From the NCBI GenBank assembly GCA_943736015.1, contig OX031073.1, positions 29,787,210 to 29,851,209 of the forward strand: 64,000 nucleotides of DNA, in the 5' to 3' direction. The notes below the pieces were generated by a model. The model had not been told where the DNA came from. It did no database searches and saw nothing but the letters and a program-made list of their open reading frames with translations. Source of the stretch: Tridacna crocea. Lineage: Eukaryota > Mollusca > Bivalvia > Cardiida > Cardiidae. Below are positions 1 to 64,000 of this stretch, piece by piece. Numbering within the stretch: position 1 is the stretch's first letter; each line of letters starts with the position of its first letter. The position numbers and the translations under genes are program-made.

Positions 1-270
1 CAGTTTTCCTTTTGAGTGCCTCGAAAACATCACTACACTTGCAACAAAAATATCCAAAATGGCGGCGTCGATCGATTACCCAACTACACGTTTATGCACC
101 AAACTGCACGTTTTTGTGACATCAGTTTCCAGTGACATCAGTTTTCATTGAATTGGGGCACTCAGATGGGAATTTCTATTTCGTCAGCATACTCGATTAG
201 TGAGATTATAAAACAGGAAAATTTCGCTTAGCGCGCTTTGAAAGGGTAAAACTTTGCAGTTTAATAAATT

Positions 271-385
271 CGTTGTACGTGCAGGTGGCAGGGGACTTGG
301 AAAATTGTCCGACTCGGGGCGACTTGAGTCACCACATCCGTGAACAAGTTTCCAAATCCCCTGCCACCTGACCGTACAACTAATA
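271..385. repeat. Inverted repeat around GGTGGCAGGGGA
   Basis: Arms GGTGGCAGGGGACTTGGAAA (283-302) and TTTCCAAATCCCCTGCCACC (349-368), extended by GTTGTACG/CGTACAAC, with a loop of about 47 bases. No other copy was noticed. Confidence 0.7.
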
Positions 386-700
386 AAGGTTTTATGGTGG
401 TAATAGCTTTTTTAAACGGAAGTATGTCAGTATATCTTGCTGAGGTTAGGATATACTAGTAATACAAATTGACAGCTATCGGGGTGTGTGTCACCTGTTA
501 ATGTATTGTCAGCATGTTCCAGGAAAAAAAAAAAACATTTCTTGGGTACTTCTTGTTGCTTTTCTGTGATTTTGTGTCAGCTGTAAGCTGCACACGTGAC
601 AACTTGGCCGATTCTGTAAGTAAATCTTACCTCGTCCGTATTAAGGAGGTTTCCATTTTGATCGGTTTATCATTATTTTTAGTCACATGATCTAAACATG

Positions 701-864
701 GTGTCGACCTGGGCCGGAGTAAATCTCTGATTTCTCTTGTTATCGGATGGTTTTCGGCTACTGGGGTTTTGTAAATGAAACTTAAAAGGCTTTGGGATTA
801 TAAGGATGATGTTTTTGTATTTTTATAAACTTTTCGTCCCTAAATCTAAAGGGCCACCTTTAAA
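701..864 (+). mobile_element. Family G fragment (right third)
   Basis: Matches the right end of the full copies from GTCGACCTGGGCCGGAGTAA to GGGCCACCTTTAA; the left two thirds are missing. Confidence 0.7.
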
Positions 865-1130
865 TCTCCTCTTGCCAGAGCGACTCCCATGTACTTTTAT
901 CTACGATAGAGAAAAAAATAAACGATTTAATTTTATGAGAGAATTGAATCTTTTGTACTTGATCGAGAAAGAGGCTATTAAAGGCGTAAATTGGGCTACG
1001 TTTAGTCCTTAATGGACTTTTCGATAGAAGATCATGAATACTTTGTACGAGCACTAAACTCGATAAAATGATTACGGGAATTTAAGCCATGGCGAGCGAT
1101 ATAGGATAATTGACAGGCACGTGACAGTTA

Positions 1131-1355
1131 TAAACCCTTTACAGCACAATCCCGAACGACACTGAGGAAAAGGCCTTCTGAAAATATTGTGGAAAAAGGA
1201 GAAAATGCTGGTAAACAGCATTTTCTCCCTTTTCCACAATATTTTTCAACCCATCCCAAAACTATTTTCGATTTTTTGGCTTATATTTATTTCATCGTTA
1301 GCAAAATCTTTAAATTTTCAGTCCAAAAAAATTCTGCGTTCGGTAAAGAGTTGAA
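1131..1355. mobile_element. Family A MITE
   Basis: AAACCCTTTACAGCACAATCC at the left, a hairpin around GCTGGTAAACAGC, and CGGTAAAGAGTTGAA at the right. Confidence 0.7.
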
Positions 1356-1489
1356 AGGAATCCCAGTCTACTATTACATTAGGTTGCCTTTTCCGACGTA
1401 AAATTACACCAAGTCACGTTCACAGCTTAAAGATGTCTTGTTTTGACTCTTTCAGAGTCAATAAATATAACGCGATCTCAAACGATGAA

Positions 1490-1840
1490 TTATGATTGGT
1501 TGGTTGGTTAGGTGGTTGGTTGGGTGGTTGGGTGATTGGTTGGCTTGGTGATTGATACGTTGTGTGGTTAGGTGATTGGGTGGTTTATTGGATGGATGGC
1601 TGACTGGCTGGCTGGATGAATGGATGGATGTATGTATGTATGCATGCATGGATGAATGGATACGTCGGTTGAGTTGCTGAGAATAAATGGATTGGTGGGT
1701 GAATGGATGGATTGATGGATGGATGCCAACATGGATGGATGGATGGATGCGTGCATGGATGAATGGATGGATGGATGGATGCGTGCATGGATGGATGGAT
1801 GGATGGTTGGATGCGTGTATGGATGAATGGATGGAAAAAG
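1490..1840. repeat. GGTT then GGAT tetranucleotide satellite
   Basis: Imperfect (GGTT)n from about 1497 to 1555 grades into (GGAT)n with ATGCGTGCATGG interruptions. The long SIHPSIHP-type reading frames over it are products of the repeat, not a gene. Confidence 0.9.
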
Positions 1841-3049
1841 CATTTACTGATATATCATTGTTACAAGTGACACGTATTTGAGAGGCGTTCTGGCAAAAGG
1901 AGGTGTCGTTGTCTGCGGCTGTCATATTCTTCAAAGATTCGACCTGTTTGCTATGATGCATCGCCGACCCCATATACTAGGGAAAAAAAAGGCTTATACC
2001 AACGCTTTTATCCAAGCCTGTAGGGACTGTTTTAATAAATGGCCAGCGCATAGGTTACATACTAGCTGATCATGTAGCTGAATGAATCGCCCTAAGTAGA
2101 GTTTTATTGAGAAAACGTTTATTTGATTAGTAAGTTTTACCACGCTTTCGTTGCACTGTATTTATAGAGCCAAATTTAAGTGTCATGTTAGAATAAATAT
2201 TTTTCTCAATGTGGCACCGCATGAGCGGTAGAACCATATTTTTTATTCGGTTTTTAAAAGTACCTATGGAGGCAGTCATATTGTTTACTCGGCTTCAAGT
2301 CATTTCGTTACAAGGTCATTTCGTACCTAGGCCATTTCGCACAATTTTTGGTCTTTCGGTATCAACCTACATGTATTCTCTATATATATTTTTGTCATTT
2401 TGTACTGACTTCGATCATTTCGAACCCACTTTTGTCATTTCATACACAGTGTTTAATACCAATTTGGTAATTTAGAATCTAGTTTTAATACTATTTTCTT
2501 CGGTTTTTTCTCGAATGACAACTCCTTTTGTGCATATTGCCAGTTGAAACTATGTTAAATTTCGCCGGAGAATGACTATGATTGTGTCCCAAGTTGCGTT
2601 CTAAGGATTGTTTAGGACTTCTCATTTCATTTCTCACCTAGTTATGTATAAATTCACTTTGTGTTAATTTGAAATGCTGTAATGTGCCTTATTTCAGATA
2701 TAATTGATTTGCGGCGCCACTGATGTTATGAATTAATATTTTCTTGTAGTCTAGCTTTTAGCAGCTTTTAAAGTCTAGTCTACACACATTTACTTACCAT
2801 TCACACTAACGGCATTTTGAAACGAATTAAACAAAATTTACAGAAATGCATCTCTCAAAACCATTATATGAAGCCATACTCTATTCGTAAGCCAGAAATA
2901 TATATATGCAAAAACATTAATTACCTCACCAAATATCGAATTTCTTCAAAAAATGATTTGTCAGCATTCAGTTTTAAGCGGCTTCTAACTTTTTACTCCA
3001 TGCACAATTAATGACTATTGAAGCCTTGCAAAGTCCATATCTAGATGTA

Positions 3050-3540
3050 TATGTCGTGGTCCAAACTGGATCTAGGCAGATCCGGAATCTGCCTAGACCA
3101 AACTAGAATTCAGTCTAGACCAAATAAGATTTCCAGTTTGGCTTAGCAGCTCCACAATCTGCATGGATCAAACTGGAATATTTTCTCGTTGAACATAGTG
3201 CGACTATATATAAACAATCTTACTAAACTTAAATCCCAAAATGAAAGATGAATTTCAAAAATTCAGAGTAAGAATAAATTTTGAATGTTTTGCGCTTTAG
3301 CAAAAAACATGTGGAAAACTGAGCAATTGTGGGAAAGAAAACAAATAAATTGCTTTCATTAAAAATATCTCTAGTTGTAAACATATGTGGTATAATATGA
3401 TTAAAAAAAAAAATAGAAACCATTCTAATTTGGTCTAGAAAAAAAAATGTAATTCTAATTTGGACTAGGCAGATTCCGGATCTGCCTGGGCAGATTCTGG
3501 ATCTGCCTAGATTCCAATCTGGCCTACGATATATGTACCA
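3050..3540. repeat. Family K: inverted CTAG-rich repeat
   Basis: Several copies of GGATCTGCCTAG/CTAGGCAGATCC and TTTGGTCTAGA lie at 3055-3215 and again at 3410-3530, with an AT-rich centre. Confidence 0.6.
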
Positions 3541-3546
3541 TTTCAG

Positions 3547-3747
3547 ACTGCATTGCCCTTTACCACACAATCCCGACTTTAACGACCCTTTGAAAGAAGC
3601 CTTTTGAGAACATTGTTGGAAAAGGAGAAAATGTTGGTTCCCTTTCTAAAACAAATTCCAATCCTTTAGTCACATTTGCTTTAGTCACGTCTGCAAATGC
3701 TTTCAATTTGGACCAGTCTAAAAATTTGTTGTTTGGTAAGAAATTAA
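3547..3747. mobile_element. Family A MITE, one hairpin arm lost
   Basis: CCCTTTACCACACAATCCCG at the left and TTTGTTGTTTGGTAAGAAATTAA at the right. Only the left arm GGAAAAGGAGAAAATG of the hairpin remains. Confidence 0.65.
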
Positions 3748-3825
3748 GGTACCTTTTTCCCAAAGCACAAATAATTTTATTTCTAACCTTTTCCTGCCAA
3801 TGACTGATATGAAAAAATTAAACCG

Positions 3826-4245
3826 ATTGTAACAAACAGACCGGTAATTGATCGAACCTTATTTTATCGAGTGAACATCATCGGTAATATTCTCACAAGG
3901 GGTTATGCCATTCATAAAAATTTTACTGTAACTGATATTAAACATTTAACCCGATTGTAAAAACCAGACCGGTGATCGTTCGAACGTTATTTTATCGAGT
4001 GAACATCATCGGTAATATTCTCACGAGGGGTTATGCCATCCATAAAAATTTTACCGAAATGAAGTGTTAAGTAACTGATATAAAACATTTAACCCGATTG
4101 TAACAACCAAACCGGTGATCATTATTATTCGTTAGAACCTTATTTTATCGAGTGAAGATCATCGATAATATTTTCACGAGTGGCTATGCCACTTATAGAA
4201 AATTTACCGGGTATGTTCACGAAATGAAGTTGTTGTTGTTTTTCT
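3826..4245 (+). repeat. Three tandem units related to family F
   Basis: Units of about 120-140 bp each contain ATTTTATCGAGTGAACATCA, GGTAATATTCTCACGAGGGG and AACCCGATTGTAACAACC. They begin near 3826, 3950 and 4085. Confidence 0.7.
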
Positions 4246-4254
4246 TCACGCTTC

Positions 4255-4346
4255 ATGATAGTCAGTTTTCTTCAAAAGCCTCGTAACTACAGTTTGTTTC
4301 TAGCTGTAGATACGAGGTTTTTGAAGTTAACCGACGTTATGATCCC
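4255..4346. repeat. Family J hairpin
   Basis: Arms TTCAAAAGCCTCGTAACTAC and GTAGATACGAGGTTTTTGAAG pair around a short loop; the tail reads TTAACCGACG. Confidence 0.7.
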
Positions 4347-4477
4347 TTTGTTGGAAATTTTATCAAAATCCAATACAAATGAGTCATGCTCTATGAAAAG
4401 GGGGCTTAATGCATCTTACTGATGCATTATACACATCAAGGTCAAGGGGGTACTTTGACCCCTGGCACCCAAAGACA

Positions 4478-4965
4478 TAGAGGATATTTGTTTTTTTCGG
4501 TGAAAGATCGAAATTTATTCCATCGAGTGGACACCATCGGTAATATTTTCACGAGTGGCGCAGCCACTCGTGAAAATATTACCGATGGTGTTCACGAGAT
4601 GAAATAAATTGCGATCTTTCACACACAAAAAAAACCCCAAATATTCTGTTAATTTCATGCTTTTAACCCTTTCTGGGAGGAGCTTTATCAAAATCAAGCA
4701 CAGTCCTTTTCCGTTATTCCCCGTGGCGTACCCCTCCCGCATAGCAACGCATTATATTATTACGTCAAGCGCGAGAAATGTAAGGTATATGACATCATAT
4801 TTCCTATCTGGTTGTTAGGCACGCGCAACTTATCTAGGCAACAAGAACATGAAAATCGATATTTTCACTGGTTGTAAAAGTGTAAGATCGAAAATTATTT
4901 TCCCTGCTATTTCTCGATATCCTACCGGAAAGCATGAAATAACTGAGTTCATGTCTGAAATCGGA
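4478..4965 (+). mobile_element. Family F element, about 0.45 kb
   Basis: Opens with TTCGGTGAAAGATCGAAATT, has a palindrome around ACGAGTGGCGCAGCCACTCG, then CGTGGCGTACCCCTCCCGCA and ends near CTCGATATCCTACCGGAAAG. The same order is seen inverted at 36206 and 45030. Confidence 0.72.
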
Positions 4966-6178
4966 CTGCTTCATTAAGTAAATTGTCGAATTCGCAACTT
5001 TCGGCTAAATATACTGGTTCCGTATACAATATGTAGACCTAGTGCTATATTTTTTTTTTGGTGTTTTACAAGAAATTTTAATGATTGGTATAAAAATCTG
5101 ATAATTTTCTAATAGGAATGGGAATTCTACAATAAATGCATCAAAATAATTCCTTGCCAGTGGCCAATGCGTGAAACTCCTGTGTCGCGAAATAAATGGA
5201 TCTAATTTCAATTTTTTTAAGCTTGGAAAAAAAAACGTATTCCCCTGCAAGGCATGTGACCGTTTGGATAAGACAGCATTTAAAAGTGGTCGGTAAAGAT
5301 CATCTCTAGATAAAAATGCAAGGTCTGTGCAATCTGATCTTGATCAGTGCAGACCGTAAAAGTTATCCGTCTCGCCTGGTATTTTCCACAAGAAAGGAAT
5401 TTGAAAAGTGTCGTTTCTTAGAAAAAAAACGCAGATTCCTTTTGCCCTGCAACTTGTTGCATTTTTTCTCTAATAAGGTCCAAAATTAGAAATCACTTCT
5501 TCAGGCATATTTATTTCCTCTTAAGAGCATTATTTAATCTTTGCAGGTTTTTTTACTATTCATTTTTTGATATTTTTTGTCTTTCATTTTTACATAACTA
5601 TGACCTTACCAATTGAACCATGGGTCCATTCAAGAATGAATGAATGAATGAATGAATAAACAAACGAACGATTGAATGTATAGACGGACAGACAGAAGAA
5701 AGAAAAAAACGAGCGAAGGAATGAACAAATAAATGAATAATAAACAAAAACGGACGGGTGCACGTGCGAACAATTTAGAGAACAAACGAACCAACGATTG
5801 ACAAGACCTACAAACTTTCGCTGAACAAACATACGAACTAAGGGCAGAAAGTACGAACAAACCTGCTTTTGGACCTTTGACAAATTACTGTACAAGTTTT
5901 CATAATAATAATAAAAAAAAACTGTTACACACTAAGAAAAAAGAGAGCCTTTGGTCCCAAAGCGCTCGCTGTAGTCAAGTGACTTAGGAAAGATAAAGCC
6001 AAAAAGATTATGGTCGTGACGATGTAAGTGATATACTTTTTGTCCGATACATCATCAAAACCAATATTCTGACCATGTTTCATAAAACGCAGGCTGAAAA
6101 TATGGCCTCTAGACTGCACAATTTTTTTTTCTAAGATTAAGCCCAATAGCCTTCAATTTTAACCCTGCCTGACCAAAT

Positions 6179-6406
6179 TTAATCTTTTACCAAGCAATCC
6201 CTGGTTTTTACGACCTGGAGATAGAAGCCTTTTGAAAACATTGTGGGAAAAGTTGAAAATGCTGGTAACCAGCATTTTCTCCTTTTCCCTCATGTTTTCT
6301 GCCCTGCTGGAAACAAGATTCAATTTTTGAGTTACAGTTATTTTGTTGTTTGCAAGTGCTTTCAATTCGGACCAGTCCAACATTTTGTCGTTTAGTAAAG
6401 GGTTAA
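6179..6406. mobile_element. Family A MITE, full length
   Basis: TTAATCTTTTACCAAGC to GTTTAGTAAAGGGTTAA; hairpin arms GAAAATGCTGGTAACCAGC and onward. Confidence 0.8.
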
Positions 6407-7039
6407 AGCGCAGTCTCTCCTTTTTCAACAATTATTAACAACTGCTTTGGCCTTCAAAATAGCTGCGTTTGCATAGTTTTAATCTAAATAGGTAACTGAA
6501 CAAAATACTTGTGGTCAATATTTAAAGAGACAAAAACTGACAAATGTAAGCAAAGCGAGTGTTAAAGAGCATTTAAATGTTAATTATACCCTGTAAAAGT
6601 ACGAAAATTATTGTAAAGATGACAGAATATTCTTGAGAGGTCGGTGCAAGTGTTAATCCTTGGCAGAGAAATTAATTTCAAAACTAGGTTAAAAGTTGCA
6701 AGGTCACTCTATCTCTTGTTTACATTTTGTTTTATTCAGAAATTCATTTTCCTGCCAGCGACTGACATTTGGACCGACCTTTTGTGATAAAAAAATTAAA
6801 ATGGTTTGCTTTTGTTTTTTTAACAATAATAATAATAATATTGAAAAAAAAAATGAAATCAAATAAAATTAAAATGTATTATTTTCTCAAAAAATATTTC
6901 ACCTAAAGACATAAAAAGTGCATACTATTTTTGAGATATTTCGAAATAATTAGTTTGTCTCTTGTCATTTTAAGCCTTAGATTGCTACGCGTATCTTTTG
7001 CTGTTTTAGAAAGTAAAAAAAAAAAAAAACAAAGTCGGA

Positions 7040-7140
7040 AAGTGCCATTCTATCTGTTGCGAACAGTATAGATCGAGATCAGACAGCACAGAACATGCAG
7101 TCTGATCTTCGATCTAAACTGCCCACTGTTCAATTAAGCC
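7040..7140. repeat. Family D hairpin
   Basis: AGATCGAGATCAGACAGCAC and ATGCAGTCTGATCTTCGATC pair. Other D copies are listed separately. Confidence 0.65.
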
Positions 7141-7245
7141 AAGGTTATAACAAATGGGCAAAGTTTTTGTAATTTACATTTTTTTCTTTGTCTAAAAGTA
7201 AATATAACATAACATAAAGTGAATAAAACTCTTAGTCATAGTTCA

Positions 7246-7248
<3 letters not shown>

Positions 7249-7289
<41 letters not shown>
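7249..7289. repeat. (TC)n microsatellite
   Basis: About 20 uninterrupted TC units. Confidence 0.95.
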
Positions 7290-7291
<2 letters not shown>

Positions 7292-7638
7292 TTTTTATCT
7301 TATTTTTTTTTCCTCATTTTCTCTTCTTTTCAGTTAAAAAAATAGCAATTTATATAAATATTGTATACTGATACAACATATTATTTTCAAATGAACTGTA
7401 TTAAAAAAAAGAACAACTATAATAATATACCAATGTTTTTGAATGTTGTATTGCAGTATGCACTATAAATGTTTTTTGTGGAAAATGATAAAAAATAAAT
7501 GAAAAAAGAATGTCCACTGTTTTATAAAATATTGGCATAAAAACACCTTTTAGATTGCAAGTTTTTAGACTATTTTCCTGGGAGAGAAAGCTCTCCATGT
7601 TTTTTTTTTATAGTTTTTAAGGGCAAATAGAGGAGCTT

Positions 7639-7830
7639 TAAATCTTAACAAACGACAAAATTTTAGATTGGTCCAAGTTGAAAGTATTTGCAGTCGACAA
7701 AATGAATGTTACTTAAGAATTGAAATTTGTTTTAGGAAGGTTACCAGCATTTTATGCTTTTCCCACAACGTTTTTCAAAGGCTTCTTTCACAGGGATGTT
7801 AAAAGTCCGGATTTAGTGGTAAAGGGTTAA
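7639..7830. mobile_element. Family A MITE, reverse orientation
   Basis: AACAAACGACAAAATTTTAG to GTGGTAAAGGGTTAA; the central hairpin has lost most of its left arm. Confidence 0.7.
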
Positions 7831-8024
7831 CTCTTGATCCTGCTAAAAGAAGTGAATCTTTGAAGCCGAAAGTTAAACCCAAATTTTTGCTGTTTTAAAG
7901 ACATTTTTAGTGGAAAACTATCTTCTAAACGGGCTAGGTAGAGCCAAGCTCAGTCTTCACCTTCTGTGCAGTCTTATCTTGAATTACATTGTCCGCAAAA
8001 AGTAGTTGAGTCGCTCCCAAGGGT

Positions 8025-8255
8025 CCAAAAACTCTTTACTAGAAGACAAATATTTTAGACTTGTCCTAACTGAAAGCATTTGCAGACGACAAATCAAAGT
8101 CTGTTGTAATAAGGTTATTTGGCTTTTTAAAAGGTAACAAATTGTGGAAATAGTAGAACTACTTTTTATCTGAATTTACTTCCTTTTCCACAGTATTTTT
8201 AAATGTATTTTGCAATCAGGGTACTTAAAACTAGGGACAAATTGGTAAACGGTTA
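8025..8255. mobile_element. Family A MITE, diverged
   Basis: CTCTTTACTAGAAGACAAATATTTTAGACTTG at the left and ATTGGTAAACGGTTAAAA at the right; the hairpin is badly worn. Confidence 0.55.
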
Positions 8256-8854
8256 AAATATGAGTGGATGTCTCAATAATATGCAGGCGCTCTAGATTTC
8301 TATTTCTGCAGATATTTCTGTTTTGAAACTGAATAAATTGATATTTTATAACGCTAGCACCCGTTTCATAGGTCACTTCCCATAGTATTGAAACAATACC
8401 ACTGCGACAGCTCGCGAATTCTAATTGAATTGCGAATACAGTAATTACCTCCCTTGAACAATGTAAATGAGATAAGCTTTAGAAAAGTGTTCGATTAATT
8501 GTGTAGATATATAAACTGAGGCTGTTTCTGGTCGCATTTTATTGGAATGTTAGAAACTTGAGTCTGTTTGGCTGTCTTAGGTTTCACAGTTGATGAAGGA
8601 AAGCGAAACTGCAGGAAAGAATGAATACGTGATTAGGCCCCAGAAATATATCTTAAGTAGAGTTGAAAATAGTCTTAAACGCCACACAAACAAAAACAGA
8701 CTAGGAAAGGCTGGCAATATCAGCAGGCCTTTTCTAGCATAGAACTATACTCAGTGAACCCATTAGAAAACCATCTAACTGCTCGTTTGGGCGGGAAAAG
8801 TTTTCTCTGTCAGACAGAATAAATCCTTAGGCTGATAAGCGCGACTCAAGGACC

Positions 8855-8925
8855 TTTTGCGGACAGTGTAGATCAAGATCAGACTGCACAGAACGTTTAC
8901 ACTGTCCGATAAGGAGATACGTTAA
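8855..8925. repeat. Family D hairpin
   Basis: GATCAAGATCAGACTGCACA with a shortened right arm ending CACTGTCCGATAAGGAG. Confidence 0.6.
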
Positions 8926-9005
8926 ACCCAAAGTAACTTTGGATTAGCGTCATTCACGTTTTTACCATCGGCTTAAACGTTTGATTCAATTTACGTAGCA
9001 GGTTA

Positions 9006-9213
9006 AAGCTTAGCTTTGCAAAACGACAAACATTTTAGATTTCTTCAATTCAAAGTGATTGCAGCGACAATTCATTACACGCATTTTCTCCTTTTCCCAC
9101 GACGTTTTCTACTCTACCAGAGTGGAGTTGCAACTTTTGAGTCACGTTTATTATGTCGTCTGCAAATGCTTTCATTATGGTCTAGTCTAATATTTAATCG
9201 TTTGGTAAACAGT
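9006..9213. mobile_element. Family A MITE, left arm of hairpin lost
   Basis: CAAAACGACAAACATTTTAG at the left, ATTTTCTCCTTTTCCCACGA in the middle, TCGTTTGGTAAACAGTTAAA at the right. Confidence 0.65.
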
Positions 9214-9879
9214 TAAAAAATGAGAATAGTCTCATAGAGGCAAAAATATTGTGGAAGAAGAGAAAATGTTGGTTTTCAGTATTTTCTTCCTTTTCCAAAT
9301 TGTTTATTGAAGAGGCTTATCTTACTACTTATGGTAGTGAACTCTGCTAAATCTTTGTCAACATTTCATACAAATTTACTTAACATATGGCATGAGTATC
9401 TGCAAGAATCAAAACACCGTAGGAAAGGTAAAATACCCGCTGGTTACCGGCAACATTTTCTTTTTTCACACAATGTTTCTTAAAAAAAGATTTTTTTTCA
9501 AGGATAGTTAGCACACGATATTATGTAGTAAAAGACAAAACCATTTTGCGAGAGCATTTTCGCGACGATTTTTGCCAAGAAGCGAATTTTCACCTATAGA
9601 TACTTGAATAGTATTTGTGTTTATGCATTATGTTTCTTTTTTTCCTTTAAAAACATTTTATTTATATTGGTTATCGCAACTTATCTGTAGCTAAATGTTT
9701 GTAGAAATGTCTTTTACGATTGTTTTTCCTGACTACAGCTACTGCTTGAAATATCCCATAAATAGACATTTGCGGGCGGACACAGATATGGAGATGGACA
9801 ACAGAAAGCAGAGAAAATTCAGGGATTGTCTCAACACATTCATTTGCGACACGTCACGCATAAAGGAACCATCTAAGAA

Positions 9880-9950
9880 CTGCAAAAAATATCGACCCTG
9901 GTCAGACTACACTGACTGCACAGTCTGACCAGGGTCAACACTTAACACTT
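9880..9950. repeat. Family E hairpin
   Basis: CGACCCTGGTCAGACTACAC and CAGTCTGACCAGGGTCAACA form a near-perfect stem. Confidence 0.7.
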
Positions 9951-10229
9951 TTGGAAGTTGTTCTATGTTAAAAGACCATTCAACCTTACATATTTACCCG
10001 GATCAAACTGAACTGGCTTCAATCTGCTCATCATTTGTTTGATTTACGGATTCAATGATGGACTCTTTTTGCGTGGCGGGTCACATGTATCAAAATCATT
10101 ATGCGTGACGGGTCACATGTATCAAAATGATCGTTAAGGCCGTATTATAATTTTTTATTGAATTTTTTTATAGTAATCATTTGTAGCTCGATTGTTTATG
10201 AAGAAAACGTCGAGGTATTGTCATGGCCC

Positions 10230-10450
10230 TGGTGTCGTCAGCGCCGCGGTCTGTGGTGTCATTGGGTAAAAACTTCGACATTATAAAATACTGACATTTC
10301 ATAATATCTCTTGTCATGACGGAAGATAGTCACCTGAAGCTTGGACTGTTCACTGTCACATGGGGAACCGATACCTCGGGTGATAGGAGCCATCAAATTA
10401 GATATAGATACGAAATTGGCCGAGTTGTGACGAGTGGGCCTACATGTACA
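10230..10450 (-). repeat. Family M copy
   Basis: The minus strand carries CTCGTCACAACTCGGCCAAT, shared with 53860-54015 and 60170-60300. Here the CACGTGAT part is less clear. Confidence 0.45.
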
Positions 10451-10874
10451 GAGGTAAAATCGATACCCGAAGTAAAACTTTTTTTTATTGAATTTTAGCA
10501 GGTCTACATATTTTCAACTCGTTCCATCCATTGCACCGACAACCATCCCAATTTTATTTTAGTTTCCCTGTCGGGTCGACCATTATTCAATCACATACAA
10601 ACCTAAATAACGTTGGAAAGTGTCGTAAAGACCAGACATCAATGCATCTATCATATTTGTCTCTGTTGAGATACTAACGTAAAACAACACAGTTAAAGAA
10701 ACTAAGTGGAAAATGATGCCAACCATATGAACAACAGAAGCACTATGTTTCTGTAGAGCAACAATGTTGCAATGTTGTGTGGAAAATGAGGAGGCCAAAA
10801 ACAATGAGGGAACTAGTCTTACGAACAAAGTCCGTAACAAAGAAACAAATAGATAAATGCAGGGCAGAAATAAT

Positions 10875-11021
10875 GGATCGGGCGGGATTCAAACTCCAGA
10901 ACTCCAGAGGCCAATACCTTAACCACTGAGCCAAAGCGATATCTTCCTGACGCAGTAGTCAGGTATTGTATTTAAATCTGGACGAAGCCATGCAGGAAGG
11001 AGTGGTCTCCCGTGACACTAA
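10875..11021 (-). repeat. tRNA-derived SINE copy
   Basis: The minus strand has a tRNA-like head (box A-like GGCTCAGTGGTTAAGG, box B-like GTTTGAATCCCGCC). The adjoining body GACGAAGCCATGCAGGAAGG...GTGGTCTCCCGTGACACT recurs at 23326-23433. Confidence 0.65.
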
Positions 11022-11479
11022 GTAGCAGTTCTGAAAATGTTGATGCTTATTTAAAAGTTTGATCATCGAGTTCCATCAGAAGCACTGAATAAAAAAATGA
11101 GTTAAGGATTACGATCCCTTAAGGCAATTCAGCCAATCTCGGCAACTTCCGTCTTTTAATATGAGAGTTGGGGACTATAGACCTTAAACCATGATGTCTT
11201 TTTCTTTGGCCTATATACATAATGGTATAGTTACTTTGAGAAAACCCCTTATTGAAACCTGTATTCAGTTGTCCATCTCCATATCCATGTCCATTCATAA
11301 ATGTCTAATAGTAGGAACCCATAAATAAACTAGTACGGAATTCTGATACCAATCAGTGCACTTGGGTTTCTTTTTTGCCCTTAGCGAACTTATAAAGGTT
11401 ACGTCACAGACTATCATATATATCTTGGCTTTACACTATACACGGCTGCTTACGATCCTGAAGACGAAATCTGTTCAAA

Positions 11480-11575
11480 TCATTTTGGGAAAAGGAGAAA
11501 ATGCTGGTAGCCATCATTTTCTCATTTTCCCACAATGCTTTCTACCCTTTCGAAAGACGAATTTCAGTATATGAA
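11480..11575. mobile_element. Family A fragment with intact hairpin
   Basis: TTTTGGGAAAAGGAGAAAAT and its arm ATTTTCTCATTTTCCCACAA around GCTGGTAGCCATC; the outer ends are missing. Confidence 0.65.
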
Positions 11576-11689
11576 CCACATGTTTGAGAGATATTTTATA
11601 CCGTCTATGGGTAAAAAATTATTCTATCGAAGGACACAAAAAATTACAAAAAAAACGTCTGCCAAAGTTAATGAATTTTGACGTAATAT

Positions 11690-11965
11690 GCAAATAGGAT
11701 TGAGATGCGTTCTGACAAAAGGGGACTTAATGTATCTACGTGACAGATAATACAAAAAAAAAGTTATCGTATCGTTTTGGATCTTTGCATGTTGATTATG
11801 TCAAACAACTGACTGAGTATGAAGGTAAACTGGTCATTTGACATGTAGAATATTGACCGGAATATCGGCTCATGTCAGTCTGCGCGGACTGCACAGGCTG
11901 ACCTGGGGCGATATTTTTTATCGGATGCATTAAGCCTCCCTTTTCACAGAGCATGGCTGAAGTAA
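11690..11965. mobile_element. Family C element
   Basis: GGGGACTTAATGTATCTACG, a worn CGGACTGCACAGGCTGACCT stem and GGATGCATTAAGCCTCCCTT at the other end. Confidence 0.55.
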
Positions 11966-12077
11966 TTCGGTTATGTCATCGACACTGCCCCGGCTTTCGA
12001 GAAAATTTCTCTTGAAATTAGCTTTGACAATTTCTATCTTTCATAAGAGCCCAAACGTTCTATATGAGCCGCTCTCT

Positions 12078-12210
12078 GTGAAAAAAAAGGGGCTTAAGGC
12101 ATCTTGAAAAAAGGATCGACCCATGTCAGCCTGCGCAGACTGCGCAGGCTGACATGGGTCGAAACGTTTTTGCCAACTGTCAATTTTCTGCATGTCAAAG
12201 GATGGTTCTA
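12078..12210. mobile_element. Family C element
   Basis: Perfect stem CGACCCATGTCAGCCTGCGC with GCGCAGGCTGACATGGGTCG; flank GGGGCTTAAGGCATCTTG. Confidence 0.7.
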
Positions 12211-12280
12211 TCTCACGATTTAGTTTAAGGGATCAATAATTATGTGATGACTCGCTTAGTGTAATAAATCACAGAGATGC

Positions 12281-12824
12281 TTTAAAGGTGGGTATTTAGA
12301 ATTTTCACATCACACCAAATTAAAAAATATACATGTCACTGAATTTATATGAAAAAATAATACAAATCATAGTAGTTAATAATCATAAAATTACAAAAAA
12401 AAGTTTTTTGGGTGGTATTCCCTTAAAAGGCTACGTAGCCTCTCAAGCTATTTTTAGATTTCCCGCCAAAATCAAAAAGGGATTGTGGGAATATTAAGTG
12501 ACTTGCATTTGACTAATGTCTATCAAATTCCATAACATAACAAACATGTAATTATTTTCCAAAATGTCTAGAATTTCGAATGCTATATTTGAAGCTTCGT
12601 CTGTTTATTTCCGGTATGTAAATGACCGAGTTGCTCATGTAAAAACAGACAGTGTTTCCCTTGTCGACCTGGGCTGTAGTAAATCTCTAATTTACTTAGT
12701 TGTCGGATGGTTTTCGACTACTGGGGTTTAATGAATGAAAATTAAAAGGCTTTGGGAGTATAAGGATGATTTTTTTTGTATTTTTGTAAAATGTTCGTCC
12801 CAACATCTGAAGGGTCACCTTTAA
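12281..12824 (+). mobile_element. Family G element, near full length
   Basis: Runs from TTTAAAGGTGGGTATTTAGA to ACCTTTAA. Inside are CCTTAAAAGGCTACGTAGCC, CCTGGGCTGTAGTAAATCTC and GGCTTTGGGAGTATAAGGAT. The 10-bp ends TTAAAGGTGG/CCACCTTTAA are inverted and bounded by TTAA, as in piggyBac-type insertions. Non-coding. Confidence 0.8.
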
Positions 12825-13005
12825 GACCGCTTTTGCCAGAGTATATCTCATATATAGATTACATCATTATATAGAGACAGTTATTATAGATGACATATTT
12901 CGATCCGAGACCAGATAATTTCGTAGTAATTTCTTTGTCAGACATTTGTCTTGACTACAGATGACAAATATCTTTTTTTTAAAACCCATTACCGCAAAAT
13001 GCCGA

Positions 13006-13080
13006 CTTTTAACGCCCCTGAGAAAATAGCCCTTTGAAAGCATTGTAGGAGAAAAGGAGAAAATGCTGGTAACCAAAAAG
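13006..13080. mobile_element. Family A half element
   Basis: From GCCGACTTTTAACGCCCCTG to GAGAAAATGCTGGTAACCA, cut almost exactly at the hairpin tip and followed by unrelated sequence. Confidence 0.6.
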
Positions 13081-13765
13081 TTCCATATAAAGATCAAAGG
13101 AAAAGCTGAATAAACCCGATATTTTAGTATTTCCGTTCGTCCTTCCCTCCGTCAGTCCGTCCGTGTGATTGTCCGGGACAATATCTCCTCTACTATTTGA
13201 CGGTGTGCATACAAATCTGTTCGAATATATACTTTTTTGTTGTTTTTTTTTATGCAAAATGGTCGACTGTGAGCTATTTTGTGAACGCGTTCTCGTAAAT
13301 TTTTTGAAAAGGCTTTTTCGACGGGGGGGGGGGGGGTATTATTTCAACGAAATTGCCTGTTGGATTTGTAATTAAAGAAGTGGAAAACATTGTGGGGTTA
13401 CAAGCGTTTTCACTTTTTCTCACACTGTTTTTAAGAGGTCGTCTATCACGTAGTCTTTGGAACCCTGGACTGTTTAGTAAGCGTTCAAAGGACTCTGCAG
13501 AACTAGGTCTTTTGAAACATTCCGAGAAGAGCAGAAAATGTGGTAACCATCATTTTGTATTTTTTTGAAAGATTTTTTTAGTCCTTCAAATACCATCATG
13601 TTAGTAACACTTAATTTGTCGTCTGCTTTTAATCTTGTCCAATCTAAATTAGACCAGTCTAAAAATTTGTCGTCTGGTAAAGGTTCAAACCTTATCCTGC
13701 AAAATGACTTATATTAAATTTTCAATTCGATATCAAAAGCCCAAAATTGTTATTTCAAAGTCATG

Positions 13766-13985
13766 TTAACCCATTACCACACAATAACGACCCTGAGGAA
13801 GACGCCCTTTTGAAAACATTGTGGGAAAAGGAGAAAATGCTGGTAACCAGCATTTTCTCCTTTTCCAACAAAGGTTTATTCACTATCAAAGCAAAATTGC
13901 GCTATTTGAGCTACCTTGAAATTGTTGTCTGCAAATGCTTTCAATTTGGATAGATCTAAAATCTTGCCGTGGGGTAAAGGGTTAA
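13766..13985. mobile_element. Family A MITE, full length
   Basis: TTAACCCATTACCACACAAT to GGGGTAAAGGGTTAA with an intact hairpin. Another worn A copy lies at about 13380-13690. Confidence 0.8.
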
Positions 13986-13994
13986 AGTGAATAC

Positions 13995-14090
13995 AAGTTA
14001 TAACTCCTTATCGAACAGTGTAGATCAAAGACCAGACTGCACGTTCGTTGCAGTCTGATCTTCATCTGCACTGTTCGCAAAAAGGTCAGC
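13995..14090. repeat. Family D hairpin
   Basis: TTATCGAACAGTGTAGATCA and its partner GTCTGATCTTCATCTGCACT; directly abuts the family A copy on its left. Confidence 0.68.
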
Positions 14091-14430
14091 AAGTCTCGTT
14101 TAGCATGAATACATTGCAAAGCACAACATAATATTCTTAAGAAGGAAGTGCAAATAAAACACTTCCAATCCCTCACCTGTATTCTCTAATTAGGCTCTTT
14201 GCTATTGTATGTTATTTTAAGAAAGTTTCACAGTCCCTTTCTAATTTGGTAATAGTATATTAAGAATATTACTGCGTGTCAGTCGATATGACGTCAATTC
14301 TTGATTTAGAGTAAAAATAGGTATTTTTTGATAAATTGCAATTTCTAATGCATTTCTGTGGATAATCATCTCTTTTCTACTTGTTTCCCCTCCCACTTAT
14401 ACAGAGAAATAAAAACAAGTTGTCTTCTTT

Positions 14431-14793
14431 AAGGTAGTGGACCCGTAATGATGAACATCTATTTCTACTATAAAATCATCCTTCAAAATTTGCATATGAG
14501 TTTTATTATACTACTTAACCGAGCCACATTTTCCTTTTTTTCCTTCTTGGAATTATTATTCATAAATCTAAAACCACTATGTTCTTTTTTTTACGAAAAG
14601 AAATGATAATAATTACCTCCCTTTTCAGGAAATTAACAAAAGTATCACAAAATAATTTCAAGATAGACATCAAAGGAATTTTTGGTCGGTTAAAAATGTG
14701 CAAGAGTATTATATCTGTATAAATCTGTATGTATCAACTAACAAGATTTTTCCCATGCTGCACTAGGAGTGTTAAGGGTCTAAGTACTACCTT
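14431..14793 (+). mobile_element. Family L element
   Basis: Ends AAGGTAGTGGACCCGTAA and GGGTCTAAGTACTACCTT are inverted repeats. The interior has CCGAGCCACATTTTCC, ATTACCTCCCTTTTCAGGAA and TTTTGGTCGGTTAAAAATGT. Non-coding, about 360 bp. Confidence 0.75.
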
Positions 14794-15395
14794 ATAAGAG
14801 AAGCCAGGAGTGTCAGCATCAGTATTTACAAATAGTGTATTATTTAATTTCAATATACATGGATTTTGGTACATGTAAACAAACAAGTTAGGCATTCAAT
14901 GAATGAGGAAAAAACACACTGTCATGCAGTATATGGCTATTACGTGACCTTCCAGCGTTTCCAAGTCGCGTGATCTTTTCCCACGGTGTTCTTTCTCTTT
15001 TTTTTAAACCAAATTCTTTTTGTGTCCTTTTGTTTAGATTATCCTGCTTAATATAAAAAAAATATACAATTATGAGAGGACGTTTGCAATCATATCAATA
15101 GAACAAATCTCTTTTGAAATCCGTCAAATAAAACAAACCATGTCTATTTCTTATTTCATTTTTTTTTAAAATTTTGGTTTATTTATAAAACCATGACGAA
15201 ACAGACTGTGTATCAGAATAATTTCGAAACGAAAAATAGATTATTTCTGAGACAGTCTGCCTTTAAAACTCACCACTGTTAAAGAGGTCTGATAAACAGA
15301 CTGCTTTCATCCAACCTTTTGAGCACTTGACAAGGCCATAAGGTTGCTCAATTTACCAAGGAATTTTAGGTGTTCATGTGTGTATATAATTAAGT

Positions 15396-15560
15396 TAACC
15401 CCTTCCCATACAATCCCGACTTTTTAACGACTTGAGAAAAAAGCCTTTTGAAAACATTGTAGAAAAAAGGGGAAAATGCTGGTAACCAGCATTTCATCCT
15501 TTTCCCATCATGTTTTCTACTATATCAAAGACAAATTCCATTTCTCATGTCAAATCTATA
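15396..15560. mobile_element. Family A MITE joined to a family D half
   Basis: TTAACCCCTTCCCATACAAT and the hairpin around GCTGGTAACCAGC are present. The right part passes at about 15560 into TTATCGGACATTGTAGAACA of family D type. Confidence 0.6.
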
Positions 15561-15929
15561 ACTTCTTATCGGACATTGTAGAACAAATATCAGGCTGCAC
15601 CTTCTGTGTCTCTTGTCTTAGTCAAAGCTATAGTTGTGTAAATAACATGTACATGATTTTTTTAGTTCCTTTCATATGAACGGTTCTATAGATATTGTAA
15701 AAGCCAAAATGAAGTCGGGTTTTCTTATAATACGCCAATACTCTCTCTTGCAAAAGGCTGAAGGGCGAAATCTGTCGAATATGCGTAATTAATTTAGAAG
15801 TTTGTGGTAATGGAAGGAGTCGAAATTGAGATTTTTCATTAGAAACGAGTACTACATTCAAATATCCGTCATTTGAAATTATCAGTCAAGTCCCTTGAAA
15901 ACTGTTCGGCCCACCACACTTTGGGTCTT

Positions 15930-16005
15930 GATGTGAACATCTGAAATAGTATTCCTCCAATTCGTACAGATCGATGCACTCCCCTTTCTCAAATGTCATG
16001 GTCAC
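15930..16005 (-). pseudogene. Decayed tandem copy of terminal exon g
   Basis: Reading minus from 16005, the codons give TMTFEKGECIDLYELEEYYF, which aligns codon for codon with TLTLQKGDYINLYEGEGYSF of exon g. Many changes are conservative (K/K, D/E, N/D, I/I), so it was probably coding once. It has no clear acceptor and no C-terminal half. It could be a remnant of a tandem paralogue or of an alternative last exon. Confidence 0.65.
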
Positions 16006-16201
16006 TTATTTGATATTTTAAGGGCAAAACAACAGAATGCTACGTGTTTATTGCTGTCCGTCCATATATTTTTCATGACAAGACCGCTAGATGTCGCAAT
16101 GTGCTCAAGTTGTTGTTGCGTATATTTGAAACTGTATCCTTCCCCTTCATACAGATTGATGTAGTCTCCCTTCTGTAAAGTCAAGGTCATTCCAAGACCA
16201 G
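16002..16201 (-). CDS. Terminal exon g of the EgtD-like gene
   Basis: The acceptor GGTTCTATTTCAG opens the exon, which encodes residues 262-327 and stops at TGA (16004-16002). It contains LTLQKGDYINLYEGEGYSFKYT, matching EgtD's GExIxTExSxKY with one extra residue between Glu and Ser, then LEHIATSSGL and IWTD, the usual C-terminal helix and strand. A decayed copy of its first third begins right at the stop codon. Confidence 0.88.
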
Positions 16202-19200
16202 CTGAAATAGAACCATGTAGGTAAGGAGTAACAAGTTGATCTTGTGAGGTTGATAACATTTTTAAAATTTCCCAAAGCTGTCAATGGACCTTTCCAATCA
16301 TGATTCAACCGGGTGTTAAAGCGAGACGTTTTTTTTTTTTTTTAATCTGTCATTTTGTTATGACTAGGTTGGGTTTAACTAGAGCTGTCATGGAATGTTA
16401 CTTAATACCCCAGTCCAGCCCTTTGATAGAAAAAAGCGTGATATTCAAAGGGAGTTAATTTCTCAAGCAGGAAGAGTTGACACCTGAAAATTGCGTCTGA
16501 CAAATCTTCAATATATGATCAGTATATGTGCAAAGTCTCAATACAATTGAAGGAAAATTGTAGGAGGAGTTCGTGACACAAAATTACTAGTATTTTGTTC
16601 ACAGACGAAAACAAGAACGGACACCTGGACAGACAGGCCGATTTCAGTATACCGCCGAAAACATTCGTTTTGCGGGGATATTACTAGTAGTATATGGGTT
16701 TCTTTGGAGGCAAACAAAAGATGACGTAAAATTGGATGACCTAGTTACTATAAATAGTAACTCATTTGCATATTAGGATGTTACTATGTTTAGACCAGCG
16801 GACATTTTGGATGACGTATTTTTTAATTTTCAGATCGACGGCTATTTTGAATGATTTCTTTTAGAGACCAGCAGCCATTTTGGATGACTTAATTTTGGCA
16901 GTCATTTAAAATGACGATTTTTTTTATTTTTAGACGACCCTTTTTACTTGGCACTTACATTGATTTTTCTTTCGGTTATAAATTTAGAGAGAAATAGCTT
17001 TAAAAATGAGTCATATAAGTGAGTACCCTAACAGTATACTGAGCTGACGTGTATACTCTGTCTAGTAATGTTCGCAGGCATTAAGGATCAGGCACTTTTA
17101 CAAGATAGAGATTTTCCAACTTAGACTCATCTGTAACGCCTCACCAAGTCAAAGAGCCGATTTATAACCATACTATGACTCTCGGCCAAGTCAGTGAAGG
17201 CGGTCTAACGTCACATCCATCCTAAAAAATAATCCCAAAACAAAGGGTCAGACCTTTTCCTTACCAGACTATAAATAGGGCGAAATGCCCTGGTCAAAGT
17301 CTGACTTTCAAATGAGACCTTAAGTCAAGAACAGAGTCTAAGGTAAAAGGATGCGCATGCATGAAGCTATATTTAGATATGTGATCATCAAATATATTTA
17401 TAGTCATTACATCAGCTCAGTCTATAATAGGGATCCGAAGATCTGAACAATGGTCTATTCTACTCCCCAAGTTAATCCCTTTTAAGTCGCCAGCATGTCT
17501 GGGTTCTATTGATATAAGACCGGATAGCAGAACAATACCTCTTTCAACTGTCAAACTTACTCCATTTTCAAGTTGTCAGCGTGTCTGGTTCATTTCATTT
17601 GAAAACGGAAGTGCGAACAATGGCCTATTCAACTTTCAAAGTTAATCCCCTAACAAAGGATCAGATAGCTGAATAATAATCCTTTGTTACAGTCGCCACA
17701 CTTCCTGAATTTGTTTATTTAGTACCAGAAGTACGGACAATGGCCTATTAAACTGTCAAATATAATCCTCTAACAAAAGACCAAGTGATATAGAGCTCTC
17801 TTGTATACCTGATCAAAGGCATAGTCACAGACATTGACGATCAGGTCCTCAGTTCTCGATGGAAATGAAAAGTAAGTAAAAAGGCAAAAAATGAAAATGA
17901 ATAGTCCACAGGTAAAAGTGTAAAAGTAAAAGCAGTAGAGTAAGTAGAAAAAAAAATAGTCTATGGTAATAAAGAAGAATTAGGTCCAGTATCCATATAT
18001 CATCGATTATGATGCAAAAGTGAAAAATCAGGTCGCCCCCTCCTTTAAAGCAAAAGATTAATTGACTATTAAATGATTGGACATTAACTCCATCCCTTTA
18101 AGATCCATTACCCATTTATCATTGATAATGATACAAAGATAAAAAATCAGGTCGTCCCCCTTTAAAACAAGAAGTTAAACAATTCTACCAAGATTGGACA
18201 TAAACCATCCCGACCCTTTTAAGGTCCAGTACTAATTTATATATATGTATCATTAATTATGATGTAAAAAGGAAAAAAACAAGACCTCCATCCCTTTAGT
18301 AATCAGCACCCATTTATCATTGATTATGATGCCGAGAGTCTTTGTATGGTTAGGAAGGGAATCTTTGACTTAGTGCTGCGTTAAAGATGAAAGGGCGAAC
18401 ATTACTTGATAGAGTATATACTTAAGCTCTGTATACTGTTAGGGTACTCACTTATATGACATATTTTTAAAGCTATTTCACTCTAATTTAATAAAAAATA
18501 AATATTAATGCCAAGAAAGAAGGGGTCGTCAAAATAAAAAGAAAAAATTGTCATCTTTAATGACGGTCAAAATGAAGTCGTCCAAAATTGCTGCTGGTCT
18601 ATAAATAAAAATAATTAAAAATAAACAATATGTCATCCAAAATGTCCTCTGGTCTTCACATAGTAACGTCCTTATATGCAAATGAGTTACTATTTATAGT
18701 AACTAGGTCATCCAATATTACACCATCTTTGTTTACCTCCAAAGTGGCCCCTATACTACTTTAAGTCTTTACCAAAAGACAAAATTTTCAGATTTCTAAA
18801 AAAAAAGAAAGCACTTACACACAACAAAATAAAGGTCCCTAAAAAACTAAAATTTGTTCTGAGCAGGCGGTTACCAGCATTTCCCCCTCCTCCCACCATG
18901 TTTCCAATGGTTTATATATCAGGGCCATGAAAACCAGGTATTTTTTGGTAAAGGATTCATTGATACAATGCATCATATACCATTTTCATGGGAAACATAT
19001 TGCAAAATATAAAATAGAATATGGTAGCACCATTGCAGGTGGCGAAATGTTGATATTTCACTACATATCTTCTGCGAAGTCAATAAAAGTATACAAGCTC
19101 TGTTTTAAGTTGATAACATGTAATTCCATTTTTTTTTTTTCAACAACATGTGAACCAAATTTCGACTGAAACATTCATAACCACTCCTAATACAACCACT

Positions 19201-19214
19201 CCTAATGTTCTTAT

Positions 19215-19275
<61 letters not shown>

Positions 19276-19294
19276 AATCTTCATGTTTTGGTTG

Positions 19295-19331
<37 letters not shown>

Positions 19332-22300
19332 TTAAACACCATAACTAAAAATTAAACAGACTTCAAGACTTCATACATACGTATAGGGCAAATCTGGTTC
19401 CGGGTAGATTTTGCACGTATTAAAACACGGCCTGGTACTGTTCCGTGAATGTCCTTTACAAACTTGCAATCAAGTTCAATGTCGTCAGGATGAATGGTGC
19501 TACCATATTCTTTGTTAAGCCGTTTAAACCCATTTCGATACATTCGTTTGCAAGTACCTAAATGGAAGAACTGATACCTGAATAAAATACTTGAACCATA
19601 CTGTGTGAAAAGGAGGCTTAATGTATCTGCAAAAAAGAATAAACCAGGTCAGCCTGCGCAGTCCGCGCGGGCTTACCTGTTTATACTTTTTTGCTATTGG
19701 TGAAATTTTTGTGTGTCAAAGGACCAGTGTGCCTTATGATTCAGTCAGTTGTTTTACAAAATTTTATTTGTCTATAGTATTGCAAAAAACTTGCTGGTAA
19801 TCTGGGTCACAGAGATACTAATAGCTCCTCCCCCTTTTCTAAAAGCATGACTCGATTTTTACAAAGAGTCCAAGAATTGTAAGCTTAATAAACAATTCCG
19901 TGCATTAATACGTGGATCACTATACCTTAAAGGTGGCTCTTCAGATTTTGGGACGAAAATTGCTCAAAAATACAATTAATCATCCCTATACTCCCAAAGC
20001 CTTTGAATTTTCATTCATAAAACCCCAGTAGTCGAAACTATCCAACAACAAGAGAAAATAGAGATTTACTACGGCCAAGGTCGACACCGACGGAAAACAC
20101 GATCCTTTTTTACATGAGTAACTCGCTCATTTACCTACCGGAAACTGCACAGACAAAGCTTCAAACATGGCGTCCGAAGAAGACATTATGGAAAATAATT
20201 ATATATTTGTTATGTTATGGAATTTAAGCGTCATTAGTCACGTGCTAGTCAATTGACATTTCCACAATCCTTTTTTTTCTTTTTTTAATTTCTGGCGTGA
20301 AATCTAAAAATACTTTAAGAGGCTACGTAAATTTTTTATTTTGTACTTTTTTTATTCTTAATTATTGATGATTTGTATTGTTTTTTCATATAAATTTCAG
20401 TGATATATATTTTTGTCAGTTGGTGAGATGTGAAAAATCTAAATATCCACCTTTAAAACCAGGATTCATCAATTTTTTCGTAACTATCCTCTGAGTTTGA
20501 AAAAATCACGAATTTACTGCAGCAATAAAATCAAGTCATCAACGTATTCATCTCGAGATTAAATATCGAACTCCAATTGTCGAACTTAGTGCCAACTTCA
20601 AACACCCTAGGGAAAGTTGCAAAGTTTGCAAATTTTATATACCTGACTGGTCTAGATAGGCATTTTCTATTTGTCTTTCATCCTGTGTTATATCAACTGT
20701 TAGCAAAACAACATCCTGCTCTGAAATGATAAAAAAGAAACATTATGTAAAAGACATCGCAAGCTTCTTTGAAATGTGTTTCAGTTCGTGCCTTCTCCTT
20801 TTCTTTTCTTAACCTTTGCCAATCGCAACTTGGCTCAGTATAGTTGGTAGGCAGACAGTGTTTATTTCAGATTTTGTAATTTAAACTCTTTATCAAACAA
20901 TCCCTAGTTTTCACGACTCTGTGAAAGAAGCCTTTTGAAAATATTGTGAAAAAAAAAAAAAAGAGAAAATGCTGGTAACCAGTATTTTCTCTTTTTTGCA
21001 CAATGTTTTTCTAACTTTCCTAGAACAAATTTCAATTTTTGAGTCACTAATTTTGTCTTCTGCCAATGTTTTCAATTTGGAACAGTCTAAAATTTTGTCA
21101 TTTGGTAAAGAGTTTAACAACCGCCTTTGCACTTTAAAGCCCGTATTCACCAGTCATAACCACGATAGAAAGATTATTTCTTGATTACTAATATTCTCTA
21201 TCGAGTGACGTCAATCTATATAGGATGACGTCATTCTGTATGAAATAAGTAAGTAAGTAAGTAAGAAATTCAATGGAATAAAATCTGCATCCGCGTTTTT
21301 ACTGTAAGTATGAATTTATTTTCATTTTATTACGAGCTGTCATATTAGACTCGAAATAATCTTCTTTCTATCGTATTTTATCGTTCAATTAACTACGTTG
21401 CGAGTTATGAGGTGCATTGAATAAACCACTCGGGCTATCGCCGTCGTGAATTATTTAATGTTCCTCATAACTCACAACTGCGGTTTATTGAAAGATAAGC
21501 TACGATACAAAAGAAAATAATTCTTTAATTCTAAAATGACACGTGAGTTCGTCTCTAAAAACACAGTGCAACAAAGCGTGTTAAAATTCACGTTCAAACA
21601 TAACACACGAATTCGGCTCTATAAACAGAGTGCAACGAAAGCGTGGTTAAAATCTGCGACATTCCATGCAGAATGACGTCATTCTATATCGAATGACGTC
21701 ATTCTGTACTAAGTAAAGCAAGTGAGTTATTCAATGTAACATAATTTCTATCCGCATTTCTATTTTTGGATTTGTTTTACTTTGATTAAGAGTTTGTAAT
21801 GTTCAAATCGAAATTATCTTCTTTCTATCGTAGTTTATCGTTCATTCTAACATGACACGCGATTTCGGCTCTATAAACACAGCGCAAGGAAAGCAAAGTA
21901 AAATCTGCGACAATCTATGTAGAGTGACGTCATTCTATATCAAGTGACGTCATTCAATGAGTGGGTTATTGCACTGGTGGATTATTCATTGCTCCTCATA
22001 ACTCAAAACGTGGTTTATTGAACGATATACCACGATAGGAAGAAGATTATTTCTTAAATAAATCACGTTGTGAGTTATAAGGCACAATGAATAATCCGCT
22101 TGGGGCGTCACCCTCGTGAATTGATAAGTGTGCCTTATATGGTAATTCACAACTGTGGTTTATTGAAAGGTAAAAAATGTTAGAAAGATTATTTCTTAAT
22201 TATTCTATATAGAGTGACGTCATTCTATATAGGATGACGCAATTCTGTATAGGGTAAGTAAGTAACTTATCAATGGAATATAATCTGCATGGATCGCGTT

Positions 22301-25300
22301 TTTACTCTAAGTATGAACTTTTTTTCATTTCACTAAGAGTTGATCATGCTAGAATAGAAATAATCTTCTTTCTTTCGTAGTTTATCATTCAATAAACCGC
22401 GTTGTGAGCTATGAGGCGCAATAAATAAAGCACTCGGGCTATCGTCCTCATATATTAATTATTTTACCTCATTACTCAGAACTGGGGTTTATTGAACGAT
22501 AAACCACGATAAAAAGAAAATCATTTCTTAAACGTCATTTTTTTGACAGTGTAATAAAACCAATACGAATTGACTTATCTTATACACGTTTGATATCAAA
22601 ATTGTGTTACGTAATTTTTGACGTAACTTCGTAGAAGTTCGCGAACTTTTTCATATTAAATTGGGTGCACCTATGGGTGTTTTTGCATGTTCCGATCTAT
22701 AATTGTGTTGATATATTGGGTGTGATAAAGAATCTGACATTTGTTGACATCTGTGATTCTTTCTTTTTAAACTCGTGAAGAAAAAGTGGTTTTAAGCTTG
22801 CCAAAGGCTCGCTTAACAACATTTTCCCTAGACTTGTTTAATAATATTTTGTCTCAAACGCTAACCCATGTCAGATCATATATGCCTGTAACGTGCGTCA
22901 TACATTAATCCCTATCTCGTAATCTGGAGTTATCACTCATCCTCGGAGAACTTCCTTCCGCCTCACAAGAGGAGACGACGATGTTTAATTAATACTATAA
23001 GTTCACCGAGAAATTCACAGCAAGCAGGGTGCTTATAGACGACCATAAATGTAGGGGAATATTACGCGTGATGTTGTGACTTCAAGGTACTTTTAAGTTA
23101 GCATGAAAGATGTATTTAAGATCCTTTTCATTCAGGTATAATTTATCTCCAAAGAGTATCCAACTAGGTCAGCTCGCGCACTTTAAATTCTTTGCAATTT
23201 CATGGACGATTTCACCTAAGGCTGTTCCTACGAACATGAATGTTTGCAACAAATGCATAGCTGAAATAGAAACCGCATCTGACAGGAAAATATCCTCGGT
23301 TTTTTTTTTGAGGTTTAAAAAAACCAATACCATAACCACTAAGCTAAAGAGATATCTCCCTTACGCATTTGTTAGGTGTTGTATTTTAACTCCGGACGAA
23401 ACCATGCATGAAGGAGTGGTCTCCCGTAACACTGTTCTGTGAATGGATTTTAAGGATCTATAATCATGTGATGACTGGTTTGGTATGGTTCATCAAGGAA
23501 ATGTAGTACATCTGCTTTTGCCAAAACACGGCCCATATGTTATTTATCGTGTAAAGTATTGATATCTTCGAAAGGAAATAATCCCCTAATCTAAAAAAAT
23601 AAAACAGTTTTCCATTTACCTGTCATCGTTTCAGCCATCATCCGTAATCTCTTGAGCTGATTTTCGAAACTCTGGTTTTGGAATCCACCCAACCATAAAA
23701 TGATCTTGCATTGTCTAATATTCCTAAAAATATTAAGTTTTTAGAGTTTAAGGCTTCTAGAAAACAAATATGCAATTTGCTGTAAAACTGTGATTTTGTA
23801 ATCTGCCTGCACAGATATAAGATAATTTTGCTAACTGATTATGTTCTCATGAATTATACTATAAGTTTGTCCTTAGTGAGGTCTCAGAAACAAAACAAAC
23901 TTTATTTTTTAATATTCGCGTAGGCTAAATATTGAATCGAGCAGGATTCCTGTAATTACAAAGTTTTCATAGTGTACCTCTCCTACAAACACTTTCAAAA
24001 GCCTTTGACAGTGTGACGTTCCGACGTTGATTATTTCTTAAGCTTGGAAGACGCCATCAACAATGAAACATTAGAATCATTTGATATTGATCTTGTGCTT
24101 TGCAGGTTCTCACAGACAACTTAAATTGAGTCGTTTTGTTTCTTTAACAAATATAGGATTGCAGTATGCAAGGTTTTCCATTACGTAAGGTTCCCAAGAA
24201 AATCTCTCTTTTTTGTAGTGTACATCTCAGATTTTTATCTAGCCATTATAGAGTTTATTTAGAGAATTTTTTTGAGATTTTGTTCAAATGATAATCATCA
24301 TACAGAGCAATAAAAACAGTTTTTGCTAAAAAAAACTAACCCAGACATCTTACATATAACACTAGATAATATTTTATACCGTTTCTATGGTATTGCCAGC
24401 GACATGCAAAAAAGGGGCATTCGGACATTTGCGTAAAGTGTCGTCTCGTACAGCCTACGCAGTCCCCGCAGGCAAATCCGAGAGGAAACTTTACTACTAC
24501 ATTAGGTTTTGTGCCACAGATGACTCGCGCAAAAGGAAAAATTGCATAGAAACGGAAAGTGTCGTTTCGGAACTGATCCGAGACGACACATTACGCAAAT
24601 GTCCGAATGCCCCTTTCGCGAGTTGCAGGCCATATTGCACAATTGTAAGTGGTATAGAATTAAGCGAAAAACTTATTGAATAACCAGACAGGTAAATCTC
24701 TCATTTAATCAGATAATTCAACAATTAATCATGTGGGTAGCATAATATCAAGCATTCGACGTCCTTTGCGAAAACAAAGACCTTGGACAACCTGCAAGTA
24801 TGGAAAGTCTAATTATGGTATACATTGGTCAAACCAAAAAAGTACTCAAAGCTATGATTGCATCATTTCTACAAACCAAAGATTGGTCTGATGAAATTAA
24901 AGGTCCCTTTGATTATCGAAACATGGTAACAATAAAGGCCAAAAATAAACACAGCGAGTGTTTGAATGCATTTGAATTTATATCGTACCATTCAAAAGTA
25001 TGGAAATTACCGTGAAGATGACAATCTGTCATTAGACGGTCGATCCAAGTATTGGTAGCTGACAGAGATATTAATTTCAAAAATATGTTAAGACCTGCCA
25101 GGTAGCTGTGTCTTTTGTTTACTTTTTTGCTCCATTTTAAAATTCTTTTTCTCTGCTAGTGACTAACAGATGGCCCGACCACATGTTAACAGATTGTCAT
25201 GTCCACGATATCTTCCATAAATGAGATGATTCGATTTGAATTCAAATGTTAGGTGACACTTGCTTTGATATTATGGACTTTACAGGGCCGTTAATGCATC

Positions 25301-28300
25301 GAGTTTGAAATTCAGACATAAAGCCGACAATTGGTTATCTGCGATAAGAAAGAAACTTGAAGTGTCATATCTTGTAGTTGTCGGATATGCTGAAGGACAA
25401 TAAATAAGGTAATTTAGAAATAAAAGACATGAATTAACAGTTTTCTAAGAAAAGATAACATGTAACATACTTCTCTGAAACCATTAGATTAGTTTTTCTA
25501 CATCTTGCATCTTTATGATACACCCCTAAAATTAGGTTACCTACTTTTCTTCCAATCATATTCTATTTTTCCATCAATATTTACAGTTGCATTTTTTCAG
25601 TGTCAATAGGCCTAAAACAAAGCCTGGGGGAGTTTGGGGAAAGTTAAATTTTAAACGCAAGTCAGCTATTCTACAAAATAAAATAGCAAGTTACTGACGC
25701 TCATTGCTTTATCACGGAACACCGAAAGAATCATTGGTCGATCATCGAACACCGTTTCTATAAATAGCACATTGGCACATCGTCTCTTTGTCGTATGCTC
25801 AAATACAAGGCGTGCACCGAAATCTATGAAAACTTTGACCCCCTTGGGATGCGTTAATGTGTGTTGTTGTTTTTTTTTATAAAAAATCAGCGTACCTTGA
25901 TGGAGCAATGGAGCTTTTAAGAGCTGTTCATGGTAAACCTTTTTCATCCTCCCCTGAAACCATTTTCCTGTATCGTCGATTTACTTCGAAACCTCGTAGC
26001 TACAGCTATTTACAAGCTGTAGTTACGAGGTTTTCGAAGTAAACCGACGATAAATGTCTATCGCTTACAAGTGAAACGATGGTTGGTTAAAAAGAACTAT
26101 TCACTTAAAAAAGTATGAGTGAAACCCTACCTGAGATATGAGAGACCTTTGTCGTAATCAGCTGCAAGTACCTGGATATCTAGTTTGTCTTTGTAGTCTT
26201 TCGACAACAAGTCTTGGGCTTTCTGAAGCATTTCTGGAATACAACAAGGTTTTTGTTTGTTTAATCTATTACATAATAGTTTACACTTACCAAAACGTAG
26301 TTGACAATGTTAAACATTTTACTACCTAGTACCAAATGTTTTATACTTTTAATCCTCTGCCTCTTTACCAATACGACAAAATTTTGGACTGCAGCAAAAT
26401 TGAAAGCATTTGGAAAAATCAAGTAAAATTAAGTTCTTTTGATGTCTGTTTTTTACAGGCAAGAAAACGTTATCTCTTTAAAACTGAAAGCCAGGAAAAA
26501 TTACAGCAAGTCATTGGCATGGCGTACTCTTTGTTCTATTGCATAGTTATCTCCCGTTTTACAAATTTCAGCCAGATTCATACACATCTCTAGTGTAATT
26601 TTCCCATTCCCATGGAAACTGTTAAACTGAAAACTGTTGACATAAATAGTTCAAATAGTTCAGACATAGGCATTGTAATTCTTGTCCTCCAAAACCTCCT
26701 TAAAGGTGGGTATTTAGAATTTTTACATCTCACCAAATTAAAAAATATATATATCACTGAAATTCATATGAAAAAATAAGACAAATCATCAATAATTAAG
26801 ATTCATAAAATTACAAAAAAAAAAATTAAAAAAATTTTTGATGGTATTCCCTTAAAAGGCTACGTAGCCTCTTAAGCTATTTTTATATTTCGCGCCAAAC
26901 ATCAATAAAGCATTGTGGGAATGTCAAGTGACTGGCACGTGACTCATAACGCTTAAATTCCCTATCATAACAAACATGTAATAATTATTTTCCATAATGT
27001 CTTCTTCGGACGCTATGTTTGAAGCTTCTTCTGTGTATTCCTGTAAGTAAATGAGCGAACTGACCGTCTAAAAATAGAATGTGTCTCCCGTTGGTGTCAA
27101 CCTGGGCCGTAGTAAATCTCTAATTTCTCGTGTTGTCGGACGGTTTTCGATTACTGGGTTTTTATGAATGAAAATTAAAAGGCTTTGGGAGTATAAGGAT
27201 GATTTTTTTGCACTTTTGTAAAATTTTCGTCCCAAAATCTGAAGGGCCACCTTTAACGCTCATTCTCAGGGAACATTGCAGGAAAAAAGCATGTCGCAGC
27301 CCTCTAAAACGTAAATAAACAGTAATTACGCGGTAATGAATACAATTATTCAACAGGGAGGATAGCCTGTTAGATATAGAAAACTTAAAAATCTGATCCT
27401 ACTGAAATGAGACACAAAATGATGCCTACGTTACCTGTCGCAACAGCAGTTTTTCTATTTCTTGGGGCAAATTCATTACTAGATTTGTTGCAAAGACGGA
27501 CACTATTATTCTTAAATTCGCCAGCAATATCAGTATGTGTTATTTAGCAGATCAACAGTGATGTAAAAAGAACAAAGTAGAGCACCAGTGGATAAATGGT
27601 CTGTCGCCAGATTCCGCGTGCCTACGTTATGCTGTCAGAAATCTTAATCTATTTATGCAATAGATAATTAGATATTTTTTTCACTGCCTAAACATCAGAC
27701 AACACATACTAAGATGATATATGGATTTTCAATCATGTCCTTTGAGTATATTTATATTTGTGCAGTGTTTACATGTATCAAGGAGAATGGTTATAAAAAT
27801 TAAGGATATCTACGTTACATACCATATAGCATTTGTCGGCTTACACATTTACATGCTTTATGTAGTAATTTCAGCCCCTCGTATCTAGGTCATGATTAAG
27901 TTAAATAATTTCTGAATAAATATTTCGACCTATAAATAAACTGATGACATACGTGATGAACACACATACGTTACTCCATTACGTTAACATGGGAGGAGAT
28001 GTGAAACTTTCAGCCACGTCTGACATCATTTTTTTTCTTTGACATCATTGCATTTGTAGTACCTATTGGTAAAAGCAGCATAGCGGCAATAATTGCATTT
28101 GTAAAGTGTACTTTGTTTGGATTTGTTTTTCTTTTACCTGTTATTTAATACCGGGGGCAAGACACTTCGATTTATCCTATTAATCTGATAGGTATCAATT
28201 ATCGAGCTATTTAAACACCTTTTGTTAAATGCTTTTGAATATGTTGACTTCGCCATCAATAGAATGTGACATGGCCTCCGAAATATGCATACCTACTGTA

Positions 28301-31300
28301 CTGGTAGGTAACGTAGATATTAACAAATTTTACTTCACAATGTAATTTCAAATTTTGTTAATTATCGATATTCGGTATTTTAGGTGTAAGTAGGGTGTCT
28401 AGTTCATCACATGAGCTTATATATTTCAAAATCTCACATAGTTTAAACAAAATTTGTGAAGACGCTAGATATGAAATGTCTCTTACAACTTAGAAGTAAG
28501 GACGGACTTTTTTTCAAGGTCTTTTTCGTTTATCTGCCACTCTGTTGATTACTTTAACTTTTGGGAAAAAATATTTTTTGCACGTTAGGTATCACCATCG
28601 AAGTCTCGGTAAAAGATATGAACTAAATTTGCTTTTACAAAAGGGGATGTAGTTATTGCTTTTATTTTTGTGATCTGTGTTCCTCTGGTTTGGTGGGAAA
28701 AGAAGGAGGTGAAATCTATACAGGTCTGTTGAGGACGTAATAACGCAAAGCCCAGCAATGAATATCTACAAAACAAAGGGGGTTATAAATACTTTATTCA
28801 CGGAACTTGAAACGCAAATGAGAGAAATGAGAAAAATACTTGGTGGACGTATGTATGAGAATTAGGACTGGTAAGAGACTATATAAATGGTTTTTGTTCT
28901 AAAGTCAAATGATGCTTTAAAAAAGGAGCTACGACAAATGCAAATAATTTCAGAGAATCAAGAATGAATACTGTTGAGATGCCGAGTCTTGTCATTTCGA
29001 TTGGTATGCATATTGCTTATTCGGTCTGGACATTTATTTGACCACTCGTTATTTATACATGTACTTGAGACATTATCTATATAATTTGATGCTTACATTA
29101 CCATTTCTACGAGTTAAATTATGTGCTTTTGGACTCAAAATCGATAATATTTCATTTCATTTTCAATTTGATTGTTTTAGTACTTTTAGGTATCTGCTTT
29201 AAAGATACTTCAACATTAAATTAAAAATTCAACGGAATATCGTTCGGACAATACCTTGAATTTCGAAGCGAAGAATGAGTCTACAATATCGTCTTAACGG
29301 ACATTTTGCAAAAAGATCTTACGGGGAAAAGATCAGAAAAATACAGGGAAGTTTTCGGCGTTATCGACTTTCTCAGATACTAGAGTCTACTGAACATGAC
29401 AGTGCCTATCGGTCTGAGCGCCTAAACGGTTACAATGGAAACGGCCATTTTACAAAAAATCTAATACGTCAACCTATATTTTTCTTCTAATTTTTCTATT
29501 TACCATTAAATTTTACTGTATATACCAAAAAATTAGAAAATTCTGTGAAAGGAATTTTTCAAAATTTTGAATTAACTGAAGACTACATGTTGCTTTTGCT
29601 TATATTTTGGCAAGTCAAGAAATAGGAAAAATAATTAAAAAGAAATAAATTCAGATTATTATTTCATTTAAACAGAATCAAGAAATATAGTAAATATGAA
29701 AAAAAAAAATATTTGCATTGTATAATAAACTTTCTATCTCTGTATTACTGTCTTTCATGAAGATATAGTCATTTTAAGTGTTTTTATACAAGCGGTTACC
29801 ATAGAAACAGCCATTTTGCAAAAAATCCAATTGGGCAACATACCTTTTTTTTTTTTATTTCTGAGTCTGCCATTGAATTTTACCCAACTTATGAAAGAAT
29901 TAGAAAATTCTATCACAGAATTACATTTTCACAAAACTGTAGAAAACGTCTTTAAGCTTTATTTACCTTCACATATATCAACTGGTACATAGTTTAGCTT
30001 TAATTGGTGTTTCAATAAAACGTCGATAAGCACTCGAGTCTTCCTCGAACTTCCGCTGCCAAGTTCTACCAGTGTGTAGTCACTGCCAAGCTGTGACACT
30101 ACCTCCTGCAAACGGAAATAGATAATTAGATAATATAATTGTGCCATGCTTTATGAAAATAGGTTTCATACAATTGCAAAAAATAATCGATCAAGGTCAG
30201 CCTGCGCAGTCCGCGCAGGCTGACCTTGGTCGAAATATTTTGCAAAGAGTCAATTTTATTTGCATTTCAAGAGCCATTTTAACTCGTGATTGAGCATGTT
30301 GTTAGAGCAAAGTGGATTTCATGAATCTATGTTCTACATGTACGTGTGGCTTGTTGGGTATATCGCATCACGGTGATGTATTTATTTCCCTTTAGCCAGA
30401 GCATGGCTCAAATGTAACAAAAAACACATAGAGTTTATTTCATCAGCTGTGGTTAATATGGGGAAATAATTGCCGAAAAGGGGAAAGATATGTGAAAATA
30501 ACGTTTGCCGTAAGGCAGAAGTTATTTTCGGAGACCTTTCCCTTTTGAAGCAAATATTTCCCCATATTAACCACAAGCTGATGAAATAAATTATATATTA
30601 TATTTCCTCTGATTATTTTGTCAATGAATGCCGCTTTTAAAACTAGTGATTTCAAGTCATTAAACCGGATAACCGATATTTTGTAAAAAAAGATTTTCGG
30701 CAGGAGGAAAATATTCACTGCGACGGGGAAATAATCCCCCCAGCTTAAATTACGACATTTCTTTACCCATAACATTTCTAAAAATAGACACATGTAATAT
30801 AATAAATAGAGGATAATCAACTCGTTATTTTTGATATGAAAAATATCTCACGAGGATGCGTTGTAAGGCGTTGAAAAAAACGAGTACTCAGCACGAGTTT
30901 TTTTTAACGCCTTTCGACACATCCGAGTGAGATTTTTTTCATATCAAAAATAACCAGTTGATTATTATATTTATTATATACCTTATTAACATTATTATTT
31001 TTATTTTTTCGATTGAAAGTCGAAAAAAATGTAGTAAAAAAAAAACGTAGTTCCTAAATTACGAGGAAGTGAAAGTGAAAGCATCCCCAACTTTCAGCTG
31101 CAGGTCGAGCAAGAGTTACTCTCCTTGGAACTTATCGATTATCTGGTCCGAAAGGATTTCCGATAACAGCCTGTCATATAGGATTCAGAAGGAAAAAATT
31201 TTTGATCGACTAAAACACATATTTCTTCTAAAATGATTAAAATCTATAACGTCTTGAAGAATTCTGTAATATCTCTATTTTACTTCAATATAATTTTAAT

Positions 31301-34300
31301 TCCTGTAGCAAAATGGGAAGTTGCGTCCATTTTGATTTAAAGTTACTGACCCATTCTCCTTCTTATTTCTATAGAAAGGTTTAAGAAATTTGCTCTTGCG
31401 CCGTTTTTGACACTAAATAACATAAAAATGAATTGCAAGAAAAAAATCTATAACGTCTTGAAATATTCTATGTTTTGTTGTGATTATGATCAAAGTATTC
31501 GTTCACATTTGTTAAATTGAGATCTTGCGTCCATTTTAGTTTAAAAACGACACTATCGTTAATTTTTGTGTAAAAAATGCTGTATCGAGCTAAGTGAGAT
31601 TTTAAGACTGGGTGAAAAGATTTAGCAACGGATAAAGGGAAGATAAGAACTGATGACATGATAACCTTGTCTGTATTGTTTTTTTAAACCTGGATCCTGT
31701 TTTTACACATTTTCTAAATATATAATGACTGTATTTATCAATTTTATACATGTACGTGTATAATATTTGCATCAGTGAAAACTTTTAAGAGATTTGTAAA
31801 AACCATTATCTTCCCAGTATCGTCTTTTTTAATTCTTTCTTGGAAAATGATTTCAGTTTAGTTAGCATAAATTTCTTTAAATGCATTTTTATTTATTTAC
31901 TTTTTTTTTTGTCTTTATTTCTAAAGAAGATTGAATTTGTTGTACTAGTGGATCATTATAATAATTATGCAGTCAATAGACCAGTAACAAACTGTACAAA
32001 ATAAGCAGTCTGATCCTGGGCCGAATCGGTTTTATTTAATGTGTCGAAATTCTTTTGGCTTAAAAAAATTGACGTTGCAATTTATCAATATGTGACTGAA
32101 ATCAGCAGAAAACAATTTGCGTTTTGGGAGTATTGATGTGACCCGTACAGCACACTCCCGAATTTCAACGGTCCTGCATAAAACCTTTTGTAAACATTGT
32201 GAGAAAAGGAGAAATACCAATATCCAGTACTGTTTCCTTTTCCTACAATGTTTTCTACTCTTTTAAAGTGAAGAATATCAATTTAGCTACATTTGATTTA
32301 TTTTCTGAAATTGCTTTTTTTAAAAGTTGGTGAAGTCAAAAAGTTCTCCATATGGGAAAAGGTTTTAAATTATTGACTTTTGAAAACACATAAGATGGAG
32401 AAAATACATGTGATCAGATTGAAAATAGCGAGGAAATTTGAATATGTGAGCTGTCGCCATAAAATACTTTTGAAAATGCATTAATCATCACACTTTTGCA
32501 AGTAAAAAGCTAAAGAGTGAAGACGGCAAAGTGGACTTCCTTATACAAAATCTTGTTAAATTTGACTTTAAATCCTTATAAATAATCTCATAAAAAAATT
32601 ATGATCTTAGTTTAAACATTTAGTTTTAATTTATTAAATATACTAACATCATTCATTTACAACAACATGTATTGCGAAAAGGATTGAAACGAAAGCATCA
32701 AAGCTTATATAGTTCCTCTCCCTAAAGAAGTCTGATTTTTTTCCTGATACATGTACTTTCTTTCCGATTACCCCGTATAAATGTATCAATGTATACCATT
32801 ACGTAACACCAATACCCGATAGGCGTCTTATCTAACAGTGAGACTCGGTCATCATCGGAGAACTCCGGCACAATGCGAACGATCAGGAAAAAAAAAGAAA
32901 ATACGATAGTTGCTTTAAAAAGTGTAAAAAGGGCTATTTTAAAATGTATTTTCTAAATGACTGAAAACTACGCCATATTAAAGAACAATAAATAAGCTTT
33001 CTGACTTCCCTGAAGATAATTTTGATTTTCCAACAATATTGTGCAGGCTGATTTATGTTTACTGTGTGCTCACAAAACCACTGACTTCTAAAAAATGACG
33101 AAATTATTTTAAACAGAGCTGACCTATTGAACATAAAGGTTAAAAAATATAATTTGTATACGGTTGGTTTATTTATGATAGATCAGACGATACCAGTGTG
33201 ATCTGATCTACCAACACACTTTCCCCAGCCTAATATACATGTACGTACATGTATTTGTGACGGCGCTATGCAAAACAATATTACAATAAAATGCCGTCTG
33301 CTGACTATGTAATAGCTCTATGCTACAGGTTGGAAATTAATGTTTTCAAAAACATTGTAACAAGAGAAGCCTCTTCATAATATCCTTAACTTTGTGGGTA
33401 GCTATTCAGAAATATATCCTACCGAAGTATTTTTACTATTGTACCATTTTTGTTGATAAATCAATAAAAATACCAGACATTGAATTCAAAATTATGATGA
33501 AAAAATCAGAGATAAAATTCCAAAGATGCAGTAAACAAATGTGCTGTTACATTTCGAGGGTTCGTGTCGCGCTCCCCCCCCCCCGGCTTTAGTCTCATCA
33601 TAAGAAATTTGTACTGCGGATATTTTTCTTTTTTTAACTCTTCAGGAACTGGCAATGTATGACTGCCCCAATATTTAAAGCAGTTGTAGACAACACAATA
33701 AATATGGCTCAAATTATTCAATTTGTATCAATCAAGGCATGACAACATTGCTTGAAAAAGAGCAATTGCTGGTCAAAAGCATTTCCATAGCTGACCATAA
33801 TTTTTCAAACGAGTGCTTTGGGTAAAATTTGAGGTAGATCAAATTGTAAGACCTGAAAGGAAAACAAATCCTACAAGTTTTGGTACCCAAGTAATTTACA
33901 ACCCCAGATATCCCGCAGAGTTGTTTTCCAATAAATTGAAACCCTCTACACTCGAATCGCTAAATTCGGGTTATAAGTGCAAAGGGTTTGCAGAGATCGC
34001 CAGTCAATATATAATTCCATATGTGATCGATTTCACGTCCAAAAGGGATCAAACTCTCATAATTTAATTGGCTTACATAACGGTCAAATAACAGTTACCG
34101 GGTTTGATTTGCATGATAAAGTTGGCCATGTTGATATCGTCACTAGTGATGATATCAAAATTTATTACACTGGGAAATTCCAGGATTTCACTGCTAGGTA
34201 CATAATGAAAAATTTTATATACTCACTGGCACATGATATGCTTAAGTAATTTCTTAAAGCGTACGGTCAAGAACAGGAATTGGAAGATTACCCTTACGAC

Positions 34301-37300
34301 CCTCCTTACAACATGTTCTGGTATGTTCTTGGCAGCGCTTGAATACATTATTCTAAGCATGTAATCTCATAGTTATTCATCCACAAATTTCAATTAGTCT
34401 AAGGACTCACTACATCTAGAGGAAGACTTGTCCTTGGACTTGTAGAAAACTCACCGATAGCAAAACTAATATAAGATAGCGGACTGTACAAGCTGACCCG
34501 GGTCAATACTTGCATTAAGCTCACCCTTCACAAAGAATGGCTCGTGTATATGACGCCACTTTGAACAGTGTTTTAGGCTTATCATGGCAATTACTTTTTC
34601 CTTATTTTTTACTGTAATCGCTTCAGTGCATCAGTGTTTTGCCAAAACATCACAGGGTCAGCGTCGCTACTCGGGATTGTACAAGTACTTCCCTATTACA
34701 AATCCGCATGTTTATTCTTTATCAAGCAATGCAGCGATTTAGCGACCCGGGAAACAAGTCTAAGTAAAACGTAGTTGGACACGGAGAAATGCTGCGTACT
34801 AGCACCTTCTTCTTCACCAACAAAAGCCTCCCCCTTCCCCATAACAAATTCCTGCGCGTCTAGTGCAATAGCACAAACGATTAGAGAATTAAATGTGCCA
34901 GACACAGATGCCTCAAAGTCAGATATTGTCTAGCCCTGTAAAAAGGAATGACACTTTAATAAAGGAATCCACTTTCCTTACATTATCTGTGTGCTTACTT
35001 CATTACCCTACTTTAAGAGGAAGTTGTCGCTATTTCCTGTGCGCAATTAGGTCGGTATACTTCCGTCATAGTAGCTTTCAAACGCAAAGTAAATTTTCTA
35101 CTGACTGTTAGTGCAGTACGATTAATTCAATAAATTCAAAAAGAAGCTTTGTAACATTCAAGAGGGATGGAGTAACATAAACTTGGCGTAATAACTTTTT
35201 TTTTATTTTCATCTGAATAAGTGAGTTAACTGTAGTGGAAGAAAACATAGACTCTTTCATTTCGAAGGCTTTTGAAAAAAACAAATTGAAACCAACCCAT
35301 ATGATGCAATTTTCCATAGTTGATCAGTTCTCTAGTATTTTCAATGCCGTTTTCATCGTCGAAACTATGGTCAGCGGTGAAAGAGAAATTGATCCAATGG
35401 AAATAACGATCATCAATCCTCTGAGAGATATTAGTGGAATCGGGATCGAACCAGCACCCTCACCCCATCCCCCCCGGGGGGAGGGTCGCTTGTTCGAATC
35501 CCGGCTCTGCCAATTCAAGACATGTACTGACTGAGCTACCGCGTCTCGGCAAATAAACAAAGATTTTTATCTGACTATCTGATGGAAGTGATATATCGAT
35601 TAATCGCCAAAACCCCATACTTCACATTCATATAATAAAATAGAGGCTACAGTAGTATCAGAAAGCTTTAACTGAGATTCAAAAGGTAGGTGTAAGTGGC
35701 TCCTTTTTTTGTTAAAGACTGACCCTTACTTTCTTAGCTTGTTGGTTGGCAGTTGTAGATTTACACCAAAGTCCGTATTCATCAACCATTTTAAGTTGCA
35801 TTTTTAGTCTAATTCTAATATGATTCAGTAACACAATCATGAATAGGTTAACAAAACCATTCGGTTCAGCCAATTAATTACTGCTTTGCTCTATAATGTT
35901 GAAATTTGAGAATCAAACTCAAAATGATTAGTAAATACGGATGCAGGTTTTAACAATCCGAGTGTTAAGCGCGACTTTATGACCTTTTACGGAGAGGGTA
36001 GATAAAGATCAGACAGGGCAGGACGTGCTGTCTGATCTCTGATTTACACTTTCCGTCAAAGAGATAGTTTTCTCGAGAACTCGAGCTTTTTACTATCGGC
36101 TTGTTTTCTTACGGCATATTCAGCTGGATAAGGGTTAACCCTTTACCACACAATGACGACATTTAACGACCATTGGAATGAAGCCTTTTGAAAACATTGT
36201 GAGAAATAGCAGTGAAAATATTTTTCGATCTTACTCTGGTACCACCAGTGAAAATACCGATTTTTATGTTCTTGTCGCCTAGGTAAATTGCGCGTGCCTG
36301 ACAACCAGATGGGAAATATGACGTCATTTACCTTAGATTTCTCGCGCCTGACGTAATATTGTAATGCGTTGCTATGCTGGAGGGGTACGCCACGGGGAAT
36401 AACGAAAAAGAACTGTACTGGATTTTGATACCGCTCCTCCCAGAAAGGGTTAAAAGAATGAAATAAATTGAATATTTGGGTTTTTTTTTCTCGTGAACAC
36501 CATCAGTAATATTTTCACTCGTGGCTGCGCCACTCGTGAAAATGTTACCGATGGTGTCCACTCGATGAAATAAATTTCGATCTTTCACCGAAAAAAAAAC
36601 CAAATATCCTCTATATATTTTCATCTGATGACCAGCCTGCATAGCTTAGTTGGTAGAGCGTAGGACTCGTAATCATGAGGGTGTGGGTTCTATCCCCACG
36701 GCTGGCCATCTATATTTAGTAATAGTCTTTCGGGTGAGAAGCACTTTGTCCATTTTCCTTGCAGTGAAGAAAAGCAAGAGTGAGCATTATTTCTGGCGAA
36801 ATATGTAAATTAGTCAGATATGGTATAGATAAGGTACCACATTTGTGTTTAATTTTCATCGTTTTTCCAGATTTCTCTAAACTGCTGATCCTAACTAAAT
36901 GAATCGCACCAGGTAGCATTTTATTGAGTAAACGCTTATTTTAGTTTGAAATAATTCAAAGTAACGGTTGTTGCGTAGAAAACTAGTCCGGTTCTGTACC
37001 CAGAATGCCCAAATTAGATAGATGTCAATTTGTAGAATGCCACATAGCGGGATATTATGCCTTTAACCCTTTACCACACGACAAAATTTTAGATCTGCCA
37101 AAATTAAAAGCATTTGTAGATAACAGTTTTAATGCGGTTCATATGAAATGATTTTTCTTTGATAGGGTAGAAAACATTGTGAGAAAAGGAGCAAATGTTG
37201 GTTACCAGCATTTTCTCCTTATCCCATAATGTTTTCAAAAGCCTGCTCTTTCGGGGGGCGTTAAAAGTAGTCTTTGTGTGGTAAAGGGTTAATGGAGAAA

Positions 37301-38499
37301 AAAACGTGCGGATTCAACTAAGAAACGCGTAAGCCGAAATCGATCGGCCGATAGTGCTGGTCCCCGCCTCGATGACAGATTTCCCGAGTCTTAGCCGAAT
37401 CCGCACTATTTTGGTGGTGAAAGGCGGCAATGTTATACGAATATTAAATGAATCCCATTGGGATGCCCTTTCCTTAAAATAAACATGCATACATTTTTAA
37501 CCAATCACAATTTTTTATTTATTCATTTGTTATCAGTACCAAAAAGCAAGCCAAAGCCAGAACATTTAGAGATCTATGTCGAAAAATAACCACTCATTTT
37601 ATACCCTAAGTATAATTATGCTTTAAAGGTGGGTATTTAGAATTTTTACATCTCACCAAATTAAAAAAACATATATATCATTAAAATTTATATGAAAAAA
37701 TAATATAAATCATCAATAAGTAAGACTCATAAAATTACAAAAAAAAAAATTTTTTTTGATGGTGTTCCCTTAAAAGGCTAAGTAGCCTGTAAAGGTATTT
37801 TTAGATTTCCCGCCAAAAATCAATAAAGCATTTTGGGAATGTTAAGTCACTGGCACGTGACTTATAACGCTTAAATTCCATTACATAACAATTATGTAAT
37901 AATTATTTTCCATAATGTCTTCTTCGGACCCTATATTTGAAACTTTGTCTGTGTATTCCTGTATATAAATGACCAAATTGATCATCTAAAAATAGAACGT
38001 GTCTCCCGTTGGTGTCTACCTGGGCCGTAGTAAATCTGTAATTTCTCGTGCTGTCGGATGGTTTTCGACTACTGGGGTTTTATGAATGCAAATTAAAGGG
38101 CTTGGGGAGTATAAGGATGATTTTTTTGCATTTTTTTAGAATTTTCGTCCCAAGATCTGAAGGGCCACCTTTAAGAACTCACTTCATCACTGTCAGTGCG
38201 CCCAATATGACCTTTGATGTCTACGGGCTTTTAGAATTCATTCATTCATTCATTCATTCATTCATTATACTCTATTTGTACATGGAAGAGCACACTAAAA
38301 ATGAACAAGCATACCTCTGCATGGCGTCTAAACACCTCCATCTCCGCTGTTTTAAAGTAGTAGTGTGTGTTACTAGATAGTATCTCCTCAAACAACTCGG
38401 AGCCTTCCTTGTCATAGAGGTACCAGGATGGGATGCACCGTGGACTGGATTGTAGACCTTGTTTAAGGACGGTCGCAGCATTTATACTTTCTGCGTTTT
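16002..38499 (-). CDS. EgtD-like SAM-dependent methyltransferase (histidine-specific methyltransferase family), split gene, 5' exon missing
   Basis: Seven minus-strand exons (38315-38499, 29967-30105, 26131-26233, 23620-23723, 20643-20720, 19381-19557, 16002-16201) join with GT/AG sites and matching phases into 327 residues ending in TGA. In order they show PSWYLYDKEGSELFEEI (residues 23-39), the SAM-binding motif VELGSGSSRKTR (74-85), the acidic VPVDIC (101-106), LAADYDKGL (130-138), ILWLGG (150-155), AYLDQSG (197-203) and a C-terminal SFKYT...IWTD (285-310). Order and total length match single-domain EgtD, about 320 residues; no EgtB/sulfoxide-synthase domain is fused. EgtD trimethylates histidine to hercynine in ergothioneine synthesis, and the fungal relative EasF N-methylates an ergot precursor. 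Here pocket segments differ (YYFKTAE for YYxTRxE, GGFQN for GSxIGN, no GVTAxFN), so the substrate is uncertain. No signal peptide or membrane segment is visible, so the protein is probably cytosolic. The start codon exon lies upstream and was not found. Confidence 0.85.
16686..18760. mobile_element. Foldback-type DNA element with long terminal inverted repeats
   Basis: Left arm 16686 to about 17195 and right arm about 18325-18760 are inverted copies, by eye roughly 75-85% alike. Outer ends read TAGTAGTATA and, inverted, AAGTAGTATA. Shared landmarks are CTCATTTGCATA, the near-palindrome GTTACTATAAATAGTAAC, and further in 'aagtgagtaccctaacagtatac' split across both arms. The interior (about 17200-18320) is a set of diverged tandem repeats of about 110 bp (GTCAGCGTGTCTGGTTC type, then ATCATTGATTATGATGC type). 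No transposase is visible. It lies in the last intron of the methyltransferase gene. Confidence 0.75.
19219..19330. repeat. Two (GA)n microsatellites
   Basis: (GA)n at 19219-19272 and 19298-19330 with a short spacer. On the methyltransferase transcript these are long CU tracts starting about 50 bases after the exon f donor. Confidence 0.92.
19381..19557 (-). CDS. Exon f of the EgtD-like gene
   Basis: The acceptor CCATTTAG and the strong donor ATAC|GTATGT bound 177 bases encoding residues 204-261. FKRLNKEYGSTIHPDDIEL matches EgtD LLxRINRELGGxFDLDxF. The upstream GVTAxFNLN of EgtD reads TCKRMYRNG here. An in-frame readthrough past the donor would stop within about 8 codons. Two (GA)n tracts (pyrimidine on the transcript strand) begin about 50 bases inside the next intron. 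Confidence 0.85.
19600..19760. mobile_element. Family C element
   Basis: GGAGGCTTAATGTATCTGC, then CCAGGTCAGCCTGCGCAGTC and CGCGCGGGCTTACCTG, in the intron between exons e and f. Confidence 0.6.
19927..20456 (-). mobile_element. Family G element, inverted orientation
   Basis: Same landmarks as the copy at 12281 but on the minus strand, with some internal loss around the CTACGTAGCC box. It sits in the intron between exons e and f. Confidence 0.8.
20643..20720 (-). CDS. Exon e of the EgtD-like gene
   Basis: The acceptor TTATCATTTCAG and donor TCAG|GTATAT bound 78 bases in the correct phase on both sides. Residues 178-202 include VVLLTVDITQDERQIENAYL and DQS, matching the EgtD strand LLxGxDLxKDxxxLxxAYxDxxG. 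The AY-D-G core is kept. Confidence 0.85.
20881..21117. mobile_element. Family A MITE, full length
   Basis: TTAAACTCTTTATCAAACAATCC to TTTGGTAAAGAGTTTAA; hairpin arms slightly worn. About 160 bp upstream of exon e, in its intron. Confidence 0.78.
21180..22545. repeat. Diverged tandem array with paired TGACGTCA motifs
   Basis: A unit of about 250-470 bp recurs about four times. Landmarks are GAGTGACGTCATTCTATAT, a TAAGTAAGTAAG stretch, CAATGGAATAAAATCTGCATC, AAATAATCTTCTTTCTATCG and GGTTTATTGAACGATAAACC. TGACGTCA occurs at 21206, 21226, 21674, 21694, 21925, 21945 and 22215, in pairs 20 bp apart. The array lies in the intron between exons d and e. Confidence 0.75.
23326..23433 (-). repeat. tRNA-derived SINE copy
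   Basis: Second copy of the 10875-11021 SINE, without the box B end: CAATACCATAACCACTAAGC and GAAGGAGTGGTCTCCCGTAA. Confidence 0.62.
23620..23723 (-). CDS. Exon d of the EgtD-like gene
   Basis: The acceptor TTTTTAG and donor ACAG|GTAAAT bound 104 bases. Residues 143-176 read NIRQCKIILWLGGFQNQSFE and onward. KIILWLGG corresponds to the EgtD strand RLxLFLGS; the normal S-x-I-G-N that follows reads G-F-Q-N-Q here. The Asn of that segment helps bind the histidine substrate in bacterial EgtD, so the local change bears on specificity. Confidence 0.85.
24395..24640. mobile_element. Family B MITE, full length
   Basis: Ends GGGGCATTCGGACATTTGCG and CGCAAATGTCCGAATGCCCC are perfect inverted repeats. 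Inside are AAAGTGTCGTCTC and GATCCGAGACGACAC. Lies in the intron between exons c and d. Confidence 0.8.
25968..26052. repeat. Family J hairpin beside exon c
   Basis: Near-perfect arms GTCGATTTACTTCGAAACCT and AGGTTTTCGAAGTAAACCGAC around CTACAGCT...AGCTGTAG. It ends about 80 bp past the donor of exon c, inside the intron. Confidence 0.75.
26131..26233 (-). CDS. Exon c of the EgtD-like gene
   Basis: The acceptor TTGTATTCCAG and donor CTCAG|GTAGGG bound 103 bases that encode residues 108-142 with both end codons split. The text MLQKAQDLLSKDYKDKL then VLAADYDKGLSYL matches the EgtD segment between the acidic motif and the ADY.GL strand/helix. Confidence 0.88.
26700..27256 (+). mobile_element. 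Family G element, full length
   Basis: Complete copy from TTAAAGGTGGGTATTTAG to GGGCCACCTTTAA, in intron 2 of the methyltransferase gene and antisense to it. Closest to the copy at 37622. Confidence 0.82.
27260..29420. other. Intron sequence, nothing recognised
   Basis: AT-rich sequence of the 26.2-30 kb intron. Short frames on both strands have no splice sites in phase with the gene and no recognisable motif. Confidence 0.5.
29425..29945 (+). repeat. Two diverged direct repeats of about 150 bp
   Basis: GGTTACAATGGAAACGGCCA at about 29428 and GGTTACCATAGAAACAGCCA at about 29795 each lead into similar AT-rich text with AATTAGAAAATTCT. The second ends just before the exon b donor. Confidence 0.65.
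29967..30105 (-). CDS. Exon b of the EgtD-like gene (SAM-binding motif)
   Basis: The acceptor CCGTTTGCAG and donor GAAG|GTAAAT are both good. The exon encodes residues 62-107 and carries the glycine-rich SAM motif VELGSGSSRKTR followed by NYVPVDIC, where the Asp is expected to hold the SAM ribose. This is the best-conserved part of the gene. It starts in phase 0, matching the end of exon a, and leaves one base for the next exon. The preceding intron is 8.2 kb. Confidence 0.9.
30150..30430. mobile_element. Family C element
   Basis: Long stem ATCAAGGTCAGCCTGCGCAG with CGCAGGCTGACCTTGGTCG, and CATGCTTTATG/AGAGCATGGC near the ends. Starts about 45 bp upstream of exon b. Confidence 0.7.
30430..30600. 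repeat. Large imperfect palindrome
   Basis: GTTTATTTCATCAGCTGTGG...TTAATATGGGGAAATA pairs with TATTTCCCCATATTAACCAC...CAGCTGATGAAATAAA-type sequence; the inner arms include GAAAATAACGT/AGTTATTTTC. Confidence 0.7.
30815..30970. repeat. Large imperfect palindrome
   Basis: ATAATCAACTCGTTATTTTTG...ATATGAAAAATATCTCAC pairs with GTGAGATTTTTTTCATAT...AAAATAACCAGTTGATTAT around AACGAGTACTCAGCACGAG. Confidence 0.7.
31000..33790. other. Intron 1 sequence, mostly unrecognised
   Basis: AT-rich. It contains a short direct repeat (AAATCTATAACGTCTTGAA at about 31240 and 31446) and one family A copy (32157-32372), but no gene. Confidence 0.5.
32157..32372. mobile_element. Family A MITE, diverged
   Basis: CACACTCCCGAATTTCAACG at the left and GGGAAAAGGTTTTAA at the right; worn hairpin around AATATCCAGTACTG. 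Confidence 0.55.
33801..34342 (+). pseudogene. Broken protein-like sequence, family unknown
   Basis: About 180 codons of protein-like text without an open frame. From 33801 one frame runs through VDQIVRPERKTNPTSFGTQ and NPRYPAELF to a stop after 34060. The frame then shifts and continues through GLHNGQITVTGFDLHDKVGH and DIKIYYTGKFQDFTARYI to an in-frame TAA near 34246. It resumes with KAYGQEQELEDYPYDPPYNM and stops near 34340. No ATG start is seen. I do not recognise the family. It sits in intron 1 of the methyltransferase gene, antisense to it, and could be a retroposed or transposon-derived fragment. Confidence 0.45.
35355..35415 (+). repeat. 50-bp motif, copy 1 of 3
   Basis: ATCGTCGAAACTATGGTCAG followed by CGGTGAAAGAGAAATTGATCC; aligned copies are at 38512-38569 (minus) and 44969-45022 (plus). 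Confidence 0.6.
35440..35552 (-). repeat. tRNA-like SINE head
   Basis: The minus strand reads GAGACGCGGTAGCTCAGTCA (box A) and GCCGGGATTCGAACAAGC (box B-like). A second TCGAACC box lies inverted beyond a C/G-rich palindrome. Confidence 0.5.
35765..35945. mobile_element. Family I palindrome, diverged
   Basis: Ends AAGTCCGTATTCATCAACCA and AAATACGGATGC; centre ACCATTCGGTTCAGCCAAT. Confidence 0.5.
35960..36070. repeat. Family D hairpin
   Basis: AGATAAAGATCAGACAGGGC and GCTGTCTGATCTCTGATTTAC pair across a short loop. Confidence 0.65.
36136..36205. mobile_element. Family A half element cut by family F
   Basis: TTAACCCTTTACCACACAATG to GAAAACATTGTGAG, then family F sequence; the right half of A is absent. 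Confidence 0.65.
36206..36613 (-). mobile_element. Family F element, truncated at its outer end
   Basis: Inverted copy from AAATAGCAGTGAAAATA to TTTCACCGAAAAAAAAACC. Its left end joins a broken family A element inside a shared GAGAAA. Confidence 0.72.
36635..36707 (+). tRNA. tRNA-Thr(CGT)-like sequence, probably a pseudo-tRNA or SINE head
   Basis: The D arm GCTTAGTTGGTAGAGC, anticodon loop CTCGTAA (anticodon CGT), T arm GTGGGTTCTATCCCCAC and acceptor 3' strand GGCTGGC are in order with standard spacing. The acceptor stem has mismatches, the anticodon stem has one, and the T loop reads TTCTATC, so it is probably not functional. Similar CGT-bearing sequences lie at 46585-46660 and 47124-47215. 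Confidence 0.5.
37063..37292. mobile_element. Family A MITE, full length
   Basis: TTTAACCCTTTACCACACGAC to GTGTGGTAAAGGGTTAA with an intact hairpin. Confidence 0.82.
37622..38175 (+). mobile_element. Family G element, full length
   Basis: Complete copy from TTTAAAGGTGGGTATTTAG to GGGCCACCTTTAA. It ends about 140 bp from the donor of exon a, in intron 1. Confidence 0.82.
38228..38266. repeat. (ATTC)n microsatellite
   Basis: About eight ATTC units in intron 1, about 50 bp past the exon a donor. Confidence 0.9.
38315..38499 (-). CDS. Exon a of the EgtD-like gene (first recognised)
   Basis: The acceptor TATTTTTTCAG precedes the exon and the donor GAG|GTATGC ends it in phase 0. It encodes residues 1-61: a helical start, then PSWYLYDKEGSELFEEI, the family's signature near the N-terminus, and THYYFKTAEMEVFRRHAE. 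It opens with two bases of a split codon, so a short upstream exon with the start codon must exist. Bacterial EgtD has only about 20-30 residues before this point. Its 3' end and donor are repeated in inverted orientation at 38910-38990. Confidence 0.85.
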
Positions 38500-38511
38500 C
38501 TGAAAAAATAA

Positions 38512-38569
38512 TGGTAGTTATTGCGACAGGATTCATTCTTCTCTCACCGCTCACCATTGTTTCGACGAT
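38512..38569 (-). repeat. 50-bp motif, copy 2 of 3
   Basis: Minus strand: ATCGTCGAAACAATGGTGAG, then CGGTGAGAGAAGAATGAATCC and GTCGCAATAACTA. It ends about a dozen bases before the acceptor of exon a. Confidence 0.65.
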
Positions 38570-38623
38570 TGTTTTAAGGGTAAGAAGCCAATGGCTTGGA
38601 AAGAATATTGCGCGGAGTGCCGG

Positions 38624-38750
38624 TGTAATGCAGAGAAATGCTCCCATTACAAGATGACCCACGGTCATTTCTCGACGTAGAGGAATGACCCATGGGTCGA
38701 GAAATGACCCATGGGTCATTTTCTAATGGGGGTCATTTCTCTGCATTACA
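38624..38750. repeat. Palindromic element with perfect 17-bp ends
   Basis: TGTAATGCAGAGAAATG and CATTTCTCTGCATTACA are exact inverted repeats. Inside, TCCCATTA...ATGACCCA pairs with TGGGTCAT...TAATGGGG, and GACCCATGGGTCGAGAAAT is doubled. Confidence 0.75.
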
Positions 38751-38909
38751 TCGGTAGAAGAAACTCAGGAAAACGTGGATAGGTGCGATTGCCACCTCGA
38801 TATAACTAGAGCAATGTTGAAAACGGCTTTAAACATCAATAAATCAATCAATCTTTCTAAAAAAAGGGGGGCTGAATTAATCCCTTATCAAACGAATCCA
38901 CAAACAAAC

Positions 38910-38990
38910 TGTCTAGTAACATATACTACTACTTTAAAACAGCGGAGATGGAGGTGTTTAAACGCCATGCAGAGGTATGTTTGTTTTATT
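38910..38990 (+). pseudogene. Inverted partial copy of exon a with its 5' splice site
   Basis: This plus-strand stretch repeats the exon a end from TCTAGTAAC through ACTTTAAAACAGCGGAG and CGCCATGCAGAG|GTATG, about 4 differences in the roughly 60 exonic bases, plus some intron sequence. It lies about 0.6 kb from the exon in opposite orientation and starts abruptly inside the exon. Confidence 0.85.
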
Positions 38991-39370
38991 TAAAACATCG
39001 TGGCAAAAGGAAAGAGCACTGGTAAACATTATTAATTTTTCTACTTTTCACCACAATTTCTTCCCTCCTTTAAGGGCATATCCCTTCATTTTAGTCAATC
39101 TTGGTTTGTTGTCTGTAAAATGGTGTCAGTTAAGACAAGTCTAGAATTTTACGGTTTTGTAAAACCTCGTGGCGCTCATAAACTGATATAAACTGGTAAT
39201 CTATATCAAAGAATATAGAGTACTCAGACTGACTGGTTTTATGAGTTCTTTGTCATACAACAAAATTCTAGACTTGTTCTATTTAAAAGCATCTGCAGAC
39301 GACAAGATTAACGTGACCCAAAGGAGGAGATTTTTCGTCTGAAGGGTAGAAAAAATCAAACAAAAGATAA

Positions 39371-39450
39371 TCGTCGGTTTACTTCAAAACCCTTATAACA
39401 ACAGCTTATAACAAGCTTTAGTTACGAAGTTTTCGAAGAAAACCGACGAA
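39371..39450. repeat. Family J hairpin
   Basis: Arms CGTCGGTTTACTTCAAAAC and TTTTCGAAGAAAACCGACG; the inner stem is more worn than in the 25968 copy. Confidence 0.68.
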
Positions 39451-39714
39451 ATAGGCCTACTGATAACAGGTATTTCGTGATTTTTCCCTGTGCTTTTCCA
39501 TTTCAAGAGACCCTGTATATTAGGAGGATATTCTTCTTAAATGAAACATAAACGAGGACATATATCTTCAAATAGGCAATCATGGCGGGAAAAGGAGAAA
39601 ATGCTGATTAAAATATATCTGCACTTGTTATCAGTCAGTTTTATACCCGTTTCAGCTTTGTTTTTTTTTTACCGAAATAACATTATCAGTCTTGTTTTCA
39701 GTCGGTTTTTAACC

Positions 39715-41115
39715 AGTTTTCAGCCCGTTTTGTTCTTTAAACCCTTTCAGCTTTATTTCATGAAAATATACTGATTGTTGTTTTCTTATGACAAATGATG
39801 CCCCTAGCGGTTGCAACATGGCACCAAATACAACTGATAGAAAATGTCTTTCATTCTTTTTTTGGGGTCGTCATATGACGGATGCACTATTTTTTTGTTT
39901 CCAGTTTTAATGATATTCCTTTACTCGCTTTCAGCCAGTTTTCAACCAGGTTTCAGTCAGTTTTTTAATTCACTTCAGCCTTGTTTTATGAAAATATACT
40001 AATTCTTGTTTTTGTTATGCCAAATGCTGCCTCTGTGGGCTGCAATGTGGCACAGCGTACACTGATAGAAAATGCATCTTACTTTGTTTCTTGGGGTGGG
40101 AGGAGGGTCATTATATGACCCTCTGTTTTTTTGTTTCCGGTTTAAAAGATACAACTTTACTCGTTTTCAGCCAGTTTTCAACAAAGTTTCAGCCATTTTT
40201 TTGTGGTATTTGTCGAAGACAACACCACTATGAATTCAATATTCAATTTTGAAGACCGTGTATCATATTTTGTGCAAAGCCAAAGGAAATAAATCTATTT
40301 AAATTCAATTTTTCGAAAGATTATTTTTTTCGGTAGCACGCAGATATTTAATTGGAAATGGCATGTTAAAATACACTGGGTGAGGCCATCGATCGTGGAA
40401 ATACTAAGTTTTGATTGAGAAAAGTTTCGCTCGTCCATAGCCTTCTAACGGCGCAATGATACAAATTTTGTCGCCTGACTGCTTGGTCTTGGGATTTTTC
40501 GTTCCAAAACAGCACGTCCCATGGCTTGTTCATCCCAAGATTTCGCGCTACTCTACTCTATTTGATTGGGCATGAATATCTATACATCGAAATAATTGAC
40601 TGAAATGTTGGGAATTAAATGTTAACGGCTAAAGGTATGTCAAAATCATAGTTTTCAGGTACAAAGTTTTTTTTTACGATTATTCACATGGTCTCTCTGT
40701 CTCTATCCATCACACATCGTACTGTAAAGGGACGTTATTTCTGACTCCTCCTAAAGATCAAAGGGAGACCACCAATACATAAATGATCCTACCTTTGTCA
40801 AAAGTACTCTGCCTTCAATCAAAAAGGTACATTGTATTCATTAGTTTAGTTGGTTGACTTTCAAGCCAATATTTGAATAATACTTCTTTTTTTCTGTCAA
40901 AGTATTAATTTCACAAACGGCTTCCTTGACAAATACCACTTCAGCGTTCTCAAGGCTTTGATTTTTTAACCCACTTCAACTTTATTTCACGAAAATATAC
41001 TGATTGTTGTTTTTTTTATGTAAAGGTGGCCCTGGCGGATGCAACGGATTACGATCAACAGTAAATGAATTTCATTCTCTTGGGGTCATCAAAGGATGCA
41101 CTGTTTTCAATTCCA
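39715..41115 (+). repeat. 240-bp tandem repeat, three units, third one split
   Basis: Units share TTTCATGAAAATATACTGATT, GCAACATGGCACC, GATAGAAAATG, GGGGTCGTCATATGAC and CAGCCAGTTTTCAACCAG. Units begin near 39740, 39985 and 40985; the material between units 2 and 3 is the element at 40203-40939. Confidence 0.7.
40203..40939. mobile_element. 737-bp TIR element inside the tandem repeat
   Basis: Ends GTGGTATTTGTC and GACAAATACCAC are inverted repeats, and the flanks are two parts of the tandem repeat. No reading frame of note inside. Confidence 0.6.
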
Positions 41116-41199
41116 GTTCTTAACTCGAAGGAAAATGCCATGCGTTTCTGTATTCCGCACACCATGTTTTACTTAACGATTATCTATCTTTCTTTAACT

Positions 41200-41400
41200 C
41201 TTTTAGCCACACAATCCCGATTCTTAACGGCCCTGAAGCAGAAAGCCAGTTGAAATCATTATGGGAAAAAGAGATGATGCTGGTAACCAGCATTTTCTCC
41301 TTTTCCAAGCATGTTTTCTGCCCTGTCTGTTACAATTTTCTACATTTGAGCCACGTTAAAATTTGTCGTCTGCAACTGCTTTCAATTTGGACTAGCCTAA
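41200..41400. mobile_element. Family A MITE
   Basis: GCCACACAATCCCGATTCTT, hairpin around GCTGGTAACCAGC, and CAATTTGGACTAGCCTAAAT; the right terminus is lost. Confidence 0.65.
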
Positions 41401-41639
41401 ATAAAAAAAATTGTGGTTCGGTCATGAGCTACAGCTGACCAACATTTGAATCATTCTACATACTTTACAGTTTGAGCAGCTTTTTTTCTATCTGATGTTA
41501 CAGATGTATATTTAAAATTCAGGGTTATTTGGTTTCGAATTTTATTCTTATCCTGCTCGTAGACTTAAATCAAACTTTTAACCCGGTAGTTAAAACCAAA
41601 AAAATACATTTTCAGACTTAGCTTTTGAATGAAAATATC

Positions 41640-41757
41640 TTCTTATAGGACAGTGTAGATCCAAGATCAGACTGCACGTTCTGTGCAGTCTGATCTTGGA
41701 TCTACACTGTCCGCAAAAGGTCAGTGTTTCCAGCTTGGCATGTAAAAGGTTAAAAAG
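41640..41757. repeat. Family D hairpin, best copy
   Basis: GACAGTGTAGATCCAAGATCAG...TGCACG and its exact partner ending TGGATCTACACTGTC. Confidence 0.78.
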
Positions 41758-41894
41758 AAGAGCAGGATAGCCTTAAAGCCTTCAACTAAAATCAATAGAT
41801 AATTAGGATTATTGACGCAGCCATGTGACATTGTTTTTTACATCAGTAATGAATCAAGTTTACACTTTGACGGAAGTAAATCCTTAACCACAAT

Positions 41895-42090
41895 ACAATT
41901 CAACGAGATTTACAGAGACTTATGAAAAAAAAGCTTTTGAAAATTTTAAAAGTAACACAACTTCTGTTTGGCTAAACCATTTTGTTCGGCCAATCAGAGG
42001 ATGTGTTACTTTCAAATGTTGAAAATCTTGGATATAAAGGCAAAAACTGTACTTAAAAATGGTTGGTGAATAATAACCTTGATTTCTAAG
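41895..42090. mobile_element. Family I palindrome
   Basis: CAACTTCTGTTTGGCTAAACC and CGGCCAATCAGAGG in the centre; the right end is AAATGGTTGGTGAATA. A second copy follows at about 42200-42410. Confidence 0.6.
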
Positions 42091-42710
42091 CCAGTTATGT
42101 CGTCTCAGAACTAAGGGATTTGTCAGTGAAAAAACATCTTTTTTTTTTCAGTTTTTGTGCGAAAATCAGAGAAAATCCTTGTAATCTGGTGGTATTTTGC
42201 ATGGTTGGTATTCTTGAACTTTTTTTTTAGAACGTTCTCGGTTTTATTCTCCAGAAATTTTTGAATTTGAATGTAACAAAACTTCTTATTGGCTAAACCA
42301 CTTGGTTTAGCCAGTCAGAAGTTGTGGTGCTTTTAAATTTTGAAAATCCTGGACAAAATCCTGGACAATAAGAAATTAAATTTTCTAAGAAGGGTTTGTG
42401 AATACGTATTCAGGCATATATATCAATTGGTTTTGAGTTTGAAAACTCCGCCGACTACTTTTTTTTTTAAAGGGCTGATAATTGTCTTACCGACAGAATT
42501 CATTCAGGGTCCGGAATGGATTCAAGGCATTCTTTATAAAGTACTGAATCTAAATCTTCAAAATGTCCTTTATTCAAAAGAAATGGTGTAGTCAATCAGG
42601 AGTTTTGTTACTCTCAAGTTTAGAAAATAAAATACTTCAGCCAATTAAAAGTCTTGAGATAAGATTGAATAACGTGTTCAATTTCAATCAATCAATTAAT
42701 TAATCAATCA

Positions 42711-42861
42711 AACCATTACCACAAAATCCCTACATTTGACGCCCCGGAGAAAGAAGCCTTTAGAAAACATTGTAGGAAAAGGAGAAAATGCTGGTAACCA
42801 GCATTTTCTCCTTTTCCCAAAATGTTTTCTACCCTTCACAAATCAAATGGTAATGGGTTAA
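42711..42861. mobile_element. Family A MITE, short form
   Basis: AACCATTACCACAAAATCCC to AAATGGTAATGGGTTAA with a perfect central hairpin; about 80 bp of the usual right half is absent. Confidence 0.78.
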
Positions 42862-43221
42862 GTATTACCATCTTAACACTTCCAGCGCAAGAAGGAATGA
42901 AATTTCTTATTAGTTGATAAATAATCATTTATACTGATACAGTATTTTTGCACATTTCTAACCGACCAGAAATTCATTTGATGTCCATCTTGAAAATATT
43001 TGTTGTTATTTTGTTATTTTTCAGAAAGGAAAGTAATTATTTTCTCCTTTTGTAATGAGAATAGAGCGGCCCTGGATATATAAATAATAATTCTTAGAAA
43101 GAAAAAATGGAAAAAAGTGGCTCGGTCAAGGTAATACAATAATACTCATTTTCAATCGTAGCAACTTTTTTAGGATAAAATTATAGTGGAAATAGCTGTT
43201 TTCCATCAGAATGGTACCACC
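42862..43221 (-). mobile_element. Family L element, inverted
   Basis: The minus strand carries TTTCTGGTCGGTTAGAAATG, the CCGAGCCAC box and an AGGTGGTACCATTC end. It directly abuts the family A hairpin at 42711-42861. Confidence 0.68.
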
Positions 43222-43516
43222 TGAATTTAATAGATTAATTAATTCATTAATAAATAATTATTTAATTAATAATTGTTTATTTATTGATTAATAATCAATA
43301 AATCAATCTATCAAACAATCGAATAAAGAAACAAACAAAAATGAAAAAAAAAAAAGTAACAAAGTCACATTACCTGACATCTCGATATGAATGTCTATTT
43401 TAAATCTACTTACAAGTTAAGTGACACATTTAACACTTCATCAAACAGCAGAATTTTACACTTTTCCATTTTGAAAACATTCGCAGTTGACAGTCGAAAT
43501 GATTGAGTTTTTCCTT

Positions 43517-43747
43517 TATACTCTGTACCAAACAACCCCTGGTTTTTATGACCCTATGATAGAAGCCTTTTGAAAACATTTTGGGAAAAGGAGAAAATGC
43601 TGGTAACCAGCATTTTCTCCTTTTCCCACAATGTTTTCTACCCTGTTGGAAACAAATTTCAATTTTTGATTTATGTTTATTTTGTCGTCTGCAGGTTCTT
43701 TCAATGTAGACCAGTTTCTAAAGTTTTGTCGTTTGGTAAAAGGTTAA
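43517..43747. mobile_element. Family A MITE, full length
   Basis: TATACTCTGTACCAAACAACC to GTTTGGTAAAAGGTTAA with an intact hairpin. Confidence 0.8.
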
Positions 43748-44031
43748 AAGGGCAAAAGGGCAAAGGTAAACAGAGTGGAAAATAGAGAGATAATTCTGGT
43801 GGTGAAAGTTGCTTGCTTCCCCCCACAATGTTTTCAAAAGCTTCTTGATTCTTCCAGCAGGGGGGAGGGGGCGTAAGAATGCTAGGTCGTTTGGTAAAGG
43901 TATTTACATATTAACAGGCAACTTTTTCAATTAATTTTAACCTGTAAAATGTATAGAAACTTTTTTGAATGTATGTATTGACTTTAACATCATAAAGTTC
44001 ATGCTCTGCGTAAAGGGGGCTCATTGCATCT

Positions 44032-44080
<49 letters not shown>
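44032..44080. repeat. (GACA)n microsatellite
   Basis: About ten GACA units between GAGAGAGA and GAGAAACAGC. Confidence 0.92.
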
Positions 44081-44081
<1 letters not shown>

Positions 44082-44097
44082 GAAACAGCGAGAGAGG

Positions 44098-44300
44098 AAG
44101 GGACATTCGGACATTTGTGTAAAGTGTCGTCTCGGATCATCCTGTGCAGTCCAGGCAGGCTAATCCGAGACGGCACTTTACGACTGTATTAGATTTCGTG
44201 CTACAATAGAGAATTGCGCAAAACAATATTGCATGAAAACGGTAAGTGTCGTTTCGGATTCGCCGACACGAATGCCCCTTTTCGCGTGTGGCAGGCCATG
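44098..44300. mobile_element. Family B MITE
   Basis: ACATTCGGACATTTGTGTAA to CGAATGCCCCTTTTCGCGTG; the second internal stem is truncated. Confidence 0.7.
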
Positions 44301-44968
44301 TAGCCAGGTTTTAACTGTGACAGGGAAAAATATTTGATTTATTTGTCTCACAAATGTCCCATTTACGCCACTTTGATCGTTTTTTTTTTTTAAGAAAATT
44401 AGTCCAATAGACGATTTTTTTTTTTTCGATGAAACACCGAAATTTATTTCATCGAGTGATAATCATCAGTAACATTTTCACGAGAGCTGTCCGTAAATCT
44501 ATTTTCACGAGTGAAAATATTAACGATTGGTTACCAGCATTTTCTCCTTTTCCCATACTGTTTGCAAAATCTGTCGACCTCAAGGTTATCCAATTACGGG
44601 ATGGTTTCGTAATGAGTCAATTACTGACTAACTGATTAAATCAGTGTTAAATGTGCCGTAGATAGGTATGTGTCCGTAATAGCTTCTTTTTTAAAGTAGA
44701 CATTAACTGTTTGATGGCTCATTTTCATTTTTGTAGACGCACGTTTTAAACTAATACTTCACTATCTGAGGTATAATCAACCCTGCGGCCGAAAAGGCTT
44801 TTGAAAAATTTTGGGGAGAAGCAGATTATATAGTGTTTAACTCTGTTTTCAGGGTTGTTTCGCTCATATGGCGGCAGCCAGTGTGCCTATCTATGCGTTC
44901 CTGGAGTCTCCTTTACCAGTACTCCGCACAATTTTCTGTCCAAGACACTGGCTGCTTTCCCATGTAAC

Positions 44969-45022
44969 CTATTGTTGAGACCATGGTCAACGGTGGGAGA
45001 GGAATGAATCCTGTTGCACTGA
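44969..45022 (+). repeat. 50-bp motif, copy 3 of 3
   Basis: ATTGTTGAGACCATGGTCAA, then CGGTGGGAGAGGAATGAATCC and TGTTGCACTGACTATCA. Confidence 0.6.
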
Positions 45023-45029
45023 CTATCAC

Positions 45030-45477
45030 AAATTATTTCATGCTTTCCGGTAGGATATCGAGAAATGGCAGTGAAACTTTTTTCGATCTTACACTGGTGT
45101 GACCAGTGAAAATACCGATTTTCACGTTCTTGTTGCCTTGGTAAATTGCGCGTGTCTAACAACCAGAGGGGAAATATGACGTCATATACCTTACATATAC
45201 CTTAATTTTTTCGTGCTTGACGTAATATTGCTATGCGTTGCTATGCGGGAGGGGTACGCCACGGGGAATAACGGAAAAGAACTGTACTGGATTTTGATAA
45301 AGCTCCTCCTAGAAAGGGTTAAAAGCATGAAATAAATAGAATATTTGTATTTTTTCGGTGAAAGATCGAAATTTATTTCATCTCGTGAACACCATAGGTA
45401 ATATTTTCACTCGTGGCTCTGCCCGATGAAATAAATTTCGATCTTTCACCGAAAAAGAACAAATATCCTCTATTTCT
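45030..45477 (-). mobile_element. Family F element with a deletion at the palindrome
   Basis: Runs from TTTCATGCTTTCCGGTAGGA to CCGAAAAAGAACAAATATCC. One arm of the central hairpin is lost: 'ctctgcccgatgaaat' replaces it. Confidence 0.7.
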
Positions 45478-45660
45478 TTAAAAGAAGTTTGCCGTGCCAG
45501 GGATCGAACCCACTTCAGTCCTTCACGCTTCGGATAGAGGTACCGGGGCTAGGTGGAAAAGCAGAGCATAGGCCTACCGACAAGCAGGATTTTCTCTATT
45601 TCCTACAATGTTTTCTAACCTTTGGAAGAGATATCCCATTAACATTTTATTTCGTCAACA

Positions 45661-45887
45661 TTAACCCTTTACCAAACGACCAAATTTTACACTAGTCCAA
45701 ATTGAAAGCACTATCAAAGGAAAAATAGACGTAATCAAAAAATGAAATTTCAGTCCATCAGGGTAGAAAACATTGTGGGAAAAGGAGAAAATGCTGGTTA
45801 CCAGCATTTTCTCCTTTTCCCACAATATTTTCAAAAGGCTTCTATCTCAGGATCGCAAAAACCAGGGATTGTTTGGTGAAGGGTTAA
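45661..45887. mobile_element. Family A MITE, full length
   Basis: TTAACCCTTTACCAAACGACC to GTTTGGTGAAGGGTTAA; the hairpin is perfect over about 30 bp per arm. Confidence 0.85.
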
Positions 45888-46139
45888 TTTTATCGTATGC
45901 AAATGTTCTAAAAATTGACCAAGTCCAAAATGCTTGATGTCTAGTAAAGGGGCCAAACAGCCGGAACCATTTTATTTGAAAAGGGGAGTTAACTCTTTAG
46001 CAAACAACAAGGTTTTACACAATTTAAAATTGTAAACTCTATTTCAAAACTCTATTTCTATATCTGTTCTTGAAAAGGAGTAAACAATTTTAAATTGTGT
46101 ATTTTTCATTCCCTTAGGAATATCAAGTGGACAAAGCAA

Positions 46140-46462
46140 CATAGTTTTAGACTTGTCCAAACTGAACGCATTTGCAGAAGACAAAATAAACGTCACACAT
46201 GAATTGAAACTTGACATAAGAAAAGTGGAAAACATTGTAGGAAAAGGGGAAAATGCTGGTTACCAGCAGGCTAATCCGAGACGGCACTTTACGACAACAA
46301 TGAATTTTGATCTTCATTACACTTGCGCAAAGCAAGAAATTAGATAAAAACGGAAAGTGTCGTTTCTGATTAGCCTACGAGCACTTCGCAGGCTGATCCG
46401 AAACGACACTTCACGCAAGTGTCCGAGTGGCCGTATTCGCGGGTTGCAGACCATATGGAGTT
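46140..46462. mobile_element. Chimera of family A (left) and family B (right)
   Basis: A sequence runs from TTTTAGACTTGTCCAAACTG to GCTGGTTACCAGCA, and B continues at once with GGCTAATCCGAGACGGCAC to GTCCGAGTGGCCGTATTCGC. Both elements are cut at the centre of their hairpins. Confidence 0.75.
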
Positions 46463-46584
46463 TTATGTTGCTCTTATTTTTCAGTGATATCACAGCTCCA
46501 GCTCACATATGCATTGATCCCCTTGGTTTCACCAGTGCTAGGAAAGGCCTCTAAAAGTGTCTTGCCGAAGGTCACTCCAACGCC

Positions 46585-46660
46585 TGACGCGGCGCTTCCA
46601 GGGATGCTTGAACCCAGATCCATCGGGTTACGAGTCTAATACTTCACTCCTGCAGCATCC
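46585..46660 (-). repeat. tRNA-Thr-like fragment
   Basis: Minus strand: TTAGACTCGTAACCCGATGG and ATCTGGGTTCAAGCATCC, i.e. an anticodon-loop CTCGTAA and a T arm without a clear D arm. Confidence 0.4.
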
Positions 46661-47123
46661 CTCACATGTACGCCTGAAAAAAGGGTTTAACTTGTTCAAA
46701 TCTTACACGGAAATGTAAAACATGTTGTACAATAGGAGATAAAATACTGTTATCTCTTTTGATTTGTCTCCAATACTGCATATAGCATGTCACACCAAAG
46801 GGTGTTTTTTCCTACATAGAAAGTAGAAATAGAATTACCATATTTTACCATTTGCTGTATTTTCATTGGAAACCGAAAGAATTTTGATGTTTGACAGGAT
46901 GGTCGTTTTTTAATATCTGATTGAATTTTCATCTAATTAACGTCGCCACCGGTTGCCCATATGGGCGACGCCCCCCTGAAGAATGTTTGTATTGTTAAGG
47001 GAATAGTGCAGATACAGGACAGAACCCATCCTAAGTTACGCCTGGTTCTTTTACGTGCTCGGTGTAGAGTACCGTCACACGGGACCTCGGTTTAACGTTT
47101 CATACGAAAGACTAATTTTAGAT

Positions 47124-47215
47124 GGCCAACCGTGGGGATCGAACCCACATCCTCAAGTGACTCGAAACATCACGTTCACGAGTCCTACGCTCTACTTATT
47201 GAGCTAATTGGGCTG
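47124..47215 (-). repeat. tRNA-Thr-like SINE head with an insertion
   Basis: The minus strand carries GCCCAATTAGCTCAATAAGT, GGACTCGTGA and GTGGGTTCGATCCCCAC. About 25 extra bases lie between the anticodon loop and the T arm. The flank at 47221-47285 is repeated, inverted, at 37480-37535. Confidence 0.5.
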
Positions 47216-47310
47216 GTCGTTTGGAATTGATAACAAATGAATAGATAGAATTTTGTGATTGGTTAAAAAATGCAATCATGTTTATTGTACGGAATCTTGC
47301 CTTCTGGCAA

Positions 47311-47552
47311 ATTGATGCCTTTTATCACACAATCCCGACTTTTAACGACCATGAAATAGAAATCTTTTGTAGTCGTTGTAGTAAAACCAGTATTTTTTCC
47401 TTTTCACACAATATTGTCTTTACCCTATCAAAGCTAGAAATCATCATTTTAACTACTATGTACATTTTGGTGTTCGTCAAAAGTCATCTGTAGCTGCTTT
47501 CAATTTGCACCAGTCTGATATTTCTTTTTTTTTTTCGTTTGGTAAAGTGTTT
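47311..47552. mobile_element. Family A MITE, left hairpin arm lost
   Basis: GCCTTTTATCACACAATCCCG to CGTTTGGTAAAGTGTTTAA. Confidence 0.65.
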
Positions 47553-47834
47553 AAAAAATATTTCTTATTACTGTTTTCTTTCATCTACAGCCTACTAATA
47601 ATTTATCTTTTATTGACTAAATTAATTCAGTTTTTTTTTTTAAAGATTGGTGATTAAAGTCTGATTTGCTACATTTAATGCATTCATCAACAGAAACCTT
47701 TATAGTCCCTCCCGCAGCGGAAGTCATCATTTGGAAAAATATTAGTCCTTCCCTTTCTATATAACTTAAATAAAACTTTCAAGTCGATTGTAAAAAAACT
47801 CAAACAATGCTTTTTTAAAGTTATTATCTCACTA

Positions 47835-47945
47835 TCGGACAGTGTAGATTCAAGATCAGACTGCACGTTCCGTGCATTCTGATCTTGGATCTACACTGTT
47901 CGTAAATGGCCAGTGAGTTGCGCTGACCTGCCTTAGGGTTAACTG
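47835..47945. repeat. Family D hairpin
   Basis: CGGACAGTGTAGATTCAAGA and TCTTGGATCTACACTGTTCG. A half copy, one arm only, lies at 48345-48385. Confidence 0.72.
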
Positions 47946-47991
47946 CAGGCGTATAAGATCCTATTCAAAAGGTATGGTTCAATGTTCTTTA

Positions 47992-48217
47992 TTAACCCTT
48001 TACCAAACGACAAAAATTTAGACTGGTCCAAATTGAAAGGACTTGCAGACAACAAAATTAACATAACTCAAAAACTGAATTTTGTTTTCAGCAGGTAGAA
48101 AACATCGTGGGAAAAGGAGAAAATGCTGGTTACCAGCATTTTCTCCTTTTCCAACGATGTTTTCAAAAGGTCTTTATCTCAGGGGCGTAAAATCCAGGGA
48201 TTGTTTGGTAAAGGGTT
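47992..48217. mobile_element. Family A MITE, full length
   Basis: TTAACCCTTTACCAAACGAC to GTTTGGTAAAGGGTTGA with a perfect hairpin. Confidence 0.85.
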
Positions 48218-49027
48218 GAGATCTCATTTTTGTATAGTCCGTCAGCTTTTGCGAACGCTTGCCTCTTTATCAAACGGGAAAATGTTTAGCTTTCGCCAAA
48301 CTAGCCTTTGGTTTGCTAGGCTCGACTAGTGATACATTTGTATGCGGACAGTGTAGATCAAGATCAGACTGCACAAAATGTGATTTCATTCCAACTTTAT
48401 TTAGTTTGCTCTAGAAAAGGTCAACCTTGATTCCGCTAAATAAGTTAAATAAAAGTTTCAAGCCGATAGTAAAAAGCCCGTATGAAGTTATTTGAAACTT
48501 ATGTATTAGAGAAAAATACACTGCTCAAAAGAATTTAAGGACACAAATGCTGAAACTGTCAAATCGTTCACTCTGCTAAACGCTCCGTCTTTGTGCTTTG
48601 AAAACCATTAGCTTACATTCTTACTGGACAAAATGGCTAGATAGCTTTCTTGTTTGTTTCATCTTGAATGCTGATAAGCCATGTTTTAAAGAAAATCAAG
48701 AGATTTGTTTTCCTTGTTCTGTTGTTGAACAGCTTATTTATCTTTTTTTAATCGCTTGTTCATTATTCTTGTCAAATCTAATGAAAGAAGGGGACGAGAT
48801 GAAACTATGACAGTTCCGATTCTCTAAAAAGTCTGTATAACATATCAAAAAAAATGGCTTTGACAGGAATAGCCCATGCATCTTTTGTGCAAACCAAATT
48901 GTTTTGCCTGTTCTGAAATTTTACAGTGTTAAAACTGAATGAACTAATAAGTACAAAATTATTTGCACTGTCCTGTACTGAAAAAAAAAAGTCTTGCTAT
49001 CAAAGACGAGGGCATGTGATCTAAAGG

Positions 49028-49206
49028 TTAACCTTCTACTACAGACTGACGACTTTTAATACCTCTGAAGGAGGAAGCTTCTGAAAACATTGTGGGAAAA
49101 GGAGAAAATGCTGGCTACCAGCATTTTCTCCATTTTCCAAAAATGTTTTCAAAAGGCTTTTATTCCAGGGTCGTAAAAATCAGGGAGTGTTTAGCAAGAG
49201 GGTTAA
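49028..49206. mobile_element. Family A MITE, internal part deleted
   Basis: TTAACCTTCTACTACAGACTG to GCAAGAGGGTTAA, hairpin tip GCTGGCTACCAGC. Confidence 0.75.
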
Positions 49207-49277
49207 ACTAGGCTCTGTGTGACATCGACTAAACCTTTGTGCTCGGCTTTATAGGTAGAGATATTTGTTTTATTTGT

Positions 49278-49504
49278 TTCTTTACCAAACGACAAAATGT
49301 CAGGTTGCCCATATTGAAAGCATTTTCAGACGACAAACTAAAAGTATCTCGGTTTATGAAACTTGTCTCTGAAAGACTAGAAAACCTTGCGGGAAAAGGA
49401 GAAAATGCTGGTTTATCAGCATTTTCTCCTTTTCCCACAAGATTTTCAGAAGCTTTCCTTTTCCAGGGTCGTGAAAATCACGGCTCGTTAAGTCAAGGGT
49501 TAAA
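49278..49504. mobile_element. Family A MITE, full length
   Basis: TTTCTTTACCAAACGAC to GTTAAGTCAAGGGTTAA; hairpin around GCTGGTTTATCAGC. Only about 70 bp from the preceding copy. Confidence 0.78.
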
Positions 49505-49655
49505 TGCAACCTTGAAATGCTATATCTTGTCTATTCTGAACCCATCTTGTTAAGTTTCCTATATCAAACTTTAAACAGCTTATGTAAGATATTGCATATG
49601 CTACCACAATGATGTAACCCCACTGAAACTTAACACCTCAGGAGCAAATGTTTAA

Positions 49656-49948
49656 AGTGGAATACCCGTCAAACTTCTAGGGCAACATGGATAAATACGT
49701 GTACCTGTTTATACAGATATAATATTTCTGCACATTTTTTTTACCGACCAGAAATTCCTTTGTTGTTTAACTTGAAATGACTTGTTAATTTTGTTAGTTT
49801 CCAGAAAAGGGAGGTAATGATTATCTCCCTTTATAATGAGAAAAATAGTGATTTTAGATTTATAAGTGATAATTCTAAGAAGGAAGTAAGGGAAAAAGTG
49901 GCTCGGTTAAAGTAGTACAACAATACTTATTTTTAATCATAGCAAATT
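49656..49948 (-). mobile_element. Family L fragment cut by a family A element
   Basis: Inverted L copy (ACCGACCAGAAATTCC, GGGAGGTAATGATTATCTCC, AAAAGTGGCTCGGTTAAAG) that stops where a family A copy begins at about 49949. Its outer end is not seen beyond that copy. Confidence 0.65.
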
Positions 49949-50214
49949 TTAAACCATTACCACAGAATCGCTACTTTCGACGACCCTGAGAAAGAAGCCT
50001 TTCGAAAATATTGTGGGAAAAAGGAGAAAATGCTGGTAAACAGCATTTTCTCCTTTTCCCACAATATTTTCTACCAGTATTTTCTCCTTTTCTCACAATA
50101 TTTTCTACCTTTTACAAAACAAATTTCAAATTTTTCAATCACTTTTATTTTGTTGTCTGCAAATGCTTTCGATTTGGGCAAACTTTTTTTTTTTCGTTTG
50201 GCAATGAGTTAAGA
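49949..50214. mobile_element. Family A MITE with a duplicated hairpin arm
   Basis: TTTAAACCATTACCACAGAATCG to CGTTTGGCAATGAGTTAA. The right arm CAGTATTTTCTCCTTTTCTC occurs a second time right after the first. Confidence 0.75.
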
Positions 50215-50334
50215 TTTACCCATTTGAAAGCCTTTGCAGACGACAAACTGAATGTGGCTCTTTAGCAGACGAAAAAAATGGCTGATTTCTATCAAATTGA
50301 AAACTTGTGCCAGACGCAAAATTTTAATCGAGCT

Positions 50335-50564
50335 TTAACCCTTTACCAGACGACACAATTTAAAGCCTAGTTCAAATTGCAAGCATTTGCAGACGACAAT
50401 TCTAACGTTGCTTAAATGGTGCAATTATTCTTTGATAGAATAGAAAACATTGTAGGAAAAGGAGAGAATACTGGTTACCAGCATTTTCTCCTTTTCTAAC
50501 AATGTTTTCAAAAGGCTCCTTTCCCAGGGTCGTCTTAGGTCGGCATTGTGTTGTAATGAGTTAA
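50335..50564. mobile_element. Family A MITE, full length
   Basis: TTTAACCCTTTACCAGACGAC to TGTTGTAATGAGTTAA with an intact hairpin. Confidence 0.8.
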
Positions 50565-50599
50565 ACATGATGTTTATCGTTGGAATTTTATGTTGGTTG

Positions 50600-50860
50600 G
50601 GTTTAACGCCACTTTAACAGCTAAGGTCATATCATGGCGGTCGGTGACGCACATGTGTTTCCTGGCTTTCTCACACCAGTACTAACACAACTTTCTTTCC
50701 AAAGCCACCGACTACTTCACTCACATGCTTCAGCAGAGGTGAGAGGCGAAAATACGCCGGAAAGAAAGTTTGCCTCAACTGGGTATCGAATTCACAACCT
50801 CCAGATCATGAATCCAACACGCTCACCACTGAGCCACCCGGGCGGGCCTGAAATGTTAGG
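50600..50860 (-). repeat. tRNA-Met-like SINE copy
   Basis: The minus strand starts with a tRNA-like head GCCCGGGTGGCTCAGTGGTG, loop ATTCATGAT and GTGAATTCGATACCC. The body reads through the complement of TCATGGCGGTCGGTGACGC to GTTAAACCC-type sequence. Confidence 0.55.
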
Positions 50861-51074
50861 AAACGCAGTTGGAAAAGAAGAAAATACCGGTTGCTACCAT
50901 TTGCGTCTTTTCCAAAATGCTTTCAAATGTGACCAATCACGCAAAAAGGGACCATCTGGAAATTCTGTATATCAATTAGATGAAAACAGATCAATGATAG
51001 TGCAGGACAGTTTAAGTTGATAATTCAAAGATGATTGTATAACAAGGTAAAATGACTACTTTTCACAATTGGGC

Positions 51075-51340
51075 GGTAACACGCGAAAAGGTGAGTTCTG
51101 ACATTTGCGTAAAGTGTCGTCTCGAATCAGCCTGCGCAGTCCGCGCAGGCTAATCCGAGACGAAACCATTCGTTTTTGTGTAATTTTTCTGTTCTATAGA
51201 AGTCTACCTTAGCATAAAATCTAATATAATCGTAAAGTGCCGTCTCGGATTAGCCTGCGCGTAGTGCGCAGGCTGATCCGAGACGACACTTTACGCAAAT
51301 GTCCGAATGCCCCTTTTCGCGTGTTGCAAGCCATGTAGAA
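51075..51340. mobile_element. Family B MITE, full length
   Basis: Two strong stems, TCAGCCTGCGCAGTCCGCGC and TTAGCCTGCGCGTAGTGCGC, between the inverted ends ACATTTGCGTAAAGTG and CACTTTACGCAAATGT. Confidence 0.8.
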
Positions 51341-51421
51341 AATGTTATTAAAGTGAAAAGTGTCAATCCTGCAATTCAGATCAGTTGATAAATAACGCTA
51401 CCAAGTCTACCCACAAATGGG

Positions 51422-51750
51422 TTGCAACACGCGAAAGGAGCATTCAGACATTTGCGTAAAGCGTCGTCTCGGATTAGCCTGCACTTTACGACTAGAATAG
51501 ATTTTGTGCTACTCTAGACCAGCGCAAAACAGAAAATTACACAAGAAACGAAAAGGGTCGTTTCGCATTGGTCCGCGCGGAATGCGCAGTTTGATCCGAG
51601 ACTTGCTACTCTAGACCAGCGCAAAACTGAAAATTACACAAAAAAGGGAAAATGTCGTTTCGCATTGGTCCGCGCGGAATGCGCAGTTTGATCCGAGACG
51701 ACACTTTACGCAAATGTTCGAATGTCCCTATTGGCGTGTTGCAGGCCAAT
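51422..51750. mobile_element. Family B MITE with an internal duplication
   Basis: ACACGCGAAAGGAGCATTCAG to TATTGGCGTGTTGCAGGCC. The stretch TGCTACTCTAGACCAGCGCA...GTTTGATCCGAGAC occurs twice in tandem. Confidence 0.75.
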
Positions 51751-52039
51751 AAGTGCAAAGATGTTACAGAAGACAGAGGTCACAGAACGCTACAAGGAAA
51801 ATCTGGCTGAATTCAGTGGGAAAACATTAAAAAAAATGGGCTAATGGGAGTAGACCAACTGGGGTTAAGGATGATAAATTATTTCAGAAAATGTTGGTCG
51901 AGACATTAACCTTTCGATTCTTTTTTTTACGAAACCGAGTTATGAAATGCTCTTTAGGCGCCATTATCTCAATGCCATTACTGCAAGGACGTCCATATAC
52001 AATATGCATAATTGACATCAGTAACGGCTTACCAATCTA

Positions 52040-52190
52040 TCAATACTTTTAACGACGTCGACGAGAAAGGCAATTGAAAACATTGTGGGAAAAGGAGAAA
52101 ATGCTGGTAACCAGCATTTTCTCCTTTTCCCACAATGTTTTCGACCTTTTCAACAACAAAAAAGAAAATGTCATCTTTAAGCCACATTGC
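52040..52190. mobile_element. Family A fragment with perfect hairpin
   Basis: AAAACATTGTGGGAAAAGGA and its full complementary arm around GCTGGTAACCAGC; both outer ends are missing. Confidence 0.72.
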
Positions 52191-52214
52191 TATTTTGGGT
52201 ATTTTTGTATGCAA

Positions 52215-52443
52215 TTAACCCTTTACTCCACAGATACTCATTTCTAAGCATTGCTTGTACGAGCCTTTGGAAAACATTGTGGCAAAAGGTGAAATTGCTC
52301 GTGACGAGCAATTTCACCTTTTGTCACAATGTTTTCTATGCCATCAAAAGGCGTCATATACACATAAGAAACTGTTTCATCCTTGCTGTTATTTAGGCTC
52401 AATTAGAGATACCATAGAAATGCCTTATGGGGTAAAAGGTTAA
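52215..52443. mobile_element. Family A variant with a GCTCGTGACGAGC hairpin
   Basis: TTAACCCTTTACTCCACAGA to TATGGGGTAAAAGGTTAA. Stem GGCAAAAGGTGAAATTGCTC. A diverged inverted copy, one arm partly lost, is at 58284-58458. Confidence 0.78.
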
Positions 52444-52754
52444 TACTCTTGGTTTGGACGAGTGATAAATTAGAAGTAGAATTATGACCCACCTCTAACG
52501 GATGAATAACTCGTAAGGTGTAAGGCAATTTTGAGGGGTGTGTCGTTTTAAGCCAATCAGAAACGACAGTTGCAGTTCCAACAAATCAGAGACAGCGCAT
52601 GGCGCGCATTTATACATGATGTTGAGAGTGAATGCAGCTTTCATGCAAAAGTCTGAAACGTGGTTACTATGCGGCAAGGCGCCATTGGCCCCTGATTGTA
52701 TAACAAGGTACAATGACCCCTTTTCATACAGAAAATGTCATTAAAGCGAAAACT

Positions 52755-52850
52755 TTCAACACTGGTCAACCTGCGCAATTCACGCAGTCTGACCAGGGTT
52801 AATACTTTTTGCAGTTTCAAGAAGATCCCTTTTTGCGTGATGGGTCACAA
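52755..52850. repeat. Family E hairpin
   Basis: ACTGGTCAACCTGCGCAATT and CGCAGTCTGACCAGGGTTAA pair; the flank GCGTGATGGGTCACA recurs near 10090, 60615 and 61205. Confidence 0.65.
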
Positions 52851-52984
52851 TCATATTCGTACAAGCAATATCTAGAACAATTCTGTGTAAGACTAAGATT
52901 TTTTAAAGAATTGCTAGTAAAAATGGATCTAGAAATTAATAAGAAATCCTGGCTCTCTGTCAGAAGGTCATTTATAGAATAGTA

Positions 52985-53260
52985 TACAGCATTTTCTCCT
53001 TTTCACACAATATTTCCTACCTTTCGAAACTCTTTACAAAACGAACAAAAATTTTAGACTTGTTCAAACTGGAAGCACTTGCAGGCGACGAAATAAACGC
53101 AACTCAAAAATCAAAATTTCTTTCTAGCAGGGCAGAAAAAATTGTGAGAAAAAGAGAAAATTGTGATTGCCAGCATTTTCTCCTTTTCTCACAATATTTT
53201 CACAAGGCTTCTGTAGATCTCAGGGTCGTAAAAACCCGGTATTGTTTTGTAAAGGGTCAA
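52985..53260. mobile_element. Family A MITE, diverged
   Basis: CTCTTTACAAAACGAACAAA to TGTTTTGTAAAGGGTCAA; hairpin tip TGTGATTGCCAGCA. Confidence 0.68.
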
Positions 53261-53859
53261 CTAAACAACAAAAATGAAGACTCCAACAAACTAAAAGTAC
53301 ATTCAAACTACAAATCAAATATGGCAAGAAAAAGATAAGAAATACTTATACCTCTGAAAAACTTGGAAAAAAAACATGGGAAAAGGAAAATATACTGGTT
53401 ACCAGCATTTCCTCCTTTTTCCCACAATGCATATTAAAGCCTTCTCTCTTGAAGTTCCATTCGGCATACCTCGGGTGATCACTGTATGGAAACTCTGTAT
53501 GGGAAATTTCTTCGGTGAATTCAAGATGGCGGACACGTATTATTGACAAAGTAAGTGTCGTTTAATTTTAGTCCAAATATGCATCCCCTACAACGAGTAA
53601 GATACCAATCTAAAGAGCTTTGATTGAAAAATCAAACGAGAGTAGCTTATGAGAAAACGGGAGTGCTTCTTGTCCGTAATACTGCGCTGAACATGATGTT
53701 TTGATAAAGTTGAAAAACTTAGCGTGAGACCGTAAGAAAACTGGCATTATTTCATCGAATGGAAAGCTATTGATAGAAGAATGTATCTCGATCGGTTTTA
53801 AAATGTCATATTCTCCTCGGTTTGACAAGATTCTTGTCATTTAGCCCATCGCCGAGATG

Positions 53860-54015
53860 TATGGTGAGAGTAACGAACGACAACTCTGTTCGGGGATTGC
53901 GACTGACAATAGCGCGCCATGTATAAGATCACGTGATTCGAAGTTCAAATGGAAACAACTGTTATGCGGACGAGGTTAGATGTAGGTACGGAATCGGTCG
54001 AGTTGTGACGAGTGT
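53860..54015 (-). repeat. Family M copy
   Basis: Minus strand: CGTCACAACTCGACCGATTC, then CCATTTGAACTTCGAATCACGTGAT and TTATACATGGCGCG. Matches 60170-60300 in order. Confidence 0.6.
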
Positions 54016-54944
54016 GTCACACGCTATACATCGATGAAACATCATTAAACTATACAATGTTTATTGAAATCACGTCCCAGACAGCAAAACGTTGCTGCTT
54101 AACCTGTACTTAAACGATCGAAAAACAGAAAGGCCTTTGAAATATGGGAACCAGAGAAAACTGGCTACCAGCACTTTTACCTGTTTACAAAGTTTGTTCT
54201 ATCATACCAATGCCATATTCCATCATTTTCAACCACAATTTAATTGTTGTTTGCAGCTGATTCATATTTAGAAAAAAAAGATCTTAAAATGTACCGTTTG
54301 GTAAAGAGTTCACAATATTGTTCATACAAGTGTTATAAATAGCACGTGACAGACCGGAAGTTATTTGTCACAAAGAGAAACAGCTTGTTAAGGTGCAACA
54401 AAACGTATGGAAATAGGTAATAAGTAAAATATTTCTCCAATAAACGTTACATGTAATCCATCATTTGGGATACCATACAGCAATCAATAATGTCTATTAT
54501 GAGACAGAAAAGCACGAACCAGACCGGAAGCACGTGACTTTTACCTCACGTGTTCGGAGACATTCATTATCTATGTTATGACAAAGACAGACAAACGCTT
54601 TAATTCTTTGGTGTACAGGCTATAACCATTATAATACATTTGTCGCTTCGTATTGACAAAGCGTTCATTTACTTAATTAGGTCCACTTCTCGAGACACAC
54701 GAAGATAAGTTTCAAATGATTTTGCCGATACAAAAGGCGTATTTTTGGTGTAAATAGGTTGACAATAAGACTGAGATGGGGAAATGACGTCAAAATGATA
54801 TTTTTAATGAATGCTGAAAGAAAAAAATCGATCTTTTATAAACTGGGCCACACCGTTATGGGCATGATTGAAATGCATTAGGTTTACTGATATTTCGACA
54901 TCGCTTCAAGCATTTTCCCAGATATGGGTTTATGAATGGGTAGG

Positions 54945-55170
54945 GCTTTTCTTCCTACCACCCCACAACATTTTTTACTTCTCCAAATTTGAAGTATTTA
55001 CAGGCGACAACTTTGACGTAGCTCAAATAACAGAATTCGTCCTTGAAAGGGTAGAAAACATAATAGGAAAATCAGAAAAAAGCCAATTTTCAGAATTTTC
55101 TGTTTGTCCCACATTATTTTCGAACGTTTTCTATCGCATGGTCGTTGAAACTCGGGATTGTTTGGTAAAG
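54945..55170. mobile_element. Family A MITE, diverged
   Basis: CTTCTCCAAATTTGAAGTATTTACAGG at the left and GGGATTGTTTGGTAAAGGTTCAA at the right. Confidence 0.55.
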
Positions 55171-55401
55171 GTTCAACTTTTGTTGGATGAATACAACAAA
55201 AACAGCAATAGTAATAACAATCAAGCTAATAACGTGCATTCAGTAACACTGATGATGACGTCATAGGAACGACATTGTCCTGGAATTTCAGGCGGGAGTG
55301 AGAAGGTTACCGCAAAGAAACAGATATTTCGCCCGTAAATTTGTTGTATTGCTACTCTGAATTGGATCGAATGTTTCAACAATACATTTGAATTTAAACT
55401 T

Positions 55402-55622
55402 TTAACTCATTACCAGACTACAAAATTTATGGCTTGTCCAAAACGAAAGCATTTGCAGACGACAAAATAAAAGTGACTGAAAATTTGAAATTTGTGAATT
55501 GTCGAAAACATTGTGGGAAAAGGAGAAAATGCTGGTTTCCAGCATTTTCTTCTTTTCTCACAATGTTTTCAAAAGGCTTCCCAGGGTCGTCAAAACTAGG
55601 AATTGTGTGGTAAATGGGTTAA
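55402..55622. mobile_element. Family A MITE, full length
   Basis: TTAACTCATTACCAGACTAC to GTGTGGTAAATGGGTTAA; hairpin tip GCTGGTTTCCAGC. Confidence 0.8.
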
Positions 55623-55904
55623 CTTATTTTTAATAGTAGAAATCAGTTGATCCTAACTGATTGCATGCATTGATTGTGATAATACTTAGCTGTACAGTTG
55701 ACAAAAGATACTAGATAAAAATGTTTACTGACTCACCAAACGACAAAGTTTTAATGAAGTCAAATTTCAAAGTAGACGATTACATATTTTTTTCTTCTAA
55801 TTATCAGATTTTGTTTTTAAAGGAGAGAAAACACTTCGGGAACAGGAGAAAATTATCTTCTATGTTTCATATCCTTCTCCGTCACAGTTGTCAAAACTCG
55901 GGAT

Positions 55905-56140
55905 TGTTTTTTACTCATTACCATACGACAATAATGTTAGGTCTGTCCAAATCGAAAGCATTTGAAGACGGCAAAATAAAAGTAACTGAAAATTTAAAAT
56001 TCATTTCGCGAAGGGTCGAAAACAATTTGGGAAAAGGAGAAAATGCTGGTTACCAGCATTTTCTCCTTTTCCAACAATGTTTTCCGAAATTCTTCTTTCT
56101 CAGCGTCGTCAAAAGTAGGGATTGTGTGATAATGGTTTAA
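55905..56140. mobile_element. Family A MITE, full length
   Basis: TTTACTCATTACCATACGAC to GTGTGATAATGGTTTAA with a perfect hairpin. A worn partial copy precedes it at about 55725-55905. Confidence 0.78.
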
Positions 56141-56224
56141 GAAAAATGCATATTTTTTTCATTGAAATCAGCTATGAAAAGCATTATTAGAAAAGAACCA
56201 TTCACTTGAAAGAATCGGAGACAT

Positions 56225-56757
56225 TTTAAAGCCCCTGTCTATCGCTGGGGTTAGCCATAAACGGACATATTTGTAATCTGGTCGTTTCGTTAATAAGCCA
56301 CGAGAGGAACGATTTTGTCAAATTTGTAACAATGAATATATTGAAAATGAATACCATTTTCTGTTATATTGTCCGAAATACTCATAAGAATACAACAAAT
56401 CCAAGTATCTATAGATTCAAAAATATCATGTGGACAAAGAGCAAAAGAACTTTGATTAATTTGTGTAAAATTTTATATCTCAAACGCTTACGAAATTCGT
56501 GAAAGCGTTCTATAGAACTCTATTAACAGTTTGAATTGAATTTATTGTTCATTAAGGTAATTTTTTGAAGTAATCTTTTTACAGTTTAATTAGGTACATT
56601 TAGAATATACATGTATGTAACAAGCACTATTGTTAATATTTATATGTACACAAACGTCTTTGCCATATTTCTTTTTTTTTTTCTGTTTTCAAATTAGAAA
56701 TGGCAAAAGACATATACTATGCCGTTTATGCCAATAAATGAAACTGAAACTGTAAAG
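56225..56757 (+). mobile_element. Degraded 3' end of a non-LTR retrotransposon (LINE)
   Basis: Around 56297-56387 the plus strand reads PREERFCQICNNEYIENEYH followed by FLLYCPKYS, the C-x2-C...H-x4-C zinc-knuckle tail found after the reverse transcriptase in many LINE ORFs (R.C..C....E.E.HFL..CP.Y). A stop follows directly, and the later codons are interrupted. The end ...AATAAATGAAACTGAAACTG looks like a LINE 3' terminus with a short tandem repeat. The reverse transcriptase and endonuclease are absent, so this is a 5'-truncated dead copy. Confidence 0.7.
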
Positions 56758-56904
56758 AGATTGGATTTTTACCACGCATGGCAGGGGCTTCATTTTCACT
56801 TCATGCACAAACAGCAGGTGGGAGATAGTCTCAGACGGACGAAATAATATTCTCTAGACGATGTAATTTTAAATTACAAAGAGTTCATCCACTTTAACCC
56901 CAGG

Positions 56905-57015
56905 GCTGCTAAGCGAGATTTGCTGACCTTTTGCGGACATTGTAGATCAAGATCAGACTGCACAGAACGTGCAGTCTGATCTTGGATCTGCACTGTCCGA
57001 GAAGGAGATGTTATT
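56905..57015. repeat. Family D hairpin
   Basis: ATTGTAGATCAAGATCAGAC and GTCTGATCTTGGATCTGCAC pair around GAACGTGC. Confidence 0.75.
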
Positions 57016-57045
57016 CCCCCAAAACGAAACGTTAGAATAGCAGTT

Positions 57046-57271
57046 TCATTACCGAACGACAACATTTTAGGTTTGTCTAAATCGGAAGCATTTGTAGACG
57101 ACAAAATAAAAAGTAAATAAAATTTTGAGATATATATTGTTAAGGTTAGAAAACATTGTGGGAAAAGGAGAAAATGCTGGTTACCAGAATTTTCTCCTTT
57201 TCCCACAATGTTTTCTAAAGGCTTCTTTTCCAGGGTCGTCAAAAGTAGGGATTATGTGGTAATGGGTTTTA
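57046..57271. mobile_element. Family A MITE, full length
   Basis: TCATTACCGAACGACAACAT to ATGTGGTAATGGGTTTTAAC with a near-perfect hairpin. Confidence 0.8.
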
Positions 57272-57457
57272 ACTGTCGAAATAAAAAGACTTATTCTTGT
57301 TATTCAGCAGGATAACCTTTCATTATCAGACTCAATACAAACATATAAACATCATTTACCGAGGAAATATGTTGCAATAAAATTGTAATATTTGCAATAA
57401 TGCAGAATAAATTGATATTTAGTGAAACAGAGATGAAAGCTTTTTGCTTTTATAACC

Positions 57458-57545
57458 CTTTACCACACAAACCTGATATTTCGCAACTCTAGAGAAGAAA
57501 CCTTTTGAAAACATTGTGTGAATTGGACAAAATGCTGCGGAGCAT
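57458..57545. mobile_element. Family A fragment
   Basis: AACCCTTTACCACACAAACC to GACAAAATGCTGCGGAGCA; the right half is missing, while an unrelated right-half fragment lies at 58084-58230. Confidence 0.6.
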
Positions 57546-57571
57546 CTTCGTAAGCCAACGGTTACGATACA

Positions 57572-57823
57572 CTACGCTACTCTACCCTTGATTTCGACAA
57601 TCACCCGATACGCATTTTTATTGGTTGCAGCTAGCTCTAACTGCATCAAATCAAATCGCTCGTAGCATTTCATCTTTGATAAAAATAGAACAGGGTTGCG
57701 ATAAAAATAGAAGGTAAACATGAATACCTCTGTGGATGTGTGCAGGATCTGTAATGATTTATTACCGAAGAAGACATCTATATACAGACGAACAATATTT
57801 TCATAAAGTTTCAATGTGACCAA
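57572..57823 (-). other. Minus-strand open frame, possible gene or chance
   Basis: 83 codons between family A fragments, with text such as YERFDLMQLELAATNKNAYR at the end. Composition is more protein-like than neighbouring frames, but there is no recognised motif, no start context and no partner exon. Recorded as a weak candidate only. Confidence 0.15.
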
Positions 57824-58283
57824 TCAGTTATCAGTTGTTTTAGGCTATATCCCAGCACCTGACCATGGAATGTCGAAGTACGTTTATGGTTATTGCTTCA
57901 TGTTGATTTATTGTATTCGTAAAACGACATTTCGTTGGCTATTAGAAATATAATGTAAAGGGAAATGATAAGCAGCATCCAATAGGGGGCGTGTCGCGGG
58001 AACCTCGAAATCGGGCTCAATCCGCCAAGGTAATATCCACGTAGTGATCGTAACCTTGGCTCGCGAAGATGGCTGCTAAGAGGCATTTTCTCCTTTTCTC
58101 AGATTGTTTTCTAGCCTTCCAAAATCAAATCAGTTCAGTTTTTTCAATCACATTTGTTTTGTCTTTTTTGAATGATTTCATTTCAATTTGGACTAAACTA
58201 AAATTCTGATGTTTTGTTAAAGAGTTCATGCAAGATTGAAGGGGCCAACCTAAAGTTGCATAATTCCACCAGATTTTACTGGC

Positions 58284-58458
58284 TTAACCTTTTACCCCAT
58301 AAGGCATTTCTATGGTATCTCTAATTGACCCTAAGTAATAGCAAGGGTAAAGCCATTTTTTATGTGTATGTGACGAGCAATTCACCTTCTGCCACAATGT
58401 TTTCCAAAGGTTCCTACAAGTAATGGGAAGAAATGAGTATCTATGGAGTAAAAGGTTC
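58284..58458. mobile_element. Family A variant, second copy, inverted
   Basis: TTAACCTTTTACCCCATAAG to GGAGTAAAAGGTTCA; shares CATTTCTATGGTATCTCTAA and GACGAGCAATTCACCTT with 52215-52443. Confidence 0.7.
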
Positions 58459-58597
58459 AGTAATGTGATAGCTGTAAGGATTAAAAAGAAAAACTTTCTG
58501 TTATACTTCCCAAATTTGCTACGTAACCTTTTCATGTACGTTTCATTTTCTGAGCAACACAGAATTCGTCATCTTAAAATGCTTTGATAAGGCTTAC

Positions 58598-58850
58598 ATC
58601 ACGCGAAAAGAGGCATTCTGATATTTGCGTAAAGTGTCGTCTAGGATCAGCCTGTGCAGTTAGCATAGGCTAATCCGAGACGGCACTTTACGACTAAAAT
58701 TAGATTTTGTGCTAAAATAGCCTTGCGCAAAACAGAAAATTACATAGAAACGGAAAGTGTGCTTTCGGATTAGCCAGCACGGACTGCGCAGGTTGATCTG
58801 AGACGACACTTTACGCAAATATCCGAATGTCTCTTTTCGGGTGCTGCAGT
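58598..58850. mobile_element. Family B MITE, full length
   Basis: TCACGCGAAAAGAGGCATTC to CCGAATGTCTCTTTTCGGGTG; inner stems around CTGTGCAGTTAGCATAGG and CAGCACGGACTGCGCAGG. Confidence 0.78.
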
Positions 58851-59559
58851 TCATATTGGACAAGGTAAATTTTTGTTGACTGGTGAAGAATTAACTATTT
58901 ACACCCTGAAATAGAAAATGGAGAATAAATCAAAACAAGGGTAGATTTTGTCAAAACAAGGGTAGATTTAATGAGTATGGAAACATCTTTTAGAAGAGAA
59001 ATTAATATAAGTTATTCTTAGCTTGTTTTCCAATCCTACCTATCAACCTTTGAAAATTGTTATACCATGTATCATTTCTTTTATTTTACATGTGTATTTG
59101 TATCAAAATAATAAATAACGTTTAAACTAAGGGTAGATTCATAAAAGAGAAATACATTCACATTCTTAAACATCGCGTTAAAAACATAGAATTTCTCCTT
59201 TTCCACATGAAAGTAAAGTGCAGATTAAAAATTTTATAGGCGCCGAGTAGTGAGTAAAACATACATTTTCCATCTCTTTTTGCGTCACCTCCTGTTGTTG
59301 TTGTTGTTTCTTATTCTGTCTAAATTTGTATAGCTTCTTTTATGTACAACACCTACTTGTTTTTTTTTTTTCGTTACAACGTCATACCTAGGTCTACTAT
59401 CTAGCGTTTTGGTAGACGAAGGGATTGTGTAGTATAGGTTCAGATCGCCTGGCAATGAAGCCATACTCTGGCAAATAAAGGCTTGATGCATCTTCCGTGA
59501 TACACTGTACTAAGCAAGTCATAATATAATCATGAATTCACAACAATACATTTTGTCTA

Positions 59560-59720
59560 ACAACCCATACAGCTTAATCCTGAGATAGAACGGTCCTTCG
59601 ACATGCATAAAATTTACCAAAAGCAAAAAGTATCGACTCACGTCAGCCTGCGCGAACTGCGCAGGCTGACGTGAGTCGATACTTTTTCAGATGCATTAAA
59701 TTCCATTTTCCACAGACCAT
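59560..59720. mobile_element. Family C element with a very long stem
   Basis: AAAAAGTATCGACTCACGTC and its exact complement GACGTGAGTCGATACTTTTT flank GCCTGCGCGAACTGCGCAGG. Confidence 0.78.
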
Positions 59721-60169
59721 AATCGAATAAGATATTTACAGTCAGGACTAAGTGACGTTTCCAGACAGCATAAATCCCGGCTAAACGTAACTGTTATCAA
59801 GATTTATGGCTAGCAGTATTTTATATGGTTCAGTAATTTGTAAATTGTCAGCTTCTAACCCATTTGCCGTCGTAGTACTTTTATCATTTTTTGCAGACCG
59901 TGTAAATTAAGATAATTGTTAATAGCTCCGTCACACCAAACTTGTCCAAACTCCGTTCCGAAACTTTTTGCGGATCGGACTGATTTTTTATTAATCTATA
60001 ATAACATTCAGTGACAATATACTACCCCAACGTTGAAATAACCGGATCCTCGTTTCTTTAATCATATGACTTCGGATATGACGGTCATCCTACTGATATG
60101 ATTACGAATCCACACAGTGGATGTGTTCTGATGATCATGTAACATTCCCTCAAGCTTTTGCAAAACTCA

Positions 60170-60300
60170 CTCGTCACAACTCGGCCAATACCGTACCTTA
60201 ATCTAATCTCATCTCTGTAACGATCATTTCCATTTGAACTACCAATCACGTGATGTTATACATGGCGGCGCCACTGTAAGTCGTTTAGCAACGACATAAA
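60170..60300 (+). repeat. Family M copy
   Basis: CGTCACAACTCGGCCAATAC, CCATTTGAACTACCAATCACG and TTATACATGGCGGCGCC. The ATGGCGGCGCCACT|GTAAGT here looks like a tiny first exon but is part of the repeat. Confidence 0.6.
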
Positions 60301-60609
60301 CAACCAAAATGAAGTTACTCAAATCTATCTGTCTTTTTTCGGTGAAAACTTTGATTGGAATTGATAAACCACGTTAGAAAATGAATGTAGGAAATGTTTG
60401 TCACTTGAAATATAATTAGAAAGATTTCGCTAGATAATTCAGACTTAGGTTTTCTTTTTAAAGAGGAGCCCTACAATTTTCAGAACAGTAAACCGGCATG
60501 TCTTCGGCAAAAATAAAATGTACCTTGTAGGTGCAATATCAAGCTAAAAATATCAAGTGAGGCTTTATAGCTCATAAAAATAGATTTGAAAAAAGATATT
60601 TCTATACTG

Positions 60610-60785
60610 TATGTGGCCCATCACGCAAAAAGGACCTTCGCGGAACTACGAAAAGTCTCAAAACTCACCAGACTGCGCGAATTGCACAGGCTGCATGACC
60701 AGGGTTGACAATTTTGGTTTTAATGACATTTTCTGTATCAAAAATGGCCATTGTACCTTGTTATACAATCATTTTTGAATCATCA
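60610..60785. mobile_element. Family E element
   Basis: GGCCCATCACGCAAAAAGGA, stem around CCAGACTGCGCGAATTGCAC, and GCCATTGTACCTTGTTATAC at the right; adjoins the family L copy. Confidence 0.65.
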
Positions 60786-60789
60786 ACTT

Positions 60790-61134
60790 AAGGTAGTTGT
60801 CGCGTAATAGAAAATAGCTATTTCCACTATGATTTTATCGTACAAAGTTTGCTATGATTTAAATGAGTGTTATTGTGCTACTTTAACCGAATCTTTTTCC
60901 TTCTTTGACCTATCATTTATAAATTTAAAACCACTATATTCTCAATACAAAGAGAGATAATTATTACGTCCTTTTTCTGGAAACTAACAAAAGAATCATT
61001 TCAAGATAGACATCAAAGAAATTTCTGGTCGGTTAAAAATGTTCAAAAGTATTATATCTCTGTAAATCCTTATTTACCAACTAAGAAGAAATTTTATTCC
61101 ATATTGTACTGAAGTGTTACGGGTCTACTACCTT
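60790..61134 (+). mobile_element. Family L element
   Basis: Same landmarks as 14431-14793, ending GGGTCTACTACCTT. Confidence 0.75.
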
Positions 61135-61602
61135 TTTGACCTGCACTGTCGTTGACCTGTTTTATCTAATAGATGTACTGCATTCCCAGATGATCCTCTT
61201 GCGTGATGGATCACATATGTACATTTCTTTCTTCTATTTGCCTCTTTAAATTTAGATTTTTTGGCGTAAGACAGTAATTCCCCTTTCACAATTTGAGTTA
61301 TTCTTCATCTGCGTACGGCAGGGTGACATTAATTGCATTGATGTTTTCAGGTAGCAACTGTCACCACTTGCCTTGCAAAGATGCTATTTTTAGGCCCAAT
61401 GAAGTCCTTCTATCAGAGTAACCCAGTTTTGATCGCAACTATCATGAAATACATGTAGTGTTACCTTCAGAACTGCTAAATAAATCAAATGTCTCTTTCT
61501 ATTAAGAATTATTATCATACATATTTCGGTTTCATCTTTTTCCCACTGGTAAAAAAAAAACAATCTCACCCTATCGGGCAGCACGGTTTACGCAATCTAC
61601 TA

Positions 61603-61839
61603 GGGTCCGTATCTACCAACCATTCCGTTTAAAACATTCTGAGTCTTATTCTTCAGAATTTTGTCAGTGTGAAAGTAACAGAACTTCTGATTGGCTAAGC
61701 CAAATGGTTTAGCCAATCAGAAGTCTGATTGGCTAAACCAAATGGTTTAGCCTATCAGAAGTCCTGTTAGTTTCACGGTCAGGAAATATTGAGGAAAAGA
61801 CAAAGAACGCTCTTTGATTGGTTGGTGAATACAGACCCT
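61603..61839. mobile_element. Family I palindrome with doubled core
   Basis: Ends TCCGTATCTACCAACCATTC and GGTTGGTGAATACAGACCC. The core GATTGGCTAA...TTAGCCAATC occurs twice in tandem (about 61689-61762). Confidence 0.75.
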
Positions 61840-62276
61840 GATCTTGGTCTACATTATTCGTGAAGGGCATTGAGTCACACTTTGCAGGCAAAGGGTTAAC
61901 GATCACAGTCTATTTCTAGACATTAAATTGGTCTTTTGGGACTTGCGACCAAGGATATCATGTGGATCTCTGTATGTTATGATGAAATCAATTTCTACAG
62001 AGCTTCAGTTACAGGGAGTGATTTTGATTTCAAATTTAAAAAGATATTAGTGATTCTCCACTTTAACCTATGTTGTGTACCCATTAGAATCGTCTCGTCG
62101 AGACGAAAGAATGCTTTCGAAAACGTCGCTTGAAACGGAGAAAATGCTGACTATAAGCTTTTTTCTTCTTTTATCCGAGATATTTTCTGTGCCACCAACC
62201 ACAAATCACATCCTTTTAGCCCTTTCCCCCGTCTATTAAACTGTACTAGCCTACTTACAATTTAGACACGTCAAGA

Positions 62277-62457
62277 GTTCGTATTCACCAACCATTCTTA
62301 AGACTATTTTTTGTCTTATTCTCAAAGATTTTCTAACTTTGAATGTAACCCAACTTCTGATTGGCTAAAATCAGAAGTTGTGTTACATTCACATTTAGAA
62401 AACTCTGGAGAGTGAGACAGAGAAAGTTCTTGAGAATGGTTGGTGAATACAAAGTCA
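62277..62457. mobile_element. Family I palindrome, simple form
   Basis: TCGTATTCACCAACCATTCTT to GAATGGTTGGTGAATACAAAG; centre CAACTTCTGATTGGCTAAAA followed directly by TCAGAAGTTG. Confidence 0.78.
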
Positions 62458-62459
62458 GA

Positions 62460-63280
62460 GCATTGTTGATTAGAAAAGAATTAAGGGATAGCGAATCTTA
62501 TTTTGCAATCGTCAACGATATCAATTAATGGAACAAACGTTAATCTGGGACTTCAGTGCGAATCCGTATAATAGTAGATGAATCAAATGGGCTTTCTCCT
62601 TCAATAAAATTGACCCAGTTTTTGAACTTTCGCTTCAGATGATATTTTTCTTAGATTTTTTTTTTATCGTGTGTTGGACAATGGGTAGCACATATTTGTG
62701 ATCTGACAGTTTCCAAGCTTTAGGTTGTTTTCGTAAGTAAAAACAGGCAGAATATTCAAAGCCATCTATGCACAAAAAAATACGACGAATGAAATCCTAT
62801 TCATTTCTCTGAAAGATGTATAAAATGGCGTCACACGTGACGTCACATCCTGCTTGCCTTAAACTTTGAAAGATAAAAGAAATTCCATATTAGAATATTA
62901 CACTGAAAATAAGGGGGATTACACGATCAAAAAATGTGACAGCTTAATAAGATCTAGCTTGCAGTGCTAATTGAAAATTCCCATTCGGTCGTAAGCCGTA
63001 AAATTTTATATGCAAAATTAAAAGTTAGTATGGCATGAAAATCTGTCACCATCAGTCAGTGCAATTTCAAAATAAGACAGCATTTCTTTTTCAATCTGAT
63101 CTTCATCTACTTTTTTGAAAAACCGCCTTGAACAGAGCTTGGTAGCTTATTTATGAAGTTATGATATATATCTGTTCCTGTGTCAAAGAGACATTGGATA
63201 GAATTACCAATGTGTGGGCCTATTTGGGGAATCGCTAATCGGATTTTTGGACATAAATTTTAGCATCGGGTCTCTCTTTC
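62460..63280. other. Intergenic sequence, nothing recognised
   Basis: No long frame, hairpin or repeat shared with the rest of the window was seen; the same holds for 63500-64000. Confidence 0.4.
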
Positions 63281-63284
63281 CTGA

Positions 63285-63500
63285 ATAACAAAATTTTAGG
63301 TATGTCCAAATAAAAGCATTTACTTATGACCTATTGAAATTGACTGAAATGATTGGGTTTGTCATTAAATGGGCAAGAAACTTTGTTGGAAAAGGAGAAC
63401 ATGCTGGTGACCAGCATTTTCTTCTTTTTCCCACAAAGTTTTCAATGGTTATCTCCCAGGGGAATTGTTAGAGCACGGAACTGTTTGGTAAGAGATTGAA
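63285..63500. mobile_element. Family A MITE
   Basis: GAATAACAAAATTTTAGGTA to CTGTTTGGTAAGAGATTGAA; hairpin GCTGGTGACCAGC. Confidence 0.72.
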
Positions 63501-64000
63501 TCTCTCTGGAGAGAACAATGGTTTCCCATAAATTACCTAATAAATGCACACAGTCTAAGTGTTCTTATTTTCATTGTTTTTTGTTTACTCAAAAAACTTG
63601 ACGCAACCTTCTATAACTTTTTGAAAAAAGGGAAAGATTTTGAAAACATTGTGCTTGCCCTCGCAAATTTCACTATACTAGAATTAATACGTAAATTACA
63701 TCTGATGGAAATTCTAATTGTCCTTACACAATGTTATAGCTAACAATGATTCACAAATCTAATTTGCAAGGGTTTAAATCCTTTGGATTATAGAGGCAAT
63801 CAGTCTATTTTGTTTACTGCATTGCATACATTTCCGGTAAAATACTGAATCAATATTAATGTTTGCATTAAATCCCATTTGTTTCACATCGATTTTAAAT
63901 CCTCCACAACAACTTGAATAATGGAACTTTATTATATTCCTATAGTTCGATTACCGGGATCTCACACTGAATAACACCCCTAGTGATGATAAATACAGTA

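Follow-up and report, generated by a model that had tools for sequence, protein, structure and literature searches.

The window analysed here is a 64,000-nucleotide stretch of contig C18 (40.2 Mb) in the 1.05 Gb, 31-contig assembly of Tridacna crocea. It carries a gene of the EgtD methyltransferase family in seven minus-strand exons, which run from 38499 down to 16002 and join into a product of 327 residues followed by TAA (Table 1). All six introns are GT..AG and the phases agree at every join, which bears out the first-pass annotation of seven exons joining in phase as one intact gene; the motifs quoted there also proved correct when the joined product was read again. The same model was sound in its exons and joins but, starting at 38499 (exon 1 at 38499-38315), it had no start codon. 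The frame of exon 1 is open upstream as far as 38722, and an ATG in the same frame at 38557, preceded by ACA and followed by G, would extend the product to 347 residues and give it an N-terminus similar in length to those of the bacterial relatives. Judged from the sequence, this ATG is likelier to be the start than the other options, while a separate upstream first exon is possible, with an acceptor-like TTATTTTTTCAG immediately before 38499.

Table 1. Coordinates of the gene and of other features (positions in the window unless a contig or locus is named).
Feature	Position	Strand	Content
Exon 1	38315..38557	-	Proposed start ATG 38557 (MVSGERRMNPVAITT...), alternative ATG 38536; donor GTATGC; Tyr39, Phe47 and Tyr56 equivalents; PF10017 exon match 5.8e-9
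Exon 2	29967..30105	-	AdoMet motif I VELGSGSSRKTR and VPVDIC; PF10017 exon match 9.1e-7
Exon 3	26131..26233	-	EMLQKAQDLLSKDYKDKLDIQVLAADYDKGLSYL
Exon 4	23620..23723	-	IILWLGGFQN; loop one residue shorter, Gly165 to Gln, Asn166 kept
Exon 5	20643..20720	-	Tyr206 equivalent (AYLDQS)
Exon 6	19381..19557	-	TCKRMYRN; Thr213 to Cys, Phe216 to Met; donor GTATGT
Exon 7 and stop codon	16002..16201	-	NLYEGEGYSFKY; four residues inserted at Glu282, Ser284 kept
Exon-7-like copy	16005-15928	-	Diverged copy of exon 7 start, directly past the stop codon
Inverted exon-1 fragment	38908-38985	+	Copy of exon 1 end and donor, 78 nt, reads LSSNIYYYFKTAEMEVFKRHAE
tRNA-Thr (predicted)	36635-36707	+	Anticodon cgt; in the first intron of the gene, opposite strand
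Recurring-peptide frame	3232-3645	-	Peptide like GKGENAGYQHFLLFPQCF
Recurring-peptide frame	52943-53335	+	Same peptide
Recurring-peptide frame	54868-55263	+	Same peptide
Recurring-peptide frame	55715-56137	+	Same peptide
Recurring-peptide frame	56877-57251	-	Same peptide
Gene matching OvoA C-terminal methyltransferase model	contig C3, 29275591-29281042		78, 77 and 50 bits
Bacterium HR10 gene row	locus L010, 574-3930		Consecutive EgtB-like, glycosyltransferase-like and EgtD frames; functions read by eye

Family membership and copy number

The profile search that the first-pass annotation had proposed for the 327-residue product confirmed its place in Pfam PF10017 (Methyltransf_33), with an E value of 7.9e-64 and 216 bits against a cut-off of 23; residues 11-320 lie on model positions 5-302 of 304. 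In the PDB search EgtD chains matched at E 7e-26, and all six solved EgtD sequences were the top matches. Chance similarity is excluded by these two E values, and bacterial contamination is ruled out because the gene has seven exons and sits on a contig of 40 Mb.

The best-scoring NCBIfam model is the EgtD equivalog TIGR03438, at 188.7 and 188.4 bits. This falls short of the cut-off of 290.9, which 8 of 8 bacterial controls pass with 293.6 to 402.8 bits, so that the clam protein belongs to the EgtD family but falls outside its equivalog group. EasF is a relative of EgtD that acts on a prenylated tryptophan. Its family model TIGR03439 matches along most of the length of the clam protein, but at 138.9 and 139.6 bits the match is weaker than that to EgtD and below the cut-off of 205.55; the comparison is with a profile model, which separates poorly, with one of the eight bacterial controls also above its cut-off. 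Mollusc database entries named 'histidine N-alpha-methyltransferase-like' probably exist; the open-licence literature, judged by titles and the beginnings of abstracts, showed no work on an EgtD-like protein from an animal. Compared with EgtD (TIGR03438; PDB 4uy6, 4pim, 7scf), the clam protein has the family in common from end to end and is alike in the AdoMet motif and the head-group contacts, whereas it differs in scoring below the equivalog cut-off, in altered Thr213, Phe216, Gly165 and Glu282 segment, and in not lying beside EgtB. To the C-terminal methyltransferase domain of OvoA the likeness would be the AdoMet-dependent methylation of a thiohistidine; that domain is described as methylating the imidazole ring (PMC9890322), and no such family was matched by the clam protein.

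Eight matches came from a protein search of the whole genome: seven are the exons of the gene and the eighth is an inverted piece of exon 1. A family-profile search found two exons of the gene and no further match; these searches score the best candidates only, and a very divergent second copy could escape them. A paralogue or pseudogene set was rejected on the same eight matches. The inverted fragment is 94% complementary to 38304-38381, and the whole-genome protein search found no other exons of a second gene copy. The exon-7-like copy past the stop codon (26 residues, 46% identical, E 3e-4) includes the inserted segment of that exon (DLYELEEYYF) and would represent either an old partial tandem duplication or a lost alternative last exon.

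Kept and changed residues of the substrate pocket

The clam protein was aligned with 145 distinct bacterial homologues, which are those most similar to the query and were chosen by motif or rank, not at random. They derive from 158 loci: 7 came from 50 plasmid records, 80 were the best of 578 confirmed stretches picked by two motifs, 11 were further loci, and 30 each came from 128 positive genomes among 395 and from 68 positive genomes among 299. Three low-scoring members with no query match at E 1e-3 (L106, L107, L108) were dropped, which left 155 loci and 145 distinct rows. The comparison collections cover prokaryotes, phages, plasmids and viruses. In a quick tree of the bacterial rows and the clam protein (SH-aLRT only), the clam branch has a length of 3.36 and lies near the base of the sampled tree without support. 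No bacterial donor is claimed; L010, L011 and L014 also branch near the base, likewise without support. The closest bacterial relative among the best rows listed is from Bacterium HR10 (36%; locus L010). Among viral contigs no relatives were confirmed with the alignment (30 pattern stretches) or with the protein (13 stretches).

In EgtD, Tyr56, Tyr206 and Ser284 are reported to bind the carboxylate of histidine and Asn166 its amine; Tyr39 is in contact with the alpha carbon, a water facing the imidazole is placed by Thr213, and Phe47 and Thr163 contact ligands (contacts as given in PMC8593015). Besides motif I, the clam protein keeps Tyr39, Phe47, Tyr56, Gly161, Asn166 and Tyr206, each present in 145 of 145 bacteria, and Ser284 (143 of 145). 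Three positions that are identical in all 145 bacterial rows are changed: Thr213 to Cys, Phe216 to Met and Gly165 to Gln. Met252 is replaced by Ile, the bacteria having 130 Met and 4 Ile at this position. Ahead of Asn166 the loop has one residue fewer (GGFQN for GSxIGN), and four residues are inserted at Glu282, an insertion present in none of the 145 bacteria; a single extra residue had been described for this TExSxKY segment, and the alignments correct it to four. The residue opposite Glu282 differs between alignments, being Tyr279 with the set of 145 and Gly283 in two other runs. The numbering was verified against PDB chain positions as far as Met252, those of Glu282 and Ser284 were assigned by the E-x-S motif, and the pocket roles rest on alignment, not structure.

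The head-group residues for carboxylate, amine and alpha carbon are thus those of EgtD (Tyr39, Tyr56, Asn166, Tyr206, Ser284), and the imidazole site, meaning Thr213 and its surroundings, is not. The first-pass statement that the segments lining the pocket differ from EgtD holds for Thr213, Phe216, Gly165 and the Glu282 segment, but the reported carboxylate and amine contacts of histidine are kept. The Lys-Arg pair at positions 214 and 215 had been considered as a sign of an acidic substrate; this is weak, since both positions vary in bacteria (215 without restriction, 214 with Arg in 8 of 145).

Forty-eight columns are near-invariant in the first set of 87 bacterial rows (one residue in at least 85), and the clam protein keeps 29 and changes 19 of them, whereas no bacterial row changes more than 7 when the same columns are counted leave-one-out. 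Many of the 19 lie outside the pocket. The protein is thus divergent along its whole length, and its pocket may have changed simply as one part of a general drift; the kept head group set against the changed side-chain site is suggestive, not statistical.

OvoA, EgtB and the candidate substrates

Nine exon matches to OvoA were found on contig C4, covering model positions 36-443 of 444. As single exons none of them is above the cut-off alone, and two of the nine have stops in the matched stretch. One holds HERIHLE, which fits HX3HXE, described as an iron motif (PMC4768315). The EgtB model gave four matches in the genome: one is OvoA on C4, and the two on C7 and the one on C17 are FGE/SUMF-type sequence as read by eye. 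No EgtB was recognised in the genome, and outside OvoA no match extended over the iron-binding N-terminal part of EgtB. EgtB is probably absent, with the limit that it has the FGE/SUMF-type domain in common with these matches.

The EgtD-family gene on C18 and OvoA on C4 are not linked. An EgtD-like frame was found in the 1.5 kb flanks of bacterial OvoA at 0 of 25 loci examined (L181-L205; 25 of 30 fetched, 23 over the cut-off, the flank on one side including the rest of OvoA); as a positive control, the profile finds all 158 EgtD-type loci. A search with the C-terminal model did not locate the C-terminal half of OvoA in the genome, and matched on C3, not C4. The C3 gene may be another methyltransferase, because the model also matches in 14 of 14 control genomes, or perhaps another histidine methyltransferase.

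We consider it probable, at roughly 60%, that the product of the clam gene is a functional EgtD-family alpha-N-methyltransferase that uses AdoMet, in which the side-chain pocket and the Gly161-Asn166 loop have been rebuilt, and which for that reason would probably not simply convert histidine to hercynine. The family, the gene model, the single copy found, the OvoA matches and the kept and changed positions were computed directly; from them we infer catalysis, a changed specificity or methyl number, and the substrate. Since the head-group contacts and the AdoMet site are kept, the enzyme would bind a free alpha-amino acid by its carboxylate and amine, in the manner of EgtD, and would transfer methyl groups from AdoMet to the alpha nitrogen of that amino acid. 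The altered side-chain site makes plain histidine less likely, and the altered loop could change the number of methyls added. The likeliest substrate, itself only a tentative choice, would be a histidine of the ovothiol pathway: downstream of OvoA this would be ovothiol A or 5-thiohistidine, and upstream of it histidine, which would receive one or two methyls before OvoA acts. The view of an EgtD-type gene with an altered pocket stands in that the gene is intact, positions identical in 145 of 145 bacteria are changed and the equivalog cut-off is failed where 8 of 8 controls pass, and is narrowed by the kept head group.

Ovothiols are antioxidants of marine eggs; on the enzyme side, OvoA and OvoB are known. 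The alpha amino group is described as carrying no methyl in ovothiol A, one in B and two in C, and a 2020 source describes the methyltransferase that ovothiol B requires as 'still uncharacterized' (PMC7551349). Ovothiol B has been reported from the scallop Chlamys hastata (PMC9890322) and from mussels (PMC7175103). Tentatively, the clam gene could be the missing animal ovothiol alpha-N-methyltransferase, an EgtD-type enzyme unpaired from EgtB and retuned to add one or two rather than three methyls to a thiolated or not-yet-thiolated histidine: it would make ovothiol B or C from ovothiol A or a precursor, or mono-methylate histidine for OvoA. In favour of this are the OvoA exons in the same genome, including HERIHLE, the matching of the EgtB model to OvoA and FGE/SUMF-like exons only, and the change in the loop between Gly161 and Asn166, a region reported as critical for successive methylation (PMC9103826). 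A diatom OvoA has been suggested to accept mono-methyl histidine (PMC9890322), which would also require an EgtD-like enzyme that stops early. The lack of linkage to OvoA in the clam and at the bacterial loci argues against it, as do the stops in two of the nine OvoA exon matches and the proposal that the C-terminal domain of OvoA itself makes the other ovothiol forms (PMC7175103). Should this hold, animals would have joined one half each of two microbial thiohistidine pathways; the clam gene, the single EgtD-family copy found in a genome with OvoA, is a concrete candidate for the ovothiol B/C step.

It is rather doubtful, though conceivable, that another amino acid such as tryptophan or tyrosine is methylated, the protein being then a betaine or N-methyl amino acid synthase. 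Kept head-group contacts with a changed side-chain site would fit such a role, as would the EasF model match at 139 bits, though below cut-off, and EgtD structures are reported to bear on specificity including that for tryptophan (PMC9103826). The pocket offers no specific signature for such a substrate, and Lys/Arg at 214 and 215 are no guide. An enzyme of this kind would be a new N-methyl amino acid enzyme of animals.

That the gene encodes an ordinary histidine trimethylase which makes hercynine and tolerates its sequence drift seems unlikely. EgtD is its top model and the solved EgtD sequences are its top PDB matches, phosphorylation of Thr213 is reported not to have abolished ergothioneine formation and OvoA to be able to use hercynine with cysteine (both PMC9103826); Thr213 may not be needed for histidine methylation. 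Against this, the equivalog cut-off is missed by about 100 bits, Thr213, Phe216, Gly165 and the Glu282 segment are changed, no EgtB was recognised in the genome, and animals are said not to make ergothioneine (PMC7653990). If hercynine is made nevertheless, the claim that animals make no ergothioneine-type betaines needs a second look.

A non-catalytic relative, as the first-pass annotation had also allowed, or a decaying gene is improbable: the long branch, the 19 of 48 changed near-invariant columns and the broken exon fragments nearby point that way, but no stop or frame break occurs over seven exons with all splice sites in place, and the kept AdoMet motif I and reported head-group contacts weaken the non-catalytic reading.

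Other features of the window

The first intron of the gene holds a predicted tRNA-Thr on the opposite strand. Eight other long frames of the window matched no Pfam family. Five frames (Table 1) share a recurring peptide, and such frames, found in the window, at locus L150 and on contig C7, are by their recurrence judged to be a dispersed repeat.
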